Shown here piece by piece: positions 1-64,000 of a DNA stretch of 64,000 bases (the first letter of the stretch is position 1; every line of letters begins with the position of its first letter). Source of the stretch: Massilia cavernae (lineage in GTDB: Bacteria > Pseudomonadota > Gammaproteobacteria > Burkholderiales > Burkholderiaceae_D); the NCBI RefSeq assembly GCF_003590855.1, contig NZ_QYUP01000151.1, positions 1-64,000 on the forward strand, written 5' to 3'. The translations under genes and the position numbers were made by a program. The notes beneath the pieces are model-generated. The model was not told where the DNA came from. It made no database searches and saw only the letters and a program-made list of their open reading frames with translations.

Positions 1-180
1 CAGGGAGAAAAGGGGATGAGTCTCGTCATCCCCCACTTCGTCAGCCAATTCGTTAGCCAGCGCATGCACGCGCTGGAAGTCGGCGTCATTCCGGATCGGT
101 CGCAACAGAGCCTGGCTCTGAAGCGTTGTCCAGGCATCGGAAAGCCCGGGCATATCGCGCGATCGATCTGATTGGGTCAT
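1..180 (-). CDS. higA: HigA-type antitoxin, C-terminus outside window
   Basis: Only the first 60 codons lie in the window. The product begins MTQSDRSRDM and continues through a predicted helical stretch with LRPIRNDADF and HALANELADE. This resembles the N-terminal arm of HigA antitoxins, which lies before the helix-turn-helix. The ATG (178-180) follows the higB stop by 2 nt, the usual toxin-first order of higBA operons. By family knowledge HigA neutralises the HigB mRNA interferase and represses its own promoter. The DNA-binding domain is not in view, so the call rests on the N-terminus and the neighbour. Confidence 0.6.
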   Translation of the reverse strand, partial: MTQSDRSRDMPGLSDAWTTLQSQALLRPIRNDADFQRVHALANELADEVGDDETHPLFSL

Positions 181-182
181 TT

Positions 183-475
183 TTATCGGTTTCTCTTCGT
201 CCAGCTATTGTACTCAGCGTGGGCTCCGACGAATCGGACGAATGCTCGCTGAGTATTGTAGTGGATATGTAAAACTACTCGATATTCATTGCCGCCGACA
301 TTAAATACCGTGTACTTCGGGGGACATAATCGGCAGTGGCAAACGTTTTCTTTAGTTCGTTCAAATCGGTGGCTGCACAAGATTTGAAGACTTTATACCA
401 GGCTTGCAGCACACGCTGGGATTCGGGATGTTTAGACCAGAACTGGGTCAGGGCAGTTTCCGCTGTGAGTCGCAT
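183..475 (-). pseudogene. higB: HigB-type toxin, single-base frameshift
   Basis: Two overlapping frames together make one HigB/RelE-fold toxin of about 97 residues. The first frame starts MRLTAETALTQFW and runs to ADYVP. The second continues KYTVFNVGGNEYR, then VVLHIHYN and AFVRFVGAHAEY, the conserved HigB core and C-terminus. The frames would fuse if the run of five G on the + strand at 319-323 had six. HigB toxins cleave ribosome-bound mRNA. As written the protein stops after a short out-of-frame tail, so it would be inactive unless the indel is a sequence error. ATG 475 is preferred to GTG 487 because family members start at MR. Confidence 0.7.
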
Positions 476-579
476 ATCTTCTTTCACGGGTTAACGCATG
501 TTTATACATAGGCTCTCCGAAGAAACAATATCAATAAAGATATTAAATAAGATGTTGCGCTAAGGGCAACGATGTACAA

Positions 580-628
580 GGACTCTACGACGCAAGTCCA
601 TTATATACGCGTTTCGCGAAGTTCGCAA
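580..628 (-). promoter_or_regulatory. Promoter of higBA with inverted repeat at the start site
   Basis: On the minus strand a TTGCGA -35 (628-623), a 17-nt spacer and a perfect TATAAT -10 (605-600) direct transcription toward higB, about 120 nt downstream. Just after the -10 lies an inverted repeat GGACT-N10-AGTCC (599-580), placed where an autorepressor such as HigA could bind. The promoter elements are seen directly; the operator role is inferred. Confidence 0.6.
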
Positions 629-676
629 GATGCGAATACTTGAGACAGGGCGACCGCCAGACAGCGGCCGTTTACG

Positions 677-714
677 AAAAAAAGCCGCCAGGGCTTTCAC
701 CCTGGCGGCTTTTT
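677..714 (-). terminator. Intrinsic terminator after pnp
   Basis: A perfect 11-bp stem (683-693 with 700-710, AGCCGCCAGGG arms) and a 6-nt loop are followed on the minus strand by a run of T. It lies about 25 nt past the pnp stop codon. Confidence 0.85.
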
Positions 715-735
715 CACGGGCCGAAGCCTATGCGA

Positions 736-2862
736 TTACTGTGCGGCTGGCGCTTCAACACCTTCGGCAGCTTTCATCGACAGCTTCAGACGGCCGCGGT
801 CGTCGGTCTCGAGGACCTTGACGCGAACCTGCTGGCCTTCTTTCAGGTAGTCGGCAACCGCGTTCACACGCTCGTTGGCGATCTGCGAGATGTGCAGCAG
901 GCCGTCCTTGCCTGGCATGACCTGGACGATCGCGCCGAAGTCCAGCAGCTTCAGTACCACGCCGTCGTAGGTCTTGCCTACTTCGACCGATGCGGTCAGT
1001 TCTTCGATGCGGCGCTTGGCTTCCTGGCCGGCAGCTGCATCCACCGAAGCGATGGTCACAACGCCTTCGTCGCTGATGTCGATCTGGGTGCCGGTCTCTT
1101 CGGTCAGCGCGCGGATGACTGCGCCGCCCTTGCCGATCACGTCACGGATCTTCTCTGGATTGATCTTGATGGTGATCAGGCGTGGTGCGAAGTCCGACAG
1201 TTCGGTCTTCACGTGCGGCATTGCCTTCTGCATTTCACCCAGGATGTGCTGGCGGCCTTCCTTGGCTTGCGCCAGTGCCACTTGCATGATTTCCTTGGTG
1301 ATGCCCATGATCTTGATGTCCATCTGCAGCGCGGTAATGCCGTTGGCAGTACCAGCAACCTTGAAGTCCATGTCGCCCAGGTGGTCTTCGTCGCCCAGGA
1401 TGTCCGACAGAACTGCGAACTTGCCGCCTTCCTTGATCAGGCCCATCGCGATGCCGGCGACGTGCGCCTTCATCGGAACGCCGGCGTCCATCAGTGCCAG
1501 GCAGCCGCCGCAGACCGAAGCCATCGACGACGAACCGTTCGATTCGGTGATTTCCGAAACGAGGCGCACCGAGTAGCTGAACTCTTCAGGCGATGGCAGC
1601 GCTGCAACCAGTGCACGCTTGGCCAGGCGGCCGTGGCCGATTTCGCGGCGCTTCGGGGTGCCTACACGGCCGGTTTCGCCGGTGGCGAACGGAGGCATGT
1701 TGTAGTGCATCATGAAGTCGTCGGTGTACTCGCCCATCAGCGCGTCGATCTTCTGGCTGTCGCGTGCGGTGCCGAGGGTGGCAACCACCAGCGCCTGGGT
1801 TTCGCCGCGGGTGAACAGCGCCGAACCGTGGGTGCGTGGCAGCACGCTGGTGCGGATCGCGATCGGACGCACGGTGCGGGTGTCGCGGCCGTCGATGCGT
1901 GGCTCGCCGTTCAGGATTTGCGAACGCACGACCTTGGCTTCGATGTCGAACAGGACGTTGCCTACGTCGACGTTGTCGGCTGCAGGTACACCGCTCGCTT
2001 CAGCGTCAGCCTTCAGTGCCGCGTAAACGTCGGCGAAAGTGGACTTCAACATCGCGGTACGGGCGACTTTGTCCTTGATCTGGTAGGTCTCGTTGATCTT
2101 GGCGTCAGCCAGATCTTTCACGCGGGCGATCAGCGCTTCGTTCTTCGCTGGCGGCGCCCATTCGACTTCCGGCTTGCCGCCGTCGCGTACCAGGTCGTGG
2201 ATCGCGTCGATGACAGCTTTCATCTGGTCGTGGCCGTAGACAACCGCGCCCAGCATGATTTCTTCGGACAGCTGCTTGGCTTCGGATTCGACCATCAGCA
2301 CTGCGGTTTCGGTACCGGCGACAACCAGGTCCATTTCCGAGGTCTTCAGCTGGGTGGTGGTCGGGTTCAGGATGTACTGGCCGTTGGCGTAGCCGACGCG
2401 CGCTGCGCCGACCGGGCCGTTGAACGGCACGCCGGAAACGGACAGGGCTGCGGAGGCGCCGATCATGGCGGCGATGTCAGGGTCGATCTCGGGATTGACG
2501 GACAGGACATGGATGATGACCTGGACTTCGTTCAGGTAGCCTTCCGGGAACAGCGGGCGGATCGGACGATCGATCAGGCGCGAGGTCAGGGTTTCTTTTT
2601 CGGATGGACGGCCTTCGCGTTTGAAGAAGCCGCCTGGGATTTTACCGGCTGCGTAAGTTTTCTCGACGTAGTCGACGGTCAGCGGGAAGAAGTCCTGGCC
2701 TGGCTTGGCATCCTTGCGCGCGACAACGGTTGCCAGCACGACCGTGTCTTCGATCGACACCAGTACGGCTCCGGACGCTTGACGGGCGATTTCGCCGGTT
2801 TCCAGGGTGACGGTGTGTTGGCCGTACTGGAAGGTTTTGGTAACTTTATTGAACTGTAACAT
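736..2862 (-). CDS. pnp: Polyribonucleotide nucleotidyltransferase (PNPase)
   Basis: A 708-residue protein of normal PNPase length. It degrades RNA 3' to 5' by phosphorolysis and takes part in mRNA turnover and degradosome-type complexes in the cytoplasm. Two RNase PH-like cores (about 10-230 and 320-540, with [12 protein letters not shown] and [17 protein letters not shown]) precede a KH domain with [15 protein letters not shown] near residue 563. A C-terminal S1 domain ([15 protein letters not shown] ... GLLHISQI) follows. The start has AGAAAGGGAA upstream. It lies downstream of rpsO in the classic rpsO-pnp order, with a terminator-like hairpin between them. Confidence 0.98.
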
Positions 2863-2984
2863 GGGTATTTCCCTTTCTATTTGCCGACAGATTTTCAGGA
2901 GCTGTCGTTCACCTCACCACAGACGGCCTGGACGGCCGCCTTTACTGCTGATTACTGCGGAAAACTGTTTTTTACTACCCTGCA

Positions 2985-3024
2985 AATGAAAAATGCCTGC
3001 GGCAGCGAACTGACGCAGGCATTT
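2985..3024 (-). terminator. Terminator or attenuator between rpsO and pnp
   Basis: An 11-bp stem (AAATGCCTGCG, 2991-3001 with 3014-3024) is followed on the minus strand by TTTTTCATTT. It sits 25 nt after rpsO. In related operons a partial terminator here lets some transcripts read into pnp. The length of read-through cannot be judged from sequence. Confidence 0.75.
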
Positions 3025-3048
3025 CCCTTAAATCGTATGCCGCAAAAA

Positions 3049-3318
3049 TTATTTGCGCAGACCGAGCTTGGCGATCAGGTCGCGGTAGCGGCCCAGATCC
3101 TTCGACTTCAGGTAGGACAGCAGGCTCTTACGACGGTTGACCATCATGATCAGGCCGCGGCGGGAGTGGTGGTCCTTCTGGTGAGCCTTGAAGTGGCCGT
3201 TCAGTTCGTTGATGCGTGCGGTCAGCAGTGCAACCTGAACTTCCGGGGAGCCGGTGTCGTTTTGGCCACGTGCGTTATCCGCGATGATCGCGGCTTTGTT
3301 GATGTTTTCTACGGACAT
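3049..3318 (-). CDS. rpsO: 30S ribosomal protein S15
   Basis: An 89-residue S15, full length, starting [16 protein letters not shown] and ending [10 protein letters not shown]15 binds 16S rRNA early in 30S assembly. The conserved [15 protein letters not shown] and HHSRRGL segments are present. The internal ATG at 3318 is chosen because the family starts MSV and AAGGTAAC lies 5 nt upstream; an upstream in-frame ATG would add 15 unrelated residues. Confidence 0.98.
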
Positions 3319-3496
3319 GATGTTACCTTTCACATGCGGTGCAAGAGTCGGAACCCAGCGCACCGTGAACTACGATTGATAAAGCTGACCAAACGGCCAG
3401 ACCCGCGAGTATATGTCAAAACGGTTCGTGCGGCCAGTGTTCAATGCGATTGAGTGGCGCATCATGGGCATATTCCCGGCCAGAGGAGTGGCTTTT

Positions 3497-3997
3497 ATGC
3501 TAAAAATTATCAGATTACTCATGATTTTCGGCGCCATCGCGCTGGCCGGCTGCGCCGCGATGATGCGTACACCGCCAGCGATTGGCGACACGGTGGACGT
3601 GGTCCAGGCCAAATTCGGGCAGCCGACGGCAGTCTACCCGACTGCGGATGGCCGGGTGCTGGAGTACGCAATCGGTCCGATGGGCCAGTACACCTGGATG
3701 GCAACGATCGGCCCGGATGGGCGCATGACGACGTTCGAACAGGTGCTGACTGGCGAAAAATTCGCCACACTCAAGATCGGCAAGGCCACACACGGCGACG
3801 TGCTGTGCGCTATCGGCCGGCCGGCGGAGATGTCCTACCTGTCACTGCCCGACCTGGAGGTATGGTCCTACCGCTACAAGGAAGCCGGCGTGTGGAACTC
3901 GATGATGCACGTGCACTTCGACCGCAATGGCGTGCTGAAGATGATGCAGAGCGGACCCGACCCGATGTACGAGGAACGCAGGTTCTTCATGGACTAG
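3497..3997 (+). CDS. Putative outer-membrane lipoprotein, BamE/SmpA-like fold
   Basis: A 166-residue protein with a lipoprotein signal peptide: a hydrophobic stretch then AIALAGC, giving lipidated Cys19. The mature part has a repeated pattern (GDTVDVVQAKFGQPTAVY and GDVLCAIGRPAEMSYL), each followed by strands. This helix-turn-strand arrangement is typical of BamE/OmlA-like domains, which act as small outer-membrane scaffolds. The start at 3497 has AGAGGAG 7 nt upstream; longer versions would bury the signal peptide. It converges on the patatin gene with a 24-nt gap. Function beyond envelope lipoprotein is not known. Confidence 0.8.
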   Translation: MLKIIRLLMIFGAIALAGCAAMMRTPPAIGDTVDVVQAKFGQPTAVYPTADGRVLEYAIGPMGQYTWMATIGPDGRMTTFEQVLTGEKFATLKIGKATHGDVLCAIGRPAEMSYLSLPDLEVWSYRYKEAGVWNSMMHVHFDRNGVLKMMQSGPDPMYEERRFFMD

Positions 3998-4021
3998 GAA
4001 GGGACAGCATGCAGCACGGGA

Positions 4022-4996
4022 TCAAGCCGAAGCTGACCACGTGCCCGGCCGGCGAACAGCCTGCCACCGCGCAGGACTGGGACGCGAAGCTGCCTTGAGC
4101 GCCGCGCGCGCGGCCTCGTAGCCTGCCAGGATTGCGCCTTCCTGTTCATCTTTGGCCGATATCCCCGGCCCACGAACAGCTGGCGCAATCAAAACGTCGG
4201 CTTCCGCCATTTCATGCTTCGCCACCAGGCAGCTCTGTGCATGCATGACGCGGTGAATGACCGAAGGCGCGGCAAGCCCCTCGGAACGGGGGCCATGGCA
4301 GAAAATGTCCACTGCTATGACGTAGTCGGCTCCCATCGCCCGCGCGAACCGCACAGGCACCAGGCTCGTTATACCGCCGTCGACAAGGTGCCCCTTCTTG
4401 TATGGCACCGGCACAGTGACGCCCGGAACCGCCGCCGATGCCTGGATCGCACTTCCCGCCGAACCCGTATCGAGCAGGACGGCCTGCGCTGTTTCCAGGT
4501 CGGTCGCCACGGCGCCAAAGCGCAGCGGGAATTTCTCGATCGGGACGCTGGAGGTTACCGTATCCACCCAGTTGGCCAGGCTTTTGCCGCGCATGATACC
4601 GCCCGCACTGACCGTCAAGTCCACCAGCGACGACAACTTGACGTCGCGCGCGGCGGATTCGATCCGCGCCGGCGCCATGCCGCTGGCGTACGCGGCGCCG
4701 ACGACAGCGCCGGCCGATGTGCCGACGACGATGTCGGGCTTGATGCCCGCCTCCTCCAATGCGCGCAGCACGCCGATATGCGCAAAGCCGCGCAGGCCTC
4801 CCCCACCCAGCACCAGCGCAACAGTCTGGCGCGCTGGCCCATGGGACGCGACCGGAGCCGCGTGCCGCACTTCGGAGATAAGGCGTGGCGACAGTCCGTA
4901 TGGTTCGGTCGCCCGGGTGCTGGCGCATCCCGCGATCACCGCTGCGGCGAGGCCCGCGCCGACCGTCAGGACGTACCGGGTGTTAAATGGTTTCAT
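4022..4996 (-). CDS. Patatin-like phospholipase lipoprotein
   Basis: A 324-residue protein of the patatin/RssA family, predicted to hydrolyse acyl esters of phospholipids. An N-terminal signal ends VIAGC, so Cys24 should be lipidated. The oxyanion motif GGGGLRG is at 64-70, the nucleophile motif GTSAG puts Ser at 94, and the catalytic DGG Asp is at about 206, so the Ser-Asp dyad is complete. The C-terminus is a low-complexity basic tail. The attached lipoprotein signal suggests a periplasm-facing enzyme. Substrate cannot be told. Confidence 0.9.
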   Translation of the reverse strand: MKPFNTRYVLTVGAGLAAAVIAGCASTRATEPYGLSPRLISEVRHAAPVASHGPARQTVALVLGGGGLRGFAHIGVLRALEEAGIKPDIVVGTSAGAVVGAAYASGMAPARIESAARDVKLSSLVDLTVSAGGIMRGKSLANWVDTVTSSVPIEKFPLRFGAVATDLETAQAVLLDTGSAGSAIQASAAVPGVTVPVPYKKGHLVDGGITSLVPVRFARAMGADYVIAVDIFCHGPRSEGLAAPSVIHRVMHAQSCLVAKHEMAEADVLIAPAVRGPGISAKDEQEGAILAGYEAARAALKAASRPSPARWQAVRRPGTWSASA

Positions 4997-5014
4997 GATG
5001 CCCTTCCAATTTCA

Positions 5015-5758
5015 TTACCGGGATTCGGCCAGCGCCACCGCATCGGCGCCCGCCGCAAATCGAAGCCGACCCGTCGTATCGTTAGCGGCACGCCACACAC
5101 CCCCTGCCACGTCGGACTCGGTCGTAACGGCGGTCGGCTGAGCGAACGACGCGAACACGCGCTGCGCGTACGAGGCGTACGCCTCAGGGATCAACCCATC
5201 CATGCGCGAGCCCGTATTGTTCGTGAAGCTCGTGCTCGGGCCGTAGCCAGGTTCGACCAGTTTGACGCTGACGCCAAAGGGCTCAAGTTCGAGTGCTAGC
5301 GATTCCGTGAACCCTTCGATGGCCGTCTTGCTGGCGGTGTAGGCGGCAACCATCGGCATGGGGGCCAGCGTGGCGCTCGAGGTCACGTTCACCACCACGC
5401 CGGACCTGCGCGTCCGGAATAGCGGCAGGACTGCCTGCGTCATCGCCATCGCGCCGAAGGTGTTGGTCTCGAATATCTCGCGCACCGTGGCCATCGGCGT
5501 GGCTTCGAACGCGCCGAACAGGCCGATGCCAGCGTTGTTGACGAGTACGTCGATTGGTCCGCTCTGCGCGAGGGCAGCCGCGATGCTGTCCGGCTTCGTG
5601 ACGTCGAGCGCGAGCACACGCAGGCGTTCCGAGCGCGGCAACAGGTCTTCGCGCGGCGTGCGCATGGTGGCAATGACATTCCATCCTTGCGAGTGGAAGT
5701 GGCGCGCGGTTTCAAGGCCATAGCCGGAAGAGCAGCCTGTGATCAGTACGGTTTTCAT
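5015..5758 (-). CDS. SDR-family oxidoreductase
   Basis: A 247-residue classical short-chain dehydrogenase. The Rossmann motif TGCSSGYG is at residues 7-14, NNAG near 76, the catalytic Ser in NVTSSATLAP, and the YTASK active site near 141. The start MKTVLITGCSS is preferred (AGGGAAATCACC upstream) over a longer in-frame start. It is divergent from an AraC-type regulator gene 102 nt away, which is the usual regulator-target layout. Substrate is unknown. Confidence 0.9.
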   Translation of the reverse strand: MKTVLITGCSSGYGLETARHFHSQGWNVIATMRTPREDLLPRSERLRVLALDVTKPDSIAAALAQSGPIDVLVNNAGIGLFGAFEATPMATVREIFETNTFGAMAMTQAVLPLFRTRRSGVVVNVTSSATLAPMPMVAAYTASKTAIEGFTESLALELEPFGVSVKLVEPGYGPSTSFTNNTGSRMDGLIPEAYASYAQRVFASFAQPTAVTTESDVAGGVWRAANDTTGRLRFAAGADAVALAESR

Positions 5759-5860
5759 GGTGATTTCCCTGGTGGTGGTTGACGATGGATGTAACAATAG
5801 CGGTCGCCAGTCGAACTCACTACAATGGAAAGTCCGAATTTCATTTGCAATCGTCCAGCC

Positions 5861-6805
5861 ATGAGCGATCCACTCTCGCAGGTTATTGCACTGCTCCAGC
5901 CACGCACGGTGTTCGCGAAGTCGATCAGCGGCGCCGGCCGCTGGGGTGTGCGCTACTCAGAATATGGCCAGCCGAGTTTCTGCGCGGTGCTCGAGGGCAG
6001 CTGCCGCCTCGCCGTCGACGGCGAAGAAGCCCTCACGCTCGAAGCAGGCGACTTCGTGCTCCTGCCGGCGACGCCGGGATTTACCATGTCCGGCTTCGAG
6101 CCGGTGGCGCCGGAGCACATTCATCCGAAGCTGGCTCCCGCCCCAACCGGCGAAGTCCGCCACGGCACGCGCGGCGGGCCGCCCGACGTACGCCTGCTGG
6201 GCGGTTACTTCGTCTTCGACTCGCCGGATGCGGCCTTGCTTGTATCGCTGCTGCCGGCGCTGGTGCATGTGCGCGGCACGGAAAGGCTTTCGGTGCTGGT
6301 GCGTCTCGTCGCCGAGGAATCGGCCGAGCAGCGGGCTGGCCGCGAGCTGGTGCTCACGCGCCTTGTGGAAGTGCTGTTGATTGAAGCGTTGCGGGCAACG
6401 GCGGATAAGGACGCGCCGCCCGGGTTGCTGCGTGGACTGGGCGATGAACGGCTGGCGGTGGCGATGCGGCAGATGCATACCGACCCGGCGCACCCTTGGA
6501 CGATGGCGCAGCTTGCGAAGAAGGCCGCGCTTTCGCGCTCGGCGTTCTTCGATCGGTTCACGCGCGCGGTCGGCATGCCGCCGATGGAATACCTGCTTGC
6601 CTGGCGCATGGCGCTGGCGAAGGACCTGCTCCGCCGCCATGACGTCGGGCTGGCCGAGGTGGCCGAACGGGTGGGCTACGGTTCGGCGAGCACGTTCAGC
6701 ACCGCCTTCAGCCGGCACGTGGGCCAGCCGCCGAGCCGCTATGCCCGTCAACCCGGGCGGGGTGGCGGGCAAGAGCTACTGGCCGGTGCTACAGCTGCGG
6801 ATTGA
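5861..6805 (+). CDS. AraC-family transcriptional regulator
   Basis: A 314-residue regulator with an N-terminal cupin-type ligand domain ([16 protein letters not shown] ... [13 protein letters not shown]). Two C-terminal AraC helix-turn-helix motifs follow ([21 protein letters not shown] and [22 protein letters not shown]). Divergent orientation suggests it controls the neighbouring SDR gene. The start is uncertain: MSDPLSQV at 5861 fits the family, but ATG 5825 is also in frame and neither has a good ribosome site. Its last 17 nt overlap the end of leuA on the other strand. Confidence 0.9.
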
Positions 6806-8333
6806 CCTTCTCGATCTTCGAGTACAGCTTGTTCAGGCCCGAAAGATAGGCTTTCGCGGACGCCACCACGATATCAGGGTCAGACCCCACGCCGTTGACG
6901 ATTCGTCCGGAACGCGACAGGCGCATCGTCACTTCGCCCTGCGACTGGGTGCCGCCGCTGATCGCGTTAATCGTGAACAGCACCAGCTCGGCGCCGCTCG
7001 CGGCTTTCTTTTCAATCGCGTTGACCATCGCATCGACCGGGCCATCGCCCTCGCCTTCGCAGCTGTACTGTTTGCCGCCCATGGTGAACACGACCTTCGC
7101 ACTCGGCGTCGATCCGGTTTCCGAACGCTGGGCCAGCGACACGAAACGGTAATGCTCGTTCTCGTGCGAATGCTCTTCATCCGATACCAGCGCCATGATG
7201 TCCTCGTCGAAGATCTCGGACTTACGGTCGGCCAGCTCCTTGAAGCGCGCGAATGCGGCGTTGACGTCGTCCTCGGAGGCGAGGTCGATGCCCAGTTCCT
7301 GCAGGCGCTGCTTGAAGGCGTTGCGGCCCGAAAGCTTGCCGAGGACGATCTTGGTGGCTGCCCAGCCCACGTCTTCGGCGCGCATGATCTCGTAGGTCTC
7401 GCGCGCCTTGAGCATGCCGTCCTGGTGGATGCCGGAGGCGTGCGCGAACGCGTTGGCGCCGACCACCGCCTTGTTCGGCTGCACCGCGAAGCCGGTGATC
7501 TGCGACACCATCTTCGACGCCGCCACGATCTGCGTGGTGTCGATGCCCAGTTCCAGCTTGAAGAAGTCGGAGCGGGTACGCACCGCCATCACCACTTCTT
7601 CCAGCGCGGTATTACCGGCGCGTTCGCCTAGGCCGTTGATGGTGCATTCGATCTGGCGCGCACCGCCGATGGTCACGCCGGCCAGCGAGTTGGCGACCGC
7701 GAGGCCAAGGTCGTTGTGGCAGTGGACCGACCAGATGGCCTTGTCCGAATTGGGGATGCGCTCGCGCAGGCGGCGGATGGTTTCGCCGAAGACTTCCGGC
7801 ACCGCGTAGCCGACGGTGTCGGGGAAGTTGATGGTGGTCGCGCCTTCGGCGATGACGCCTTCCAGCACGCGGCACAGGAAGTCCTCTTCCGAGCGGCTGC
7901 CGTCTTCCGGGCTGAACTCGATGTCGTCGGTGTGCTGGCGCGCATAGCGGATCGCGGCCCTGGCCTGTTCGTACACCTGCTCAGGCTCCATGCGCAGCTT
8001 CATTTGCATGTGCAGCGGCGAGGTGGCGATGAAGGTATGGATGCGCTTGCGCGGCGCCGGCAGCAGCGCTTCGGCGGCGCGGGCGATGTCGCGCTCGTTG
8101 GCGCGCGACAGCGAGCAGACGGTGGAGTCCTTGATGACGCTGGCGATGGCGCGGATCGCTTCGAAGTCGCCGGGAGACGCGGCGGCGAAGCCGGCTTCGA
8201 TCACGTCGACGCGCAGGCGTTCGAGCTGGCGCGCGATGCGGACTTTCTCGTCCCGGGTCATCGATGCGCCCGGCGATTGCTCGCCGTCGCGCAGGGTGGT
8301 GTCAAAAATGATGAGGCGGTTCGAGTTCGTCAT
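6789..8333 (-). CDS. leuA: 2-isopropylmalate synthase
   Basis: A 514-residue LeuA that condenses acetyl-CoA with 2-oxoisovalerate in the first committed step of leucine synthesis. The N-terminal catalytic barrel carries [13 protein letters not shown] (residues 10-22) and the metal-binding HCHNDLGLA. The C-terminal LeuA dimer domain, which gives leucine feedback inhibition, is present ([21 protein letters not shown] split around 400-430). GGAG precedes the ATG. It is the last gene of the ilvI-ilvH-ilvC-SIMPL-pssA-leuA row. Confidence 0.97.
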
Positions 8334-8393
8334 GGGGGGCTCCAGATAATGAATGAAACGAGCAGGCGCCCCACCACCGACAAACGTCGAAGG

Positions 8394-9257
8394 TCAGCGG
8401 CGCTCGCTCTGATCGACCGGTTCGTCGGCGGTCTGCACAATGCTCACAGGCTTGCCCTTCGCGAGGCGCCAGAAATACACCGCATAACCCGACAAACCAT
8501 ACAAAACAAAAATAGGCCACAGCACCTTCGGCGGGTCGATCGAGACCAGCGCCAGCGCGAGGGCAATCAGGAACACGACGATGAACGGCACCGATTTACG
8601 GAAGTTCACGTCCTTGAAGCTGTAGTACGGCACGTTGGTCACCATCGTCAGGCCGGCGAACAGCGTGATGGCGAACGACAGCCACGGCATCTGGAATCCG
8701 CTGATCTCGAGGTCCGTCATCATCAGCACGAAACCGGCGACGATGGCGGCGGCGGCGGGGCTTGGCATGCCTTGGAAGAAGCGCTTGTCGACCACTTCGA
8801 TGTTGGTGTTGAAGCGCGCCAGGCGCAGCGCGGCGCCGGCGCAGTAGACGAAGGCGGCGATCCAGCCAAGTTTGCCGAGGCCGCGCAGCGACCATTCGTA
8901 GACCACCAGCGCAGGCGCGGCGCCGAACGAGACCATGTCGGACAGGCTGTCGTACTGGGCGCCGAATTCGGATTGGGTGTTGGTCAGGCGCGCGATGCGG
9001 CCATCGAGGCTGTCGAGCACCATGGCGATGAAGATGGCCCACGCGGCGTAATCGAAACGCTGGTTCATCGCCATGACGATCGCGTAGAAACCGCAGAACA
9101 GCGCCGCCGTGGTGAAGGCGTTGGGCAGCAGGTAGATCCCGCGCGAGCGCACCGGCTGGCCGCTGGCGTCAAATTTCTGGCGGCGGCGGAAACGTGGCAG
9201 TTTCGCGGCCTTGACGCTCGGGGTTCCGGGTTTTCTGCGGCGTGGGAAGGTGGGCAT
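8394..9257 (-). CDS. pssA: CDP-diacylglycerol-serine O-phosphatidyltransferase
   Basis: A 287-residue inner-membrane enzyme making phosphatidylserine from CDP-diacylglycerol and serine. The CDP-alcohol phosphatidyltransferase signature is complete, from DSLDGRIARLTNTQSEFG to QYDSLSD, with all four Asp. About seven to eight hydrophobic segments follow a basic N-terminus (PTFPRRRKPG). The start MPTFPRRRK at 9257 is chosen over an upstream in-frame ATG that adds no family sequence. A pssA between ilvC and leuA is common in Burkholderiales. Confidence 0.95.
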   Translation of the reverse strand: MPTFPRRRKPGTPSVKAAKLPRFRRRQKFDASGQPVRSRGIYLLPNAFTTAALFCGFYAIVMAMNQRFDYAAWAIFIAMVLDSLDGRIARLTNTQSEFGAQYDSLSDMVSFGAAPALVVYEWSLRGLGKLGWIAAFVYCAGAALRLARFNTNIEVVDKRFFQGMPSPAAAAIVAGFVLMMTDLEISGFQMPWLSFAITLFAGLTMVTNVPYYSFKDVNFRKSVPFIVVFLIALALALVSIDPPKVLWPIFVLYGLSGYAVYFWRLAKGKPVSIVQTADEPVDQSERR

Positions 9258-9343
9258 GGTTTTCCGTTTCAAGTGATTTTTGTCGCTCGTGCGGCCGCGC
9301 CCGTGTGGGACGCGGCTGTGCCCGGGTTGGCCGGGCCACACTT

Positions 9344-9372
9344 ATTATAGTGGCCGGGCCCGCATCTTAGCG
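9344..9372 (-). promoter_or_regulatory. Possible pssA promoter
   Basis: A perfect TATAAT lies on the minus strand at 9349-9344, about 87 nt before the pssA start. The -35 position (9372-9367, CGCTAA) matches poorly. The -10 is framed by GGCCAC/GTGGCC arms that could form a hairpin. Confidence 0.35.
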
Positions 9373-9383
9373 AACAGAGACTC

Positions 9384-10136
9384 TTACTTGAACTTCACCT
9401 TTCCTACGAGACGCATTTGCAGCGTGGTTTCGCCCGGCTCGAAGCTGGGCTCGGGTACCTGGGCGGTATCGGCAGCCATCCGCGACTTCATCATGGGCGC
9501 GGCGGCCATTTCGGCGCGCTGGCCATCGGCATAGTTGCCGGAACCTTCGAAGTCGACCGTGTCGAGCACCGCGTCGGACGGGCTGCGGCCCATCGCGCCG
9601 GCGATCGAGACGATGCGTTCGTTCAGGTTTTTATAGGTGACGGCGATGCGCTGGTCGTCCAGCTTTTTGGTCGTGGCCGGCGACAGGCCGAAATTCAGGC
9701 CGTTCAGGCCCAGCAGCTTCTGGGCGGCGGCCGTGGTTTTCGGCAGGCCGGCCAGGTTGCTTGTCTTTACTTCGAGGTACTGCCCTACGCGCCAGCCGAT
9801 CGGCTTGGGCTGCTGGCGTGGCATGGTGCCGTCCGGCAATGGACGCACATCAGGATAGATCGGGTAGGTGTAGTAACCGAAGGTTTTCAGTTTGGCCTGC
9901 GGGTCTTCCTTGCGGATGATCGCGGTGCCGTCTTTCATTTTCTGGTTGACGCGCGATGCCGCGGCGGTCTTGTCCTTGTCCTGCTCTTCGATCATGAAGT
10001 GGGCAGTGGCCTCGTCGTTCGGGTGGGTGACTTCGCCGAAGGCGGGGACGATGACCATGGTTCCTGCGGTCGACTGGGCGTTGGCCTGGGCGGCGACTGC
10101 GAGGGTGGCAAGGACGGCGATGGTTTTGAGCGACAT
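9384..10136 (-). CDS. SIMPL (DUF541) domain periplasmic protein
   Basis: A 250-residue secreted protein with a cleavable signal peptide (MSLKTIAVLATLAVAAQANAQ). The body matches the SIMPL/DUF541 family: an early beta strand run (GTMVIVPAFGEVTHPNDEA), a central SRVNQKMKDGTAIIRK helix, and a terminal TTLQMRLVGKVKF strand. Related proteins are periplasmic or outer-membrane associated and poorly understood. GGAG lies 8 nt before ATG 10136; the longer frame upstream is not plausible as a secretion signal. It sits between ilvC and pssA, but with a 327-nt gap to ilvC it is probably its own unit. Confidence 0.85.
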   Translation of the reverse strand: MSLKTIAVLATLAVAAQANAQSTAGTMVIVPAFGEVTHPNDEATAHFMIEEQDKDKTAAASRVNQKMKDGTAIIRKEDPQAKLKTFGYYTYPIYPDVRPLPDGTMPRQQPKPIGWRVGQYLEVKTSNLAGLPKTTAAAQKLLGLNGLNFGLSPATTKKLDDQRIAVTYKNLNERIVSIAGAMGRSPSDAVLDTVDFEGSGNYADGQRAEMAAAPMMKSRMAADTAQVPEPSFEPGETTLQMRLVGKVKFK

Positions 10137-10279
10137 TGTTTTTCTCCAAGGGTTGATTGGGCGGCAGGAGCCGCGTTGTGTCAACGATACAATCAAATCA
10201 AATTTTGCTGGGGGATGGTAATGAAAAGTTGCAAATTGGTTTGATTGGGGCCTTGAAGGAAACACGTATTGGCGGAAAC

Positions 10280-10454
10280 CCGTAGGGCGGATAAGCGCAT
10301 GGCGCGCATCCGCGTGCATGCGTCAACGGGACGCGAACACGGCGGATGCGCTTCGCTTTAGGAGTATCCGCTTGCAAGCGGATACCGTTTCGCACGCGAA
10401 TCGCATGCGATTCGAAACCCGTGCTCCACCGCTTCGCGCTTATCCGCCCTACGG
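10280..10454. repeat. Nested inverted-repeat element between ilvC and the SIMPL gene
   Basis: Perfect 19-bp arms CCGTAGGGCGGATAAGCGC (10280-10298) and its complement (10436-10454) enclose 137 bp. Inside are a 10-bp pair GCGCATCCGC/GCGGATGCGC (10304-10313, 10342-10351), a perfect 22-nt palindrome centred on CTTGCAAG (10364-10385), and an 18-nt palindrome CGAATCGCATGCGATTCG (10397-10414). It resembles dispersed intergenic palindromic (REP/BIME-like) elements. It fills most of the 327-nt gap. Confidence 0.75.
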
Positions 10455-10463
10455 TGATGCCGC

Positions 10464-11489
<1,026 letters not shown>

Positions 11490-11521
11490 CTATATTCTTT
11501 AGTGTGGGGTGTCTGGATTAC

Positions 11522-12013
11522 TTAAACTTTGAGGATGCGTTCGCCGCGGCCGATGCCCGACCCGCCGGTACGCACGGTCTCGAGGATCGACAGGCGGTCG
11601 ATCGAGTCGATGAAGGCGTCGAGCTTGCCCTTGTTGCCGGTCAGTTCGATCGTGTAGGTTTTTTCGGTCACGTCGATGATGCGGCCGCGGAAGATGTCCG
11701 CCGTCCGCTTCATTTCTTCGCGTTCCTTGCCTACCGCGCGCACCTTGATCAGCATGAGCTCGCGCTCGATGTGCTGGCCTTCGGTCAGGTCGACCACCTT
11801 CACCACTTCGATCAGGCGGTTCAGGTGCTTGGTGATCTGCTCGATGATGTCGTCCGAGCCGCTGGTGACGATGGTCATGCGCGACAGGGTGGCGTCTTCA
11901 GTTGGCGCGACGGTCAGCGTTTCGATGTTGTAGCCGCGCGCGGAGAACAGGCCGACCACGCGCGACAGCGCACCCGCTTCGTTCTCAAGCAGTACAGAGA
12001 TAATGTGGCGCAT
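11522..12013 (-). CDS. ilvH: Acetolactate synthase small (regulatory) subunit
   Basis: A 163-residue regulatory subunit with an N-terminal ACT domain (ISVLLENEAGALSRVVGLFSAR) and the C-terminal ALS_ss domain. It activates the large subunit and confers valine sensitivity. Its ATG directly abuts the TAA of ilvI, so translational coupling is likely. Normal length. Confidence 0.97.
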   Translation of the reverse strand: MRHIISVLLENEAGALSRVVGLFSARGYNIETLTVAPTEDATLSRMTIVTSGSDDIIEQITKHLNRLIEVVKVVDLTEGQHIERELMLIKVRAVGKEREEMKRTADIFRGRIIDVTEKTYTIELTGNKGKLDAFIDSIDRLSILETVRTGGSGIGRGERILKV

Positions 12014-13738
12014 TTACAGGTCCTCCGATCCGAGCAGCATTTCGGACAGGCCCTTGCCCGCCTTGACCATCGGCCAGACGTTCTCGGCCTGGTCGGTGAT
12101 GAAGTTCATGAAGACGAGGCGGTCCTTCATGCCGAACGCCTCGCGCAGGGCGCCGTCGACGTCGCCCGGTTTCTCGATCTTCATGCCGACGTGGCCGAAC
12201 GATTCGGCCAGCTTGGAGAAGTCCGGCAGCGAATCCATGTACGACTCGGAATAGCGCGAGCCGTAGTCGATCTGCTGCCACTGGCGCACCATGCCGAGGA
12301 AGCGGTTGTTGAGCAGGATGATCTTCGGCGTCAGGTGGTACTGCTTGCAGGTGGCAAGCTCCTGGATGCACATCTGGATCGAACCTTCGCCGGTGATGCA
12401 GGCCACCGTGGAGCCGGGATTGGCCATCTGCACGCCCATGGCGTACGGCAGGCCCACGCCCATCGTGCCCAGGCCACCGGAATTGATCCAGCGGCGCGGC
12501 TTGTCGAACGGGTAGTACTGCGCGGCCCACATCTGGTGCTGGCCGACGTCGGAGGTGATGAAGGCGTCGCCCTTGGTCACTTCCCACACTTTTTCGACCA
12601 CCGACTGCGGTTTGATCAGGATGTCGGAGTCCTGGTATTTCAGGCATTCGCGGCCGCGCCATTCGCCGATCTGCTTCCACCAGTCCTTGATGGCCGGATT
12701 CGGCCTGGCGTCGGTGGCGTCGAGCTGCGACAGCAGTTCGACCAGCACTTCCTTGACGTTGCCGACGATCGGGATGTCGACCTTGACGCGCTTCGAGATC
12801 GACGAAGGGTCGATGTCGATGTGGATGATCTTGCGCGGGTTGGAGGCGAAGTGCTTCGGATTGCCGATCACGCGGTCGTCGAAGCGCGCGCCGATCGCGA
12901 TCAGCACGTCGCAGTGCTGCATCGCCATGTTGGCTTCGTAGGTGCCGTGCATGCCGGGCATGCCGACGTAGTTCTCGCTCGAGGCGCGGTAGCCGCCCAG
13001 ACCCATCAGCGTGTTAGTGCACGGGAAGCCGAGGCGGTCGACCATGCGGTTCAGCTCGGACGCTGCGTTCGCCAGGATCACGCCGCCGCCGGTGTAGATC
13101 ATCGGGCGTTCGGCCTGCAGCAGCATCTGGACGGCCTTGCGGATCTGGCCCGCGTGACCCTTGTCGATTGGCTTGTACGAGCGCATTTCGATCTCTTTCG
13201 GATACTCGAAATGGCACTTGTGCATGCTGATGTCTTTGGGGATGTCGACCAGCACCGGGCCGGGACGGCCGGTACGGGCAATGAAGAAGGCTTTCTTCAT
13301 CGTGGCCGCGAGGTCCTTGACATCCTTGACCAGGAAGTTGTGCTTGACCACCGGGCGCGTGATGCCGACCGTGTCGCACTCCTGGAAGGCGTCCTGGCCG
13401 ATCGCATGGCTCGGCACCTGGCCGGAGATGACGACCATCGGGATCGAGTCCATATAGGCGGTCGACAGGCCGGTGACGGCATTGGTGACGCCCGGGCCGG
13501 AGGTGACGATGGCGACGCCGACAGTATTGGAACTGCGCGAATAGGCGTCGGCAGCGTGGACGGCCGCTTGTTCATGGCGGACCAGTACGTGCTGGAATTT
13601 GTCTTGCTGGAAGATGGCGTCGTAGATGTAGAGGACGGCTCCGCCGGGATAACCGAAAACGTGCTTGACGCCTTCTTCGGCCAGGCAGCGCACTACAATC
13701 TCAGCGCCCGTGATGGGAGCTGCTGCTTCGTTACTCAT
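12014..13738 (-). CDS. ilvI: Acetolactate synthase large subunit, biosynthetic
   Basis: A 574-residue thiamine-diphosphate enzyme making acetolactate or acetohydroxybutyrate from pyruvate. The N-terminal TPP domain has GYPGGAVLYIYDA and the catalytic Glu in VRHEQAAVHAADAY. A middle FAD-associated domain and the C-terminal GDG-like TPP motif (ITGEGSIQMCIQELAT ... NNRFLGMVRQWQ) follow. AAGGAATG lies upstream of ATG. First gene of the ilv row; the paired small subunit follows without a gap. Confidence 0.97.
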   Translation of the reverse strand: MSNEAAAPITGAEIVVRCLAEEGVKHVFGYPGGAVLYIYDAIFQQDKFQHVLVRHEQAAVHAADAYSRSSNTVGVAIVTSGPGVTNAVTGLSTAYMDSIPMVVISGQVPSHAIGQDAFQECDTVGITRPVVKHNFLVKDVKDLAATMKKAFFIARTGRPGPVLVDIPKDISMHKCHFEYPKEIEMRSYKPIDKGHAGQIRKAVQMLLQAERPMIYTGGGVILANAASELNRMVDRLGFPCTNTLMGLGGYRASSENYVGMPGMHGTYEANMAMQHCDVLIAIGARFDDRVIGNPKHFASNPRKIIHIDIDPSSISKRVKVDIPIVGNVKEVLVELLSQLDATDARPNPAIKDWWKQIGEWRGRECLKYQDSDILIKPQSVVEKVWEVTKGDAFITSDVGQHQMWAAQYYPFDKPRRWINSGGLGTMGVGLPYAMGVQMANPGSTVACITGEGSIQMCIQELATCKQYHLTPKIILLNNRFLGMVRQWQQIDYGSRYSESYMDSLPDFSKLAESFGHVGMKIEKPGDVDGALREAFGMKDRLVFMNFITDQAENVWPMVKAGKGLSEMLLGSEDL

Positions 13739-14220
13739 GGTACATTCCTTTCAAAACCCATTGGGAGGTGATCGGATGCTCGTTCCTAACGAAGTACGCT
13801 TCGCGCGGCAGTGCTCAGGCTTCCCTTCTTTCTGCGGTCGCTCTGATCCTTCACGTACCCATAGATACGTTACGAACCAGCGCTAAACGCAACTCGTTTG
13901 GCGTGAGTTTCTGCAGCGGTTGTGCGCACCTCTCACGCTTGTGGCGCGGGTTGGAGCAAACTGCCTACATATGAAAGCGCGTCAAGCCGCCGATGGCTTT
14001 TTGTGCCGGTCGCGGGTGACTTTGGGCTTCGGGATTGCAAAGCGCCGTATAACCTTACTGCGTTGCACCATTTTGGTCAAGATAAATAACAGCGTTTTTC
14101 GGGCCTTTGGGGCCGTACACTCGTAAATATCGGGCAAGAAGGCCCAATATTTGCTAGCATGCGTCAGTTTTTCGATCAGGCATTACCGGACGACGGCCGT
14201 CCGCCCTTCCCCCCTCTTGC
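13739..14220. promoter_or_regulatory. Intergenic leader region with candidate ilv promoter
   Basis: These 482 bp separate divergent ilvI and sigma-factor genes. On the minus strand TTGACC (14080-14075), a 17-nt spacer and TAAGGT (14057-14052) form a candidate promoter. It would give ilvI a leader of about 300 nt. I looked for a leader peptide rich in Ile/Val/Leu codons followed by an attenuator hairpin and did not find a convincing one. No gene is visible here. Confidence 0.45.
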
Positions 14221-14790
14221 ATGGCAACCGATAAAGAACTTTCCGATTTTCTGGCGCATGTAGAGCGGCGCGCGTTCAAGCAGGCCGTGTATGCGGTCCG
14301 CAAGGATGAGTCCGCTTTCGACATCGTGCAGGACGCGATGATCAAGCTTGCCGAAAAATACGGGGACAAGCCGGTGGCCGAACTGCCGATGCTGTTCCAG
14401 CGCATTTTGCAGAACACCATCCTCGACTACTTCCGCCGCGAGAAGGTCCGCAACACCTGGATCAGCCTGTTTTCCGGCCTCGGCAAGCGCGATGGCGAGG
14501 ATGACGACTTTGATATACTCGACGCCTACGAATCGGAAGAGGGATCGCAAGCCGCGGAGTCGAGCGCGGACCAGGTCGAACGCATGCAGACCTTGCGCCT
14601 GATCGAGGCCGAAGTACAAAAACTCCCCGCGCGTCAACGCGAAGCCTTCCTCATGCGTTACTGGCAAGACATGGACGTGGCTGAAACGGCCGAGGCGATG
14701 GGGTGTTCAGAGGGTAGCGTCAAGACCCACTGTTCGCGGGCCACGCACACGCTGGCGGCGTCGCTGAAAGCCAAGGGACTTAAATTATGA
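14221..14790 (+). CDS. ECF-like RNA polymerase sigma factor
   Basis: A 189-residue sigma-70 family protein. Region 2 covers about residues 10-75 (FDIVQDAMIKLAEKYG, LFQRILQNTILDYFRREKVR). Region 4 covers about 125-180, with QKLPARQREAFLMRYWQDMDV and the helix-turn-helix AETAEAMGCSEGSVKTHCSR. An acidic linker (KRDGEDDDFD) joins them. Its last codons overlap the next gene, a single-pass membrane protein, the classic sigma/anti-sigma layout, though that gene has no recognised anti-sigma domain. The start has no good Shine-Dalgarno. Target regulon unknown. Confidence 0.9.
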   Translation: MATDKELSDFLAHVERRAFKQAVYAVRKDESAFDIVQDAMIKLAEKYGDKPVAELPMLFQRILQNTILDYFRREKVRNTWISLFSGLGKRDGEDDDFDILDAYESEEGSQAAESSADQVERMQTLRLIEAEVQKLPARQREAFLMRYWQDMDVAETAEAMGCSEGSVKTHCSRATHTLAASLKAKGLKL

Positions 14791-15182
14791 ATACCGACGA
14801 CCTGAATTTCGCGTACAAGGTGCGCCACGCCTTGAACGAGCATCTCGACCACCTGCCCGACGCCACCGTCGACCGCCTGGCGCAAGCGCGCAAGGCCGCG
14901 ATGGCGCGCAAGAAGCCGCACGCCGCGCCTCTGCGCGTGGCCCAGCGCGCGGTGGCAGGCAACGCCGCGTCCCTGTTCTCCTTCGAATGGCTGGGCCGCA
15001 TGGGCGTCGCCGTGCCGCTGATGGTCATGATCGCCGGCCTGGCCGGCATCTACCAGTATCAGGAAGAACAGCGCATCGCCGAACTGGCTGAACTCGACGC
15101 CGGCGTGCTGTCGGACGAACTGCCGCTGACCGCCTACCTCGACCAGGGCTTCAACGCCTACGTCGACCAGCGCACCGAATGA
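14787..15182 (+). CDS. DUF3619 family membrane protein, possible anti-sigma partner
   Basis: A 131-residue protein overlapping the sigma gene by 4 nt (ATGA), so translation is coupled. A cytoplasmic N-terminal part (FAYKVRHALNEHLDHLPDATVDRL), a basic linker (RKAAMARKKPH), one transmembrane segment (VAVPLMVMIAGLAGIYQY, about 75-92) and a short acidic C-terminus are seen. Known as DUF3619 in Burkholderiales. Topology and position fit an anti-sigma role, which remains inference. Confidence 0.8.
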   Translation: MNTDDLNFAYKVRHALNEHLDHLPDATVDRLAQARKAAMARKKPHAAPLRVAQRAVAGNAASLFSFEWLGRMGVAVPLMVMIAGLAGIYQYQEEQRIAELAELDAGVLSDELPLTAYLDQGFNAYVDQRTE

Positions 15183-15880
15183 GCATGAGCGGCAAGTTCG
15201 CGGCGTGCCTGCGGCGCGCGGGTATCGCGTTTGGCGTACTGGCTGTCGCTGCGGCGCAGCACGCGCTGGCGCAGCCGGCCGCCGCCCCGAATGGCGCGGC
15301 CAAGGGTCCCGCTGCCGGCACGCACTCCCCCGCCGTCACCACCAAGCCGCGCTGGTCCAACCTCACCGACGCCCAGCGCACCGCGCTGCAGCCGCTGGCG
15401 GCCGAATGGGACACGATGGATGCGGCACGCAAGCAGAAATGGCTGGAAATCGCCAGCCGCTTCTCGGCCATGCAGCCGCCCGAGCAGCAGCGCATGCACG
15501 AGCGCATGCGCGCATGGCTCAAGCTGACGCCGGAACAGCGCCGCCAGGCCCGCGAGAACTACGCGAAGGTCAAGAAAATCGACAAAGGCCAGCGCAGCGC
15601 CAAGTGGGAGCAGTACCAGCAACTACCTGAAGAACAGAAAAAGCAGCTGGCAGACGAAGCGGCGCGCAAGCGCAGGGCTGCAGGCGCCGCCAATACCAGT
15701 CCTACTGCCGATCCGCGCAAGCCGGCCGGCACCGCCCCTGCCGCGCCGCTGCCTGCGGCAACCTCGCCGGTTCCTCCGGCCATCCCTGCGACAGTGCCAG
15801 CCGCGCCGGCACCGGGTACAATGCCGCCACCTTTCACCGCCCCGGCCACGCCTGTCCCGCCAGTTACAAATGCAAAATAG
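15179..15880 (+). CDS. DUF3106 secreted protein with Pro/Ala-rich tail
   Basis: A 233-residue protein with a signal peptide (AFGVLAVAAAQHALAQ). A DUF3106 core follows, with WSNLTDAQRTALQPLA, WLEIASRFSAMQPPEQQ and LTPEQRRQARENYAKVKK. This helical repeat pattern resembles periplasmic CpxP/Spy-like or RNA polymerase-associated helical proteins. The last 75 residues are rich in Pro, Ala and Thr and probably disordered. It overlaps the previous gene by 4 nt and the RDD gene by 11 nt, so the four genes form one tight unit. Molecular role unknown. Confidence 0.8.
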   Translation: MSMSGKFAACLRRAGIAFGVLAVAAAQHALAQPAAAPNGAAKGPAAGTHSPAVTTKPRWSNLTDAQRTALQPLAAEWDTMDAARKQKWLEIASRFSAMQPPEQQRMHERMRAWLKLTPEQRRQARENYAKVKKIDKGQRSAKWEQYQQLPEEQKKQLADEAARKRRAAGAANTSPTADPRKPAGTAPAAPLPAATSPVPPAIPATVPAAPAPGTMPPPFTAPATPVPPVTNAK

Positions 15881-16406
15881 CAAGCCAATCGTCGAAACCC
15901 CCACCCTGAAACACCGCTTTATCTGCCTGATCTATGACGTGCTGCTGCTGACGGCCGTGGTCATGCTGGCCTTGTTCGTGTTCTTGTTCGCGACCCAGAA
16001 GCTGCAGGGCGGGCACGTGCAGGAATATGGCCGCCAGGCGATGCTGTTCCTCGCCACCGGCGCCTATTTCATTCATTCGTGGACCGGCAGCGGGCACACG
16101 CTGGCGATGAAAACCTGGCGCATCAAGCTGGTCAAACTTGGCCACGCGACCGTGCCGTTCAAGACCGCGCTGCTGCGCTACGTGCTGGCCTGGGGCTGGG
16201 TATTCCCGGCGCTGGTGGTGTGCTACGTCTTCGGGCTGACGAGCAAAGGCCAGGTCAGCGCCGCCATCGCGGTCAATGTCGTGTTGTGGGGGATGACCGC
16301 ACTGCTCGACCGCAACCGCCAGTTCCTGCATGACCGGCTTGCGGGTACGCGGCTGGTGCAGCTGCCGAAACCGGTCAAGGCGCCCAAGGCAAAAGTTCCT
16401 GCCTGA
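15870..16406 (+). CDS. RDD family integral membrane protein
   Basis: A 178-residue protein with the RDD-type layout: a charged N-terminus (LKHRFICLIYDVLLL, the conserved R and D), then hydrophobic segments at about 23-43, 56-72, 105-125 and 133-150. The C-terminus DRNRQFLHDRLAGTRLV holds the conserved HDRL. RDD proteins are inner-membrane proteins of mostly unknown role. Last gene of the sigma-factor unit. Confidence 0.85.
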   Translation: MQNSKPIVETPTLKHRFICLIYDVLLLTAVVMLALFVFLFATQKLQGGHVQEYGRQAMLFLATGAYFIHSWTGSGHTLAMKTWRIKLVKLGHATVPFKTALLRYVLAWGWVFPALVVCYVFGLTSKGQVSAAIAVNVVLWGMTALLDRNRQFLHDRLAGTRLVQLPKPVKAPKAKVPA

Positions 16407-16504
16407 GGAAGCGCCCGCCGGCGCCTTCCTGCCGCCCCTCTCCCGCATCCGCGGGCATCCATCCGCTACGCACGCTAGCTTGACAAGCGGCTTTTCGCCA
16501 CATA

Positions 16505-16522
16505 ATATGACGATCATCATAT
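16505..16522. promoter_or_regulatory. Palindromic operator upstream of tetR
   Basis: ATATGACGATCATCATAT, with perfect 6-bp outer arms ATATGA/TCATAT. It lies 17 nt before the TetR start. The same outer arms and 18-bp length recur at 17175-17192 before the SDR gene, which strongly suggests the operator of this TetR protein. Confidence 0.7.
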
Positions 16523-16538
16523 TTTTATTGGAACGGCG

Positions 16539-17117
16539 ATGCAAGCGTCAGGCAAATCGACCAAAGGCGAACTTTCCCGCGAGCGCATCCTCAGTGCCGC
16601 ATCGCGCGCCGTGCGCCGTGCCGGGCACAGCGGCGCCAGCGTGGCCGAGGTCATGAAGGAGGCGGGGCTGACCCACGGCGGTTTCTACGCCCACTTCACT
16701 TCCCGCGACGAGATGGTGGCCGGCGCAATCGCTTTCGCTGGCGCGCAGAGCAATGACAGCCTCTTGCAGAGCATGGCGGCGCTGCAAAAGAAGGGGGCGT
16801 CACCGTTCCGTTCGCTCATCGATGCCTACTTGTCGCCAGCGCACATGGCGGCGGTTGAGACCGGATGCGTCGTGGCCGCGCTCGGCTCCGAAATGCCACG
16901 CCAGCCGGACCTTATCCGACAGGCGGCGCGTGAACGGGTGGTGGCGCTGATCCGCATGGTCGAGTCGGTGCTGCCGGCCGGCGCCGACAAATCCGCCGCT
17001 CCCCACATTGCCAGCGCCATGGCTGGCGCCTTGCAAATGGCGCGCATCCTCGGTGGAGACGAGGGCAGCAAGCTGCTCGACCTGAACCGCGCTGCACTGG
17101 CCGCAAGTTATCCCTAG
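16539..17117 (+). CDS. TetR/AcrR-family transcriptional repressor
   Basis: A 192-residue regulator. The N-terminal TetR helix-turn-helix spans about 14-60 (RERILSAASRAVRRAGHSG, VAEVMKEAGLTHGGFYAHF). The C-terminal domain with GCVVAALGSEMPRQPDLIR is typical of TetR_C groups that control oxidoreductase and efflux genes. It is followed by an SDR and an MFS gene in the same direction. Two copies of one palindrome, at 16505 and 17175, indicate repression of itself and of the SDR-MFS pair. Confidence 0.92.
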   Translation: MQASGKSTKGELSRERILSAASRAVRRAGHSGASVAEVMKEAGLTHGGFYAHFTSRDEMVAGAIAFAGAQSNDSLLQSMAALQKKGASPFRSLIDAYLSPAHMAAVETGCVVAALGSEMPRQPDLIRQAARERVVALIRMVESVLPAGADKSAAPHIASAMAGALQMARILGGDEGSKLLDLNRAALAASYP

Positions 17118-17174
17118 CACGTTCGTGAACCGCCCGCGAATGCCGTCGTCCGGACGGCTTTTCCAGGCCTATAA

Positions 17175-17192
17175 ATATGATTAACATCATAT
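17175..17192. promoter_or_regulatory. Palindromic operator upstream of the SDR-MFS pair
   Basis: ATATGATTAACATCATAT: 7-bp perfect arms around a TAAC centre, 24 nt before the SDR start codon. It matches the site upstream of tetR in length and outer arms. Confidence 0.75.
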
Positions 17193-17216
17193 TTTAACCA
17201 TCGGAGGAACCATCGC

Positions 17217-17924
17217 ATGAAACTTCAAGACGCAACCATCCTGGTAACCGGCGCAAACCGCGGCCTTGGCCTTGCCTTCGCCCGCGCTGCACTCGAACGC
17301 GGCGCGCGCAAGGTCTATGCCGCCGCGCGCAATCCCGAACAAGTCACGCTGGCCGGTGTCGAGCCTCTGCGGCTTGACGTGCTGGACGAAGAAAGCGTCG
17401 CCGAGGCGGCGCGGCGCTGCGGCGACGTCACCCTGGTGATCAACAATGCCGGCATCGCCCACGTGGACAGCTTGCTCGGCGACGGCGGCGAGGCGTCCTT
17501 GCGCAAGCATATGGAAACCAACTTCTTCGGCATGCTGCGCGTGAGCCGGCACTTTGCGCCCGTCCTCGGCAAAAACGGCGGCGGCGCGCTGCTTAACGTG
17601 CTATCGATCGCAAGCTTCATCAACGCGCCGATCCTCAGCACCTACTCCATCTCCAAGACGGCCGCATGGGGCCTCACCAACGCGCTGCGCAATGAGCTCA
17701 ATCCGCAAGGCACCCAGGTACTCGGACTGCACGTGGGCTTCATCGATACCGACCTCACGGAAGGCTTCGACATGCCCAAGATGCCGCCGGCGCTGGTCGC
17801 AGCGCGCGCCTTCGACGCACTTGAAGCCGGCGCCAGCGAAGTGATGGCCGATGAAGCATCGCAGATGGTGAAGGCGAACCTGTCGGCGGCCGCAGCACCC
17901 TACCTCGGCCAAGGCGGCCACTGA
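17217..17924 (+). CDS. SDR-family oxidoreductase
   Basis: A 235-residue classical SDR with TGANRGLG at residues 11-18, NNAGIAH, the catalytic Ser in LSIASF and YSISK near 140. It likely oxidises or reduces a small alcohol or carbonyl with NAD(P)H. GGAGG lies upstream. It sits between a TetR regulator and an MFS exporter and has the TetR-type operator in its promoter, which suggests a detoxification cassette. Substrate unknown. Confidence 0.9.
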   Translation: MKLQDATILVTGANRGLGLAFARAALERGARKVYAAARNPEQVTLAGVEPLRLDVLDEESVAEAARRCGDVTLVINNAGIAHVDSLLGDGGEASLRKHMETNFFGMLRVSRHFAPVLGKNGGGALLNVLSIASFINAPILSTYSISKTAAWGLTNALRNELNPQGTQVLGLHVGFIDTDLTEGFDMPKMPPALVAARAFDALEAGASEVMADEASQMVKANLSAAAAPYLGQGGH

Positions 17925-17938
17925 ACTCGGAGAACATC

Positions 17939-19342
17939 ATGAGCACCCAGAGCACCCTTACAATCGCGGCAGGCACCGAGGCGCCTGCTTCGCCCTGGCC
18001 TACCTTCTGGATCGCCAGCATCGCCGTCCTGCTGGTATCGATCGATACCACGGTGCTGTATGCCGGCTTCGGCGCGCTGCGACAGGCATTTGCCGGCAGC
18101 ACGGCTGCCGATTTGTCGTGGGTGCTCAACGCCTACACCGTCACCTATGCCGCGATGCTGATCCCTGCGGGCGGCCTGGCTGACGTGCATGGGCGCAAGC
18201 GCATCTTCCTGGCGGGCGCCGTCATTTTCCTTGCCGGCTCCGCGGCCTGCGGAGCCGCCGGCTCGGTCGGGTTCCTGATCGCGGCGCGCGTGGTGCAGGC
18301 GGTCGGGGCAGCCTTGCTGACGCCTGCTTCGCTGTCGCTGATCCTGGACGCTTTTCCGGTGCATAAGCGCGCCGTCGCGGTCAGCCTGTGGGGTGCGGTG
18401 GGCGGCGTGGCGGCGGCCATCGGACCCAGCCTCGGTTCGTTGATCATCGACACGATGGGCTGGCAGTGGGCGTTCTACATCAACCTTCCGATCGGCGCCG
18501 TGTCGCTGGTCCTCGGCGCGCTCATGCTGAAAGAATCGCGCATCCCCGGCAAGAAGCAGCATGTCGACCTGGCCGGTATCGTGCTGCTGGTCGCCAGCGT
18601 CGGCGGTGCCGCGCTCGCCGTGACGCAGTTCGAAGCGGCAGCCTGGACGCGTTCAACGGTTGGCGCGGTCGCTGCCTTCTCCGTGCTCGCGCTGCTCGCG
18701 TTCATCGCGTGGGCGTCCAAGGCGAAGCATCCCCTGGTGGACCTGAACCTGTTCCGAAACGTCACCTACAGCGCCGTCAATCTCGCCACACTGACGTTCG
18801 CGATGGCCTTTGCGATGATGTTCTTCGCCTTCTTTTCGTACATGACGGATGTCTGGCACTACAGCCTGCCGCTGGCCGGCATCGCGATCACGCCCGGGCC
18901 CTTGCTGGTGGTGCCGACAGCCATCGTGAGCGGGCGCATCGCGGCGCGCATCGGACACCGCCCGGGGCTTGTGCTCGGGTCGCTGATCTACGCAGCCAGC
19001 GGACTCTGGCTCGCGCTTGTTCCCGGCGCCACGCCCGCCTACTGGACGCAGTGGTTCCCCGCCCTCGTGCTAACCGGCATAGGCGTCGGCATGGTACTGC
19101 CCTCCCTCGCGGGCGCGGCGACGGCACGGCTGCCGCAACAGCAGTACGGCGTAGGGAGCGCAGTTAATCAGGCCGTCAGGCAGATTGGTTCCGTACTTGG
19201 CGTCGCCATTGCGGTGGCGCTGATCGGGCATGAAGGCGTCGCCAGGATAGATTTCACGACGCTATACGGGTGGCAGGCGGCACTGGCGCTGGCAACCGGA
19301 GTCTTGTGCCTGCTGGTGAACACCAGGCCGAAATTTCCATAA
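17939..19342 (+). CDS. MFS drug:H+ antiporter, DHA2 (EmrB/QacA) type
   Basis: A 467-residue inner-membrane transporter with about 14 hydrophobic segments, the hallmark of DHA2 exporters. Motif A lies in GGLADVHGRKRIFLAG after helix 2. Motif C-like sequence (AIGPSLGSLIIDTMGWQWAF) is in helix 5. It starts 15 nt after the SDR stop with CGGAGAA upstream, so the two are co-transcribed under the TetR repressor. Probably exports a toxic organic compound; which one is unknown. Confidence 0.93.
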   Translation: MSTQSTLTIAAGTEAPASPWPTFWIASIAVLLVSIDTTVLYAGFGALRQAFAGSTAADLSWVLNAYTVTYAAMLIPAGGLADVHGRKRIFLAGAVIFLAGSAACGAAGSVGFLIAARVVQAVGAALLTPASLSLILDAFPVHKRAVAVSLWGAVGGVAAAIGPSLGSLIIDTMGWQWAFYINLPIGAVSLVLGALMLKESRIPGKKQHVDLAGIVLLVASVGGAALAVTQFEAAAWTRSTVGAVAAFSVLALLAFIAWASKAKHPLVDLNLFRNVTYSAVNLATLTFAMAFAMMFFAFFSYMTDVWHYSLPLAGIAITPGPLLVVPTAIVSGRIAARIGHRPGLVLGSLIYAASGLWLALVPGATPAYWTQWFPALVLTGIGVGMVLPSLAGAATARLPQQQYGVGSAVNQAVRQIGSVLGVAIAVALIGHEGVARIDFTTLYGWQAALALATGVLCLLVNTRPKFP

Positions 19343-19417
19343 CGCATCATTTTTGACCATATAATCAATGTTCATATGCGGCGCATCCTGCGCCTGCGCC
19401 TTTTGGAAAGAAAGACG

Positions 19418-20224
19418 TTGAAAAAGCTTACTACCATGCTCGCCATCCCTGCCGTTGCGATCGTCGCGGCCATGTCCGGATGCACCATCGTCGATACCGG
19501 CGAAGTCGGCCTGCGCGTCAACTTCGACAAGACCATCGAACCGGAAGAGCGCGTGGCCGGCAGCTTCAACCAGACCTTCGTCGGCAAGATACTGACCTTC
19601 CCGGTCAAGGACGTCAGCGTCGACGTGCAGAACCTCACTCCCCTCGCCGCCGACAATTCGACGATGAAGGAATTCGACATCGCCGTCATCTACAACATCG
19701 CGCCCGCTTCGGTGTCGGACCTGTACATCAACAAGAGCCGCTCGTTCCACATGGTCGACGACACGGGCGACATCTACCTGATGCACTCGTATATCTACCA
19801 GACCGCGCGCAACGCGGTGTACAAGACCGCGCGCAAGTACGAGGCGCTGAACATGAACGACAACCGCGCCCAGATCGAGCAGGAAATCCAGAACACGATG
19901 GTCGCCACGCTGAACGAGGAAAAGCTGAGCGGCATCCTCATCTCGCAGGTCCGCGTGGGCAGCATGGTGCCGAGCGACGCGGTCAAGTCCAGCGCGGACA
20001 ACCTGGTGCGCGCCAAGAACGAAGAAAAGACCAAGGAAGTCGAAGTGCAGATCGCGCGCAAGGAAGCCGAGCGCATCGCGGCCCTGAACGCGAACGCAGG
20101 CGCGATCAGCTACATGCAGGCGCAGGCGCAAATGAAGATCGCCGAAGGCATCGCGGCGGGCAAAGTGCAAACGGTCGTGATTCCTTACGACTTCAAAGGC
20201 ATGGTCAACGTCAGCGCGAAATAA
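19418..20224 (+). CDS. SPFH/prohibitin-domain lipoprotein
   Basis: A 268-residue protein. The N-terminal signal KKLTTMLAIPAVAIVAAMSGC gives a lipidated Cys. An SPFH domain follows (VDTGEVGLRVNFDKTIEPEERVAG ... AVIYNIAP), then a helical region with KNEEKTKEVEVQIARKEAERIAAL, the coiled coil typical of HflK/C and stomatin relatives. I choose a TTG start at 19418 because GGAAAGAAAG lies just upstream and it yields a standard signal peptide. ATG 19376 would add 14 basic residues with no ribosome site. Confidence 0.75.
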   Translation: MKKLTTMLAIPAVAIVAAMSGCTIVDTGEVGLRVNFDKTIEPEERVAGSFNQTFVGKILTFPVKDVSVDVQNLTPLAADNSTMKEFDIAVIYNIAPASVSDLYINKSRSFHMVDDTGDIYLMHSYIYQTARNAVYKTARKYEALNMNDNRAQIEQEIQNTMVATLNEEKLSGILISQVRVGSMVPSDAVKSSADNLVRAKNEEKTKEVEVQIARKEAERIAALNANAGAISYMQAQAQMKIAEGIAAGKVQTVVIPYDFKGMVNVSAK

Positions 20225-20317
20225 GCCGATAGCCGCGGGGCGGATCCGAACAACTGTCCGCTCCCCGGAATCTTGAAGTATCATTAACTTCTCTCCATTC
20301 CGAGCGAGCTGCCGACC

Positions 20318-21838
20318 ATGTCCACGCCACTGCCGATTGCCAAGAGCACCGCTTCCTCCCCGCCACTCGTCCTCGGCCTCCTGCCCAACCTGGTCAACCG
20401 CCACGGCTGCATCACCGGCGCCACCGGCACCGGCAAGACCGTGACCCTGCAGCTCATTGCGCAATCGCTGTCCGACATCGGTGTGCCGGTCTTCATGGCC
20501 GACGTCAAAGGCGACCTGTCAGGCATGGCCAAGGCGGGATCGCTGTCGGAAAAAATGGGCAAGCGGATCGAGGCGCTGGCCATCGACGAACCGAAATGGG
20601 CAGGCTGCCCGGTCACGTTCTGGGACGTGTTCGGCGAACAGGGCCATCCTGTGCGCGCCACCATCTCGGACCTCGGCCCCCTGCTCCTGGCGCGCATGCT
20701 CAACCTGAACGACACCCAGGAAGGCGTGCTGCAGCTGGTCTTCAAGATCGCCGACGACAACGGCATGCTGCTGCTCGACACGCGCGACCTGCGCACGATG
20801 CTGCAGCACGTGGGCGACAACGCGGCCCAGTTCCGCACCGAATACGGCAACATTTCGGCGGCCAGCGTCGGCACGATCCAGCGCGGCCTGATCGCCATCG
20901 AGGAGCAAGGCGGCGACAAGTTCTTCGGTGAGCCGATGCTCAACATCGATGACCTGGTCCAGACCGACTCGCGCGGCAAGGGCATCATCAACATCCTCAC
21001 CGCGGACAAGCTGATGAACGCGCCGCGGCTGTACTCGGTGTTCCTGCTGTGGATGCTGTCGGAGCTGTTCGAGAACCTGCCCGAGGTGGGAGACGTGGAC
21101 AAGCCGAAGCTGGTGTTCTTCTTCGACGAGGCGCACCTGCTGTTCGACGAAGCGCCCAAGGCGCTGCAGCAGAAGATTGAACAGGTGGTACGCCTGATCC
21201 GATCGAAAGGCGTGGGCGTGTTCTTCGTCACCCAGAACCCGCTCGACATCCCGGAGACGGTGCTGGGCCAGATGGGCAACCGCGTGCAGCACGCGCTGCG
21301 CGCCTACACGCCGCGCGACCAGAAGGCCGTCAAGGCCGCCGCCGAGACCTTCCGCCCCAACCCAGCCATCGATACGGCGCAGGTCATCACCGAGCTTGGC
21401 GTGGGCGAAGCGCTGGTCTCCTTCCTCGACGAGAAGGGCCGGCCCAACGTGGTGGAACGCGCCTTCATCCTGCCGCCCGCATCGCAGATCGGGCCGATCG
21501 ACGCGGCCGAGCGCAAGGAGGTCATGTCGAAATCGGTGGTGGCGGGCGTGTACGACAAGCCGGTAGACAGGGAATCGGCGCACGAGATCATCACGGCGCG
21601 CGTCGCGGCAGCGGCCAGCGAAACCGCGGCAGCGGCGGAAGCTGCGGAAGCCGCCAAGCCAAAGCCGGCGCAGGAAGATTCGTCGGTTGGGGGAATGCTG
21701 GGCGGCCTGTTTGGCAGCTCCAGCAAGCGCGAGTCGCCGGTTCAGGCGCTGATGAAGTCGGCGGCGCGAAGCATCGGCTCGCAGGTCGGGCGCGAGATCA
21801 TTCGCGGGGTGCTGGGGTCGATCCTGAAGAAGCGGTGA
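20318..21838 (+). CDS. HerA-like ATPase (DUF853, YjgR-type)
   Basis: A 506-residue P-loop ATPase. Walker A GATGTGKT is at residues 34-41, and Walker B in [12 protein letters not shown] near 265-276. [29 protein letters not shown] is the arginine-finger region typical of HerA/FtsK-superfamily members (quoted in two parts of 20 or fewer in the protein). An Ala-rich linker and a glycine-rich segment lie near the C-terminus. Family members are soluble, and their cellular role is not well defined. Confidence 0.9.
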
Positions 21839-21868
21839 TCTGCCGAGGCACCGCGGCACCTTCCAGAA

Positions 21869-22009
21869 TCAGGACGCTTCCCGGTCGAAGTCCGCGAAGA
21901 CGTCAGTGGCGTCTCGGAAGCGTCCCTCTTCAATCTCGCGTGTACCCAGCGCGAGAAGCGCCAAAAGTGCCAACGCTTGTTGCCATCGCTCGTCGGTCAT
22001 ATCATCCAT
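21869..22009 (-). CDS. 46-residue protein resembling the tail of Phd/YefM-type antitoxins
   Basis: A small ORF, MDDMTDERWQQ ... LALGTREIEEGRF ... DVFADFDREAS, with CTGGAAAGAC upstream. The ALLALGTREIEEGR-F-DVFADF pattern resembles the C-terminal toxin-binding helix of Phd/YefM antitoxins. No DNA-binding part and no toxin gene lie beside it. It could be a remnant or a free-standing small protein. It sits between the HerA-like gene and the GNAT gene. Confidence 0.4.
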   Translation of the reverse strand: MDDMTDERWQQALALLALLALGTREIEEGRFRDATDVFADFDREAS

Positions 22010-22027
22010 TGCAGTGTCTTTCCAGGA

Positions 22028-22705
22028 TCACACGCGGCAAACAACCCGTACCGGCGTTTCCTTGTAGTCCCTGAACCCCATCTTTAAGTAGAGTCCATGC
22101 GCACCCTCGTTGTTTCGCATGACATGCAGGAACGGCGTTTCGCCGCGCATCAGCTGGCGGTACACCAGCTTCGCCATCAGCTTGCGCGCATAGCCCCGCC
22201 CCTGGAAATCAGGATGCGTGCACACGCCGCTGATCTCGCGCAGCCCTTCCGCCGCCATCCGCTCGCCGGCCATCGCCACCAGGCGGCCATCCTCGAAGTA
22301 GCCGAAGTATTCGCCCAGCTCGGGCGTGCGCAGGCCGAAGGGCCCCGGCTTGGTCAGCATCGCCAGGTCGAACGCCTGCTGCGCGTGTTCGGGACCGAGC
22401 GGAATGGCGTCCAGCGCCTCTTCCGCCAGCAGCGCCGGTGCGTCCCATACCATGCGGTACATGGTCGCTTCCGCTTCGATGCGCCAGCCTTCCGGTGCGG
22501 GGCCGGTCCAGCCGTCACAGTAAAAATGTTCGCCCGGTTCGCAGAACGGCGTCAGCGCGGCGAAGTTGGGGTGTTCGACATCGGGGAAGCCGACGATCGG
22601 CGAGAAGCCGATCGCATAGCGGCGCGCGTCGCCGGTTCCACTCGAATACTTCGCATGTGGGCCGGTCAGCGAGGCCCAGAAAATGTTATCCAGCAGCTTG
22701 TTCAT
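22028..22705 (-). CDS. GNAT-family N-acetyltransferase
   Basis: A 225-residue protein whose C-terminal half is a GNAT fold: GRLVAMAGERM (beta strands), the acetyl-CoA loop SGVCTHPDFQGRGYARKLM with Q-x-x-G-x-G/A, and NNEGAHGLYLKMGFRDY. The N-terminal 110 residues are less conserved and may bind the substrate. The ATG abuts the stop of the upstream glyoxalase-type gene, so the two are translated together. Acceptor unknown. Confidence 0.9.
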   Translation of the reverse strand: MNKLLDNIFWASLTGPHAKYSSGTGDARRYAIGFSPIVGFPDVEHPNFAALTPFCEPGEHFYCDGWTGPAPEGWRIEAEATMYRMVWDAPALLAEEALDAIPLGPEHAQQAFDLAMLTKPGPFGLRTPELGEYFGYFEDGRLVAMAGERMAAEGLREISGVCTHPDFQGRGYARKLMAKLVYRQLMRGETPFLHVMRNNEGAHGLYLKMGFRDYKETPVRVVCRV

Positions 22706-23068
22706 TTACTCGTTGGTCTCGCAAAAGCGGAATCGGTTGCCGAATGGGTCGGTGACTTCCATCGTCCGCCCCCACGGCACTTCGTGGATCGACGGCCTGG
22801 CGTAACTATAGCGTTTGGCCGTGAGTTCGGCGTGAAGTTCCGAAATGCCTTCGAGCGGCACGTAGCTGGTGGAGCCGGGCGTAGCGTCGCCGTGATGTTC
22901 GGAGAGGTGCAGCACCAGCTCGCCCCGCCTGATTTGCGCATAGAGCGGAAGTGTGTCCTCGAAGCGGTGCTCCCACTCCAGCGTGAAGCCGAGGAAGTCG
23001 AGATAGAACTCCTTGGCCTTCTGCTCCGAGAAAATGCGGATGATGGGAATCGGTGGCGATAAGTTCAC
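22706..23068 (-). CDS. Glyoxalase/bleomycin-resistance superfamily protein
   Basis: A 120-residue VOC-fold protein with the paired beta-alpha-beta-beta-beta layout: PIIRIFSEQKAKEFYLDFLGF in the first module and ELHAELTAKRYSYARPSIHE in the second. It ends with the characteristic VTDPFGNRFRFCE. The family includes glyoxalases, dioxygenases and drug-binding proteins, and the exact activity cannot be told. Forms an operon with the GNAT gene. Confidence 0.9.
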   Translation of the reverse strand: MNLSPPIPIIRIFSEQKAKEFYLDFLGFTLEWEHRFEDTLPLYAQIRRGELVLHLSEHHGDATPGSTSYVPLEGISELHAELTAKRYSYARPSIHEVPWGRTMEVTDPFGNRFRFCETNE

Positions 23069-23350
23069 TGCATCTCCTCGAAAATATTAACAATCACACA
23101 GCATACAACAGGCTCGGTGAGATGCGATCGATGCGTACCAGGTTTCAGCATCGCGCCAAAACCAGCCGTTCAACAAGTTGGTATTTCGTCTCCATTTTGT
23201 TGCGCGCCAGCATCGTTTCCTTGACATTCTCACAGCACGAATTCGCTTTTCCGAAGTAAGGAATGTCCTTTTCCCGCAGCCCGGCGTAACTTAAGGCTAT
23301 GCACAGTGCATTTTTCCCGGTGCTGGGCGCGTCAATAGAAAGATTGCAAG

Positions 23351-25045
23351 ATGAGACTCTCCGATTTGAAAATAGGAATCCGCCTCGGTGGAGCCTTTGC
23401 GGCCGTCGTGCTCCTGATGGGCGCCATGGTCGCCGTCGGCCTGTGGGAACTGTCGCGGATCGCCGACGCCAAGGCCGAAATGAAAGGCGCCGCGTACAAG
23501 CAGCAGCTTGCCGACGCGTGGCTCAAGGGTGTCGCGACCAACGCGGTCCGCACCTTCGCCAAAGTGAAAACCGGCAGCGCCGAGGACCAGCAATTCTTCG
23601 ACACGGAGATGAAAAAGGTCAGCGCGCGCATCACCGACATCCAGAAGGAGCTCGAACCGCTGATCCAGAGCGAGCAAGGGAAGCGCCTGTTCGCGGACGT
23701 CTCCACCAGGCGCAAGACCTATTCCTCCATCCGCGACACCAGCTTCGCGCTGAAAGCCAATCCCGCCGCCACTCAGGCCGACCTCGACAGCATGGTGAAC
23801 GGCAAAATGGTTCCGGCCATGAACGCCTACATCGACTCCGTCGAACAGGTGGCACGCTACCAGAAGTCCTTGTTCGACAAAGCCGATGCCACCATCGACG
23901 CAGTGTACGCACGCGCGGTCCAGCGCCTGATCGCGCTCGGCGCGGCAGCGATCGTCCTGGGCAGCGTACTGGCGTGGCTGCTTTCGCGCAGCATCACCCG
24001 ACCGCTGGCGAAGGCCGTCACCCTGGCGCAGACTGTTGCGAACGGCGACCTGCGCACCCAGATCGAGCCGGGCTCGCGCGATGAAGTTGGCCAGCTGCTT
24101 GCGGCCCTGCGCCGCATGAACGACAGCCTGCTGAAGACGGTGATGGAAGTCCAAACCGGCACCGGCATGATCACCACCGCATCGCAGGAAATCGCCGCCG
24201 GCAACCTTGACCTGTCCGCGCGGACCGAGCAACAGGCAGGTTCGCTGGAAGAGACGGCGTCGTCGATGGAAGAACTCACCAGCACCGTCAAGCAGAACGC
24301 AGACAACGCGCGCCAGGCGAATGCGCTGGCGGTGTCGGCATCGGAAGTGGCGGTCAAGGGCGGCGTGGTGGTGTCCGAGGTCGTGAACACGATGTCATCG
24401 ATTAACCAGTCGTCGCGCAAGATCGTCGACATTATCGGCGTCATTGACGGCATCGCCTTCCAGACCAACATCCTGGCGCTGAACGCTGCGGTTGAAGCAG
24501 CCCGCGCGGGCGAACAGGGCCGCGGCTTCGCGGTAGTGGCGGCGGAGGTGCGCAACCTGGCGCAACGTTCGGCGGCTGCGGCCAAGGAGATCAAGACACT
24601 GATTAACGATTCGGTCGAAAAGGTCGACGCCGGCGGCAAGCTGGTGGACCAGGCCGGCGCCACAATGGCGGAGATCGTCGCGTCGATCACGCGCGTCACC
24701 GACATCATGTCGGAAATCGCGTCGGCGAGCATCGAGCAAACCTCGGGCATCGAGCAGATCAACCAGGCCATCAGCCAGATGGACGAGGTGACGCAGCAGA
24801 ACGCGGCGCTGGTGGAGGAAGCGGCAGCTGCGGCGGGATCGCTGCAGGAACAGGCGGCGGCACTGGCGGAAGTGGTCAGCGTTTTCAAGGTGGGCGATGC
24901 CGCGCACCTTGCCGCGGCGCCCGCGCGCAAGCCGGCCGCGAAACTGGCGGCTGTCAAACCTGCCGCACGCGCGCCAGCCGATGGGGGAAAGCCCCGCAAG
25001 CTGGCAGCGGCGAACGGCGCGGCATCCGACTGGGAAGAATTCTAG
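23351..25045 (+). CDS. Methyl-accepting chemotaxis protein
   Basis: A 564-residue inner-membrane chemoreceptor. Transmembrane segments lie at about 13-33 and 195-213. Between them is a helical periplasmic sensor of the four-helix-bundle type. A HAMP domain follows ([20 protein letters not shown]), then a long cytoplasmic signalling hairpin. The tip contains [16 protein letters not shown] and [15 protein letters not shown]. The last residues, DWEEF, look like the CheR/CheB-tethering pentapeptide found on high-abundance receptors. Ligand unknown. Confidence 0.95.
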
Positions 25046-25082
25046 AACGCGGCCCGGGAGGAGTTCCACGCGAGTCTCATCG

Positions 25083-25110
25083 CGCCGCCTGCGGGCGGCG
25101 TTTTCGTTTT
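25083..25110 (+). terminator. Intrinsic terminator after the chemoreceptor gene
   Basis: CGCCGCC (25083-25089), loop TGCG, GGCGGCG (25094-25100), then TTTTCGTTTT. It lies 38 nt past the stop codon. Confidence 0.85.
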
Positions 25111-25847
25111 CAGAAGCGCTCGTAATCCTGCAGGTAGCGCCACTGCCCCGACGGCAGCCCGGCCATCGGCAGGCGGCCGATGCGGATGCGCTTCATGCCG
25201 ACCACCTTCAGGTTCACCATGCGGCACATGTGCTCCAGCTGGCCCGGCTTGACCGCCTTGGCGGCGAAGCGCAGGCGCGTTTCGTTCTGCCAGCTGACCT
25301 TCATCGGCGGGATCGGCTTGCCGTTGTACGGCAGGCCGTGGTTGAGCAGCGCCAGCCCGCCTTCGCTGATCGTGCCCGACACTTCGACGATGTACTCGTT
25401 CTCGACGCGCATGCCCTCTTCCACCAGCTTGCGCGCCACGCGGAAGTCCTGCGTGTAGACGACAAGCCCGCTGGCCATCGTTTCGAGAGGCGATGCGATG
25501 GTCAGGTTATTGGTATGGCGCTTCAGGAAGCGCATCGGCCTTCCATGATCGGCAGGCACCAGTGTCTCCGCCGTCACCAAGCTCATTGCCGGCTTGCCGT
25601 CGGTGCCGATGCCCGCGTTGTAGCCGGCCGGCTTGTGCAGCAGGATGGTGACCGGCGGGATTTCCTCCGCGGTGGCGTCGGGATGCAGTATGACGTCCTG
25701 CTCGTCCAGCACGCGCATGCCGGGATCTTCCGCCACCACGCCATCGACGCTTACCCAGCCGCCCGCGATGTAGCGCTCGGCCTCTGCGCGCGAGCAGGGA
25801 ATCATTTCAGCCACGCGCTTGGCCAGGCGGATCGAGGAATCGGTCAT
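25110..25847 (-). CDS. RsuA/RluF-type pseudouridine synthase homologue with altered active site
   Basis: A 245-residue protein with an N-terminal S4 RNA-binding domain (RLAKRVAEMIPCSRAEAERYI ... GWVSVDG) and a pseudouridine synthase domain (ILLHKPAGYNAGIG). In active family members the motif G-R-L-D-x-x-S/T-x-G-L carries the catalytic Asp. Here the aligned segment reads SPLETMASGLVVYTQD, so Glu replaces Asp and the preceding Gly-Arg is also lost. I checked the codon (GAA). It may be inactive on U or work as an RNA-binding protein. The start at 25847 gives MTDSSIRL and leaves 4 nt to ltaE. Confidence 0.85.
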   Translation of the reverse strand: MTDSSIRLAKRVAEMIPCSRAEAERYIAGGWVSVDGVVAEDPGMRVLDEQDVILHPDATAEEIPPVTILLHKPAGYNAGIGTDGKPAMSLVTAETLVPADHGRPMRFLKRHTNNLTIASPLETMASGLVVYTQDFRVARKLVEEGMRVENEYIVEVSGTISEGGLALLNHGLPYNGKPIPPMKVSWQNETRLRFAAKAVKPGQLEHMCRMVNLKVVGMKRIRIGRLPMAGLPSGQWRYLQDYERF

Positions 25848-25851
25848 GGGC

Positions 25852-26877
25852 TTATTGCCAGTCTTTGAAAAATGCGGTGAATACGGAAATGGTGCGTTCG
25901 ACGTCGGCCGCGCTGACGTCGAGGTGGGTGACCAGGCGCATGCGCGGGCCGACCGTGGCGCGGATCTGCTCGCGTTCGAGCGCGGCGCGCAGCGGTTCAC
26001 AGGCGGCAGCCGGAATGTCGAGCCAGAAGATGTTGGTCTGCGGGGCTGCGATGATCCTGATCGCCTCGATCGACGCGAGGCCCTTCGCCAGCGCGGCCGC
26101 GTTCACATGGTCTTCCGCAAGGCGTTCGATGTTGTGCTCCAGGGCGTACAGGCCCGCAGCCGCGAGGATGCCGGCCTGGCGCATGCCGCCGCCCAGCATC
26201 TTGCGCCAGCGCTTGCCCTGCTCGATGAACTTCTTCGGTCCGCACAGCACCGAGCCGACCGGCGCGCCCAGGCCTTTCGACAGGCAGACCGACACGGTGT
26301 CGAAACCGGCGGTCGCTTCGCGCAGGCTGATGCCCTGCTTTACCGCCGCATTGCAGATGCGTGCGCCGTCCAGGTGTGTCACCAGGCCGCGCTCGTGCGC
26401 CAGGCGGGTGGCCGCTGCGATGTAATCGGTGCCGAGCACGCGGCCGCCGATGGTGTTTTCCAGCGCCAGCACGCGGGTGCGGGCGAAGTGGATGTCGTCC
26501 GGCTTGATGTAGGCCTCGATGTTGGCCAGCGCGATGCTGCCGTCCGGCTGGTTGGCGATCGGCTGCGGCTGGATGCTGCCGAGGACCGCGGCGCCGCCGC
26601 CTTCGTACTTGAAGGTGTGCGCTTCCTGGCCGACCAGGTATTCGTCGCCGCGGCCGCAATGGACCATCAGCGCGATCAGGTTGGTCTGGGTGCCCGAGGG
26701 TGCAAACAGGGCGGCCTCGTAGCCGAACATTTCAGCCGCAGTGTCCTGCAGGCGGTTGACGGTGGGGTCGTCGCCGTACACGTCGTCGCCAACCTCGGCA
26801 CCCTGCATGGCGGCGCGCATCGCGCTTGACGGTTGGGTGACGGTGTCGCTACGCAGGTCGATCCAGTGTTCGCTCAT
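25852..26877 (-). CDS. ltaE: Low-specificity L-threonine aldolase
   Basis: A 341-residue PLP enzyme splitting L-threonine or L-allo-threonine into glycine and acetaldehyde. LRSDTVTQPSSAMRAAM is the N-terminal signature. HLDGARICNAAV and the PLP-lysine site VSVCLSKGLGAPVGSVL are present. Normal length. It lies just upstream of the pseudouridine-synthase homologue in the same direction. Confidence 0.95.
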   Translation of the reverse strand: MSEHWIDLRSDTVTQPSSAMRAAMQGAEVGDDVYGDDPTVNRLQDTAAEMFGYEAALFAPSGTQTNLIALMVHCGRGDEYLVGQEAHTFKYEGGGAAVLGSIQPQPIANQPDGSIALANIEAYIKPDDIHFARTRVLALENTIGGRVLGTDYIAAATRLAHERGLVTHLDGARICNAAVKQGISLREATAGFDTVSVCLSKGLGAPVGSVLCGPKKFIEQGKRWRKMLGGGMRQAGILAAAGLYALEHNIERLAEDHVNAAALAKGLASIEAIRIIAAPQTNIFWLDIPAAACEPLRAALEREQIRATVGPRMRLVTHLDVSAADVERTISVFTAFFKDWQ

Positions 26878-26895
26878 CTTGTTCGTCTCTTGGTG

Positions 26896-27789
26896 TTATT
26901 CGGCCGCCGACATGGTTTCGGCTTCGGCCAGTTTCTCGCTGTAGAAGCGCTCGCCCATTTCTTCCAGGCCGAGCGTCGCAAGCACTTCCTGCAGGCGTTC
27001 GGTCGGACGCTTGCGCGGCAGATTCTTGTAGCTTGCGATTATCAGTTCGTTCTTCATCGAGTGCTCCCAGCCTACCAGCTCGGTCACGTTGACCTGGTAG
27101 CCGTGCGCTTCGAGTTGCAGGCAGCGCAGCACGTTGGTGACCTGGCTGCCGAATTCGCGCGTGTGCAGCGGGTGGCGCCAGATTTCGGTGAGCGCACTCT
27201 TGCCAAGGTCCTTGCCCTTGTTCTTGCGAAGGACGCTGGCCACTTCGGCCTGGCAGCACGGAACCAGCACCATGAACTTGGCGTGCTTCTTGAGCGCGAA
27301 GTCGATGGCGTCGTCGGTGGCGGTGTTGCAGGCATGGAGCGCGGTGACGATGTCGATCCGCTCCGGCAGCTGGTTCGACCTGGTCGATTCGGCCACCGAC
27401 AGGTTCAGGAAGGACATGCCGGGGAAGCCCAGCTTGCGCGCCAGCTCGGTCGACTTCTGCACCAGCTCTTCGCGCGTCTCGATGCCGTAGATGTGCGAGC
27501 CGTCGTCCAGCCCCTTGAAGAACAGGTCGTACAGGATGAAGCCGAGGTAGGACTTGCCGGCGCCATGGTCGACCAGCGACACGCCAGGGTGATCCTGCTG
27601 GACTTCCTTGAGCAGCGGCTCGATGAACTGGTACAGGTGGTAGACCTGCTTGAGCTTGCGGCGGCTGTCCTGGTTAAGCTTGCCGTCGCGGGTGAGGATG
27701 TGCAGTTCTTGCAGCAGTTCGACGGACTGGCCGGGACGAACCTCCGGCGGCAGGACGATGGCCTGCGGTTTGGTGTCAGCGCGCTTCAT
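26896..27789 (-). CDS. Class I SAM-dependent methyltransferase
   Basis: A 297-residue protein with a Rossmann methyltransferase domain. Motif I reads VSLVDHGAGKSYLGFIL, with YGIETREELVQKS as the acidic motif II, followed by DIVTALHACNTATDDAI and VLVPCCQAEVA. The H-A-C and P-C-C motifs are typical of the METTL25/RRNAD-like group. Target not known; related proteins modify RNA or proteins. Its start overlaps iscX by 14 nt, so it may be read from the isc operon. Confidence 0.85.
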   Translation of the reverse strand: MKRADTKPQAIVLPPEVRPGQSVELLQELHILTRDGKLNQDSRRKLKQVYHLYQFIEPLLKEVQQDHPGVSLVDHGAGKSYLGFILYDLFFKGLDDGSHIYGIETREELVQKSTELARKLGFPGMSFLNLSVAESTRSNQLPERIDIVTALHACNTATDDAIDFALKKHAKFMVLVPCCQAEVASVLRKNKGKDLGKSALTEIWRHPLHTREFGSQVTNVLRCLQLEAHGYQVNVTELVGWEHSMKNELIIASYKNLPRKRPTERLQEVLATLGLEEMGERFYSEKLAEAETMSAAE

Positions 27790-27970
27790 CGATCCACGCC
27801 TGCTGAATCGCTTCCAGTACTTTCTCGCCGCCGCGCGTGCGGTCGTCGTCGAAGCCTTCCAGTTCCACTACCCAGTTGTGCAGGTCGACGAAGCGGACGG
27901 CCGCCGGATCGATGTCCGGGAGCTTGTCGTACAGCGCTTCGGCGATCGCCGCGATATCGGTCCACTTCAT
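27776..27970 (-). CDS. iscX: Fe-S assembly protein IscX
   Basis: A 64-residue acidic protein (MKWTDIAAIAEALYDKLPDI, FVDLHNWVVELEGFDDD). IscX binds IscS and iron and tunes cluster assembly. Full length. Last gene of the isc operon, 12 nt after fdx. Confidence 0.96.
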   Translation of the reverse strand: MKWTDIAAIAEALYDKLPDIDPAAVRFVDLHNWVVELEGFDDDRTRGGEKVLEAIQQAWIDEAR

Positions 27971-27982
27971 GGCCAGCTCCGG

Positions 27983-28324
27983 TCAGTGGCTTTTTTCAGC
28001 CGCGTGATTGATGGTGTACTTCGGCAGTTCGACCACCAGGTCCACGGTGCCGACGATGGCCTGGCACGACAGGCGCGATACGGGCTCCAGGCCCCAGGCG
28101 CGGTCGAGCAGGTCTTCCTCGCGCTCTTCCGGCTCGTTGAGCGAGTCGAACCCTTCGCGGATCAGTACGTGGCAGGTGGTGCAGGCGCACACGCGGTCGC
28201 AGGCGTGCTCGATCTCGATGTCGTTGTCGAGCAGGACGTCGCAGACCGACTGGCCGCTCGGCGCTTCGACGACGGCGCCTTCAGGGCAGAATTCCGGGTG
28301 TGGCAGGATGACGATTTGTGGCAC
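27983..28324 (-). CDS. fdx: ISC-system [2Fe-2S] ferredoxin
   Basis: A 113-residue adrenodoxin-type ferredoxin. Cluster ligands lie in EHACDRVCACTTCHV (C-x5-C-x2-C) and a fourth Cys in SRLSCQAIVG. It supplies electrons for cluster assembly on IscU. It follows hscA by 27 nt in the isc operon. Confidence 0.97.
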   Translation of the reverse strand: MPQIVILPHPEFCPEGAVVEAPSGQSVCDVLLDNDIEIEHACDRVCACTTCHVLIREGFDSLNEPEEREEDLLDRAWGLEPVSRLSCQAIVGTVDLVVELPKYTINHAAEKSH

Positions 28325-28351
28325 TGTGTTACCTCTTCAATTTGACTATGT

Positions 28352-30238
<1,887 letters not shown>

Positions 30239-30286
30239 GTGATTACCGATTTCTTTTTTTGTGTATTCCACCTGCGGCCTTAGCTA

Positions 30287-30392
30287 CGTCGTTCCCGCGA
30301 ATCCTCGGCGGCCCCGCGTGAACCCATGCGTCGCGTGAGTAGAGCCTCAGTATGGGTTACCGCAGGGCCGCCGAGGATTCGCGGGAACGACG
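30287..30392. repeat. 28-bp perfect inverted repeat between hscB and hscA
   Basis: Arms at 30287-30314 and 30365-30392 are perfect complements over 28 bp (CGTCGTTCCCGCGAATCCTC start). A second stem AACCCAT/ATGGGTT (30321-30327, 30352-30358) lies inside. In mRNA this would be a very stable two-tier hairpin within the isc transcript. The CGTTCCCGCGAA core resembles dispersed intergenic repeats of proteobacteria. Confidence 0.85.
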
Positions 30393-30430
30393 GCGGCGCG
30401 GACGATGCGGCGCTGTTGGCTATTCGGGCC

Positions 30431-30946
30431 TTAACCCTCAATCGCCTCAAAGGCGTAGTGAACTTCTTCACTGAATTTTTCAAGGAACATCAGCGCCCTC
30501 ACGCCCTGCGCCGCGTGTTCGTAGTCGCGCGCGTCCAGTTGCTTGCCGATCTGCTCCATGCGCGCCTTGCGTTCCTGCTTAACCTGCTCGTCCAGCGCAT
30601 CCAAAGCGTCGGCGTCCTTGTCCGCCCTCGCCTCGCCCAGCGCTTCGCGCCATTCCATCTGCTGCATCAGGAAGTCCATCGGCATCGCCGTATTCGATTC
30701 CGTCTTCAGGTCGACACCATTCAGCTCGCACAGGTATTGCGCGCGCTTCTGCGGATTGCGCAGGGTCTGGTATGCCTCGTTGGCGCGGGTGGCCCACTGC
30801 ATCGCGACGCGCTTTTCGGCGTCGGTCGCGTTGATGAAACGGTCGGGGTGGACGCGGCCCTGCACGTCGCGGTAGGCGGCGTCGAGCGCCCCCATGTCGA
30901 GCGCGAACACCGCCGGGAGCTGGAACAGGTCGAAGTGGTTCTGCAT
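30431..30946 (-). CDS. hscB: Fe-S assembly co-chaperone HscB
   Basis: A 171-residue J-domain protein. The J-domain carries VHPDRFINAT (the HPD motif that stimulates HscA). A C-terminal helical domain (FLMQQMEWREALGEAR) binds IscU. Normal length, 4 nt after iscA. Confidence 0.97.
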   Translation of the reverse strand: MQNHFDLFQLPAVFALDMGALDAAYRDVQGRVHPDRFINATDAEKRVAMQWATRANEAYQTLRNPQKRAQYLCELNGVDLKTESNTAMPMDFLMQQMEWREALGEARADKDADALDALDEQVKQERKARMEQIGKQLDARDYEHAAQGVRALMFLEKFSEEVHYAFEAIEG

Positions 30947-30950
30947 TAGG

Positions 30951-31274
30951 TCAGATGCGGAAGCTCTCGCCGCAACCGCAATTGTCCTTGACGTTCGGGT
31001 TGTTGAAGCGGAAGCCTTCGTTCAGGCCTTCGCGGGCAAAATCGAGCTCGGTGCCGTCGATGTACGGCAGGCTTTTCGGGTCGACGAATACCTTGACGCC
31101 GTTCGACTCGAATACCGCGTCGTCGGCGGTGCCTTCGTCCACGTATTCAAGCTTGTAGGCCAGGCCCGAACAGCCGGTCGTGCGCACGCCAAAACGCAAA
31201 CCGACACCCTTGCCGCGGCGTTCGATGTAGCGGTTGATATGCTTCGCGGCTTTTTCGGTCACTGTGATTGCCAT
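30951..31274 (-). CDS. iscA: Iron-sulfur assembly protein IscA
   Basis: A 107-residue A-type carrier with the three conserved Cys: [15 protein letters not shown] and the C-terminal NCGCGESF. It carries clusters or iron to target proteins. Operon position between iscU and hscB is standard. Confidence 0.97.
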
Positions 31275-31289
31275 GGTGTTTCCCTCGAA

Positions 31290-31679
31290 TTAAGCAGCAG
31301 CCGGATGCTTGGTCTTGTAGTCCGCGACGGCAGCCTTGATTGCGTCTTCAGCCAGGATCGAGCAGTGGATCTTCACTGGCGGCAGCGCCAGTTCTTCCGC
31401 GATCTGGGTGTTCTTGATCGACAGCGCCTGGTCGAGCGTCTTGCCCTTGACCCATTCGGTCACCAGCGACGACGAAGCGATCGCCGAACCGCAGCCGTAG
31501 GTCTTGAACTTCGCGTCTTCGATCACGCCGTCCGCGCCGACCTTGATCTGCAACTTCATCACGTCGCCGCAGGCTGGTGCGCCGACCATGCCGGTGCCGA
31601 CGTCGCCGTCGTCCTTGCCGAACGCGCCGACGTTACGTGGATTTTCGTAGTGATCCAACACTTTGTCCGAGTATGCCAT
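31290..31679 (-). CDS. iscU: Fe-S cluster scaffold IscU
   Basis: A 129-residue scaffold. Cluster Cys lie in GAPACGDVMK, TYGCGSAIAS and KIHCSILAED. It also has the LPPVK HscA-recognition motif before the third Cys. It receives sulfur from IscS; both genes are adjacent. Confidence 0.98.
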   Translation of the reverse strand: MAYSDKVLDHYENPRNVGAFGKDDGDVGTGMVGAPACGDVMKLQIKVGADGVIEDAKFKTYGCGSAIASSSLVTEWVKGKTLDQALSIKNTQIAEELALPPVKIHCSILAEDAIKAAVADYKTKHPAAA

Positions 31680-31706
31680 TTTGATGCTCCTAGTAAGTCA
31701 GTGCGT

Positions 31707-32963
31707 TTAGTGGGCGGCCCACTGGATCGTCGAAATGTCGATCCCTTCTTTGTACATGTCCCACAGCGGCGACAGTTCGCGCAGCTTGTCGACCTTAGCC
31801 TTGAGCAGCTTGACCGCGAAGTCGATGTCTTCTTCGGTCGAGAAGCGGCCGATGGTGAAGCGGATCGAGCTGTGCGCCAGTTCGTCGCTGCGGCCCAGCG
31901 CGCGCAGCACGTACGATGGTTCCAGGCTGGCCGAGGTGCAGGCCGAACCGGACGACACCGCGATGTCCTTGATTGCCATGATCAGCGATTCGCCTTCGAC
32001 GTAGTTGAAGCTGACGTTCAGGTTGTGCGGAACGCGGTGCTCCATGTCGCCGTTGATGTAAACCTCGTCGATCTCCATCAGGCCCTTGGCCAGGCGGTCG
32101 CGCAGCGCAGTGACGTGGGCGATCTCGCTGTCCATCTCTTCTTTGGCGATGCGGAAGGCTTCGCCCATGCCGACGATCTGGTGGGTCGGCAGGGTGCCCG
32201 AACGCAGGCCGCGCTCATGGCCGCCGCCGTGCATCTGCGCTTCAAGGCGCACGCGCGGCTTGCGGCGCACGTACAGCGCGCCGATGCCTTTCGGGCCGTA
32301 GGTCTTGTGCGCGGTGAAGGTCATCAGGTCGACCTTGGACTTGGCCAGGTCGATGTGGACCTTGCCGGTGGCCTGGGCCGCGTCGCAATGGAAGATGATG
32401 CCCTTGCTGCGGCACAGTTCGCCAATTTCGTCGATCGGCTGGATCACGCCGATCTCGTTGTTGACCAGCATCACCGAGACCAGGATGGTGTCCGGGCGGA
32501 TCGCCGCTTCCAGCTGGGCGATGGTGATCAGGCCGTTGTCCTGCGGCTCGAGGTAGGTGGCGTCGAAGCCGACGCGCTCCAGCTCGCGCACGGTGTCGAG
32601 CACCGACTTGTGCTCGGTTTTCAGCGTGATGATGTGCTTGCCCTTGGACTTGTAGAACTGGGCCGCGCCCTTCAGCGCCAGGTTGTTGCTCTCGGTGGCG
32701 CCGGAAGTCCAGATGATTTCGCGCGGATCGGCATTGACCAGCGCCGCGACGTGGCCGCGCGCTTCTTCGACCGCCGCTTCCGCGGTCCAGCCGTACATGT
32801 GGCTGCGCGATGCCGGATTGCCGAACTGCTCGCGCAGGTAGGGAATCATCTTGTCGGCCACGCGCGGATCGATCGGCGTGGTGGCCGAGTAATCCATGTA
32901 GATCGGGAAATGCGGTGCGGTCACGAATTTCTGCTCGAGGGTTTTGTCCAAAGGCGCGTTCAT
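31707..32963 (-). CDS. iscS: Cysteine desulfurase IscS
   Basis: A 418-residue PLP enzyme giving sulfur to IscU. The PLP lysine is in [11 protein letters not shown] and the persulfide Cys in [20 protein letters not shown] at 32963 (MNAPLDKT) is preferred; the TTG one codon upstream is not needed. It follows iscR by 19 nt. Confidence 0.97.
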
Positions 32964-32982
32964 CAAATCACTCCAATATGCT

Positions 32983-33465
32983 TCAATTTTGCCCGACGGC
33001 CACGTTGTTGCGGTGCATCACCACAACGCTTTGTTCGGCACTCTTTTGCTTCTGCTGGTCGACCAGGTCCTGCAGCGAAACCGAGTCCAGGTAATCGACC
33101 ATCTTTTCGTTGAGCGTGGACCACAGCTCGTGGGTCATGCAGCGCGCACCGGTGGTGGCGTCGGCGCCGTGACAGGTTTCCTTGCCGCCGCATTGGGTGG
33201 CGTCGATCGGTTCGTCGACCGCGATGATGATATCGGCCACTGTGACCTCATCCGCCCCGCGCGCCAGACTGTAGCCGCCGCCCGGTCCGCGGATGGACTC
33301 GACGATGGCGTGGCGGCGCAGCTTGCCGAACAGCTGCTCGAGGTAGGACAGGGAAATTGCCTGGCGCTGGCTGATGCCTGACAGCGTGACCGGGCCCTTG
33401 CCTTGACGCATGGCTAAGTCGATCATCGCAGTTACAGCAAAACGGCCTTTTGTGGTCAGACGCAT
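32983..33465 (-). CDS. iscR: Fe-S sensing regulator IscR
   Basis: A 160-residue Rrf2-family regulator that binds a [2Fe-2S] cluster and represses the isc operon. The winged helix ([18 protein letters not shown]) and the cluster Cys in [19 protein letters not shown] are intact. ATG 33465 is used because IscR begins MRLT. First gene of the operon; an IscR-type box lies 76 nt upstream. Confidence 0.97.
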
Positions 33466-33540
33466 CGCAATCCCGTCACATGTTAAAATCTTGCCTCGTT
33501 TCAGCAGATAACTTCCCCACAAGATTCCCGCGGGCAGGTA

Positions 33541-33565
33541 TTAGTTGAACGATTTAGTCAAGTAT
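33541..33565 (-). promoter_or_regulatory. IscR type-1 binding site overlapping the isc promoter
   Basis: Read on the minus strand, the 25 bp begin ATACTTGACTAAATC and end GTTCAACTAA. This agrees at nearly all defined positions with the type-1 IscR site (ATA-S-YY-GACT ... GTC-RR-S-TAT pattern). A TTGACT -35 element (33561-33556) is inside it, so bound IscR would block polymerase. Confidence 0.75.
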
Positions 33566-33703
33566 AACAAATTCCGGCCACCTTGTCTTGGCCGCCCCTC
33601 CCAGCCCCTCCCCCTCGCGCCGTTTGTTGCAGCGCGGAAGATTTTCGTTTTTTTAGTTGTGGAAGAACACTTGCGCGCGCGGGCAACCGTAGATAACGCG
33701 ACG

Positions 33704-34488
33704 CTAGGCGGACCGGTGCGGCGATTGCAGCAGGCGCATCGGCCCGAACAGTTCCTGCATCCCGACGTGCTCGATGAAGGACAGGTTGTAGGGATGCTCG
33801 GAACACACTTGCGGAAACCTGGCCGTCTCGGGCAGGCGCTTCAGCTGTTCAGCAATTTTTCCCCACAACACAAGGGTAGGCGCAGGCGACAAATTATCGG
33901 CCAGCGCCGCCAGCACCGTCTGCAGGAACGGCAGCCAGGCGCGTGCGTCGATCGCCGGCGCCACATGCGGGCGGAACACCAGCGACGCGTTCAGCAGCAA
34001 GAAGCCGTGGCGGGTCAGGTTGCCTTGCAGCTCGGCCAACGTCTGGACCGAGCCGTTCGACGTGGCGCTGCAAGCGACCGGACGCATCGCCTCGCCGCCG
34101 GTATTGCCGGCCTGCAGCTGGCCGTCGGCCACCAGCAGCATCTTCATGAAGTTACGCAGCGAGGTTGCGCGGTTGACCGGCTTGGCCAGCCCCGATTCGC
34201 ACCACAGGCTGCCCACGGCGCCATCCATGAAGCACACCCCGGTGGCGCTCTCGGTGCGCGGATACGGCCCCTCCCCACCAGCACGTAGCGCACATCCTGC
34301 AGGGGCAGCGCGAACGCGGCGAAGATGCGCTGGCCGGTCGGCAAGTAGTCATCCCGAGCCAGCGTTTCCAGGTAGGCGGGATCGGCGCGCGCGACCGCCT
34401 CCAGTCCCCTGGCGAGGTGTGGCCGCCACGACGGGTGGGCCAGCGCCATGGCATCGAGAATGGCTTGGGGAATGGCGGTGGACGGCAT
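33704..34488 (-). pseudogene. Uracil-DNA glycosylase-like gene with one-base frameshift
   Basis: Two frames join into one protein of about 260 residues. The first has MPSTAIPQAILDAM ... LQDVRYVLVG. The second has GPYPRTESATGVCFMDGAV, SLWCESGLAKPVNRATSLRN and EHPYNLSFIEHVG, the UDG-fold motifs. One missing G in the run at 34273-34276 restores V-G-E-G-P-Y-P. Family 1 enzymes have GQDPYH here, so even the intact protein belongs to a variant branch. UDG enzymes excise uracil from DNA. A real lesion or a base-calling gap are both possible. Confidence 0.7.
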
Positions 34489-34641
34489 TGGGCGGGCACG
34501 GTTCTGAAAGGCAGGATTGTAGCGCAGGGGTGCGGATTCAACCACGCGTCAGGGTTTCCGGATTCGAGGCATTATTGGCAACACAAACGGGGGAGCCGGG
34601 CATGCCCGCTCAGTAATTTTTCTTTCGCCATGGAGCTTCAG

Positions 34642-35085
34642 ATGCAAACAATTCAGGAAGTAATGACCATCGACGTACGCAGTATTTCACCCGAAGAAAG
34701 CGTGCGCCGCGCCGCCCAGCTGATGGATGAGCTGAATGTCGGCGCCCTGCCGGTTTGCGACGGCCCCAAGCTGGTCGGCATGATTACCGACCGCGACATC
34801 ACCGTGCGTTCCACCGCCGCTGGACAGGCGCCGGAAAGCACCCGCGTCGGCGACGTGATGAGCACCGACGTACGCACCTGCTACTCGACCCAGGCGGTCG
34901 ACGAAGTGTTGGGCCAGATGGGCGACGTGCAAATCCGCCGCGTTCCGGTGGTCGACCAGGCCTCGCATACGCTGGTGGGCATCGTGTCGCTGGGCGATTT
35001 CGCCACCCGCCACGCCGGCCCGACCGACGAAGCGCTGGAAGAAATTTCCCTGCCTTCGGAAGCGGACCGCAGCAGGGCGCACTGA
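34642..35085 (+). CDS. Tandem CBS-domain protein
   Basis: A 147-residue protein made of two CBS motifs: TIQEVMTIDVRSISPEESV with DGPKLVGMITDRDI, and RVGDVMSTDVRTCYSTQ with TLVGIVSLGDFA. Such stand-alone pairs bind adenosine nucleotides and act as energy or redox sensors. ATG 34642 has GGAG 7 nt upstream; earlier starts are not supported. It converges with a universal stress protein gene. Confidence 0.9.
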   Translation: MQTIQEVMTIDVRSISPEESVRRAAQLMDELNVGALPVCDGPKLVGMITDRDITVRSTAAGQAPESTRVGDVMSTDVRTCYSTQAVDEVLGQMGDVQIRRVPVVDQASHTLVGIVSLGDFATRHAGPTDEALEEISLPSEADRSRAH

Positions 35086-35096
35086 CGCGCCGAACC

Positions 35097-35121
35097 ATTG
35101 CGCCGCCCAAGGCGGCGCAAT
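35097..35121. terminator. Bidirectional hairpin between CBS and stress genes
   Basis: A perfect 11-bp stem ATTGCGCCGCC/GGCGGCGCAAT with a CAA loop lies between two convergent stop codons. No T-run follows on either side. Confidence 0.5.
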
Positions 35122-35154
35122 GTGTCCGTCACGGTCCGTCAACGCCTTCACCGC

Positions 35155-35592
35155 CTAGCGGAACACCAGCACCGGCACTTGGCTGTGCGTCAGCACCTTC
35201 TGGGTTTCGCTTCCCAGCAGTAAGGCGCGCACGCCGCTTCTGCCGTGCGACGCCATCGCGATCAGGTCGCAGTTGCGTTCCGTCGCCGTGTGCAGGATGG
35301 ACTGCCAGATGTCGTCGGAACGGATGACCACGCTTTCGCACACGACACCATCTACCCTCGCCTGCTGCTCGACGGTGCTCAGGATCTTGCGCGCCACTGC
35401 CTCGCTGTCGATTTCATACTGTTCCTCCGTGTCCTCGATCATGTCGGGCCGGTAAGTGAAGGTATGGAACGGCGGTACCACATGCACTGCGGTGACCTTG
35501 GCGTTCATCTCGCGCGCCATCCGCACTGCGGCCTGTGTTGCCTTGTCGGAACTGTCAGAGCCATCGGTCGGCAACAGAATATGCTTGAACAT
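35155..35592 (-). CDS. Universal stress protein (UspA family)
   Basis: A 145-residue single-domain Usp. FKHILLPTDGSDSSDKA is the N-terminal strand and loop. The ATP-binding signature G-x2-G-x9-G-S lies in ASHGRSGVRALLLGSET near the C-terminus, so it is of the nucleotide-binding type. Likely a stress-survival protein. AGGAGGG lies upstream. Confidence 0.93.
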   Translation of the reverse strand: MFKHILLPTDGSDSSDKATQAAVRMAREMNAKVTAVHVVPPFHTFTYRPDMIEDTEEQYEIDSEAVARKILSTVEQQARVDGVVCESVVIRSDDIWQSILHTATERNCDLIAMASHGRSGVRALLLGSETQKVLTHSQVPVLVFR

Positions 35593-35680
35593 AATTCCCT
35601 CCTCAACGTCGGATCACACAGCCAGTGTGATCCTTCAGGAGGGCGTGCGCAATCGGCACGCGTATCCAGTCTTGAAGGGG

Positions 35681-36325
35681 CTACTCCGCGTCGGGCTGGC
35701 GCGATGGATGAGCGTCGGCGAACGCGGGCAGTTCAACGCAGGCGGCGTTGATGCGCGCGATGGTCGGAAATTGCGCCATGTCGATATTGAAGCGCTGCGC
35801 GTTGAACACCTGCGGCACCAGCAAGCAGTCTGCCATCGTCGGCGAATCGCCGTGGCAGAAGCGGCCGGTTTGCGGCGATGCCGCCAGCCGCGCCTCGATG
35901 GCGGCCAGTCCCTCGCTGACCCAGTGGACGTACCATTGGTTCTTGTCATCGTCCGATGCGCCCAGCTGGCGCACCAGGTACTTCAGCACGCGCAGGTTGC
36001 CGAGCGGGTGGATGTCGCAAGCGACGTCCAGCGCCAGCGAACGCACGCGGGCGCGGCCCAGCGGATCGGACGGCATCAGCGGCATGTCCGGATACGCCTC
36101 GTCGAGATACTCGATGATGGCAACGGACTGGGTCAGCACGGTGCCGCCGTCGTCCAGCGCAGGGACCAGCGCCGACGGGTTGACCGCGCGGTATTCGGGC
36201 TTGAGCTGCTGGCCGCCCTCCTTCAACAGGTGCACCGGGACGGCGTCGTACGCGAGCCCTTTCAGGTTCAGCGCAATGCGGACCCGGTAGGCCGCGGAAC
36301 TGCGGAAGTAGGTATACAGTTTCAT
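35681..36325 (-). CDS. maiA: Maleylacetoacetate isomerase
   Basis: A 214-residue zeta-class glutathione transferase. The N-terminal thioredoxin fold carries YTYFRSSAAYRVRIALN, the Ser-Ser-Cys/Ala motif region typical of MaiA. NPSALVPALDDGG follows. It isomerises maleylacetoacetate in tyrosine or homogentisate breakdown. The partner hmgA and fahA genes are not nearby. Confidence 0.9.
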   Translation of the reverse strand: MKLYTYFRSSAAYRVRIALNLKGLAYDAVPVHLLKEGGQQLKPEYRAVNPSALVPALDDGGTVLTQSVAIIEYLDEAYPDMPLMPSDPLGRARVRSLALDVACDIHPLGNLRVLKYLVRQLGASDDDKNQWYVHWVSEGLAAIEARLAASPQTGRFCHGDSPTMADCLLVPQVFNAQRFNIDMAQFPTIARINAACVELPAFADAHPSRQPDAE

Positions 36326-36513
36326 TGCTTGCGGCCCTCGTATGTGATGTCTTCGGTCGTATGCTCAAACAAGAATTTTCGCACAATCTTGTCAGTACAT
36401 TCACGTAGCCATCATATCAAGGCTGCGGGGCGCATGATTCGTGGGAAGGTACTGCCGGCGCGGCTTGGGCGCCATCGCTATAATGGCCGCTGGCTCAATT
36501 GACATCCACCCCT

Positions 36514-36523
36514 TCCTGAAGGA
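36514..36523. repeat. Target-site duplication of the IS4 element, left copy
   Basis: TCCTGAAGGA, identical to 38048-38057 on the other side of the insertion. The 10-bp length is within the IS4-family range. Confidence 0.85.
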
Positions 36524-38047
36524 CTGAGGATTACCCACAAATTCCTTGACTATGAAATCATTCATTCTTCCGAAAGATAAGGTACATCTGCGAAATTTCA
36601 TGCAGAGCCAGGAATCCTCGCCAAAGCACTGTCATGCCGGGAGGACGGTCTCGCTTGCGCCCGAGGTAGCCGCCCAGCTTGGCGATCCACAGTATTGCTT
36701 CTCCCAAGGTGGGCGGCTGTTGCGGAACGCTGCTAACGGCGTGCGTCCGACAATACAAGGCTTGCCACTCGAAACGCTGCAACAACACTTCACAGGAAAC
36801 ATCCGCATCCAGTCGCCCCAACAGTGTGGCGTAAAGAATTCGCCAAGCGATGACGGCAAACAGGGCGGTAGCGCGGATGAAGCGCTTCACATCGCCAAAC
36901 TGCCGCGCCTCAATCTGGCAACCACTCTTGAGTACTCGGTGCCATGTTTCAATCGTCCAGCGGCGCGCATACCAAGACAGACGTTCCAGTGCCTGCTCCA
37001 TGGTGTGGGTCGCTACCGAAGTGAGCAACATCCATTCGATCGGGTCCTGTCCTTGCGGCGGGTCAATTTCGATGGCCCAAATCGCATATGCATCTACCTC
37101 GGCCAGCCCTTTGACCTTGCAGCTCTTCGGTTTGCGAATGCGTACCGGGGCGCAGCGTATTGCCATCTGCGCAGTGCGTTCGGCTCTCTTCCCGCGCTCA
37201 GGTATACGCAACGACGTTGTTCCCATCGGCGCAACAGACTGCATCGCTTCCCACAAGTAAGCTTCGGGGTGGTTCACTCGGCGATTCCAGGCCGCGCGCA
37301 CCAACCACTCCACATCGGGACTGCGCTCTGCAACAAACACGTCGTACAGATCGCCCTCGCGATCGCACACTCCCACGATTTGCGTCCCACGACATTGGGA
37401 TTTGAGCGCCGTCATGTGGTTCAAACCCTCGATCCACTTGACGCTCTCCTTCTCATCTATCGGCAACTTCTTGCGCAATGCTTTCTTACCCAACTGCGCC
37501 AGAGGCCGCACCCACGTCTTCAGTCCCAGAACACCCAAGGGCAAGCCTTCCGGCGTGAGCGCGAGCATGCTATGCATGAAGAATCCCCTCACGTGTTTGT
37601 GGGTGCAGTAGCCCAATCCCTCGGTGGCTGGCAGATGCGTCAGGTTGTATTCGGTCGTGTCTTGGATTGCCAGAATCACTGGCACTTCGCGCATGCGTGC
37701 CAGCGTCTGTCCAATGTGCGAAGTCAGGATGCCATCCGTGTCGACCTCCTCGTTGTCGAAAAAACGATAAGCGGCCTTGAGCTGGGCCTGCGACAGCGAC
37801 TGCGGAAACGAACAATGCGGGCTCTTGGCCAACTGGCGTGCCAGCGCGACCAGTCGAGCGGTCCGGCGTGCGTCGCCCAAGTCGGCTGCGCCGAACTCGT
37901 CGATTGCCCAATCGTTTTCGATTTCCTGAGACAAGGGTATGCATCGCAATTATTGATGGCTAGAAAGTTAACATCGTTTTTTGTTGTTTACAACGCTTTT
38001 CTGCATACCATCGAGAACGCTATGCAAAATTTGTGGGTAATCCTCAG
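36524..38047. mobile_element. IS4-family insertion sequence, 1,524 bp
   Basis: Perfect 20-bp terminal inverted repeats (CTGAGGATTACCCACAAATT at 36524-36543, complement at 38028-38047) bound one transposase gene. The ends resemble the 19-bp IS50/Tn5 ends in CTGA and CACAA positions. The intact 10-bp duplication and perfect repeats suggest recent insertion. Confidence 0.92.
36558..37949 (-). CDS. IS4-family (IS50/Tn5-like) DDE transposase
   Basis: A 463-residue transposase. The N-terminal Tn5-type DNA-binding part (WAIDEFGAADLGDARRTARL) is followed by the RNase H-like core. First Asp is in ILAIQDTTEYN, second in VGVCDREGDLYDVF, and the YREK signature Y-x2-R-x3-E-x6-K is complete in YARRWTIETWHRVLK. 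The C-terminal dimerisation region is present. It catalyses cut-and-paste transposition through the 20-bp ends. Confidence 0.95.
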   Translation of the reverse strand: MRCIPLSQEIENDWAIDEFGAADLGDARRTARLVALARQLAKSPHCSFPQSLSQAQLKAAYRFFDNEEVDTDGILTSHIGQTLARMREVPVILAIQDTTEYNLTHLPATEGLGYCTHKHVRGFFMHSMLALTPEGLPLGVLGLKTWVRPLAQLGKKALRKKLPIDEKESVKWIEGLNHMTALKSQCRGTQIVGVCDREGDLYDVFVAERSPDVEWLVRAAWNRRVNHPEAYLWEAMQSVAPMGTTSLRIPERGKRAERTAQMAIRCAPVRIRKPKSCKVKGLAEVDAYAIWAIEIDPPQGQDPIEWMLLTSVATHTMEQALERLSWYARRWTIETWHRVLKSGCQIEARQFGDVKRFIRATALFAVIAWRILYATLLGRLDADVSCEVLLQRFEWQALYCRTHAVSSVPQQPPTLGEAILWIAKLGGYLGRKRDRPPGMTVLWRGFLALHEISQMYLIFRKNE

Positions 38048-38057
38048 TCCTGAAGGA
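38048..38057. repeat. Target-site duplication of the IS4 element, right copy
   Basis: TCCTGAAGGA, matching 36514-36523. Half of the disrupted IS200/IS605 hairpin (GGAAGGGG, 38055-38062) starts within it. Confidence 0.85.
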
Positions 38058-38099
38058 AGGGGATTCTTACGGCGCTACGCGGCGATTTGCACAGTCGCT

Positions 38100-39309
38100 T
38101 CAGTGGGGTGAGCGCATGCGCTCACGCTTCGCCGAGCGGCCTGGCTGCACCGGCTCTCCACAGGCTAGAACGCGATGTCCTCGCGCTAAAACATTGATCG
38201 CACCGACCACATCGGCGTGATTTTCGTAACCGCAATCGACGCATAAGAATTTCGCTTGTGTTTGCCGATTGTCTTTCGATGCGTGGCCGCAGCACGGGCA
38301 CGTCCGGCTGGTGTGGTGCGGCGGAACGGCCAACAGTATGCCGCCGTTCCACGCCACTTTGTAATCCAGTTGTCGCCTGAATTCACCCCATCCCTGATCG
38401 AGAATGGCGCGGTTCAGGCTGGACTTCTGTTTCACCATCTTGCCGTGCCGTTCGCTGCTGCCTTTGGAAGACCTGGACATGTTCCGTATCTTCAATGCAT
38501 ACGAACGCGTGGTTTGCGCGGGCGGCGAGCCTGATCGTTGTTGTGGCTTTGTGCAGGAAATCTTTGCGGGCGTTAGCGATGCGGGTGTGAACCTTCTGGA
38601 CGCGGGCCTTTGCCTTCTTCCAGTTGTTGCTGAACTTGACCTTGCGGCTCATGCGGCGCTGGTAGCGGGCAAGGCGCTGTTGGTGCTTCTTGAAGCTGTT
38701 GAGCGGGGCGATATAGCTCTCGTCGCTCATGGTGGCGAACCGAGCGATGCCGACGTCGATCCCGATGGCGGTTGTCGCCGTGGGCAGGGGCTGCTCGACC
38801 TCGCGCCGCGTCTGAATCGACACGAACCACTTGCCTCCCGACTGGCTCACGGTGACGTTACGCAGTTCGCCGAGCACGTCCCTGCTGTTGCGGTAGCGCA
38901 GCCAACCCAATTTGGGAAGAAAGAGGCGATTGTTGGCCTGATCGAGCTTGATCTGTTTCGGATCGGGGTAGCGGAAAGCATCGCCGCTGCCCTTGCGCTT
39001 GAAACGCGGGAAATCGGCGCGTTTGGCAAAGAAGTTTTGGTAAGCCTTCTCCAAGTCCTTCAAGGCATGTTGTAATGGATGACAAGGCGCGTCCTTGAGC
39101 CACGGCGTGTCAATGCCATTGCGCCATCCCGTAAGGTGTTTCGCCATCGCGACATAGCCGATGAACTTGTTACCCGCTTCGTAATTTTCTTTTTGCAGTG
39201 CCAGCGCCTTGTTATAGACGAACCGGCACGATCCGGCGAAGCGGCGCATAGCGCGCTCCTGCTCGCCATTTGGCATCAGTTCGTATTTGTAGGCTTGTAG
39301 ACGCTACAT
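38100..39309 (-). pseudogene. tnpB: TnpB RNA-guided nuclease of the IS605 element, doubly broken
   Basis: The reading frame should start at ATG 39309, but codon 2 is TAG. After it the frame continues RLQAYKYELMPNGEQ and the full TnpB body. The first RuvC Asp is in AIGIDVGIARFATMSDE and the Glu region in AFVCIED. The frame then breaks at 38488-38493 and resumes LKIRNMSRSSKGS, with zinc-finger Cys in CPCCGHASKDN and CVDCGYENHADVVGAINVL (third Asp). The break fits an 8-nt deletion between GAAGAT repeats. TnpB normally cleaves DNA with a guide RNA made from the element end; this copy cannot be made whole. Confidence 0.88.
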
Positions 39310-39330
39310 GCTTCGATTATCGTTTGGTCT

Positions 39331-39747
39331 ATGAGTAATGGCAGCGATATTCGCCACGGAAGACACTGTATTTTTCTAATGCATGTGCATTTGATCTTTG
39401 TCACAAGATACCGCCGTGAAGTCTTCACAAAAGAGATTCTTGACGACCTGCGCCCGATGTTTGCCAGCGTCTGTACGGACTTTGAAGCGGAACTGGTGGA
39501 GTTCGACGGCGAGGATGACCACGTTCACCTTCTGGTAAACTACCCGCCCAAGGTTGCCGTTTCCACTCTGGTCAACAGCCTGAAAGGTGTTTCCAGCCGC
39601 ATGATTCGGAAGAAGAACTATCCAAGTATTCGAAGAAAACTGTGGGGCGGCGCGCTTTGGTCGCCCAGCTACTTTGCGGGTAGTTGCGGCGGCGCACCCA
39701 TCGCAGTTATTCGACAGTACATCGAACAGCAGCAGACTCCGCACTAA
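39331..39747 (+). CDS. tnpA: IS200/IS605 Y1 transposase TnpA
   Basis: A 138-residue HUH single-strand transposase. The HUH motif is in DDHVHLLVNYPP and the catalytic Tyr in AVIRQYIEQQQTP. The start MSNGSDIRHGRHCIFL is standard for the family. It appears intact, unlike its tnpB. It would excise and insert the element as single-stranded DNA, but the tnpB-side end it needs is interrupted. Confidence 0.94.
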   Translation: MSNGSDIRHGRHCIFLMHVHLIFVTRYRREVFTKEILDDLRPMFASVCTDFEAELVEFDGEDDHVHLLVNYPPKVAVSTLVNSLKGVSSRMIRKKNYPSIRRKLWGGALWSPSYFAGSCGGAPIAVIRQYIEQQQTPH

Positions 39748-39759
39748 AGTCCAAGGCAA

Positions 39760-39808
39760 GGACGGCTCTGCCGTCCGCGCTCTTGACCCCGCCGTGAAAA
39801 GGGCGAGG
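39760..39808. repeat. Subterminal hairpins at the tnpA end of the IS605 element
   Basis: Hairpin 1: GGACGGC-TCT-GCCGTCC (39760-39776). Hairpin 2: CCCCGCC ... GGCGAGG (39787-39793 with 39802-39808) with one mismatch, the imperfect-palindrome style recognised by TnpA. Confidence 0.5.
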
Positions 39809-39840
39809 TTTGCCGCGCAACAGATCAAGGCAGGCACCAT

Positions 39841-40401
39841 GTCCCACAACACCATCGCCATCAACCAGCGCATGGACAAATTCGACGGCCATCATCGCGT
39901 ATGGTTGTTCGGTTACGGCTCGCTGATCTTCAAGGCCGACTTCCCCTTCATCGAGCGGCGCCCTGCCACATCGACAACTGGACGCGCCGGTTCTGGCAAG
40001 GCTCGCATGACCACCGCGGTACCGAAGCCGCGCCGGGGCGCGTGGCGACGCTGGTCGCGCAGCATGGCGCGCATTGCGCTGGCATGGCATACCTGATTAC
40101 GCCGGAGGTGTTTGCCCACCTCGACCACCGCGAGAAGAACGGCTACCTGCGGCTGGCGATCGACATTCATTTCGAGGAAGGCGGCAGCGAGGAAGGCTTG
40201 GTCTACATCGCCACCGAGGACAATGCGGCGTTCCTGGGCGAGGCGCCGGAATTCGATATCGCGCGCCAGATCGCCACGTCGCACGGGCCGAGCGGACCGA
40301 ATCGCGAGTACCTGCTCGACCTGGCGCATGCACTACGGGAGATGGGGTTGGACGATCCGCATGTCTTCGAGATTGAGCGGCACCTGGCGGAGTTGACTTA
40401 G
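39841..40401 (+). pseudogene. chaC: ChaC-type gamma-glutamylcyclotransferase with one-base frameshift
   Basis: Frame 1 has VWLFGYGSLIFKADFPFIERR with the YGSL substrate-binding motif. Frame 2 continues CHIDNWTRRFWQGSHDHRGT, then APGRVATLVA, DHREKNGY and the rest to ERHLAELT. One extra C in the run at 39961-39963 would give a normal protein of about 186 residues. ChaC enzymes cleave glutathione to 5-oxoproline and Cys-Gly. It starts about 30 bp beyond the IS605 element, which may have removed its native promoter. Confidence 0.8.
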
Positions 40402-40438
40402 ACCTGCAAGTGTCTCCCCACGAGACAAGACCACTCGC

Positions 40439-41002
40439 TCAAAGCGGCCCCTTAAACAGGGAAAATTCGACGAAGCCGAATCCGTGGCTCAATCCCGCCT
40501 TGTCGATCTGGATCTGCGTCTGTAAGAAATCGATTCCATCGCCGTCGACCGGCAGCGATTCGCCGAAGTCCGGGTGGCTCCTCCTGCGGGATGCATCAAT
40601 GAGCGTTTTCGCGGCAAGAACAAGGTCGTATGGTGATTGGGCTTTCAGCTTGTGCATGCGCTGCAATACGCCAGCGGCCAAAGGGTAGGCATTCGCGCCG
40701 CTTACGTCCTGCCGCCGGAGTTTCCTCGACGTGAACCGAATCGTCATCACCAAATATTCGCAGCCGCCGTGACGAATCTCGAGCGACTCGCCCGGACCAA
40801 GTGAACCTAACTCGCGCGCTCCCTCCCCGGCCGGCGAACGAAATTGGTAGGAGCGCAGTCCGGACTTCGTTGGAGCAAATACCGGTACCGGTTCACCGCG
40901 CACGCAATCATCCCGGACAGGCTCGGCCAACCCGACGGATGGAATCGCCAGCACTGCCGTGAACAAAATAGAGCTGACAGGCTTTATCCGGGCCATGATC
41001 AT
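40439..41002 (-). CDS. Secreted protein of unknown function
   Basis: A 187-residue protein with a signal peptide (IKPVSSILFTAVLAIPSVGLA). The mature part contains RDDCVRGEPVPVFAPTKSG, then GPGESLEIRHGGCEYLVMTI with two Cys that could pair. I do not recognise a family. ATG 41002 has GGTGGA close upstream; ATG 40996 is an alternative. It stands alone between chaC and the isocitrate-dehydrogenase-like gene. Confidence 0.6.
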   Translation of the reverse strand: MIMARIKPVSSILFTAVLAIPSVGLAEPVRDDCVRGEPVPVFAPTKSGLRSYQFRSPAGEGARELGSLGPGESLEIRHGGCEYLVMTIRFTSRKLRRQDVSGANAYPLAAGVLQRMHKLKAQSPYDLVLAAKTLIDASRRRSHPDFGESLPVDGDGIDFLQTQIQIDKAGLSHGFGFVEFSLFKGPL

Positions 41003-41184
41003 CGGTCCACCATTTATGACAAGACTCCGATCATACCCGCGCATACGTATAACAAATCCGCACATTGTCACGGCGCCGCCCAGGAAATCAGGTTCAACTG
41101 CCCGTAGCGTTACTCATCTGCTTGCCAATCCGGTATGGGCACCTTCGCTGGCGCCATGTCCGTTCCGCGCTTGCCAGACCGGCG

Positions 41185-42228
41185 CTAAGCCCGAGAAGCG
41201 ATGATCCGGCGCACGATGGCGTCGGTAAACTGCTCGGTGGTCGCGCTCCCTTTCAAGTCGCCGGTACGCACTTGATCGATATTCAGGGTCGCGCTGATGG
41301 CGTCCCGTAACCGCTGCGCCAAGTCCGGGAGATCGACATGGTCAAGCATCATGCACGCGGCGAGCATCAGCGACACCGGATTGGCAACGCCCTTGCCGGC
41401 GATGTCAGGCGCCGAACCGTGCACCGCCTCGAAGATCGCGCACTCGCTACCGATGTTGGCGCCCGGTGCCATCCCCAAGCCGCCGACGAGGCCCGCAATC
41501 TGGTCTGACAGAATGTCGCCGAACAGGTTGGTGCACAAGAGCATGTCGAACTTTTGCGGGTTCAGCACCAGCTGCATGGCACAGGCGTCCACGATCATGT
41601 CGTTCATCGTCACCCTCCCCTCGTATTCGGCAGCGACTTCCCTGGCCGCCTCAAGGAAGATACCGGTCAATGCCTTGAGGATGTTCGCCTTGTGCACCAC
41701 CGTGATGTTCTTGCGGCCATTCCTGACCGCATAGTCGAAGGCGAAGCGCGCAATGCGCTTGCTGCCTTCGCGCGTATTGGTACCGGTCGACACCGCCACG
41801 GCGCGCGGATCGTCGCCGATCGGAATATAGTATTCGTGCGCCACATAGAATCCACCGAGGTTCTCGCGCACCAGCACGATGTCGATGTCCTCGAAGCGGC
41901 CCGGCAGGATCGTCAGCGCGGGACGTACATTGGCATACAGCTGGAACTCTTCCCTGAGCCGGACATTGGATGAACGAAAGCCACCGCCTACGGGCGTGGT
42001 CAACGGACCTTTTAGCGCCAGCCCGTGCTTGCGGATGCTGGCGAGTGTTTCAGGCGGCAGCGGATCGCCGCTCTGGGCAACGCCGGCCATGCCCGCTTGC
42101 TGTATATCCCACGCAAATGGCGCACCGAGTGCACCGAGGACCTTGACAGTTGCCTCCACGACTTCGGGGCCGATACCATCCCCGGGAATTAATGTCGCTG
42201 GAATGTGGGGCTGGACCTTGTCGCGCAA
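41185..42228 (-). CDS. Isocitrate/isopropylmalate-family dehydrogenase, probably NAD-dependent isocitrate type
   Basis: A 347-residue beta-decarboxylating dehydrogenase. IPGDGIGPEVV is the N-terminal motif. The substrate loop reads SSNVRLREEFQLYANVRP, which with its Ser and LYANVRP fits isocitrate enzymes better than LeuB. The metal and cofactor site is in CTNLFGDILSDQIAGLVGG. It would convert isocitrate to 2-oxoglutarate. Its promoter carries the repeat motif shared by the transport genes to the right, which ties it to that regulon. Homoisocitrate or tartrate-type activity is not excluded. Confidence 0.8.
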   Translation of the reverse strand: MRDKVQPHIPATLIPGDGIGPEVVEATVKVLGALGAPFAWDIQQAGMAGVAQSGDPLPPETLASIRKHGLALKGPLTTPVGGGFRSSNVRLREEFQLYANVRPALTILPGRFEDIDIVLVRENLGGFYVAHEYYIPIGDDPRAVAVSTGTNTREGSKRIARFAFDYAVRNGRKNITVVHKANILKALTGIFLEAAREVAAEYEGRVTMNDMIVDACAMQLVLNPQKFDMLLCTNLFGDILSDQIAGLVGGLGMAPGANIGSECAIFEAVHGSAPDIAGKGVANPVSLMLAACMMLDHVDLPDLAQRLRDAISATLNIDQVRTGDLKGSATTEQFTDAIVRRIIASRA

Positions 42229-42369
42229 ATTACACCTCCTTATAGAACTGACTTACGAAAACCATTCCGCCCTCCGCCGGGCGTAAATAGACGCTAGCCG
42301 GCGCGACATCAAAGGACATCAAGTTTTCCCTCGATACACGCGATATCCTCAGGAACCGGCGATTCCCGC

Positions 42370-42413
42370 ATCTTAGTCTCCGAAGTTGACCCTAACCTGA
42401 ATACAAGCTGAAT
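42370..42413 (-). promoter_or_regulatory. TTCAG direct-repeat promoter of the dehydrogenase gene
   Basis: On the minus strand half-sites start at 42412 (TTCAGCTTGTA), 42401 (TTCAGGTTAGG) and a weak third at 42390 (GTCAACTTCGG), spaced 11 bp. Fifteen nt after the start of the third lies TAAGAT (42375-42370). Confidence 0.65.
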
Positions 42414-42518
42414 AGCATGTAAGGCTGAGGCCTCAAACGAACCGCACCGTACACCTCGAATTCTGGTGCGATATCAGCCTGCCGCAGGGCGAGGACGGAC
42501 AGGGATTGCGGGGATCTG

Positions 42519-43571
42519 TTATTTTCCCGCCGGTGCGACCTTGAAGCCGAGCAATGCGCCGCCAAAGTTCCCTGGTCCAGGCGCGACGGCGACATAGTAT
42601 CGCTTCAGTTCCGGCACCAGCATCGCGGTCTTTGCACCGTGCGCTGTCGGGACCTGCGCGAGCTCAACGTAGTCGTCCTTGCTCTTTTGCTGGACCACCT
42701 TGACGAATCCGTCACCCGCCGCGTAGATGCGGCGGTTGGCCTTGTCGTACTGTACGTCATTGGCGCGTTCAGGCGCGGCAAAACTCGCGACCGTCGCGCC
42801 CGTCTGCGTGTTCAGTACGACCAGCTTGAATGGCGCCCGGGTAATCACGAACAGCCGCTTCCCAGTCTCGTCCAGCGCGAGAGGAGACGGCTGCGCAGCC
42901 ACCGTGATCGGGAAGGTCCTGACAATCTTGAAGGTCTTCTTGTCGATCACCGCGACATGATCCTTGCCGGTCACGCTGGTGTACAGGTAAGGGCCATTCT
43001 TCTCGACCGCGACGGCCTTGAGCAGGTCGGTATCGAACTTCAATTCTCCCAGTTGCTTCCTGGTCTTCAAGTCGATCGCAGTGAAGAAGGATTCCTTCAG
43101 TCCCCCTTTGGCGCCGCCGGTCTGGATGAACAGGCGCCCACTGGCGGCGTCGTAGCCCATCGTGTTCGTGCCAGGTCGTAGCGTGATCGTGTCGATCAGC
43201 TCGTAGGTCGTGGCGTCGAGTATCTTGGCGCCTACGCGGCTATCGGCCACGATCAGGCGGTTCTGCTCCGGAATGACGATGAAGCCCTGCGGTTTGCCGA
43301 AGCCTCCCACCGACCGTTGATGGGCTCCTGTCGTCAGGTCGAACACTTCGACGGTCGATGTGTATTCGCCGGCGACGAACAGCCGGTTGCTCTTGACGTC
43401 GTAACTGAAGCGATCGAAATCACCGGTGTACTTCGGCAACTCCGCCTTGCTGAATGATTGCAGAACAAGCGCGGCCGGTGGCGCACCCGCGGCAAACGAT
43501 GCCGCTGGCTGGAATGCGAAGGCGATAGCGAGGATGCAGGACAAGCTGGACAGCGGCTTATTGAAAGGCAT
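42519..43571 (-). CDS. Periplasmic beta-propeller protein (YncE-like)
   Basis: A 350-residue protein with a signal peptide (CILAIAFAFQPAASFAAG). The mature part shows repeated blades of the YncE/YVTN style: NRLFVAGEYTSTVEVFDLTT, NRLIVADSRVGAKILDATT, GPYLYTSVTGKDHVAVIDK, KRLFVITRAPFKLVVLNTQ and RRIYAAGDGFVKVV. Such seven-blade propellers are periplasmic, often iron-regulated, and of uncertain role. CGGAG lies upstream of ATG 43571. The shared repeat promoter lies 60-90 nt upstream, placing it in the regulon. Confidence 0.85.
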   Translation of the reverse strand: MPFNKPLSSLSCILAIAFAFQPAASFAAGAPPAALVLQSFSKAELPKYTGDFDRFSYDVKSNRLFVAGEYTSTVEVFDLTTGAHQRSVGGFGKPQGFIVIPEQNRLIVADSRVGAKILDATTYELIDTITLRPGTNTMGYDAASGRLFIQTGGAKGGLKESFFTAIDLKTRKQLGELKFDTDLLKAVAVEKNGPYLYTSVTGKDHVAVIDKKTFKIVRTFPITVAAQPSPLALDETGKRLFVITRAPFKLVVLNTQTGATVASFAAPERANDVQYDKANRRIYAAGDGFVKVVQQKSKDDYVELAQVPTAHGAKTAMLVPELKRYYVAVAPGPGNFGGALLGFKVAPAGK

Positions 43572-43630
43572 ATTGAATTCTCCGGATAATGAGTTGGGCA
43601 CCCTGTGCGATATCGCACAGCCGCGAACAC

Positions 43631-43662
43631 ACTGTAAGCGCCCAACCTGAAATCAATCTGAA
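43631..43662 (-). promoter_or_regulatory. TTCAG direct-repeat promoter of the beta-propeller gene
   Basis: Half-sites start at 43662 (TTCAGATTGAT) and 43651 (TTCAGGTTGGG). Fifteen nt after the second start lies TACAGT (43636-43631). Confidence 0.75.
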
Positions 43663-43682
43663 GAAGCCGGACTCAATCGCCG

Positions 43683-45053
43683 TCAGATTTCGCTTGCCGC
43701 GGCGGCGGGCAAGTCGATGGCCACGGCCAGGCCGCGCCCGTCCGGGCCGGCGCAAAACTGCAGTGATCCACCATGGAGTTCGACAATCCGCTTGACAATC
43801 GACAGCCCCAATCCACTACCGCCCTGCCCGCTTCCGAGCACCCGGAAGAAGCGCTCGGTCAGCCGCTCACGGTCGTCGGCACTGACACCCGGCCCATCGT
43901 CGGACACCGAAAGGCGCGCCGTGTCCTCCAGCCAGCGGGCGCGGATTGTGATCTTGCAGCCAGGGCCACCGTAGCGCAAGGCGTTGTCGACCAGGTTGCG
44001 CAGCACAACCCGCAGCATGTCGGGATTGACGAACAGCGCATCGATGCCGCAGTCGACGCCAATCGTGGCGCCGCGCTGCGCTGCCGCCTCCTGGTGCGCC
44101 CGCACAGTGTCCTCGAGCAGCGGGGCGAGGGGTACGCTGGAACGCACCAGGTCGTGGCTCGCGATGGGATCGAGCCGTGCCAGCGCCAGCAGGCTGTCGA
44201 CCAGGCTGGTACTGCGCTCCACATCCTGGCGCAACTTCTGCAAGGAGCCGGCCAGGCCGGGATGCTGCCGCTGCAGCAGCTGGACGTGCATCTGGACGCC
44301 TGCCATCGGCGTCCGCAATTCGTGCGCCGCATCGGCTGTAAAGCGGCGCTCGGCCTGCATCGCCGCGTCGAGCCGGCCCAGCATGCCGTTGACGGCATCG
44401 ATGATCGGCAACAACTCTGCCGGCTGCCCGGCGTCGTCCAGCAGCGTCAAGTCGTCGCGCGACTTTTGCGCGATGCGGGTGGCAGTATCGCTGATCGGAC
44501 GCGTGGCGCGCCGGATAAAGAACCAGCTTGCCAACCCGAGCAACAGCAGCAGCGCTGCGGCGGGAAATGCCAGGTGTTCGGCGAGTTCAAGCAGGATGTC
44601 ATAGCGCTTTTCATAGTCCTGCCCCACCTGGACCATTGAACGCTGGTCGGCGCTACGCGTGACAAACACCCTCAGCTTGCGTCCATCCACCACGACATTG
44701 GCGAATCCCTTCTTCTTGCGGAACGAGGCTATATACGGGATCGCAGGCGCGCCGGCTGTGCGCTGGACCACCTTGCCGTCAACCACGATCTGGTAGTGGA
44801 TCTCCAGTTTTCGTTCAGCGCCGGCGTTCGCGCTGCGGTCGGCATGCAGGCCGCGTTCGTTCCAGTCGGTGGTCGCGGCCATGATCAGGTAGCCGGACTC
44901 CTTCAGTGCATCGTCGAAGACCGCATTGGTCTCGCGCCAACCGATCTGCGCGACGATGCTCAGCCCCGCCATCCACAAGGCGATACTGGTTCCCAGGATC
45001 ACCAGCAACAGGCGCCGGCGCAAGGAATAGTGGTCGCCAGGCCGGTCAGGCAT
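43683..45053 (-). CDS. Sensor histidine kinase, QseC/TctE type
   Basis: A 456-residue membrane kinase. TM1 lies at about 14-36 and TM2 at about 161-180. The periplasmic loop opens with WRETNAVFDDALKESGYLI, which resembles the 2CSK_N sensor of TctE/QseC kinases. HAMP follows, then the H-box RRFTADAAHELRTPMAG with His244. The N-box is in RNLVDNALRYGG and the G-boxes in SDDGPGVS and GSGLGLSIVKRIVEL. It overlaps the response regulator by 8 nt. Its ligand is unknown; TctE relatives sense tricarboxylates, QseC/PmrB relatives sense iron or other cues. Confidence 0.93.
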   Translation of the reverse strand: MPDRPGDHYSLRRRLLLVILGTSIALWMAGLSIVAQIGWRETNAVFDDALKESGYLIMAATTDWNERGLHADRSANAGAERKLEIHYQIVVDGKVVQRTAGAPAIPYIASFRKKKGFANVVVDGRKLRVFVTRSADQRSMVQVGQDYEKRYDILLELAEHLAFPAAALLLLLGLASWFFIRRATRPISDTATRIAQKSRDDLTLLDDAGQPAELLPIIDAVNGMLGRLDAAMQAERRFTADAAHELRTPMAGVQMHVQLLQRQHPGLAGSLQKLRQDVERSTSLVDSLLALARLDPIASHDLVRSSVPLAPLLEDTVRAHQEAAAQRGATIGVDCGIDALFVNPDMLRVVLRNLVDNALRYGGPGCKITIRARWLEDTARLSVSDDGPGVSADDRERLTERFFRVLGSGQGGSGLGLSIVKRIVELHGGSLQFCAGPDGRGLAVAIDLPAAAASEI

Positions 45054-45711
45054 CGAAGGGATTCAGACGGTATCCAAGGCCACGGATCGTCACGATCGTG
45101 GCGGCGCCAAGTTTTCGGCGCAGGCTGTGGATGTAGACTTCAACGGCATTGCTTTCGATCTCATCGCCCCAGCCGTACAACGATTCCTCGATCTGGGCAC
45201 GGGTCGTGATCTGGTCCTTGCGCTGCATGAGGGCGTACAGCACGTTGTACTCGCGCGGCGTAAGGTCGACGGCGGCCTGGTCCAGCCTGACCCGCCGTGC
45301 GATCGCGTCGAGCGTGATGCTGCCGTGCTGGAGCATGCTGCTGACATTGGTGCATTTGCGCCGTACGGCGGCCCGGATCCGGGCGGACAGTTCGTCCAGG
45401 TCGAACGGCTTGATCAGGTAGCCGTCGGCGCCGATGTCCAATCCCTCGACCCGCTCGGCCAGGGTATTGAACGCGGTGATCATGAGGACAGGCACGGCAC
45501 TGCCGCGCGCGCGCAGCCGTTCCAGCGTCCTGTCCCCGGACATGCCGGGCAGGCCCCGGTCCAGCAGCACGCAATCGTAGGCGTGCGTCATCAACGCCGT
45601 TTCGGCGGAATCGCCGCGCCGAACCCAATCCACCGCGTACTGGTCAAGCCGCAGCCAGGCCAGTATCGTTTCCCCGAGCGAGACGTCGTCTTCAACCAGC
45701 AGGATGCGCAT
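45046..45711 (-). CDS. OmpR-family response regulator
   Basis: A 221-residue regulator. The receiver has the acidic pocket VEDDVS, phosphorylation site Asp51 (VLLDRGLPGMSG) and Lys in LIKPFDLDEL. The C-terminal winged helix (DLTPREYNVLYALMQR, SNAVEVYIHSLRRKLG) is of the QseB/PmrA/TctD group. ATG 45711 is 10 nt after the porin stop, so porin, regulator and kinase form one operon. It is the natural candidate to bind the 11-bp direct repeats in this region, since OmpR-type proteins bind such tandem half-sites. Confidence 0.95.
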   Translation of the reverse strand: MRILLVEDDVSLGETILAWLRLDQYAVDWVRRGDSAETALMTHAYDCVLLDRGLPGMSGDRTLERLRARGSAVPVLMITAFNTLAERVEGLDIGADGYLIKPFDLDELSARIRAAVRRKCTNVSSMLQHGSITLDAIARRVRLDQAAVDLTPREYNVLYALMQRKDQITTRAQIEESLYGWGDEIESNAVEVYIHSLRRKLGAATIVTIRGLGYRLNPFDA

Positions 45712-45721
45712 GGCGGCACGC

Positions 45722-46825
45722 TCAGAAGCTGTGGCGCACGCCGAGGTTGAAGGCGGCATCGCCCGTACCTGCTTCGGCATTGTTGCCCACGGTGTAGCCG
45801 GCGCCATTCTTGTTGCGGATCTTGGCGTAGGCCGTGTACAGGTTGGTGCGTTTCGAGACGGGATACGAATAGGCGACGCCCAGCTGGGTCGCATCCTGGT
45901 TGAGCGCCGTACGGTCGTCCTTGCTGATGTACGACGCCATGATGGTGCCGCCCAGTGCAGGAACCGAGGCGCCGGCGAGGTATTGCGCGCCGTCGGTGGT
46001 CGCGGTCGGCTTGACGCCGCCGTACGGGTTGTTCGCGTTCGGCAGCGGCGCGCTGTTCGGCCCCTTGTCGCGACCGAAGGCGCCGTACACCTTGGCCACG
46101 CCCAGGTCGTAGTTGGCCGCGATCACCGCGTTGCGCGCCGAGTCGCGGCTGGCGGCGGCGACCGGCGGCGTCATGGCCGCGCCGGTGGCAGCAGTGATGT
46201 CGTTGTTGCGGTTGTTGTAGCCAAGGCGGACATTGAGCGGTCCGCCGGCGTAGGCCAGCGCGACGCCGGCCTGGCGCCCGGCGATGCTGCTGCCGGCCTG
46301 CTCGCCGAAGGCATAGGCCAGTTCCGCCGACACGCCATGCACGGCTGGAGAGGCATACACCACCGTGTTGCTGGTGCGGCTATTGCTGCCGGCGGTCGGG
46401 AACAAGTTCTTGATATTGCCCGCGTATGCGGTGCCGAACGGATCGGCGACATTGCTCAACGTAAGGTAGTACGGTGTGTCCTGGCGGCCGAGGGTCAGCG
46501 CGCCCAGCGCTGCGCTCTTCAGGCCGACATAGGCCTGGCGGTTGAATATCGTTCCGGCCGCATCGATTTCGCCGGTGTCGATCTTGGCACCCAGTTCCAG
46601 CACGAAGATGGCGACCAGGCCGTTGCCCAGGTCTTCGCTGCCGCGGAAGCCCAGGCGCGACGCCGACCCCACACCACTGCTGATCTTGGTGACGGCACCT
46701 GCGACACCGCCGCTTTCGCGCACCAGGCCCGCATCGGCAATGCCATACACGGTGACGGAAGTCTGGGCCGAAGCAAATCCGGCGAATGCCAGGGCAAGGG
46801 TGCAGGCGAGCGAAAGTTTTTTCAT
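45722..46825 (-). CDS. Gram-negative porin (Omp32-like)
   Basis: A 367-residue outer-membrane porin with signal peptide (KKLSLACTLALAFAGFASA). QTSVTVYGIADAGLVRESGG is the first strand and SRLGFRGSEDLGNGLVAIF the typical early motif. It ends NLGVRHSF with terminal Phe, the outer-membrane assembly signal. Such trimeric porins admit small anions. AAGGAACC lies upstream of the ATG. First gene of the operon with the two-component system, and its promoter carries the repeat motif, which implies autoregulation. Confidence 0.93.
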   Translation of the reverse strand: MKKLSLACTLALAFAGFASAQTSVTVYGIADAGLVRESGGVAGAVTKISSGVGSASRLGFRGSEDLGNGLVAIFVLELGAKIDTGEIDAAGTIFNRQAYVGLKSAALGALTLGRQDTPYYLTLSNVADPFGTAYAGNIKNLFPTAGSNSRTSNTVVYASPAVHGVSAELAYAFGEQAGSSIAGRQAGVALAYAGGPLNVRLGYNNRNNDITAATGAAMTPPVAAASRDSARNAVIAANYDLGVAKVYGAFGRDKGPNSAPLPNANNPYGGVKPTATTDGAQYLAGASVPALGGTIMASYISKDDRTALNQDATQLGVAYSYPVSKRTNLYTAYAKIRNKNGAGYTVGNNAEAGTGDAAFNLGVRHSF

Positions 46826-46873
46826 GAAGGTTCCTTGTGAGAGAAGCGATTCCGGTGATGGCGCGATGTGGAC

Positions 46874-46905
46874 AGTGTCGCCGCCGTACATGAACCCAAT
46901 CTTAA
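46874..46905 (-). promoter_or_regulatory. TTCAG-type direct-repeat promoter of the porin-regulator operon
   Basis: Degenerate half-sites start at 46905 (TTAAGATTGGG) and 46894 (TTCATGTACGG), 11 bp apart. GACACT (46879-46874) begins 15 nt after the second. Weaker than the other copies. Confidence 0.5.
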
Positions 46906-46954
46906 AATTGTGCAAATGGTGAAAATAAGCCCGCACGGATCGATCAAGCTTCAG

Positions 46955-46986
46955 TTCAGGATCCATTCAGATTGATCCCGCAAGCT
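46955..46986 (+). promoter_or_regulatory. TTCAG direct-repeat promoter of the PstS-like lipoprotein gene
   Basis: Half-sites at 46955 (TTCAGGATCCA) and 46966 (TTCAGATTGAT), then CAAGCT (46981-46986) 15 nt after the second start. Confidence 0.65.
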
Positions 46987-47009
46987 ATTGCATTTCACGC
47001 GGAGGCCTC

Positions 47010-48056
47010 ATGAACACAGCAGTTTTGGTCCGGCTGCGAACCGGTGCGGCGCTGGCACTGGCGTTGACGGGATGCGCGCAACTGGAACCCGGCGCCCCCC
47101 CGCCGCCCTATTCGCCCGAAATTGCCGTCGCGGGCTCACTGCGCGCTGCCGGCGCAGATACCATGGCCGCATTGTTGGACGACTGGTCGAACGGGTTCGG
47201 CCGCCATCACCCCCGCGCCTCGGTGCATACCGACCGCCGGTCCACGCTGTCGGCACAGGGTATGGCGGCGCTGCTGGACGGGCAGGCCGACATCGTGACC
47301 TTCGTGCGCGAACCCTTCGACAGCGAACGCGCCGCCTTCCAGGCACGCTTCGGCTACCCTTTGTCGACGGTGCGGGTGGCCGGCGGCAGCTACGCCACCA
47401 AGGGCGGCACCCACGCGATCGCGGTGTACGTCCATGCCAGCAATCCCCTGTCCAGCCTGACCCTGGCCGAGCTTGACGGCGTGTTTTCGCGCACGCTGCG
47501 CCGCGGCGCGCCGGCGACGGCACGCACCTGGGGCGACCTTGGCCTGGGCGGCGCCTGGCGCGACCGCCCGGTCAACGTGTACGGCATGCTCACCCGGCGC
47601 GCCAGCGGCAATCCACCGGGCATCGTCAATTTCATGAACGGGCGCGTGCTGCTCGGCGGCGAGTGGCGCGCCGACCTGCGCGAGCAGGTCGACCGCGAAG
47701 GAGAACAGTCGCTGGCCGCGATCGTCGCCCGCGTCGCCGGAGATCCGAACGGAATCGGCTACAGCGGCTTCGGCTATGCGCGCGCCGGCGTCAAGACGCT
47801 GGCCCTGGCCGAAGCCGCGGGCACGCCGTACTACGCTGGCACCCGCGGCGAGGTCGCGCGCCTCGACTATCCATTAAGCCGCAGTATCTACCTCGGCTTC
47901 AATGCGCCGCCAGGCATGCCGCTGCCCCCGTTGATGCGCGAGTTCCTGCGCTTCGTGCTGAGCGCGGAAGGGCAAGCGGCGATCGCGCGCGATCGCATGG
48001 CATTCATCCCGCAGGACGGTGCGCAGGCGGCGCGGGCGCGCGCGGCCATTCCCTGA
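47010..48056 (+). CDS. PstS-like (PBP_like_2) substrate-binding lipoprotein
   Basis: A 348-residue protein. The signal ends LALTGC, so Cys22 should be lipidated. The mature part is a phosphate-binding-protein-like domain with the signature TWGDLGLGGAWRDRPVNVYG and a C-terminal YPLSRSIYLGF ... FVLSAEGQAAI. Real phosphate PstS proteins sit with pstCAB, which are absent. GGAGG precedes the ATG. It is one of four such orphans here, each under the same promoter motif. The bound ligand may be phosphate, a phosphorylated compound or another oxyanion. Confidence 0.85.
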   Translation: MNTAVLVRLRTGAALALALTGCAQLEPGAPPPPYSPEIAVAGSLRAAGADTMAALLDDWSNGFGRHHPRASVHTDRRSTLSAQGMAALLDGQADIVTFVREPFDSERAAFQARFGYPLSTVRVAGGSYATKGGTHAIAVYVHASNPLSSLTLAELDGVFSRTLRRGAPATARTWGDLGLGGAWRDRPVNVYGMLTRRASGNPPGIVNFMNGRVLLGGEWRADLREQVDREGEQSLAAIVARVAGDPNGIGYSGFGYARAGVKTLALAEAAGTPYYAGTRGEVARLDYPLSRSIYLGFNAPPGMPLPPLMREFLRFVLSAEGQAAIARDRMAFIPQDGAQAARARAAIP

Positions 48057-48096
48057 CGCGCCGCAAGCGGTCAGTCCCGGCACGCTTCCTCCCCGC

Positions 48097-48128
48097 CAAA
48101 AAAAACCGCCAGGACAATAGCCTGGCGG
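48097..48128 (-). terminator. Intrinsic terminator after TonB receptor 1
   Basis: CCGCCAGG (48106-48113), loop ACAATAG, CCTGGCGG (48121-48128), followed on the minus strand by eight T. It lies about 25 nt past the receptor stop. Confidence 0.88.
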
Positions 48129-48152
48129 GAAAGCACCTCCGGACCAACCTGG

Positions 48153-50372
48153 CTAGAATCGCTTGCGGACGGAGAACGCCAGGTTGCGCGGCGCGCCTGG
48201 GAGAATCTGCAGTTCGTTCATGAAGCCGGCGCTTTCATAGTAGGTCTTGTCGAACAGGTTGCCGACCTTGGCCGTGAAGTCGTAGTCGCCCTTGCTGTAA
48301 TACAGCCCCAGGTCCGCAATCACGTAGGACGGCAGCTTGAGCACGCGGCGGTCCGCCGTGCTCGGGATATTGCCGGTGCGTTCATCGCTGTACACCACGC
48401 CGAAGCCGATGCCCAGTCCTTCGAGCGCCCCAGAGTCGATGTCGTAGCGCGACCACAGGTTGGCGCTGTTGAGCGGCGCGTTGGTCAGGCGCGCACCGAC
48501 TTGCGCCGCGTCGGCCGACTTGACGATGACGGCGCGGGTGTGGGCCCAGCCAGTGGCGATCTGCAGGTTGGGCAGCGGCTTGGCGTTCACCTCCAGTTCG
48601 AAGCCCTGTGCCCTCTCCGAGCCGATCTGCTGGGCGCAGGTGCCGCGCGGGCATGCGAAGCTGCTGAGCACGTTTTCCTTTTCGATGCGGAACAGCGCGA
48701 ACGTGGTGCGCAGCTTGTTGTTCATGAAGTTCGCCTTGGCCCCCACTTCGAACTGCCTGGCCGATTCCGGGGTGAAGGGATTGTTCCCATTGATGTCCTG
48801 GCTGTTCGCCGGCGCCGGCACGTAGGAGGTGCTGTAGCTGGCGTAGTAGGTGGTCTCCTTGTCCGGCTGGTACAGCAGGCCGGCCAGCGGCAGGACCTTG
48901 GAGGTCGACTTTTCGCCCGGCGCCACGTTCGGCACCTTCAGTTCCTTGAAGCGCTGTTTTTCGGCCGTGTAGCGCAAGCCCAGGTTCAGTTTCCAGTGCG
49001 CCGCCAGGGTCATCAGGTCGGATGCGTACACCCCCGAACTGGTGGTGACGGTGTAGCGCCGGTTCAGGTTCCCGGGCGTGGCCGGATTCACCGCCGGCAG
49101 CGAGTCGAGCGGCGCGGCGCGGCCGAATACCGGGTTGTAGATATTGATGTCGAGCGACTGTGGTCCCGTCGCCGGCCCGTTGAAGAACTGGATGCGGTTG
49201 GTGTCGAGGGTATCGCGGCCCGCGTTGACCCCGACGATCATTTTGTGGCCCACGTCCGCCGTGGTGAACGGCAGCGTGACATTGCTGTCGATGTAGTTGA
49301 ACTCGCGCGCGTTTTCCTGCTTGCGCGCGCGCCGCTGCAGCGTCACGCCGTCGGGCCGGATCGCCGTGTTGTCGTAGCCGCGCGCATCGTCGCTATTTTC
49401 GACGAAGCGCCCGGCCAGGCTCCACTTGACGTCGCCGCCGAAGGCATGGCTCAGCGACACTGTGGTGGCGTGGCCATCCTCTTTCAGCACATCGCCCGGC
49501 TCGTTGTAATGGGTAGTGATGGGCGCGATCTTCGTGATGTCCTTGTTCGGCGCGACCAGGTACTGGTCATACGCTGACTCCGAACGGCGGTACTCGAAGC
49601 CGATGGTCGCGCTGGTGGCGGGCGACACCTTCCAGGTAAAGCTCGGCGCTGCGTACCCGCCCTTGTTGTAGGCGCGGTCGCGGAAGGTATCGGTGTCGTT
49701 GGCCTGCGCCACGAAGCGGTACAGGAAGCTGCCTTCCGCATCGATCGGGCCGGTGACATCCATCGAGACGTCGTAGCCATTCGCGTCGCCCAGGCTGAGC
49801 TTGTCGCCGTGGTAGCCCGTGACCTTGGCGCCGAATTCCCCGCCGAAGCTTGCCTGCGGCTTCTTGCTGACGAGATTGACGAAACCACCCGGCTGCGCCT
49901 GGCCATACAGCACCGACGCCGGCCCCTTGACGACCTCGACGTGGTCGGTGCCGATGACCGGCGGCGACGAGAACCGTCCGGACAGGCCGGGCAAGCCGTC
50001 GACCATGATGGCGTTCTTGTCGTTGGCCCCGGTCTTGAAGCCGCGGATCGACATTTCCATGCCCGTGTTACCGGAGCGCTTGATACCCGTCATGTAGTTG
50101 TACAGGTCGGCCACGTTGACCACCTCGATGGCCTTCATGAAGGTATCCGTGTACGAGGCTACCGTGAACGGCGTATCGCGTACCGGCACGGCCAGCTTCA
50201 TCGCGCTGGCCGATCCGCTGCTGATGAAGTTGCCCTTGACTGTGACCTGTTGCATTGGTGGGGCCGCGGCGGCTTCCGGCGCGGGAGCTCCGTTCTGGGT
50301 GGCGGTCTGGGCGTGCGCCATTTGTGCGACGGCGAGTGCGATTGCCGATGCGAGCACGGTTCGATTCAACAT
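48153..50372 (-). CDS. TonB-dependent siderophore-type receptor 1
   Basis: A 739-residue outer-membrane receptor with signal peptide. The plug domain has DTPFTVASYTDTFMKAIEV and IRGFKTGANDKNAIMVDGLP, then HVEVVKGPASVLYGQAQPGG, the typical TBDT motif. The 22-strand barrel ends NLAFSVRKRF with terminal Phe. No N-terminal signalling domain, so it is transport only. A loop carries ACPRGTCAQQIGSERAQG with two Cys, matched in receptor 2. Lies 164 nt after a PstS-like gene, likely co-transcribed. Siderophore-family placement suggests a ferric complex, but the ligand is unproven. Confidence 0.93.
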   Translation of the reverse strand: MLNRTVLASAIALAVAQMAHAQTATQNGAPAPEAAAAPPMQQVTVKGNFISSGSASAMKLAVPVRDTPFTVASYTDTFMKAIEVVNVADLYNYMTGIKRSGNTGMEMSIRGFKTGANDKNAIMVDGLPGLSGRFSSPPVIGTDHVEVVKGPASVLYGQAQPGGFVNLVSKKPQASFGGEFGAKVTGYHGDKLSLGDANGYDVSMDVTGPIDAEGSFLYRFVAQANDTDTFRDRAYNKGGYAAPSFTWKVSPATSATIGFEYRRSESAYDQYLVAPNKDITKIAPITTHYNEPGDVLKEDGHATTVSLSHAFGGDVKWSLAGRFVENSDDARGYDNTAIRPDGVTLQRRARKQENAREFNYIDSNVTLPFTTADVGHKMIVGVNAGRDTLDTNRIQFFNGPATGPQSLDINIYNPVFGRAAPLDSLPAVNPATPGNLNRRYTVTTSSGVYASDLMTLAAHWKLNLGLRYTAEKQRFKELKVPNVAPGEKSTSKVLPLAGLLYQPDKETTYYASYSTSYVPAPANSQDINGNNPFTPESARQFEVGAKANFMNNKLRTTFALFRIEKENVLSSFACPRGTCAQQIGSERAQGFELEVNAKPLPNLQIATGWAHTRAVIVKSADAAQVGARLTNAPLNSANLWSRYDIDSGALEGLGIGFGVVYSDERTGNIPSTADRRVLKLPSYVIADLGLYYSKGDYDFTAKVGNLFDKTYYESAGFMNELQILPGAPRNLAFSVRKRF

Positions 50373-50536
50373 GACTCCTCCATTCGATATGAGCCGTATC
50401 CGGGCCCATCGTTATAGTTTTAGTGGTGCGACAAGGGAAAGCAGGGAGCGGGAGAAACAGGGAAGCCAAGCGGCTTCCGCGGGAAGCAGGAGGGGCAAAA
50501 GGCCCCTTCCCGATACGGTTGGACGGGCTCGCCGCG

Positions 50537-51610
50537 TCAGTCGAGGCTGTCAAGTTTGGCGAGTTCGGCGCGCACTATCTCGTTGTTCAGCGGGATGTAG
50601 ACGCGCTCATCGGCCACGATCTGCTGGCCCTGCTTGCTGAGGACCATCTTGAGGAATTCCTTGGTCTTCGGCTCGATCGGCTGGCCCGGCTTCTTGTTGA
50701 TGTAGATGTAGACGAAGCGGCTCAGCGGATACTTGTGCGAGTAGACGTTTTCAAGGGTAGGCATGTAATACGGATCGCCAGCCCTGGCCGCCAGCGGCAC
50801 GACGCGCACGTTCGGGGTCTTGTTCGCCAGCAGCGCGTAGGTCAGGCCGCCGGGCCGCTTGGCCATGTCTTCGGCCGCCACATTGAAAGCGTGGACGAAG
50901 CCCTTGCCCTTCACCATTTCAATGCTGTCCTTGTATTCGCCCCCTTCCATCGCCTTGTACTTGATGAACTGCTCGATACCGTTGACGGCCTTGAGGCCGT
51001 ACAGGCGCACCGGACGGTTGGCCCATTCGCCGGCCAGCCCGAGGTCGCCCCAGGTGTTGATCTCCTTGTAGCCGCGCAAGCGCGTCTTGGAGTAGACCGC
51101 ATCGAGCTGTTCCAGCGTCAGCCCTTTCAGCGGATTGTCCTTGTCGACGAAGATGACGCTGGTCGCAGTCTTGCCGAGCGAACCGACACTACCGGTGGCG
51201 ACACGGATCGCGGTTGGCTTGTAGCCGAATTTTTCAACGAACGCCTTCTCTTCGGCCGGCAGCATCTCGCGGCCAACCGGCGCCGCATGGGCGCCATCGA
51301 TCAGGCCGCCGGCGCCGGCGCCGGATGCGCGCGCCTCGACCGTCACGCTCATTTTCGGCGCGTACGCCTTGCGGAACATCTTGGCCCAGCCAAACGTGAT
51401 CTCATCCATGACGTCCGCCCCCACCAGGTGGAACTCCTCTTCCGGCGGGTTGATGGTGATCGGCCCCGGCTTCCAGACCGGAAGCTTGGGATCGACTTGA
51501 AGCTTGTGCTCCGGGGCGGCGTACTTGAGCGCGAACGCAGCAGGCGTAACCAGCAAGGTCGAAACGGCGGCAAGACCGATCAGGCAAGAGGTACGAATTG
51601 AATGTTTCAT
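50537..51610 (-). CDS. PstS-like (PBP_like_2) periplasmic binding protein
   Basis: A 357-residue secreted protein (signal SCLIGLAAVSTLLVTPAAFA). The binding domain has VEARASGAGAGGLIDGAH, which resembles the glycine-rich oxyanion loop of PstS. NTWGDLGLAGEWANRPVRLYG is in the middle and YPLSRFVYIYINKKPGQP near the end. Upstream of TonB receptor 1 in the same direction, so the receptor and this protein form a unit: import across the outer membrane, capture in the periplasm. No cognate permease of PstCA type is present. Confidence 0.88.
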   Translation of the reverse strand: MKHSIRTSCLIGLAAVSTLLVTPAAFALKYAAPEHKLQVDPKLPVWKPGPITINPPEEEFHLVGADVMDEITFGWAKMFRKAYAPKMSVTVEARASGAGAGGLIDGAHAAPVGREMLPAEEKAFVEKFGYKPTAIRVATGSVGSLGKTATSVIFVDKDNPLKGLTLEQLDAVYSKTRLRGYKEINTWGDLGLAGEWANRPVRLYGLKAVNGIEQFIKYKAMEGGEYKDSIEMVKGKGFVHAFNVAAEDMAKRPGGLTYALLANKTPNVRVVPLAARAGDPYYMPTLENVYSHKYPLSRFVYIYINKKPGQPIEPKTKEFLKMVLSKQGQQIVADERVYIPLNNEIVRAELAKLDSLD

Positions 51611-51672
51611 AGATCACCTAGTTAGATTGAAGGGAGCCACTTGGCCGGGAAGTTCATGTCAGCAGCCGGGCC

Positions 51673-51704
51673 AGAATAGCCAATCAACATGAATGCAGCC
51701 TGAA
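51673..51704 (-). promoter_or_regulatory. TTCAG direct-repeat promoter of the binding protein-TonB receptor 1 unit
   Basis: Half-sites start at 51704 (TTCAGGCTGCA) and 51693 (TTCATGTTGAT); TATTCT (51678-51673) begins 15 nt after the second. Confidence 0.75.
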
Positions 51705-51734
51705 TCGAAGATTAATGCGGACTGGTCGTGCGCC

Positions 51735-52241
51735 TCACGCTTTCGAGGCGCCGAACAAGGCAGCCACCAGTGGGTCGCGCAGCACTTTCGCGTCGTCGAC
51801 GACAAGCGGATATGCGACGTCATCGGCCAGGATATGGAAGTGCCTGCCGCCTTTGTCCGCAGCATGCCCGACATTGTCCGCGTACGCGCTGTCCCCGGCG
51901 GCCGCGAGGAAGGCGCCGACCACCGCACGGTCCGGGGCGATGCGGTAGAACGTGCGCTCGCCGGCCGCGCGATTGCGGCCGCACGGCGGCTGCTCGGCCA
52001 CGCCTGCGCACAGCAGCTCGCCAATGTAGATCCGCGCCGACGTCCGCGAACAATCGAGCAGGGCCATCACGTCGGCATGATCCATGTCGCGGCGCGACAG
52101 CTCCGCCACCAGCTCCTTCATCTTGCCGATGCGGCGCCGCGACGTGGACCTGAACTTGTCCGGCGCGTCGCCGCGAACCGCCGCAACGAGGCAGGAGCGG
52201 CCGGCCGGCCAGGCCGGAGGAAAGGAGTGAAGAGTAGGCAT
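51735..52241 (-). CDS. Putative DNA-binding protein with helix-turn-helix-like segment
   Basis: A 168-residue ORF; the family is not recognised. The central part MKELVAELSRRDMDHADVMA followed by LLDCSRTSARIYIGELLCAG reads like a winged helix. ERTFYRIAPDRAVVGAFLAA may be the wing and following helix. The true start is uncertain: ATG 52241 has no ribosome site and ATG 52121 (MKELV) would keep only the HTH part. A triple-repeat promoter of the regulon points at it, which supports it being a real gene. It may be a secondary regulator. Confidence 0.5.
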   Translation of the reverse strand: MPTLHSFPPAWPAGRSCLVAAVRGDAPDKFRSTSRRRIGKMKELVAELSRRDMDHADVMALLDCSRTSARIYIGELLCAGVAEQPPCGRNRAAGERTFYRIAPDRAVVGAFLAAAGDSAYADNVGHAADKGGRHFHILADDVAYPLVVDDAKVLRDPLVAALFGASKA

Positions 52242-52283
52242 GCGCTGGCGAATCCGAAGGGTGGATGGGAACTGTCCGCCTCG

Positions 52284-52326
52284 ATCTTGACCGGCGATTG
52301 TGAAAGCAAGCTGAACAACTCCTGAA
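52284..52326 (-). promoter_or_regulatory. Triple TTCAG repeat promoter, leftward
   Basis: Half-sites start at 52326 (TTCAGGAGTTG), 52315 (TTCAGCTTGCT) and 52304 (TTCACAATCGC), exactly 11 bp apart. CAAGAT (52289-52284) begins 15 nt after the third. Confidence 0.72.
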
Positions 52327-52351
52327 TCCGCCGCAAGGACAGCGCGCACAG

Positions 52352-52394
52352 TTCAGCCGCCGTTCAGGCTGCGTACAGGGAGCGGACTTACGAT
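52352..52394 (+). promoter_or_regulatory. Triple TTCAG repeat promoter, rightward
   Basis: Half-sites at 52352 (TTCAGCCGCCG), 52363 (TTCAGGCTGCG) and 52374 (TACAGGGAGCG). TACGAT (52389-52394) begins 15 nt after the third. It is back to back with the leftward copy, 26 bp apart. Confidence 0.72.
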
Positions 52395-52442
52395 CCATCC
52401 AGTGCCTGCATCGGCAGGCATCCCTTCACAGCGGGGACTATC

Positions 52443-52586
52443 ATGAGTGGCAAGCACCTCCGGGCAATCGCCCTGGCCGGCATCTTGGCCGCCCTCCTCT
52501 GCACCGGCGGCAGGCTGGCGTTCGAGCATTTCGTACCGTGGCCCGACGTCGAATCCGTCCGCCACCAGTCCGCTTCGGACGCCTGA
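52443..52586 (+). CDS. 47-residue predicted membrane microprotein
   Basis: MSGKHLRAIALAGILAALLC then TGGRLAFEHFVPWPDVES and a short polar tail. A single hydrophobic helix at about residues 8-22 could be a membrane anchor or an uncleaved signal. Too short for standard gene calling. Its support is the triple-repeat promoter 49 nt upstream, of the same design as those of the neighbouring transport genes, with nothing else downstream before the convergent ABC operon. Role unknown. Confidence 0.45.
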   Translation: MSGKHLRAIALAGILAALLCTGGRLAFEHFVPWPDVESVRHQSASDA

Positions 52587-52715
52587 ACCCATCGTACTGC
52601 CGGCGCGGTGCCGGCATGCGTTGTTCCCCAACCGCGAAATGCAAACCGCCCGGCGCAGCGAGTGGCTGGGCCGGGCGGCGATGCAAGGCGCGGCTTGCGC
52701 GCCGCCCCCTTCAGG

Positions 52716-53780
52716 CTAGAACACCCACAGCTTTTCGGCCGGCATGTGCAGCCAGTAATCGCCGGCGTCGAGCCGGTGCTTCGAATAGGCGCGCACGCTG
52801 GTCTGCTCGTCCGAGAACAGGCACTCCCAGCGGTCACCCAGGTACATGCAGGTAAGCAGCGGCAGCGGAATCGCGTTGTCGACCTTCGAACTGCTGATGC
52901 GCACCTCCTCGACGCGGATCATCGGCATGCCGTCCGCGCCGGTATCCTGGCCGCGGGCGCTGCCGGTCAGCGGGATACCGCCGACCTGCAGGTTGACGTG
53001 GCCGTTCGAGCGGCTGATGACCTTGCCGGGCAGGCGGTTGTTACTGCCCATGAACTCGGCGGTAAACATCGTGTCGGGCGACTCGTACATGCTTTGCGGC
53101 GAGCCTTGCTGTTCGATCTTGCCGTTGTTTAGCAACAGGATCCGGTCCGAAATGGCCATCGCTTCGGCCTGGTCGTGGGTCACCATCAGCGCCGACAGGC
53201 CAAGCCGCACGATCAGTTCGCGCAGGAAGGCGCGCGCTTCCTCGCGCAGCTTGGCGTCGAGGTTCGACAGCGGTTCGTCAAGCAGGATCACCGGCGGGTT
53301 GTACACCAGCGCGCGCGCGATCGCCACGCGCTGCTGCTGGCCACCCGACAACTGGTGCGGGAAGCGCGCGCCGAGCGCGCCCAGTCCCAGCTGTGCCAGC
53401 ACGTCGTTGACCTTGGCTTCGATTTCCTTCGCGCCCAGCTTGCGCAACTTGAGGCCGTAGGCCACGTTCTCGAACACGGTCTTGTGCGGCCACAAGGCGT
53501 AGGACTGGAACACCAGCCCCAGGTTGCGCTCCTCGGCCGGCAGCTCGACGCCGGCCGCGCCATCGAAGACGCGGCGGTCGCCGATGTCGATGGTGCCGGT
53601 CTTCGGGCTTTCCAGGCCCGCGACGGCGCGCAGCAGGGTGGTCTTGCCGCTGCCCGATGGCCCCAGCAGGGCCACTACTTCGCCGCGCCGCAAGTGCATC
53701 GACACCCCTTTCAATATCGGGTTGGCGCTCGCGCCGCTGCCATAGTCCAGGTGCAGGTTGTTGACGGTCAGTTCGTTCAT
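52716..53780 (-). CDS. ABC transporter ATP-binding protein, FbpC/PotA type
   Basis: A 354-residue ATPase. Walker A LLGPSGSGKTTLLR, signature LSGGQQQRVAIARAL and Walker B VILLDEPLSNLDA are intact. A C-terminal TOBE-type domain (NNRLPGKVISRSNGHVNLQ) follows. It powers the permease encoded just upstream, 23 nt away. The type serves Fe(III), polyamine, hexose-phosphate or phosphonate importers, so the family alone does not fix the substrate. Confidence 0.94.
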   Translation of the reverse strand: MNELTVNNLHLDYGSGASANPILKGVSMHLRRGEVVALLGPSGSGKTTLLRAVAGLESPKTGTIDIGDRRVFDGAAGVELPAEERNLGLVFQSYALWPHKTVFENVAYGLKLRKLGAKEIEAKVNDVLAQLGLGALGARFPHQLSGGQQQRVAIARALVYNPPVILLDEPLSNLDAKLREEARAFLRELIVRLGLSALMVTHDQAEAMAISDRILLLNNGKIEQQGSPQSMYESPDTMFTAEFMGSNNRLPGKVISRSNGHVNLQVGGIPLTGSARGQDTGADGMPMIRVEEVRISSSKVDNAIPLPLLTCMYLGDRWECLFSDEQTSVRAYSKHRLDAGDYWLHMPAEKLWVF

Positions 53781-53803
53781 GATGAAGTCTCGCGTAGTTT
53801 TAG

Positions 53804-55602
53804 TTAGTGATGCAGCTTGACACCGAAGCGCAGCGCGATGCCGAGTCCGATGGCGACCAGGGTGATGTTAATAAAGGACAGCGCTGCCACCAGGTCAGTG
53901 GAGCCGCCGGCCCACAGCGACACCAGCATCGCGCCAATGACTTCGGTGCCCGCGTGAGCAGGTAGACGCCGGTCGAATATTCGCGTTCGAAGATCAGGAA
54001 CACCATCAGCCATGCGCCCATCAGGCCGTACTTGACCAGCGGCAGGGTCACGTCGCGCGTGACCTGGCCGCGGCGTGCGCCCACCGCGCGCGCCGCTTCT
54101 TCCAGTTCCGGCCCGATCTGCAGCAAGGCGGTCGAAATCAGTCGCATGCCGTAGGCCAGCCAGACCACCGAGTAGGCCAGCCACAGCGCGAAGATGGTCG
54201 AGCGCAGTTCGCGCAGCGCGCCGATGAAGTGGGTGCTGAGCCAGGTGGCCAGGCCATTGTCCATCGACTTGAGGATGCCATCGAGCCAGGACGGCACGAA
54301 CAGGAATACCCACAGGAACGACAGGCCGGCCAGCAGGCCCGGCACGGCGCGCGGCACCAGCACGCTGTAGTCGAGCAAGCGGGTAATGCCGTCCTGCTTG
54401 CGGTGCATGGCGAGCGCGATCGCGCTGTAGCAGGCCACTGCCAGGCCGCCGCCGATCACGCCGATCAGGATGGTGTTGACGATGCCGCGCACCAGCGATG
54501 GTTGCTCCCAGATGTCGCGGAAATGCTGCAAGGTCAGCACGTCGGCCAGATTGACGCCTTCGCCCCAGTACTGGACGAACGAACGCAGCACGATGCCCGA
54601 CAGCGGCAGCACGATGGTAATCAACAGCCAGCCACCCAACAGGCCCAGCGCGACCCACTTCCAGCGGCCCAGCGGCATCAGCTTCTGGCGCGCACCCTTG
54701 CCCTTGATCGACACATACTTGTTGGCCGACTTGAGCAGCCAGCGTTGCAGCATCACCAGCGGCAACGTCACCATCACCAGGCACACCGCCACAGCCGCCA
54801 TCAGATGGTAGGAAGGCGTGCCCAGCTTGTTGGTGAGCTTGTACAGGTAGGTCGGCAACACCAGGTGGCCTTCTGGGTCGCCCAGCACCAGCACCAGGCC
54901 GAACACTTCGAAGCCGAGGAAGAACACCAGCACGCCGGCATACGACAGCGCTGGCATGATCATCGGCAGCGACACGTTCAGCATCACCTGCATCGGCGAG
55001 GCGCCGGCCACGCGGGCCGCCTCTTCCACGTCCGAGCCCAGGCTCTTCAGCGCCGAGGATGCGTACAGGTAGACGTGCGGGACGTGGGTCAGCCCGGCGA
55101 TGACGACGATGCTGGTGAACGAATAGATGTTCCATGGGATGAAGCCGAGCAGCTCCTTGGCCCACACCGAGTAGAAGCCCACCGGCCCCATCGACACCAC
55201 GTAGCCGAATCCCATCACCATCGGCGACACGAAGATCGGCACCAGCAGCATCGGGGCGATGATGCCGCGCCCCGGCAGGTCGGTACGTACCATCAGGAAG
55301 GCCAGCACGCCGCCCAGCGGCACGGCGATGGCGGTCAGGCCGGTTGCCAGCATCAGGCCGTTCTTGAACGCCTGCGCGAAATCCGGGTCGTCGATGATGA
55401 AGCGGTAGGCGTCCAGCCCAAGCACCTTGTCGGGCATGAAGAATGGTGCCGACAGGAAGCTCTGGTAGAAGATCAGGAACAGCGGCACGAAGACCGCGGT
55501 CATGGTCAGGATGGTGACGATCCCGCGCGGCCAGTTGATGCGCCGCAGCGACGAGGCCGAGAAAATGGGATGATCCAGGCGTTGAATGGTGGTTGTTTGC
55601 AT
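53804..55602 (-). pseudogene. ABC transporter permease, FbpB type, late frameshift
   Basis: About 600 residues with two fused BPD_transp_1 modules and some 12 membrane segments. EEAARVAGASPMQVMLNVSLP and EEAARAVGARRGQVTRDVTLP are the two EAA loops that touch the ATPase. After STGVYLLTR the frame shifts; the correct C-terminus GTEVIGAMLVSLWAG ... ALRFGVKLHH lies in the next frame and ends at 53804. One missing base in the run at 53949-53951 explains it. As written, the last two helices are garbled. If the base gap is an error, the gene is intact. Confidence 0.85.
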
Positions 55603-55710
55603 GGCTGATGTCCGTGTGTGTATACCGCCGCGCGAACTGGTCCGCGCGGCAAGCGGCCGCAAGGCCGTCGCATCATGAGGTAATGGGGTCTGGTCGGCGG
55701 CGCGCCCGGC

Positions 55711-56802
55711 TTATTTCTTGCCGGCGGTGCTCTTCCACTGATTAAGGAAGGCCATCCGCTTGGCTGCCGCGAGATACTGCAAGACGTTCGGATGAACCGG
55801 GATCGGCTTGACGTTGGCCGCGCCGATCGCGGCGATCAGGTCGGTCGCCGTGGTTTCGCCCTTGACGTCGAGGCGGATCGCGAACAGCTTGGAGTCGTTG
55901 GCGATGATGGTCTGGCCACGCTGCGACAGGATGTAGTCGGTCCACAGCTTGGCGGCGTTCACGTTCTTGGCGGACTTGTTAATGAACAGCACGCGCGACA
56001 TGATCAGGGTGTAGTCCTTTGGCAGCACTACGCCGATCGACGGATCGGTCTTGGCGCGCACCAGCGCGTACGATCCGAGCACGTTGTAGCCGATCAGGTT
56101 CTCGCCGGAAGAGATCCGCTCCATCATGGTGCCGGTGGACGACTGCACCCGCACCTTGGCCGTGCCGAACGCGCTGGTCAGGCCGGCGAACTGCTTGTAT
56201 TCGTGCGCATCCTGGGTCATGAACATGAAGCCCACCCCGGATTTCTCGATGTCGTAGGTGGTGACCTTGTCCTTGAACTTCGGCTTCAAGATCAGCTTGG
56301 CGAAGTCGGCATGGGTGGCCGGCACTTCGTTTGCCTCCACCAGGCGCTTGTTGTACACGATGGCGGCAGGCTCGAACGTGGTGCCGTAGGCAGAATCGTT
56401 CCAGACCGCCCAGGCGGGAATCTTCGATGCCTCGACCGAGCGGTACTTCAGCGCGTGGCCTTCCGACGCGAGCCGCATCTGCAGGTCCATCGCCGACGAC
56501 CACACCACGTCGGCGGTGCGCCCGCCGGCGGCCGTTTCGGAAATGAAGCGGTTGTATACCTCGGTCGAGTTCATGTCGTTGTACTCGACCGTGATTCCCG
56601 GGTACATCTTGTTGAAGTCCTTGATCAGCGGGTGCGCCGCCTTGCTGTCGGTGGCGCTGTACACCACCACCTTGCCTTCAGCCTTGGCCGCAGCGACGAT
56701 CCTGGCGTAGTCGGCCGGATAACCGGGCGGCACTTGCGCGGCTGCGGGGAAGGTGATGGCAGCCAGGGCGATTGCGCCGGCCAGTCGTTTGATCGAAATC
56801 AT
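55711..56802 (-). CDS. ABC transporter substrate-binding protein, FbpA/AfuA type
   Basis: A 363-residue periplasmic protein with a signal peptide (LAGAIALAAITFPAAAQ). VVVYSATDSKAAHPLIKDFN and VEYNDMNSTEVYNRFISE are typical of the class that includes ferric-ion binders and hexose-phosphate or phosphonate binders. The tandem Tyr pair that ligates iron in FbpA is not evident, so a non-iron ligand is quite possible. GGAG lies upstream. First gene of the importer row. Confidence 0.9.
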   Translation of the reverse strand: MISIKRLAGAIALAAITFPAAAQVPPGYPADYARIVAAAKAEGKVVVYSATDSKAAHPLIKDFNKMYPGITVEYNDMNSTEVYNRFISETAAGGRTADVVWSSAMDLQMRLASEGHALKYRSVEASKIPAWAVWNDSAYGTTFEPAAIVYNKRLVEANEVPATHADFAKLILKPKFKDKVTTYDIEKSGVGFMFMTQDAHEYKQFAGLTSAFGTAKVRVQSSTGTMMERISSGENLIGYNVLGSYALVRAKTDPSIGVVLPKDYTLIMSRVLFINKSAKNVNAAKLWTDYILSQRGQTIIANDSKLFAIRLDVKGETTATDLIAAIGAANVKPIPVHPNVLQYLAAAKRMAFLNQWKSTAGKK

Positions 56803-56869
56803 CGTGTTTATCTCCGTTATTTAGTTTTGACTACGTGTCGCATCTAGAAAAATCGCCTCGGGCCGCCCG

Positions 56870-57835
56870 CTAGCGCATCAGGCCCAGTTGCGCGGCCTGC
56901 TTGCCGTAAGCGGAGACCGCGCTGTTGACGTACGCTGTCAGGGCGTCCCCGGTCAGCGCGAATGGATACAGGCCGTATTGCGCCCTTGCTTTGGCAAATT
57001 GTGGGTCGGCCATCATGCGGTCGAAGGAGGCCACCCATTTACGGTAGTTTTCGTCGGATACCTGCTGTCCCATCCAGACGCCGCGGATGATCGGCCACAC
57101 CACATCGAATCCCTGTTCGCGCGCGGTCGGCACATTGGCGAGGCTGCCAGGGAGGCGCCGCTCTGACAGGACCGCCAGCACGCGCACGCCGCCGGCCTTG
57201 GCCATCATGGTCGCCTCCGACGCATCGCCGGAGACCACCTGCACGTGTCCGGCCTGCATGGCGGTGAACGCCTCGCCGCCACCTTCCAGCGCTACATAGC
57301 GCAGCGACTTGGGGTTGACGCCGCCAAGGCGGGCGATCATGGCCATCTTGATCCAGTCCTGGCCGCCGATAGTCCCGCCCATGCCGATCAGGAACCGTTC
57401 CGGATGCTTCTTGAGCGCCTTGACCAAGTCGCCCAGCGTGTGAATGCTGGAGTCGGCACGCACCGCCACCATGCCGTAGTCGGTACCCAGCGCGGCGACC
57501 CAGCGGACGTCGCCGGTGCCTGACTTGCCGAACTTGCCTTGGGCCAGGTTCAACAGCGAGCCGCCGGAAAATGCCACCAGCGTATCGGGGGCGGAACGGC
57601 GCTGTGCCGCCAGTGCAGTCCACGCGACCGCACCGACGCCACCTGGGACATAGCTGATGCGCATGCGCTGGGAGTCTTCCTGCACCGACGCATTCCATCC
57701 GGCCCGCACCAACTTGCACGTCAGGTCCATCGCGCCCGCAGGCTTGGATGGAACGATGCACTCCGGCGCGGCGGTGGCCGCGGAGCAGGCCAGCCACAGT
57801 GCGGCCGCCTGCCAGATAACACCAATGCTCTTCAT
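56870..57835 (-). CDS. Bug/TctC-family binding protein
   Basis: A 321-residue secreted protein (signal LWLACSAATA). VPSKPAGAMDLTCKLVRAGW, the glycine-rich AFSGGSLLNLAQGK and IGMGGTIGGQDWIKM match Bug receptors of tripartite tricarboxylate transporters. These bind carboxylates. No tctA/tctB genes are nearby, as is common for orphan Bug proteins in Burkholderiales. Upstream of the ABC importer in the same direction, 67 nt away, perhaps one transcript. A carboxylate ligand would fit the TctE-like kinase. Confidence 0.88.
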   Translation of the reverse strand: MKSIGVIWQAAALWLACSAATAAPECIVPSKPAGAMDLTCKLVRAGWNASVQEDSQRMRISYVPGGVGAVAWTALAAQRRSAPDTLVAFSGGSLLNLAQGKFGKSGTGDVRWVAALGTDYGMVAVRADSSIHTLGDLVKALKKHPERFLIGMGGTIGGQDWIKMAMIARLGGVNPKSLRYVALEGGGEAFTAMQAGHVQVVSGDASEATMMAKAGGVRVLAVLSERRLPGSLANVPTAREQGFDVVWPIIRGVWMGQQVSDENYRKWVASFDRMMADPQFAKARAQYGLYPFALTGDALTAYVNSAVSAYGKQAAQLGLMR

Positions 57836-57952
57836 GGGTGGTTCGTCTCTGTTGTGATTATTGAGCAGTTCGATGGAATCATCTTACCCCTGGCTACCTT
57901 TCAGCCCGCTTTCAGGCACTTGTTCTTAAAGGTTTTTTCTACTGAACATTAT

Positions 57953-57995
57953 TTCAGTTCGCGTTCAGCTTGTGTTCAGGTTCGGCCACCAGGCT
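57953..57995 (+). promoter_or_regulatory. Triple TTCAG repeat promoter of PstS-like gene 3
   Basis: Half-sites at 57953 (TTCAGTTCGCG), 57964 (TTCAGCTTGTG) and 57975 (TTCAGGTTCGG). CAGGCT (57990-57995) begins 15 nt after the third. An extra pair lies upstream at 57900 and 57911. Confidence 0.75.
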
Positions 57996-58032
57996 CGGCA
58001 TTCCATGGCCCCCCAAAAATCAAGGAATACCG

Positions 58033-59037
58033 ATGAAAACACCCTCGTCCCGCACCCGCGCCAGCCTTGCGGCCGCGCTCTTGCTGGCCGCCGGCGGCAG
58101 CGCCGCGGCGCACGCTCCCGGCACGCTGCCCGCGCCGGATGCTCCCTATGTCACGGCGCAGGGCGCCGTGCGCGTGGTTGGCTATAACGATATGCAGGAA
58201 ATGCTCGAGGCGCTGAACCGGCTGTTCGCAAAGTCCCATCCCGGGATACGCTTCGAGCTGCAGCTGAAGGGAACCCGCACCGCGCCGCCCGCCTTGGCCA
58301 GCGGCGGCTCGCTGTTCGCACCCATGGGCGCCGAATTCTCGGATGCGGAACTGGCCGCCTACCGCCAGGTGGCCGGCCATGCGCCGCTGGCGATCCGGGT
58401 CGCGCATGCATCGCTCGATCCACGTGCGCTGTCCTCGCCGCTGGCCCTGTATGTCAACCACAGCAATCCCCTGCGCGAATTGACGCTGGCCCAGGCCATG
58501 GCCGCCTTCACTGCCGGCATTGACGGCCGCACGGCGCTGGTGTGGGGCGACCTTGGGCTGGGCGGCGCATGGGCCACCCGCCAAGTGCGGCTGTGCGGCC
58601 TTGCGCCCGATACAGCGCTCGGCATCTTCATGCGGCGCCACCATTTCGACGGCCGCCAGTATGCTTCCCACTTCCAGGGCTTCAGGCAATCGGCCGACGC
58701 GGTCAGCTGCGTCGCAGGGTCGCCGGCGGCGCTGGGCTTTGCCGGCAGCAACCGGGTCGCGCCCGGCGCCAGGATCCTGGCGGTTGCCCCGGCAAGCGGC
58801 GGGCACGCCGTCCTGCCCAGCGCCAGCGCAGTCGCCGCGGGCGGCTACCCGCTGGACCGCCATTTGCTGATTTATGTACGCAAGGTTCCGGGAAAACCGC
58901 TGGAACCGCTGGCCGAGGCTTACCTGCGCATGGCGCTGTCGCCTGCGGGACAGCAGGCGATCGGCAGCGGCACCCTGGGTTACCAGCCCTTGAATCCGCA
59001 AGAGCTTGCGGATGAGCTGGGCAAACTGGGAGAATGA
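58033..59037 (+). CDS. PstS-like binding protein, divergent copy
   Basis: A 334-residue secreted protein (signal ASLAAALLLAAGGSAAAHA). It keeps LVWGDLGLGGAWATRQVRLCG and the YPLDRHLLIYVRKVPGKPLEP end segment but has lost much of the glycine-rich oxyanion loop (LKGTRTAPPALASGGSLFA). This is the most divergent of the four PstS-like proteins and may bind something else. ATG 58033 follows AAGGAATACC. Own promoter with triple repeats. Confidence 0.82.
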   Translation: MKTPSSRTRASLAAALLLAAGGSAAAHAPGTLPAPDAPYVTAQGAVRVVGYNDMQEMLEALNRLFAKSHPGIRFELQLKGTRTAPPALASGGSLFAPMGAEFSDAELAAYRQVAGHAPLAIRVAHASLDPRALSSPLALYVNHSNPLRELTLAQAMAAFTAGIDGRTALVWGDLGLGGAWATRQVRLCGLAPDTALGIFMRRHHFDGRQYASHFQGFRQSADAVSCVAGSPAALGFAGSNRVAPGARILAVAPASGGHAVLPSASAVAAGGYPLDRHLLIYVRKVPGKPLEPLAEAYLRMALSPAGQQAIGSGTLGYQPLNPQELADELGKLGE

Positions 59038-59063
59038 AGGCGGGAGCAAGATAGTTAACAAGT

Positions 59064-59106
59064 TTCAAGCCGCGTTCAGGTTAAATTTAGTCTTGGCGTT
59101 CACTAT
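59064..59106 (+). promoter_or_regulatory. Triple TTCAG-type repeat promoter of PstS-like gene 4
   Basis: Half-sites at 59064 (TTCAAGCCGCG), 59075 (TTCAGGTTAAA) and 59086 (TTTAGTCTTGG); CACTAT (59101-59106) begins 15 nt after the third. Confidence 0.7.
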
Positions 59107-59137
59107 TTGCCCACCAATTACAGAATGGAGGCTACAC

Positions 59138-60367
59138 ATGAATAAATCCACTACCCGATTCGCGCGCGCCCAACGCAGGCACGCACGGCGGGACAGTGCC
59201 CCGCTGCTGCGCGCCAGTGTGGCCGCCTGCCTCGCGCTGGCCGCCGGCGCATGCGCGGCGTCGGCCGACCCGGCCAAGCCGCTGGCACCGCTGGCGCCGA
59301 ACCAGATGCTGCAGATGGTCTACCCGGCGCCTGCGACGACGGTGCCGCAGACGCCCGAGCAAACCGAAGCGTCGCGCCGGACCGGCCGCAAGGCGCCGAC
59401 GCCGGAAGTGCTGCAGCCGACGCTCGACAGCGCCCTGCCCTCCTACCGTCCGCGCACCGACATCAAGCTGTCCGGCACCTTCAAGGGCGGCGCGTCCGAC
59501 GTCTTGCCGGGCGTGGTCGGCCTGTGGTTCAAGCGCTTCCAGAAAATGTATCCAAACGTGAAAATGAGCATCATCCCGCCGTTCGCGGGCAGCCTGGGCG
59601 CCAAGGAACTGGTCAAGCAGAACGTCGATTTCGTGTTCGTCTCGCGCGAGCTGAAGCCGGAAGACCTGGTCGAATTCAAGGCCAAGTTCGGCTACGATCC
59701 CCTGAGCGTCCCGATCTCGGGCGGCTCCTACCGCCACTTCGGCTTCCTCGACGCGGTCGGCTTTTTCGTCCACAAGGACAACCCGCTCGAGAAGATCACC
59801 TTCGAACAGCTCGACGCCATCTACTCGAGCACGCGCCACCGCGGCGGCGCCGCCATCACCACCTGGGGCCAGCTGGGCCTGGGCGGCGAGTGGGCCGACA
59901 AGCCGATCCACGCCTACGGAATCAAGCCGTGGAACGGTTTCGAGGAATTCGTGCGCCAGCGTGTCCTGAGCAGCGACGGCAAGCGCGGCGAATGGAACGA
60001 CAAGGTCACATTCGAGAAAGTGGTATTCCCGATGGCGCGCCACGGCGCGGAAGACCGCTACAGCATCGGCTACACCGGCATGGCCTACCTCGACGCCGGC
60101 GTCAAGCTGATCCCGGTCGGGGAAACCGCGGCAGGCCCGTTCGATGCGCCGACGTACGAAAGCGTCGCGTTGGCGACCTACCCGCTGAGCCGCCTGATCT
60201 ACTTCAACCTGAACAAGACCCCGGGCAAGCCGCTGAACCCGGTGCTGGAAGAGTTCATCAAGTACATGCTCAGCAAGGAGGGCCAGCAAGCCGTGCTCGA
60301 TCACGCGATCTATGTTCCGCTGCGTTCCGGGCAAGCCGAAGGCGCACGCGCGCTGCTGGCCAAATAA
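59138..60367 (+). CDS. PstS-like (PBP_like_2) periplasmic binding protein, long form
   Basis: A 409-residue protein with a long basic N-region, then a hydrophobic signal ending in AAGACAASA. About 80 residues of Pro/Thr-rich linker precede the binding domain. That domain has IKLSGTFKGGASDVLPGVVG, FVFVSRELKPEDLVEFK, TTWGQLGLGGEWADKPIHAYG and YPLSRLIYFNLNKTPGKPL. The linker is absent from the other copies and could span part of the periplasm toward a receptor. GGAG precedes ATG 59138. A strong terminator follows. Confidence 0.87.
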   Translation: MNKSTTRFARAQRRHARRDSAPLLRASVAACLALAAGACAASADPAKPLAPLAPNQMLQMVYPAPATTVPQTPEQTEASRRTGRKAPTPEVLQPTLDSALPSYRPRTDIKLSGTFKGGASDVLPGVVGLWFKRFQKMYPNVKMSIIPPFAGSLGAKELVKQNVDFVFVSRELKPEDLVEFKAKFGYDPLSVPISGGSYRHFGFLDAVGFFVHKDNPLEKITFEQLDAIYSSTRHRGGAAITTWGQLGLGGEWADKPIHAYGIKPWNGFEEFVRQRVLSSDGKRGEWNDKVTFEKVVFPMARHGAEDRYSIGYTGMAYLDAGVKLIPVGETAAGPFDAPTYESVALATYPLSRLIYFNLNKTPGKPLNPVLEEFIKYMLSKEGQQAVLDHAIYVPLRSGQAEGARALLAK

Positions 60368-60398
60368 GCTCTCCGCTCCCGCGACCGCGGGAGAAAAC

Positions 60399-60434
60399 AA
60401 GGCCGGCAACCGCGATGCGGTCCCGGCCTTTTTC
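60399..60434 (+). terminator. Intrinsic terminator after PstS-like gene 4
   Basis: Two-tier stem AAGGCCGG ... CCGGCCTT with inner ACCGC-GAT-GCGGT, followed by TTTTTC. It lies 32 nt past the stop codon. Confidence 0.9.
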
Positions 60435-60453
60435 ATTGTCCCCTGCCTTGTGC

Positions 60454-61329
60454 CTAGCGCGCCTGGCGTTGCGGGCCGACCGGCACGATGACGCCGTCGG
60501 CGACCAGGGCCGCGAACTCCTCTTCCTGCCGTGCGCAAAAGCGCGCCTCATCGCCTGCCAGCGCCGTCTCGGGGACAGGCGTGCGGCCTGGCACGCGCCC
60601 GGCTGGGGCGCAGTGTACCTCGCTATCGCGCCAGCCGAGGGCGGACGCGGCATCGGCGACGACGCCGACAAAACTGTCCGGGCCGCTCAAATACAGGTGT
60701 TTTCCAGGTTCCGGGCCAGCCAGTACGCCATCGATATCGAGCAACTGAGATGGCGGACCGTCGCTGAAGTGCAGGCTGACGCGCGCGGCATATGGGCACT
60801 GGCTGAGGTACTGGAGGAAGGCCATGTCACGCGCCGACCGGCCGCGGTAGTGCAGCACGAACGCGGCGCCGCTGCCCGCCAGTTGCGCGGCCACGCCGAG
60901 TAACGACGCGATCCCGACATCGCCGGCGATCAGCACGGAAAACCGCGCCGGACGCGCCAGCTCGAAACCGCTTGCGGGAAGCCCGGCCTGCAGCACGTCG
61001 CCGGCCCGCACCAGCTGGTGAAGGCCGCGCGAGACAGCGCAGCCGTTATGCTTGCATGGGACGGCGATCAGGTAGCGCTGGGTGTCGCCAGGGGCGTTAC
61101 ACAGTGCGAAACGTGCCGTCTGCCCCAGGAGTTCCAGTTCGATGTGCGCGCCGGCGCCGAACGGCGGCAAGGCGCCTCCCGCCAGCGGCACCAGGTCGAA
61201 CAGCACGGTGTCGCCGCTGTCCTGCCACCTGCGGGCGACCCGCACCAGCATGCGGCCGCCGGGCGTGTCCGCCCGGCGCGCACTGCGGTGGCGGAGCCGG
61301 AAAACAAGGCGCTGACAGAAGTTGCGCAT
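60454..61329 (-). CDS. PDR/VanB-like flavin reductase lacking the ferredoxin domain
   Basis: A 291-residue protein with a ferredoxin-reductase-type FAD/NAD(P) module: FGAGAHIELELLGQTARFALCN, YLIAVPCKHNGCAVSRGLH, VLIAGDVGIASLLGVAAQL and HLYLSGPDSFVG. In VanB-type enzymes the flavin motif is R-x-Y-S-L; here it is R-F-A-L. The usual C-terminal [2Fe-2S] domain with four Cys is absent. It might reduce ferric complexes rather than feed an oxygenase. ATG 61329 is chosen because the upstream GTG would put a 32-nt palindrome inside the gene. Confidence 0.75.
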   Translation of the reverse strand: MRNFCQRLVFRLRHRSARRADTPGGRMLVRVARRWQDSGDTVLFDLVPLAGGALPPFGAGAHIELELLGQTARFALCNAPGDTQRYLIAVPCKHNGCAVSRGLHQLVRAGDVLQAGLPASGFELARPARFSVLIAGDVGIASLLGVAAQLAGSGAAFVLHYRGRSARDMAFLQYLSQCPYAARVSLHFSDGPPSQLLDIDGVLAGPEPGKHLYLSGPDSFVGVVADAASALGWRDSEVHCAPAGRVPGRTPVPETALAGDEARFCARQEEEFAALVADGVIVPVGPQRQAR

Positions 61330-61347
61330 GGGGGTCGTCACAGAAAG

Positions 61348-61379
61348 GCAGGCACGGCCAGCGCGCTGGCCGTGCCTGC
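61348..61379. terminator. 32-nt perfect palindrome after TonB receptor 2
   Basis: Arms GCAGGCACGGCCAGC (61348-61362) and the exact complement (61365-61379) around GC. On the minus strand CTTTCTG follows, a weak T-tract. Likely ends or attenuates the receptor transcript before the reductase gene. Confidence 0.6.
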
Positions 61380-61395
61380 GGGTCACTGAGGCGCT

Positions 61396-63693
61396 CTAGA
61401 AGCGCGTACGCATCGACACCGCCACCGAACGCGGCGCGCCAGGCAGCACCGCCAGCTCGCCGAAGAAGCCGGCGCTCTCGTAGTACTTCTTGTCGAACAG
61501 GTTGCTGAACTTCAGGGTGAAGTCGAACTTGCCGAGGTCGTAGTAGATACCAAGGTCGGCCACCGAATACGACGGCAGCTTGAGCACCTTCAGCGCCGTT
61601 GCGCGCTGGGCCGCGGTGCCGTTGGTGAGCGTTTGCGGGATGGTGCCGGCACGTTCGCTGGTGTACACGAAACCCAGCCCGACACCCAGTCCCTTGAGCG
61701 CGCCCGAATCGATATCGTAGCGCGACCACAGGTTCATGTTGTTGCGCGGGGCGTTGTCCAGGCGCGCGCCCACCTGCACCGGATCGGTCGATTCGGTGAT
61801 GGTCGACAGCGTGTGGGCGATGCCGGCGGTGAACTGCCAGTTCTTGAGCGGGTTGGCGTTGATCTCGAACTCGATGCCTTGCGAGCGCTGTCCGCCGATC
61901 TGCGCAGAGCATGCGCCGGACACGCCGGCGTTGCATGCGGTGGCGATCAGCACGTCTTCCTTCTCGATGCGGAACAAGGCCAGGTTGGACTGCAGCCTGC
62001 CGTCATAGAGTTCGGCCTTGGCGCCCACTTCGACCTGCCTTGCCGTCACCGGCTTGAACGGATTGGCGCCGCTGGTGTCCTGCGAACTGGCCGGGGTCGG
62101 CACGTAGGAGGCGCTGTAGCTCGTATAGATCGTCCATTGCTCGCTCGGCTGGTACATCAGGCCGGCCATCGGCACGAATTTCTGGCTGCTCTTTTCGCGC
62201 TTCGGCGTCACCAGCGGGTATTTCAGGTCCTCGAAGCTCTGGTGCTCGCGCGCGTAGCGGCCGCCGATATTGAGCTTCCAGTGTTCCGACAGGGTCATCA
62301 GGTCGGAAAAATAGATGCCCTTGCCGGTCGATTTGGTGAAGCGGTCGGTGTCGCTGGCCACGCCGGTCGCGCTGACGTTGCGCACCGGATAGCTCGACAG
62401 CGGGCCGACCATGCCATGGCGCGGGTTGTACACCGAAATATCCAGCGAGGTCGGGCCGGTGGCCGGCGCATCGAAGTACTGCAGGCGCAGCGTGTCGGCG
62501 CTGTCGCGGCCCCAGCTCAGGCCGACCAGCACCTTGTGGCTGATGGCGCCAGTGTCGACCGGGATGGTCAGGCTGGTGTCGACCGAATCGTACTTGCGCT
62601 CGTTGTCCTGCACGCGCGCGCGGCGCTGGATGTCGACCAGGTTCGGACGGATCGCGTTGACGTCGAACGATTCCTGCGAATCTTCGCTGCGCACGCTGCG
62701 GGCGCCGAAGTTCCACTCCACGCCACTCTCGAACGAATGGGCCAGCGCCAGGTTGGCCGCGGTGCCGGACTCCTTCTGGAAGTCGTCCAGCTCCTGGTAG
62801 CGGGTGGCGATCGGTGCCACGCGGCCGATGTCGCGGTCCGGCGCGACCAGGAAGGTGTCGTAGGACACGCGCGTCTTGCGGTATTCGAGGCCCAGCGTGG
62901 CCGAGGTGCTGGGCGTGATATTCCAGCGCAGGCTTGGCGCGAGATAGCTCGACTTATCGTAGGTGGAGTCGCGCCACTTGTCGACGTCGCCCTTCTGCGC
63001 CACCAGCCGGTAGGCCAGCCTGCGGTCGTCGTCGAGCGGGCCGGTCAGGTCGAGCGAGACATCGTAGCCGGTGGCGTCGCCCAGGTCCATACCGTTGCCG
63101 GTGTAGGCAGTCGCCTTGACCGCCAGTTCGGCGGCGCGCTTGAACTTCGGCTTTTTCGAGATCATGTTGACAAAGCCGCCAGGCTGGGCCTGGCCATACA
63201 GCACCGAGGCCGGGCCCTTGACCACTTCGATATGGTCGACGCCGATGGTCGGCGGCGAACCGAAGCGGCCGGTCAGGCCGGGCAGCCCATCGACCATGAT
63301 CGCGTTCTTGTCGTTGCCGCTGGTCTTGAAGCCGCGGATCGACATGTCATAGCCGGTATTGCCGGCCCGCTTGATGCCGGTCATGTAGTTGTACAGGTCG
63401 GCTATATTGGTCGTTTCGATCGCCTTCATGAAGTCGCCGGTGTAGGCGGCTACCGAGAATGGCGTATCGAGCACGCTGGCGTCGCCCTTCATGGCGCTGG
63501 ATGCACCGGTGGCCACGAAGCGGCCGACAACCGTCACCGCCTGGACCGGGCCGGTGACCGCAGGGGCTTCCTGGCTTGTCTCGGCGGGTTCGCTGACGGC
63601 AGTTGCGTCCGGGGCGGCCTGGGCATAGGCGGCCTGGCCCATGCCGACCGGCAGGGCGGCCAGGATGGCGTACGCCAGCTTTTTCATCTTCAT
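61396..63693 (-). CDS. TonB-dependent siderophore-type receptor 2
   Basis: A 765-residue outer-membrane receptor, clearly paralogous to receptor 1. Both share YNYMTGIKR(A/S)GNTG, MSIRGFKT, GNDKNAIMVDGLPG, VVKGPASVLYGQAQPGGFVN and the terminal aromatic end (VAVSMRTRF). A loop again has two Cys (ATACNAGVSGACSAQIGGQR). No signalling extension is seen. GAAGGAGA precedes ATG. It is followed by the truncated flavin reductase, and its promoter carries repeat half-sites. Probably imports a related but distinct ligand. Confidence 0.93.
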   Translation of the reverse strand: MKMKKLAYAILAALPVGMGQAAYAQAAPDATAVSEPAETSQEAPAVTGPVQAVTVVGRFVATGASSAMKGDASVLDTPFSVAAYTGDFMKAIETTNIADLYNYMTGIKRAGNTGYDMSIRGFKTSGNDKNAIMVDGLPGLTGRFGSPPTIGVDHIEVVKGPASVLYGQAQPGGFVNMISKKPKFKRAAELAVKATAYTGNGMDLGDATGYDVSLDLTGPLDDDRRLAYRLVAQKGDVDKWRDSTYDKSSYLAPSLRWNITPSTSATLGLEYRKTRVSYDTFLVAPDRDIGRVAPIATRYQELDDFQKESGTAANLALAHSFESGVEWNFGARSVRSEDSQESFDVNAIRPNLVDIQRRARVQDNERKYDSVDTSLTIPVDTGAISHKVLVGLSWGRDSADTLRLQYFDAPATGPTSLDISVYNPRHGMVGPLSSYPVRNVSATGVASDTDRFTKSTGKGIYFSDLMTLSEHWKLNIGGRYAREHQSFEDLKYPLVTPKREKSSQKFVPMAGLMYQPSEQWTIYTSYSASYVPTPASSQDTSGANPFKPVTARQVEVGAKAELYDGRLQSNLALFRIEKEDVLIATACNAGVSGACSAQIGGQRSQGIEFEINANPLKNWQFTAGIAHTLSTITESTDPVQVGARLDNAPRNNMNLWSRYDIDSGALKGLGVGLGFVYTSERAGTIPQTLTNGTAAQRATALKVLKLPSYSVADLGIYYDLGKFDFTLKFSNLFDKKYYESAGFFGELAVLPGAPRSVAVSMRTRF

Positions 63694-63749
63694 ACTGTCT
63701 CCTTCATTGTTTTGTGTGTTGCGGGATTACGAACCTTTACGATGGCCCG

Positions 63750-63792
63750 AGTCTGGACCCGCAACCTGAAAGCAACCTGAACTCCACGTAAA
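63750..63792 (-). promoter_or_regulatory. TTCAG repeat promoter of TonB receptor 2
   Basis: Perfect half-sites start at 63781 (TTCAGGTTGCT) and 63770 (TTCAGGTTGCG), with a weak third upstream at 63792 (TTTACGTGGAG). CAGACT (63755-63750) begins 15 nt after the last. Confidence 0.78.
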
Positions 63793-63832
63793 TGTGCGTT
63801 CAGCAGCGCATTTCCCGTTGCCGCCCTGTTTT

Positions 63833-63864
63833 TTCAGGTTGCATTCAGGTTGCGGCGCCAATAT
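63833..63864 (+). promoter_or_regulatory. TTCAG repeat promoter of the gene at the window edge
   Basis: Half-sites at 63833 (TTCAGGTTGCA) and 63844 (TTCAGGTTGCG), then CAATAT (63859-63864) 15 nt after the second start. The closest match to consensus in the window. Confidence 0.78.
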
Positions 63865-63953
63865 TCGCCAGTGCCCAGCCCTGGCGCAGTCCGGCCGGCG
63901 CCCCACCCTTGTTCTTCAACCGTCATTTGCACCGAAAGCGACGAAAGCACAAC

Positions 63954-64000
63954 ATGCCTGTTCCAAGCACTCTTTCCTACCGCACGCGGCTGCGCAGCCT
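63954..64000 (+). CDS. Start of an unidentified gene, cut by window end
   Basis: Fifteen codons are visible, MPVPSTLSYRTRLRS. The basic RTRLR stretch could be the start of a signal peptide. It follows the best-matching repeat promoter by about 90 nt, so it should belong to the same regulon. No function can be assigned. Confidence 0.45.
   Translation, partial: MPVPSTLSYRTRLRS

What the first reader, a model, noticed from the sequence alone, without database searches (positions are those of the whole stretch)
42370..63864. Eleven promoters with TTCAG direct repeats at exact 11-bp period, 15 nt from the -10
Seen directly: last half-site starts at 42390(-), 43651(-), 46894(-), 46966(+), 51693(-), 52304(-), 52374(+), 57975(+), 59086(+), 63770(-) and 63844(+). 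Each is preceded by one or two more half-sites at exact 11-bp steps, and each is followed after exactly 15 nt by a -10-like hexamer (TAAGAT, TACAGT, GACACT, CAAGCT, TATTCT, CAAGAT, TACGAT, CAGGCT, CACTAT, CAGACT, CAATAT). The best half-site is TTCAGGTTGCN. Established: OmpR-type regulators such as PhoB, PmrA and BqsR bind tandem half-sites of this period just upstream of -10. Inferred: the QseB/PmrA/TctD-like regulator at 45046-45711 drives a 22-kb regulon including its own operon. The half-site differs from the PhoB box and is close to, but not the same as, TTAAG-type boxes.
Basis: partly seen in the sequence, partly recalled or inferred. Interest (0 to 1): 0.9.

Follow-up and report, generated by a model that had tools for sequence, protein, structure and literature searches.

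The report
Promoter boxes of a distant regulator
Eleven promoters of mostly nutrient-transport genes share a repeated DNA tag, and comparison with relatives suggests that ten of them are read by a regulator encoded on another contig, not by the look-alike regulator next door.

Summary
All 11 sites are there, with half-sites at exact 11-bp steps and an xAxxxT -10 element 15 nt after the last half-site in 11 of 11. TTCAG-N6-TTCAG occurs 10 times in 42-64 kb; shuffles give 0.02.

The assignment to the neighbouring regulator (RR59, 45046-45711) is mostly not supported. RR59-type promoters aligned from 11 of 20 relatives carry TTAAG-N6-TTCA. The window has one such site, 46894(-), before RR59's own operon. 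The other ten fit better a model made from boxes within 9 kb of another OmpR-type regulator, RR178, on contig C178 and in relatives. Of 35 genomes, motif hits at E<=0.3 occur in 6 of 6 with RR178 and 0 of 29 without (cut-off set afterwards). In one relative, homologues of seven cluster genes (44-83% identical) lie with RR178 and TTCAG boxes in one 21-kb island.

Best reading: an RR178-controlled transport regulon (TonB receptor, PstS-family binding proteins, beta-propeller), separate from its two-component pair in this assembly and interrupted by an unrelated pair with a similar box. The kind is known; no binding was tested.

The parts
42370..42412 (-). TTCAG box (3 half-sites) and -10 TAAGAT, towards an isocitrate/isopropylmalate dehydrogenase-family ORF (41185-42228)
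   Evidence: gene family
43631..43662 (-). TTCAG box (2 half-sites) and -10 TACAGT, towards the beta-propeller gene
42519..43571 (-). YncE-like beta-propeller protein (350 aa)
   Evidence: weak family matches, below cut-offs; homologues near RR178 in G195, G176, G015 and G075
43683..45053 (-). HK59: histidine kinase with 2CSK_N sensor domain
45046..45711 (-). RR59: OmpR-family response regulator (PmrA/QseB/TctD-like, below each curated cut-off)
45722..46825 (-). porin, upstream of RR59 and HK59 on the same strand
46874..46905 (-). TTAAG-N6-TTCAT box and -10 GACACT: RR59-type site before porin-RR59-HK59
46955..46986 (+). TTCAG box (2 half-sites) and -10 CAAGCT, towards PstS-family gene 47010
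47010..48056 (+). PstS-family periplasmic binding protein (PBP_like_2)
   Evidence: 59% homologue in the G195 island
48153..50372 (-). TonB-dependent siderophore-type receptor; no box directly upstream
   Evidence: TIGR01783 293.5 bits, cut-off 223.5
50537..51610 (-). PstS-family binding protein
   Evidence: 83% homologue in the G195 and G176 islands
51673..51704 (-). TTCAG-N6-TTCAT box and -10 TATTCT, towards 50537-51610
   Evidence: narrow preference: 15.7 against 13.5
51735..52241 (-). ORF without family match (start chosen by me)
52284..52326 (-). TTCAG box (3 half-sites) and -10 CAAGAT
   Evidence: 16.0 against 12.0
52352..52394 (+). TTCAG box (3 half-sites) and -10 TACGAT
52443..52586 (+). 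small ORF (47 aa) with signal-like N terminus
52716..57835 (-). ABC ATPase, double permease, binding protein and TctC-like protein; no box found upstream on this strand
57953..57995 (+). TTCAG box (3 half-sites) and -10 CAGGCT
58033..59037 (+). PstS-family binding protein
   Evidence: 57% homologue in the G195 island
59064..59106 (+). TTCAA/TTCAG/TTTAG box and -10 CACTAT
59138..60367 (+). PstS-family binding protein (409 aa)
   Evidence: 64-67% homologues in G195 and G176
61396..63693 (-). TonB-dependent siderophore-type receptor
   Evidence: TIGR01783 287.3 bits, cut-off 223.5
63750..63781 (-). TTCAG box (2 perfect half-sites) and -10 CAGACT
63833..63864 (+). TTCAG box (2 perfect half-sites) and -10 CAATAT
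63954..64000 (+). start of a 502-aa binding protein with one recognised PBP_like_2 domain and a similar-length N-terminal half (continues to contig position 65459)
   Evidence: 60-61% homologues in G195 and G176

Best explanation
The ten TTCAG-type sites are activator boxes of one OmpR/PhoB-family response regulator, RR178, encoded with its kinase HK178 on another contig (C178:33149-33811). Inferred mechanism: phosphorylated RR178 binds head-to-tail on TTCAGGTTNNN half-sites 11 bp apart; the last half-site lies where -35 would be and the -10 follows 15 nt after its start, so the regulator recruits RNA polymerase to promoters of TonB receptor, PstS-family binding-protein and beta-propeller genes. 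The eleventh site, 46894(-), is the TTAAG-N6-TTCAT autoregulatory box of the neighbouring pair RR59-HK59, which looks like an insertion into the RR178 regulon. Shown by computation: the sites, their geometry, their link to RR178 across genomes, and gene linkage in relatives. Inferred: binding, activation, signal and ligand.
For: (1) Boxes scoring 25-35 bits, with a matrix from the ten window sites, lie within 9 kb of RR178 in G000, G195, G176, G211 and G075 and G015 (28.7 and 38.1 bits); the best box in each of 20 RR59-orthologue loci scores 3.3-20.7 and the high ones are TTAAG-type. Background of 77 loci: 0 of 1,204,522 positions over 25 bits. (2) In 35 genomes, hits at E<=0.3 in 6 of 6 with RR178 and 0 of 29 without (Fisher 6e-7); at E<=1, 6 of 6 and 7 of 29 (p 0.001). 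RR59 presence does not predict hits (1 of 17 with, 5 of 18 without). G015 had been included as a presumed negative. (3) Models from RR178-linked and RR59-linked sites (10 each, none from the window) assign 10 of 11 window sites to RR178 and 46894(-) to RR59. (4) In G195 and G176, homologues of seven cluster genes lie on the same contig within about 20 kb of RR178. (5) The 502-aa binding-protein gene at 63954 is found in 3 of 392 family genomes, G000, G176 and G195, each with RR178. (6) Recognition helix: RR178 has N..V..SR; RR59 orthologues have N..V..HN or HH, RR59 itself HS; PmrA N188 and N196 read bases (PMC4660055 passages).
Against: No binding or expression data. The E<=0.3 cut-off was chosen after seeing the result, and the next RR178-negative genome is at 0.40. 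Sites in relatives were found with the window matrix, so point 3 is partly circular; preference is narrow at 51693 (15.7 against 13.5) and 52304 (16.0 against 12.0). The C178 site itself had only E 3.5 with model R1, and model R2 contains it. RR59 differs from its orthologues at the PmrA-196-like position (S for N), so its specificity may have changed. G132, without RR178, has a 32.5-bit TTCAG box next to a TctD-like RR, and the window's genome has a 74% relative of that RR on C31. The profile has only 6 RR178 genomes, two of them (G195, G176) close kin. No box was seen directly upstream of RR178 itself.
Confidence: 0.78

Rival explanations
1. The neighbouring RR59 reads all eleven boxes; its specificity shifted from TTAAG to TTCAG after it entered this cluster.
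For: Adjacency; RR59 box half-sites (TTAAG, TTCAT) are close to TTCAG; RR59 has HS where orthologues have HN or HH in the recognition helix; 63770, 63844 and 43651 also score 14-16 bits with the RR59 model.
Against: 46894(-), before RR59's own operon, is still TTAAG-type. TTCAG boxes and homologous genes occur beside RR178 in genomes where the RR59 search gave no match at E<=1e-72 (G015 listed with 0; G195, G176, G211 and G075 absent from the 50 listed matches). 10 of 11 sites prefer the RR178 model.
Confidence: 0.1
2. Another RR of the genome, above all the TctD-like RR on C31 whose recognition helix also has N..V..SR, reads the boxes.
For: Its relative in G132 (74% identical) sits by a TTCAG/GTCAG array; its helix matches RR178 at the compared positions.
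Against: Orthologues (77-90%) occur in 12 of 12 same-genus genomes looked at, all without RR178, and their 4-kb loci have best scores of 3-16 bits; 11 of these 12 have no profile hit at E<=1 and one has E 0.75. The C31 locus here has no TTCAG pair and a best score of 13.4. I chose 15 loci, not all.
Confidence: 0.07
3. Cross-talk: RR178 and RR59 both bind the cluster, RR178 tightly and RR59 at the intermediate sites such as 51693(-) and 52304(-), so two signals are combined.
For: Boxes are one or two bases apart per half-site; 51693(-) is TTCAG-N6-TTCAT and scores 15.7 and 13.5. PhoB-TctD co-regulation of shared promoters is known in P. aeruginosa (PMC4513871, passages).
Against: No such mixed design is shown in relatives; scores are not affinities.
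Confidence: 0.25

Closest known systems
BqsR (CarR) of Pseudomonas aeruginosa, TTAAG-N6-TTAAG operators (PMC4682146, passages and section 7)
   Same: OmpR-family activator; pentamers 6 bp apart; arrays with shared pentamers; the last pentamer overlaps -35 and also serves RNA polymerase.
   Different: Pentamer is TTAAG, not TTCAG; a genome-wide spread of operators is reported there, against one main cluster here.
CreB/BlrA cre-tag TTCACnnnnnnTTCAC (PMC3660660, one passage)
   Same: Same 11-bp period, half-site one base away (TTCAC).
   Different: RR178 scores 147 bits against the CreB model (cut-off 273); target genes differ.
PmrA/BasR of enterobacteria (PMC4660055, passages)
   Same: Head-to-tail DNA-binding domains on tandem half-sites; RR59 and RR178 score 214 and 216 bits on the PmrA model.
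   Different: Both are below its cut-off of 330; RR178 lacks the H195-N196-like pair (mapping inferred, PmrA not aligned here).
UzcR of Caulobacter (PMC8963506, passages)
   Same: Metal-type two-component regulator with TonB receptors and efflux pumps among its targets.
   Different: Motif given there as CATTAC-N6-TTAA; wide genomic binding; no sequence comparison was made here.
TctD of P. aeruginosa (PMC4513871, passages)
   Same: Small transport regulon with autoregulation.
   Different: The motif is in a figure I could not see; RR59 scores 188 on the TctD model, cut-off 337.

Membership tests
OmpR/PhoB-family response regulators (RR59, RR178) | Receiver domain plus winged-helix Trans_reg_C domain | tested here: met
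   RR59. RR178: Trans_reg_C over cut-off at C178:33581-33808 and receiver match at C178:33155-33487
OmpR/PhoB-type tandem box | Direct repeats at 11-bp steps upstream of -10 | tested here: met
OmpR/PhoB-type tandem box | Bound by the regulator and activating transcription | not testable with these tools
   needs EMSA, DAP-seq or RNA-seq
Heavy-metal regulators CzcR/CopR/SilR (TIGR01387) for RR178 | Score over curated cut-off 279.2 | tested here: not met
   235.2 bits, best of the list; HK178 213.2 against 292.55
PmrA / QseB / TctD for RR59 | Score over curated cut-offs 330 / 345 / 337 | tested here: not met
   214.1 / 205.9 / 188.1
PhoB regulon | TGTCAT-type half-sites and PhoB over cut-off | tested here: not met
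   half-sites are TTCAG; RR178 177.8 against 296.2, RR59 157.9
CreB cre-tag | TTCAC-N6-TTCAC | tested here: not met
   no site has two TTCAC half-sites; 52304(-) has one
Phosphate-binding PstS proteins | Match to PstS-family proteins | tested here: met
   50537-51610 to PDB 4omb at 3.5e-58; 57970-59037 at 6.7e-38; all below the TIGR02136 cut-off
Phosphate-binding PstS proteins | Conserved phosphate-pocket residues | tested here: inconclusive
   segments GSDT, GSST and MSR of 4omb read differently in both aligned proteins; that these form the pocket is recalled

The most novel reading that the evidence does not exclude
Two two-component systems with nearly the same box meet in one island: RR178's regulon, clustered around RR178 in relatives, has here been parted from it, given separate promoters with their own TTCAG boxes, and invaded by RR59-HK59, which keeps a TTAAG/TTCAT box one or two bases away. 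The pair at the PmrA-195/196-like positions (HN or HH with TTAAG/TTCAT, SR with TTCAG or GTCAG) would be a two-residue code that keeps the circuits apart, and can be tested with natural proteins.
Probability: 0.3. Interest if true: 0.6.

Novelty: new member of a known kind. Interest (0 to 1): 0.45.

Why it matters
It shows that the nearest regulator gene can be the wrong one even when it belongs to the right family and has a nearly identical box. It gives a box (TTCAGGTTNNN, 11-bp steps, 15 nt to -10), a likely regulator and a defined set of targets for a transport regulon for which my searches (listings only) showed no description. It also offers natural pairs for testing how OmpR-family specificity diverges. 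The transported substrate is unknown: TonB siderophore-type receptors here and PepSY/2Fe-2S reductases in relatives point to a metal chelate, PstS-type proteins to an oxyanion; neither is settled.

Tried and rejected
Chance: rejected. Neighbour RR59 as reader of all sites: rejected for ten. C31 TctD-like RR: considered, unlikely. PhoB or CreB box: half-sites differ. A 550-aa ORF at 59251-60903, first used as a query, is a shadow frame; its 42% match is in a wrong frame and is dropped. The true gene is 59138-60367. The matrix at a loose cut-off of 9 bits is not specific: 244 hits in 1.78 Mb of other loci, many of them AT-rich Acinetobacter. The genome-contig search for RR59 gave mostly 50-60% Acinetobacter relatives, not used further except as that background. 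C104 and C55 pattern matches scored 5-11 bits and were dropped. Order-wide search for RR178 found only the own genome in 399. Of the RR59 orthologue loci, 11 of 20 were aligned; the other 9 were left out because no comparable box stood out (two of them, L165 and L169, show TTAAG-type boxes). G176 and L196 were left out of the training set as near-copies of G195. Papers were used only as search listings, or passages and one section as named; the ColR and other listed papers and the papers were not opened.


Full report
Observation. The 11 sites are real and at the stated coordinates. Exact TTCAG pairs in 42001-64000 pile up at spacing 11 (10 pairs; any other spacing from 5 to 40 at most 1), with 0 in the first 42 kb and 0.02 in shuffles. 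In 11 of 11 an A and a T stand at the second and sixth positions of a hexamer 15 nt after the start of the last half-site; at other offsets at most 2 of 11. Leave-one-out matrix scores are 12.2-41.8 bits. Each site faces a start codon, in three divergent pairs (46894/46966, 52304/52374, 63770/63844).

Genes. Downstream of the sites lie a beta-propeller, a porin with RR59 and HK59, four PstS-family binding-protein genes in the window, a TonB receptor, the start of a 502-aa binding protein that continues past the window, one dehydrogenase-family ORF and two ORFs without a known family. A second TonB receptor (48153-50372) and an ABC operon (52716-57835) have no box directly upstream. The contig ends at 66325, with a further weak box at 65515(+) before a 184-aa secreted-looking ORF.

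Where else. Strict pattern: 3 matches in the own genome, all on this contig. With one mismatch: 44 matches, control 27; among the exact ones is a triple repeat on C178. There it lies downstream of a second OmpR-type pair, RR178 and HK178, and before another beta-propeller gene. It scores 33.7 bits with the window matrix, though the profile model R1 gave it only E 3.5.

Which regulator. RR59 orthologues (60-72% identity) are in 50 of 392 family genomes, none of the 16 other same-genus ones listed. Of 20 loci fetched, 11 could be aligned with the window site 46894(-): TTAAG-N6-TTCA in 12 of 12 rows. RR178 orthologues are in 5 of 294 family genomes and, by a looser search, also in G015, where the gene holds a run of N. 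Every one of these six genomes has strong TTCAG boxes within 9 kb of RR178. In a 35-genome test, hits at E<=0.3 occur in 6 of 6 RR178 genomes and 0 of 29 others; at E<=1 the figures are 6 of 6 and 7 of 29. The cut-off was set afterwards, the own genome supplied the model, and G195 and G176 are close kin. One of the seven others, G132, has a true tandem array next to a TctD-like RR, so this kind of box is not private to RR178.

Two models from sites outside the window split the window sites 10 to 1. 46894(-) goes to RR59 (22.4 against 18.6); 51693 and 52304 are close calls.

Gene linkage. In G195 and G176 homologues of seven C59 genes share an island with RR178: beta-propeller 51%, 47010 protein 59%, 50537 protein 83%, 184-aa protein 44%, 57970 protein 57%, 63954 protein 60-61%, 59138 protein 64-67% (best tblastn matches, not tested for reciprocity). 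In G195 the coordinates run from about 771 to 792 kb. Several of these genes follow one strong box there (L195:9612-) on one strand; in the window they have separate boxes. G075 and G015 keep beta-propellers, a TonB receptor and a 2-hydroxycarboxylate transporter near RR178; G211 keeps a solute-binding protein, a beta-propeller and PepSY-type reductases. The 63954 gene is in 3 of 392 family genomes, each with RR178. No RR59 match was listed for these relatives.

Recognition helix. By spacing to PmrA N188 and H195-N196 (passages of PMC4660055), RR59 orthologues have N/HN or N/HH, RR59 N/HS, RR178 and its orthologues N/SR or N/SK, the C31 and G132 regulators N/SR. This fits TTAAG/TTCAT for the first group and TCAG for the others. 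It is an inference; PmrA itself was not aligned.

Rival on C31. Its orthologues are in 12 of 12 same-genus genomes looked at, none with RR178 and 11 of them without a profile hit at E<=1.

Mechanism (inferred). As for BqsR, whose last pentamer overlaps -35 (PMC4682146 section 7), RR178 would occupy the -35 region and recruit RNA polymerase. Signal and ligand are open; the binding proteins resemble PstS but differ at segments that I recall as its pocket.

Verdict. A real, compact regulon of a known kind with a box not found described in my searches (which cover open-licence papers only and were read as listings except where passages are named).

Noticed in passing
57900-57915 (+): An extra exact TTCAG-N6-TTCAG pair 75 bp upstream of the 57975 site, out of the 11-bp phase and without the -10 geometry.
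   Followed up: partly
L224 (G132), 5235(-): TTCAG/GTCAG tandem array (32.5 bits) between a TctD-like two-component pair and a CzcA-type efflux operon in a genome without RR178.
   Followed up: yes
L262 (G195), 10007-11437(+): A second kinase, 61% identical to HK178, inside the island without a recognisable response regulator beside it in the fetched stretch.
   Followed up: partly
L251-L257 and C31-type loci: Upstream of C31-type TctD-like regulators of same-genus genomes a conserved GTCAG..CTCAG..GCAAG array before TATAAT: perhaps that regulator's own box.
   Followed up: partly
60454-61386 (-): ORF below the TonB receptor with a weak reductase-type (DmmA-like_N) match, as in the PepSY/2Fe-2S reductases of the relatives' islands.
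   Followed up: partly
52716-57835 (-): ABC operon resembling PhnSTUV (all below curated cut-offs) with a TctC-like protein, without a TTCAG box upstream.
   Followed up: no
L172 12776-15841 and L195 14891-17983: RND efflux permeases of the MdtB/MdtC kind close to RR178 in two genomes; L195 has a weak box (9.9-12.5 bits) before its efflux operon.
   Followed up: partly
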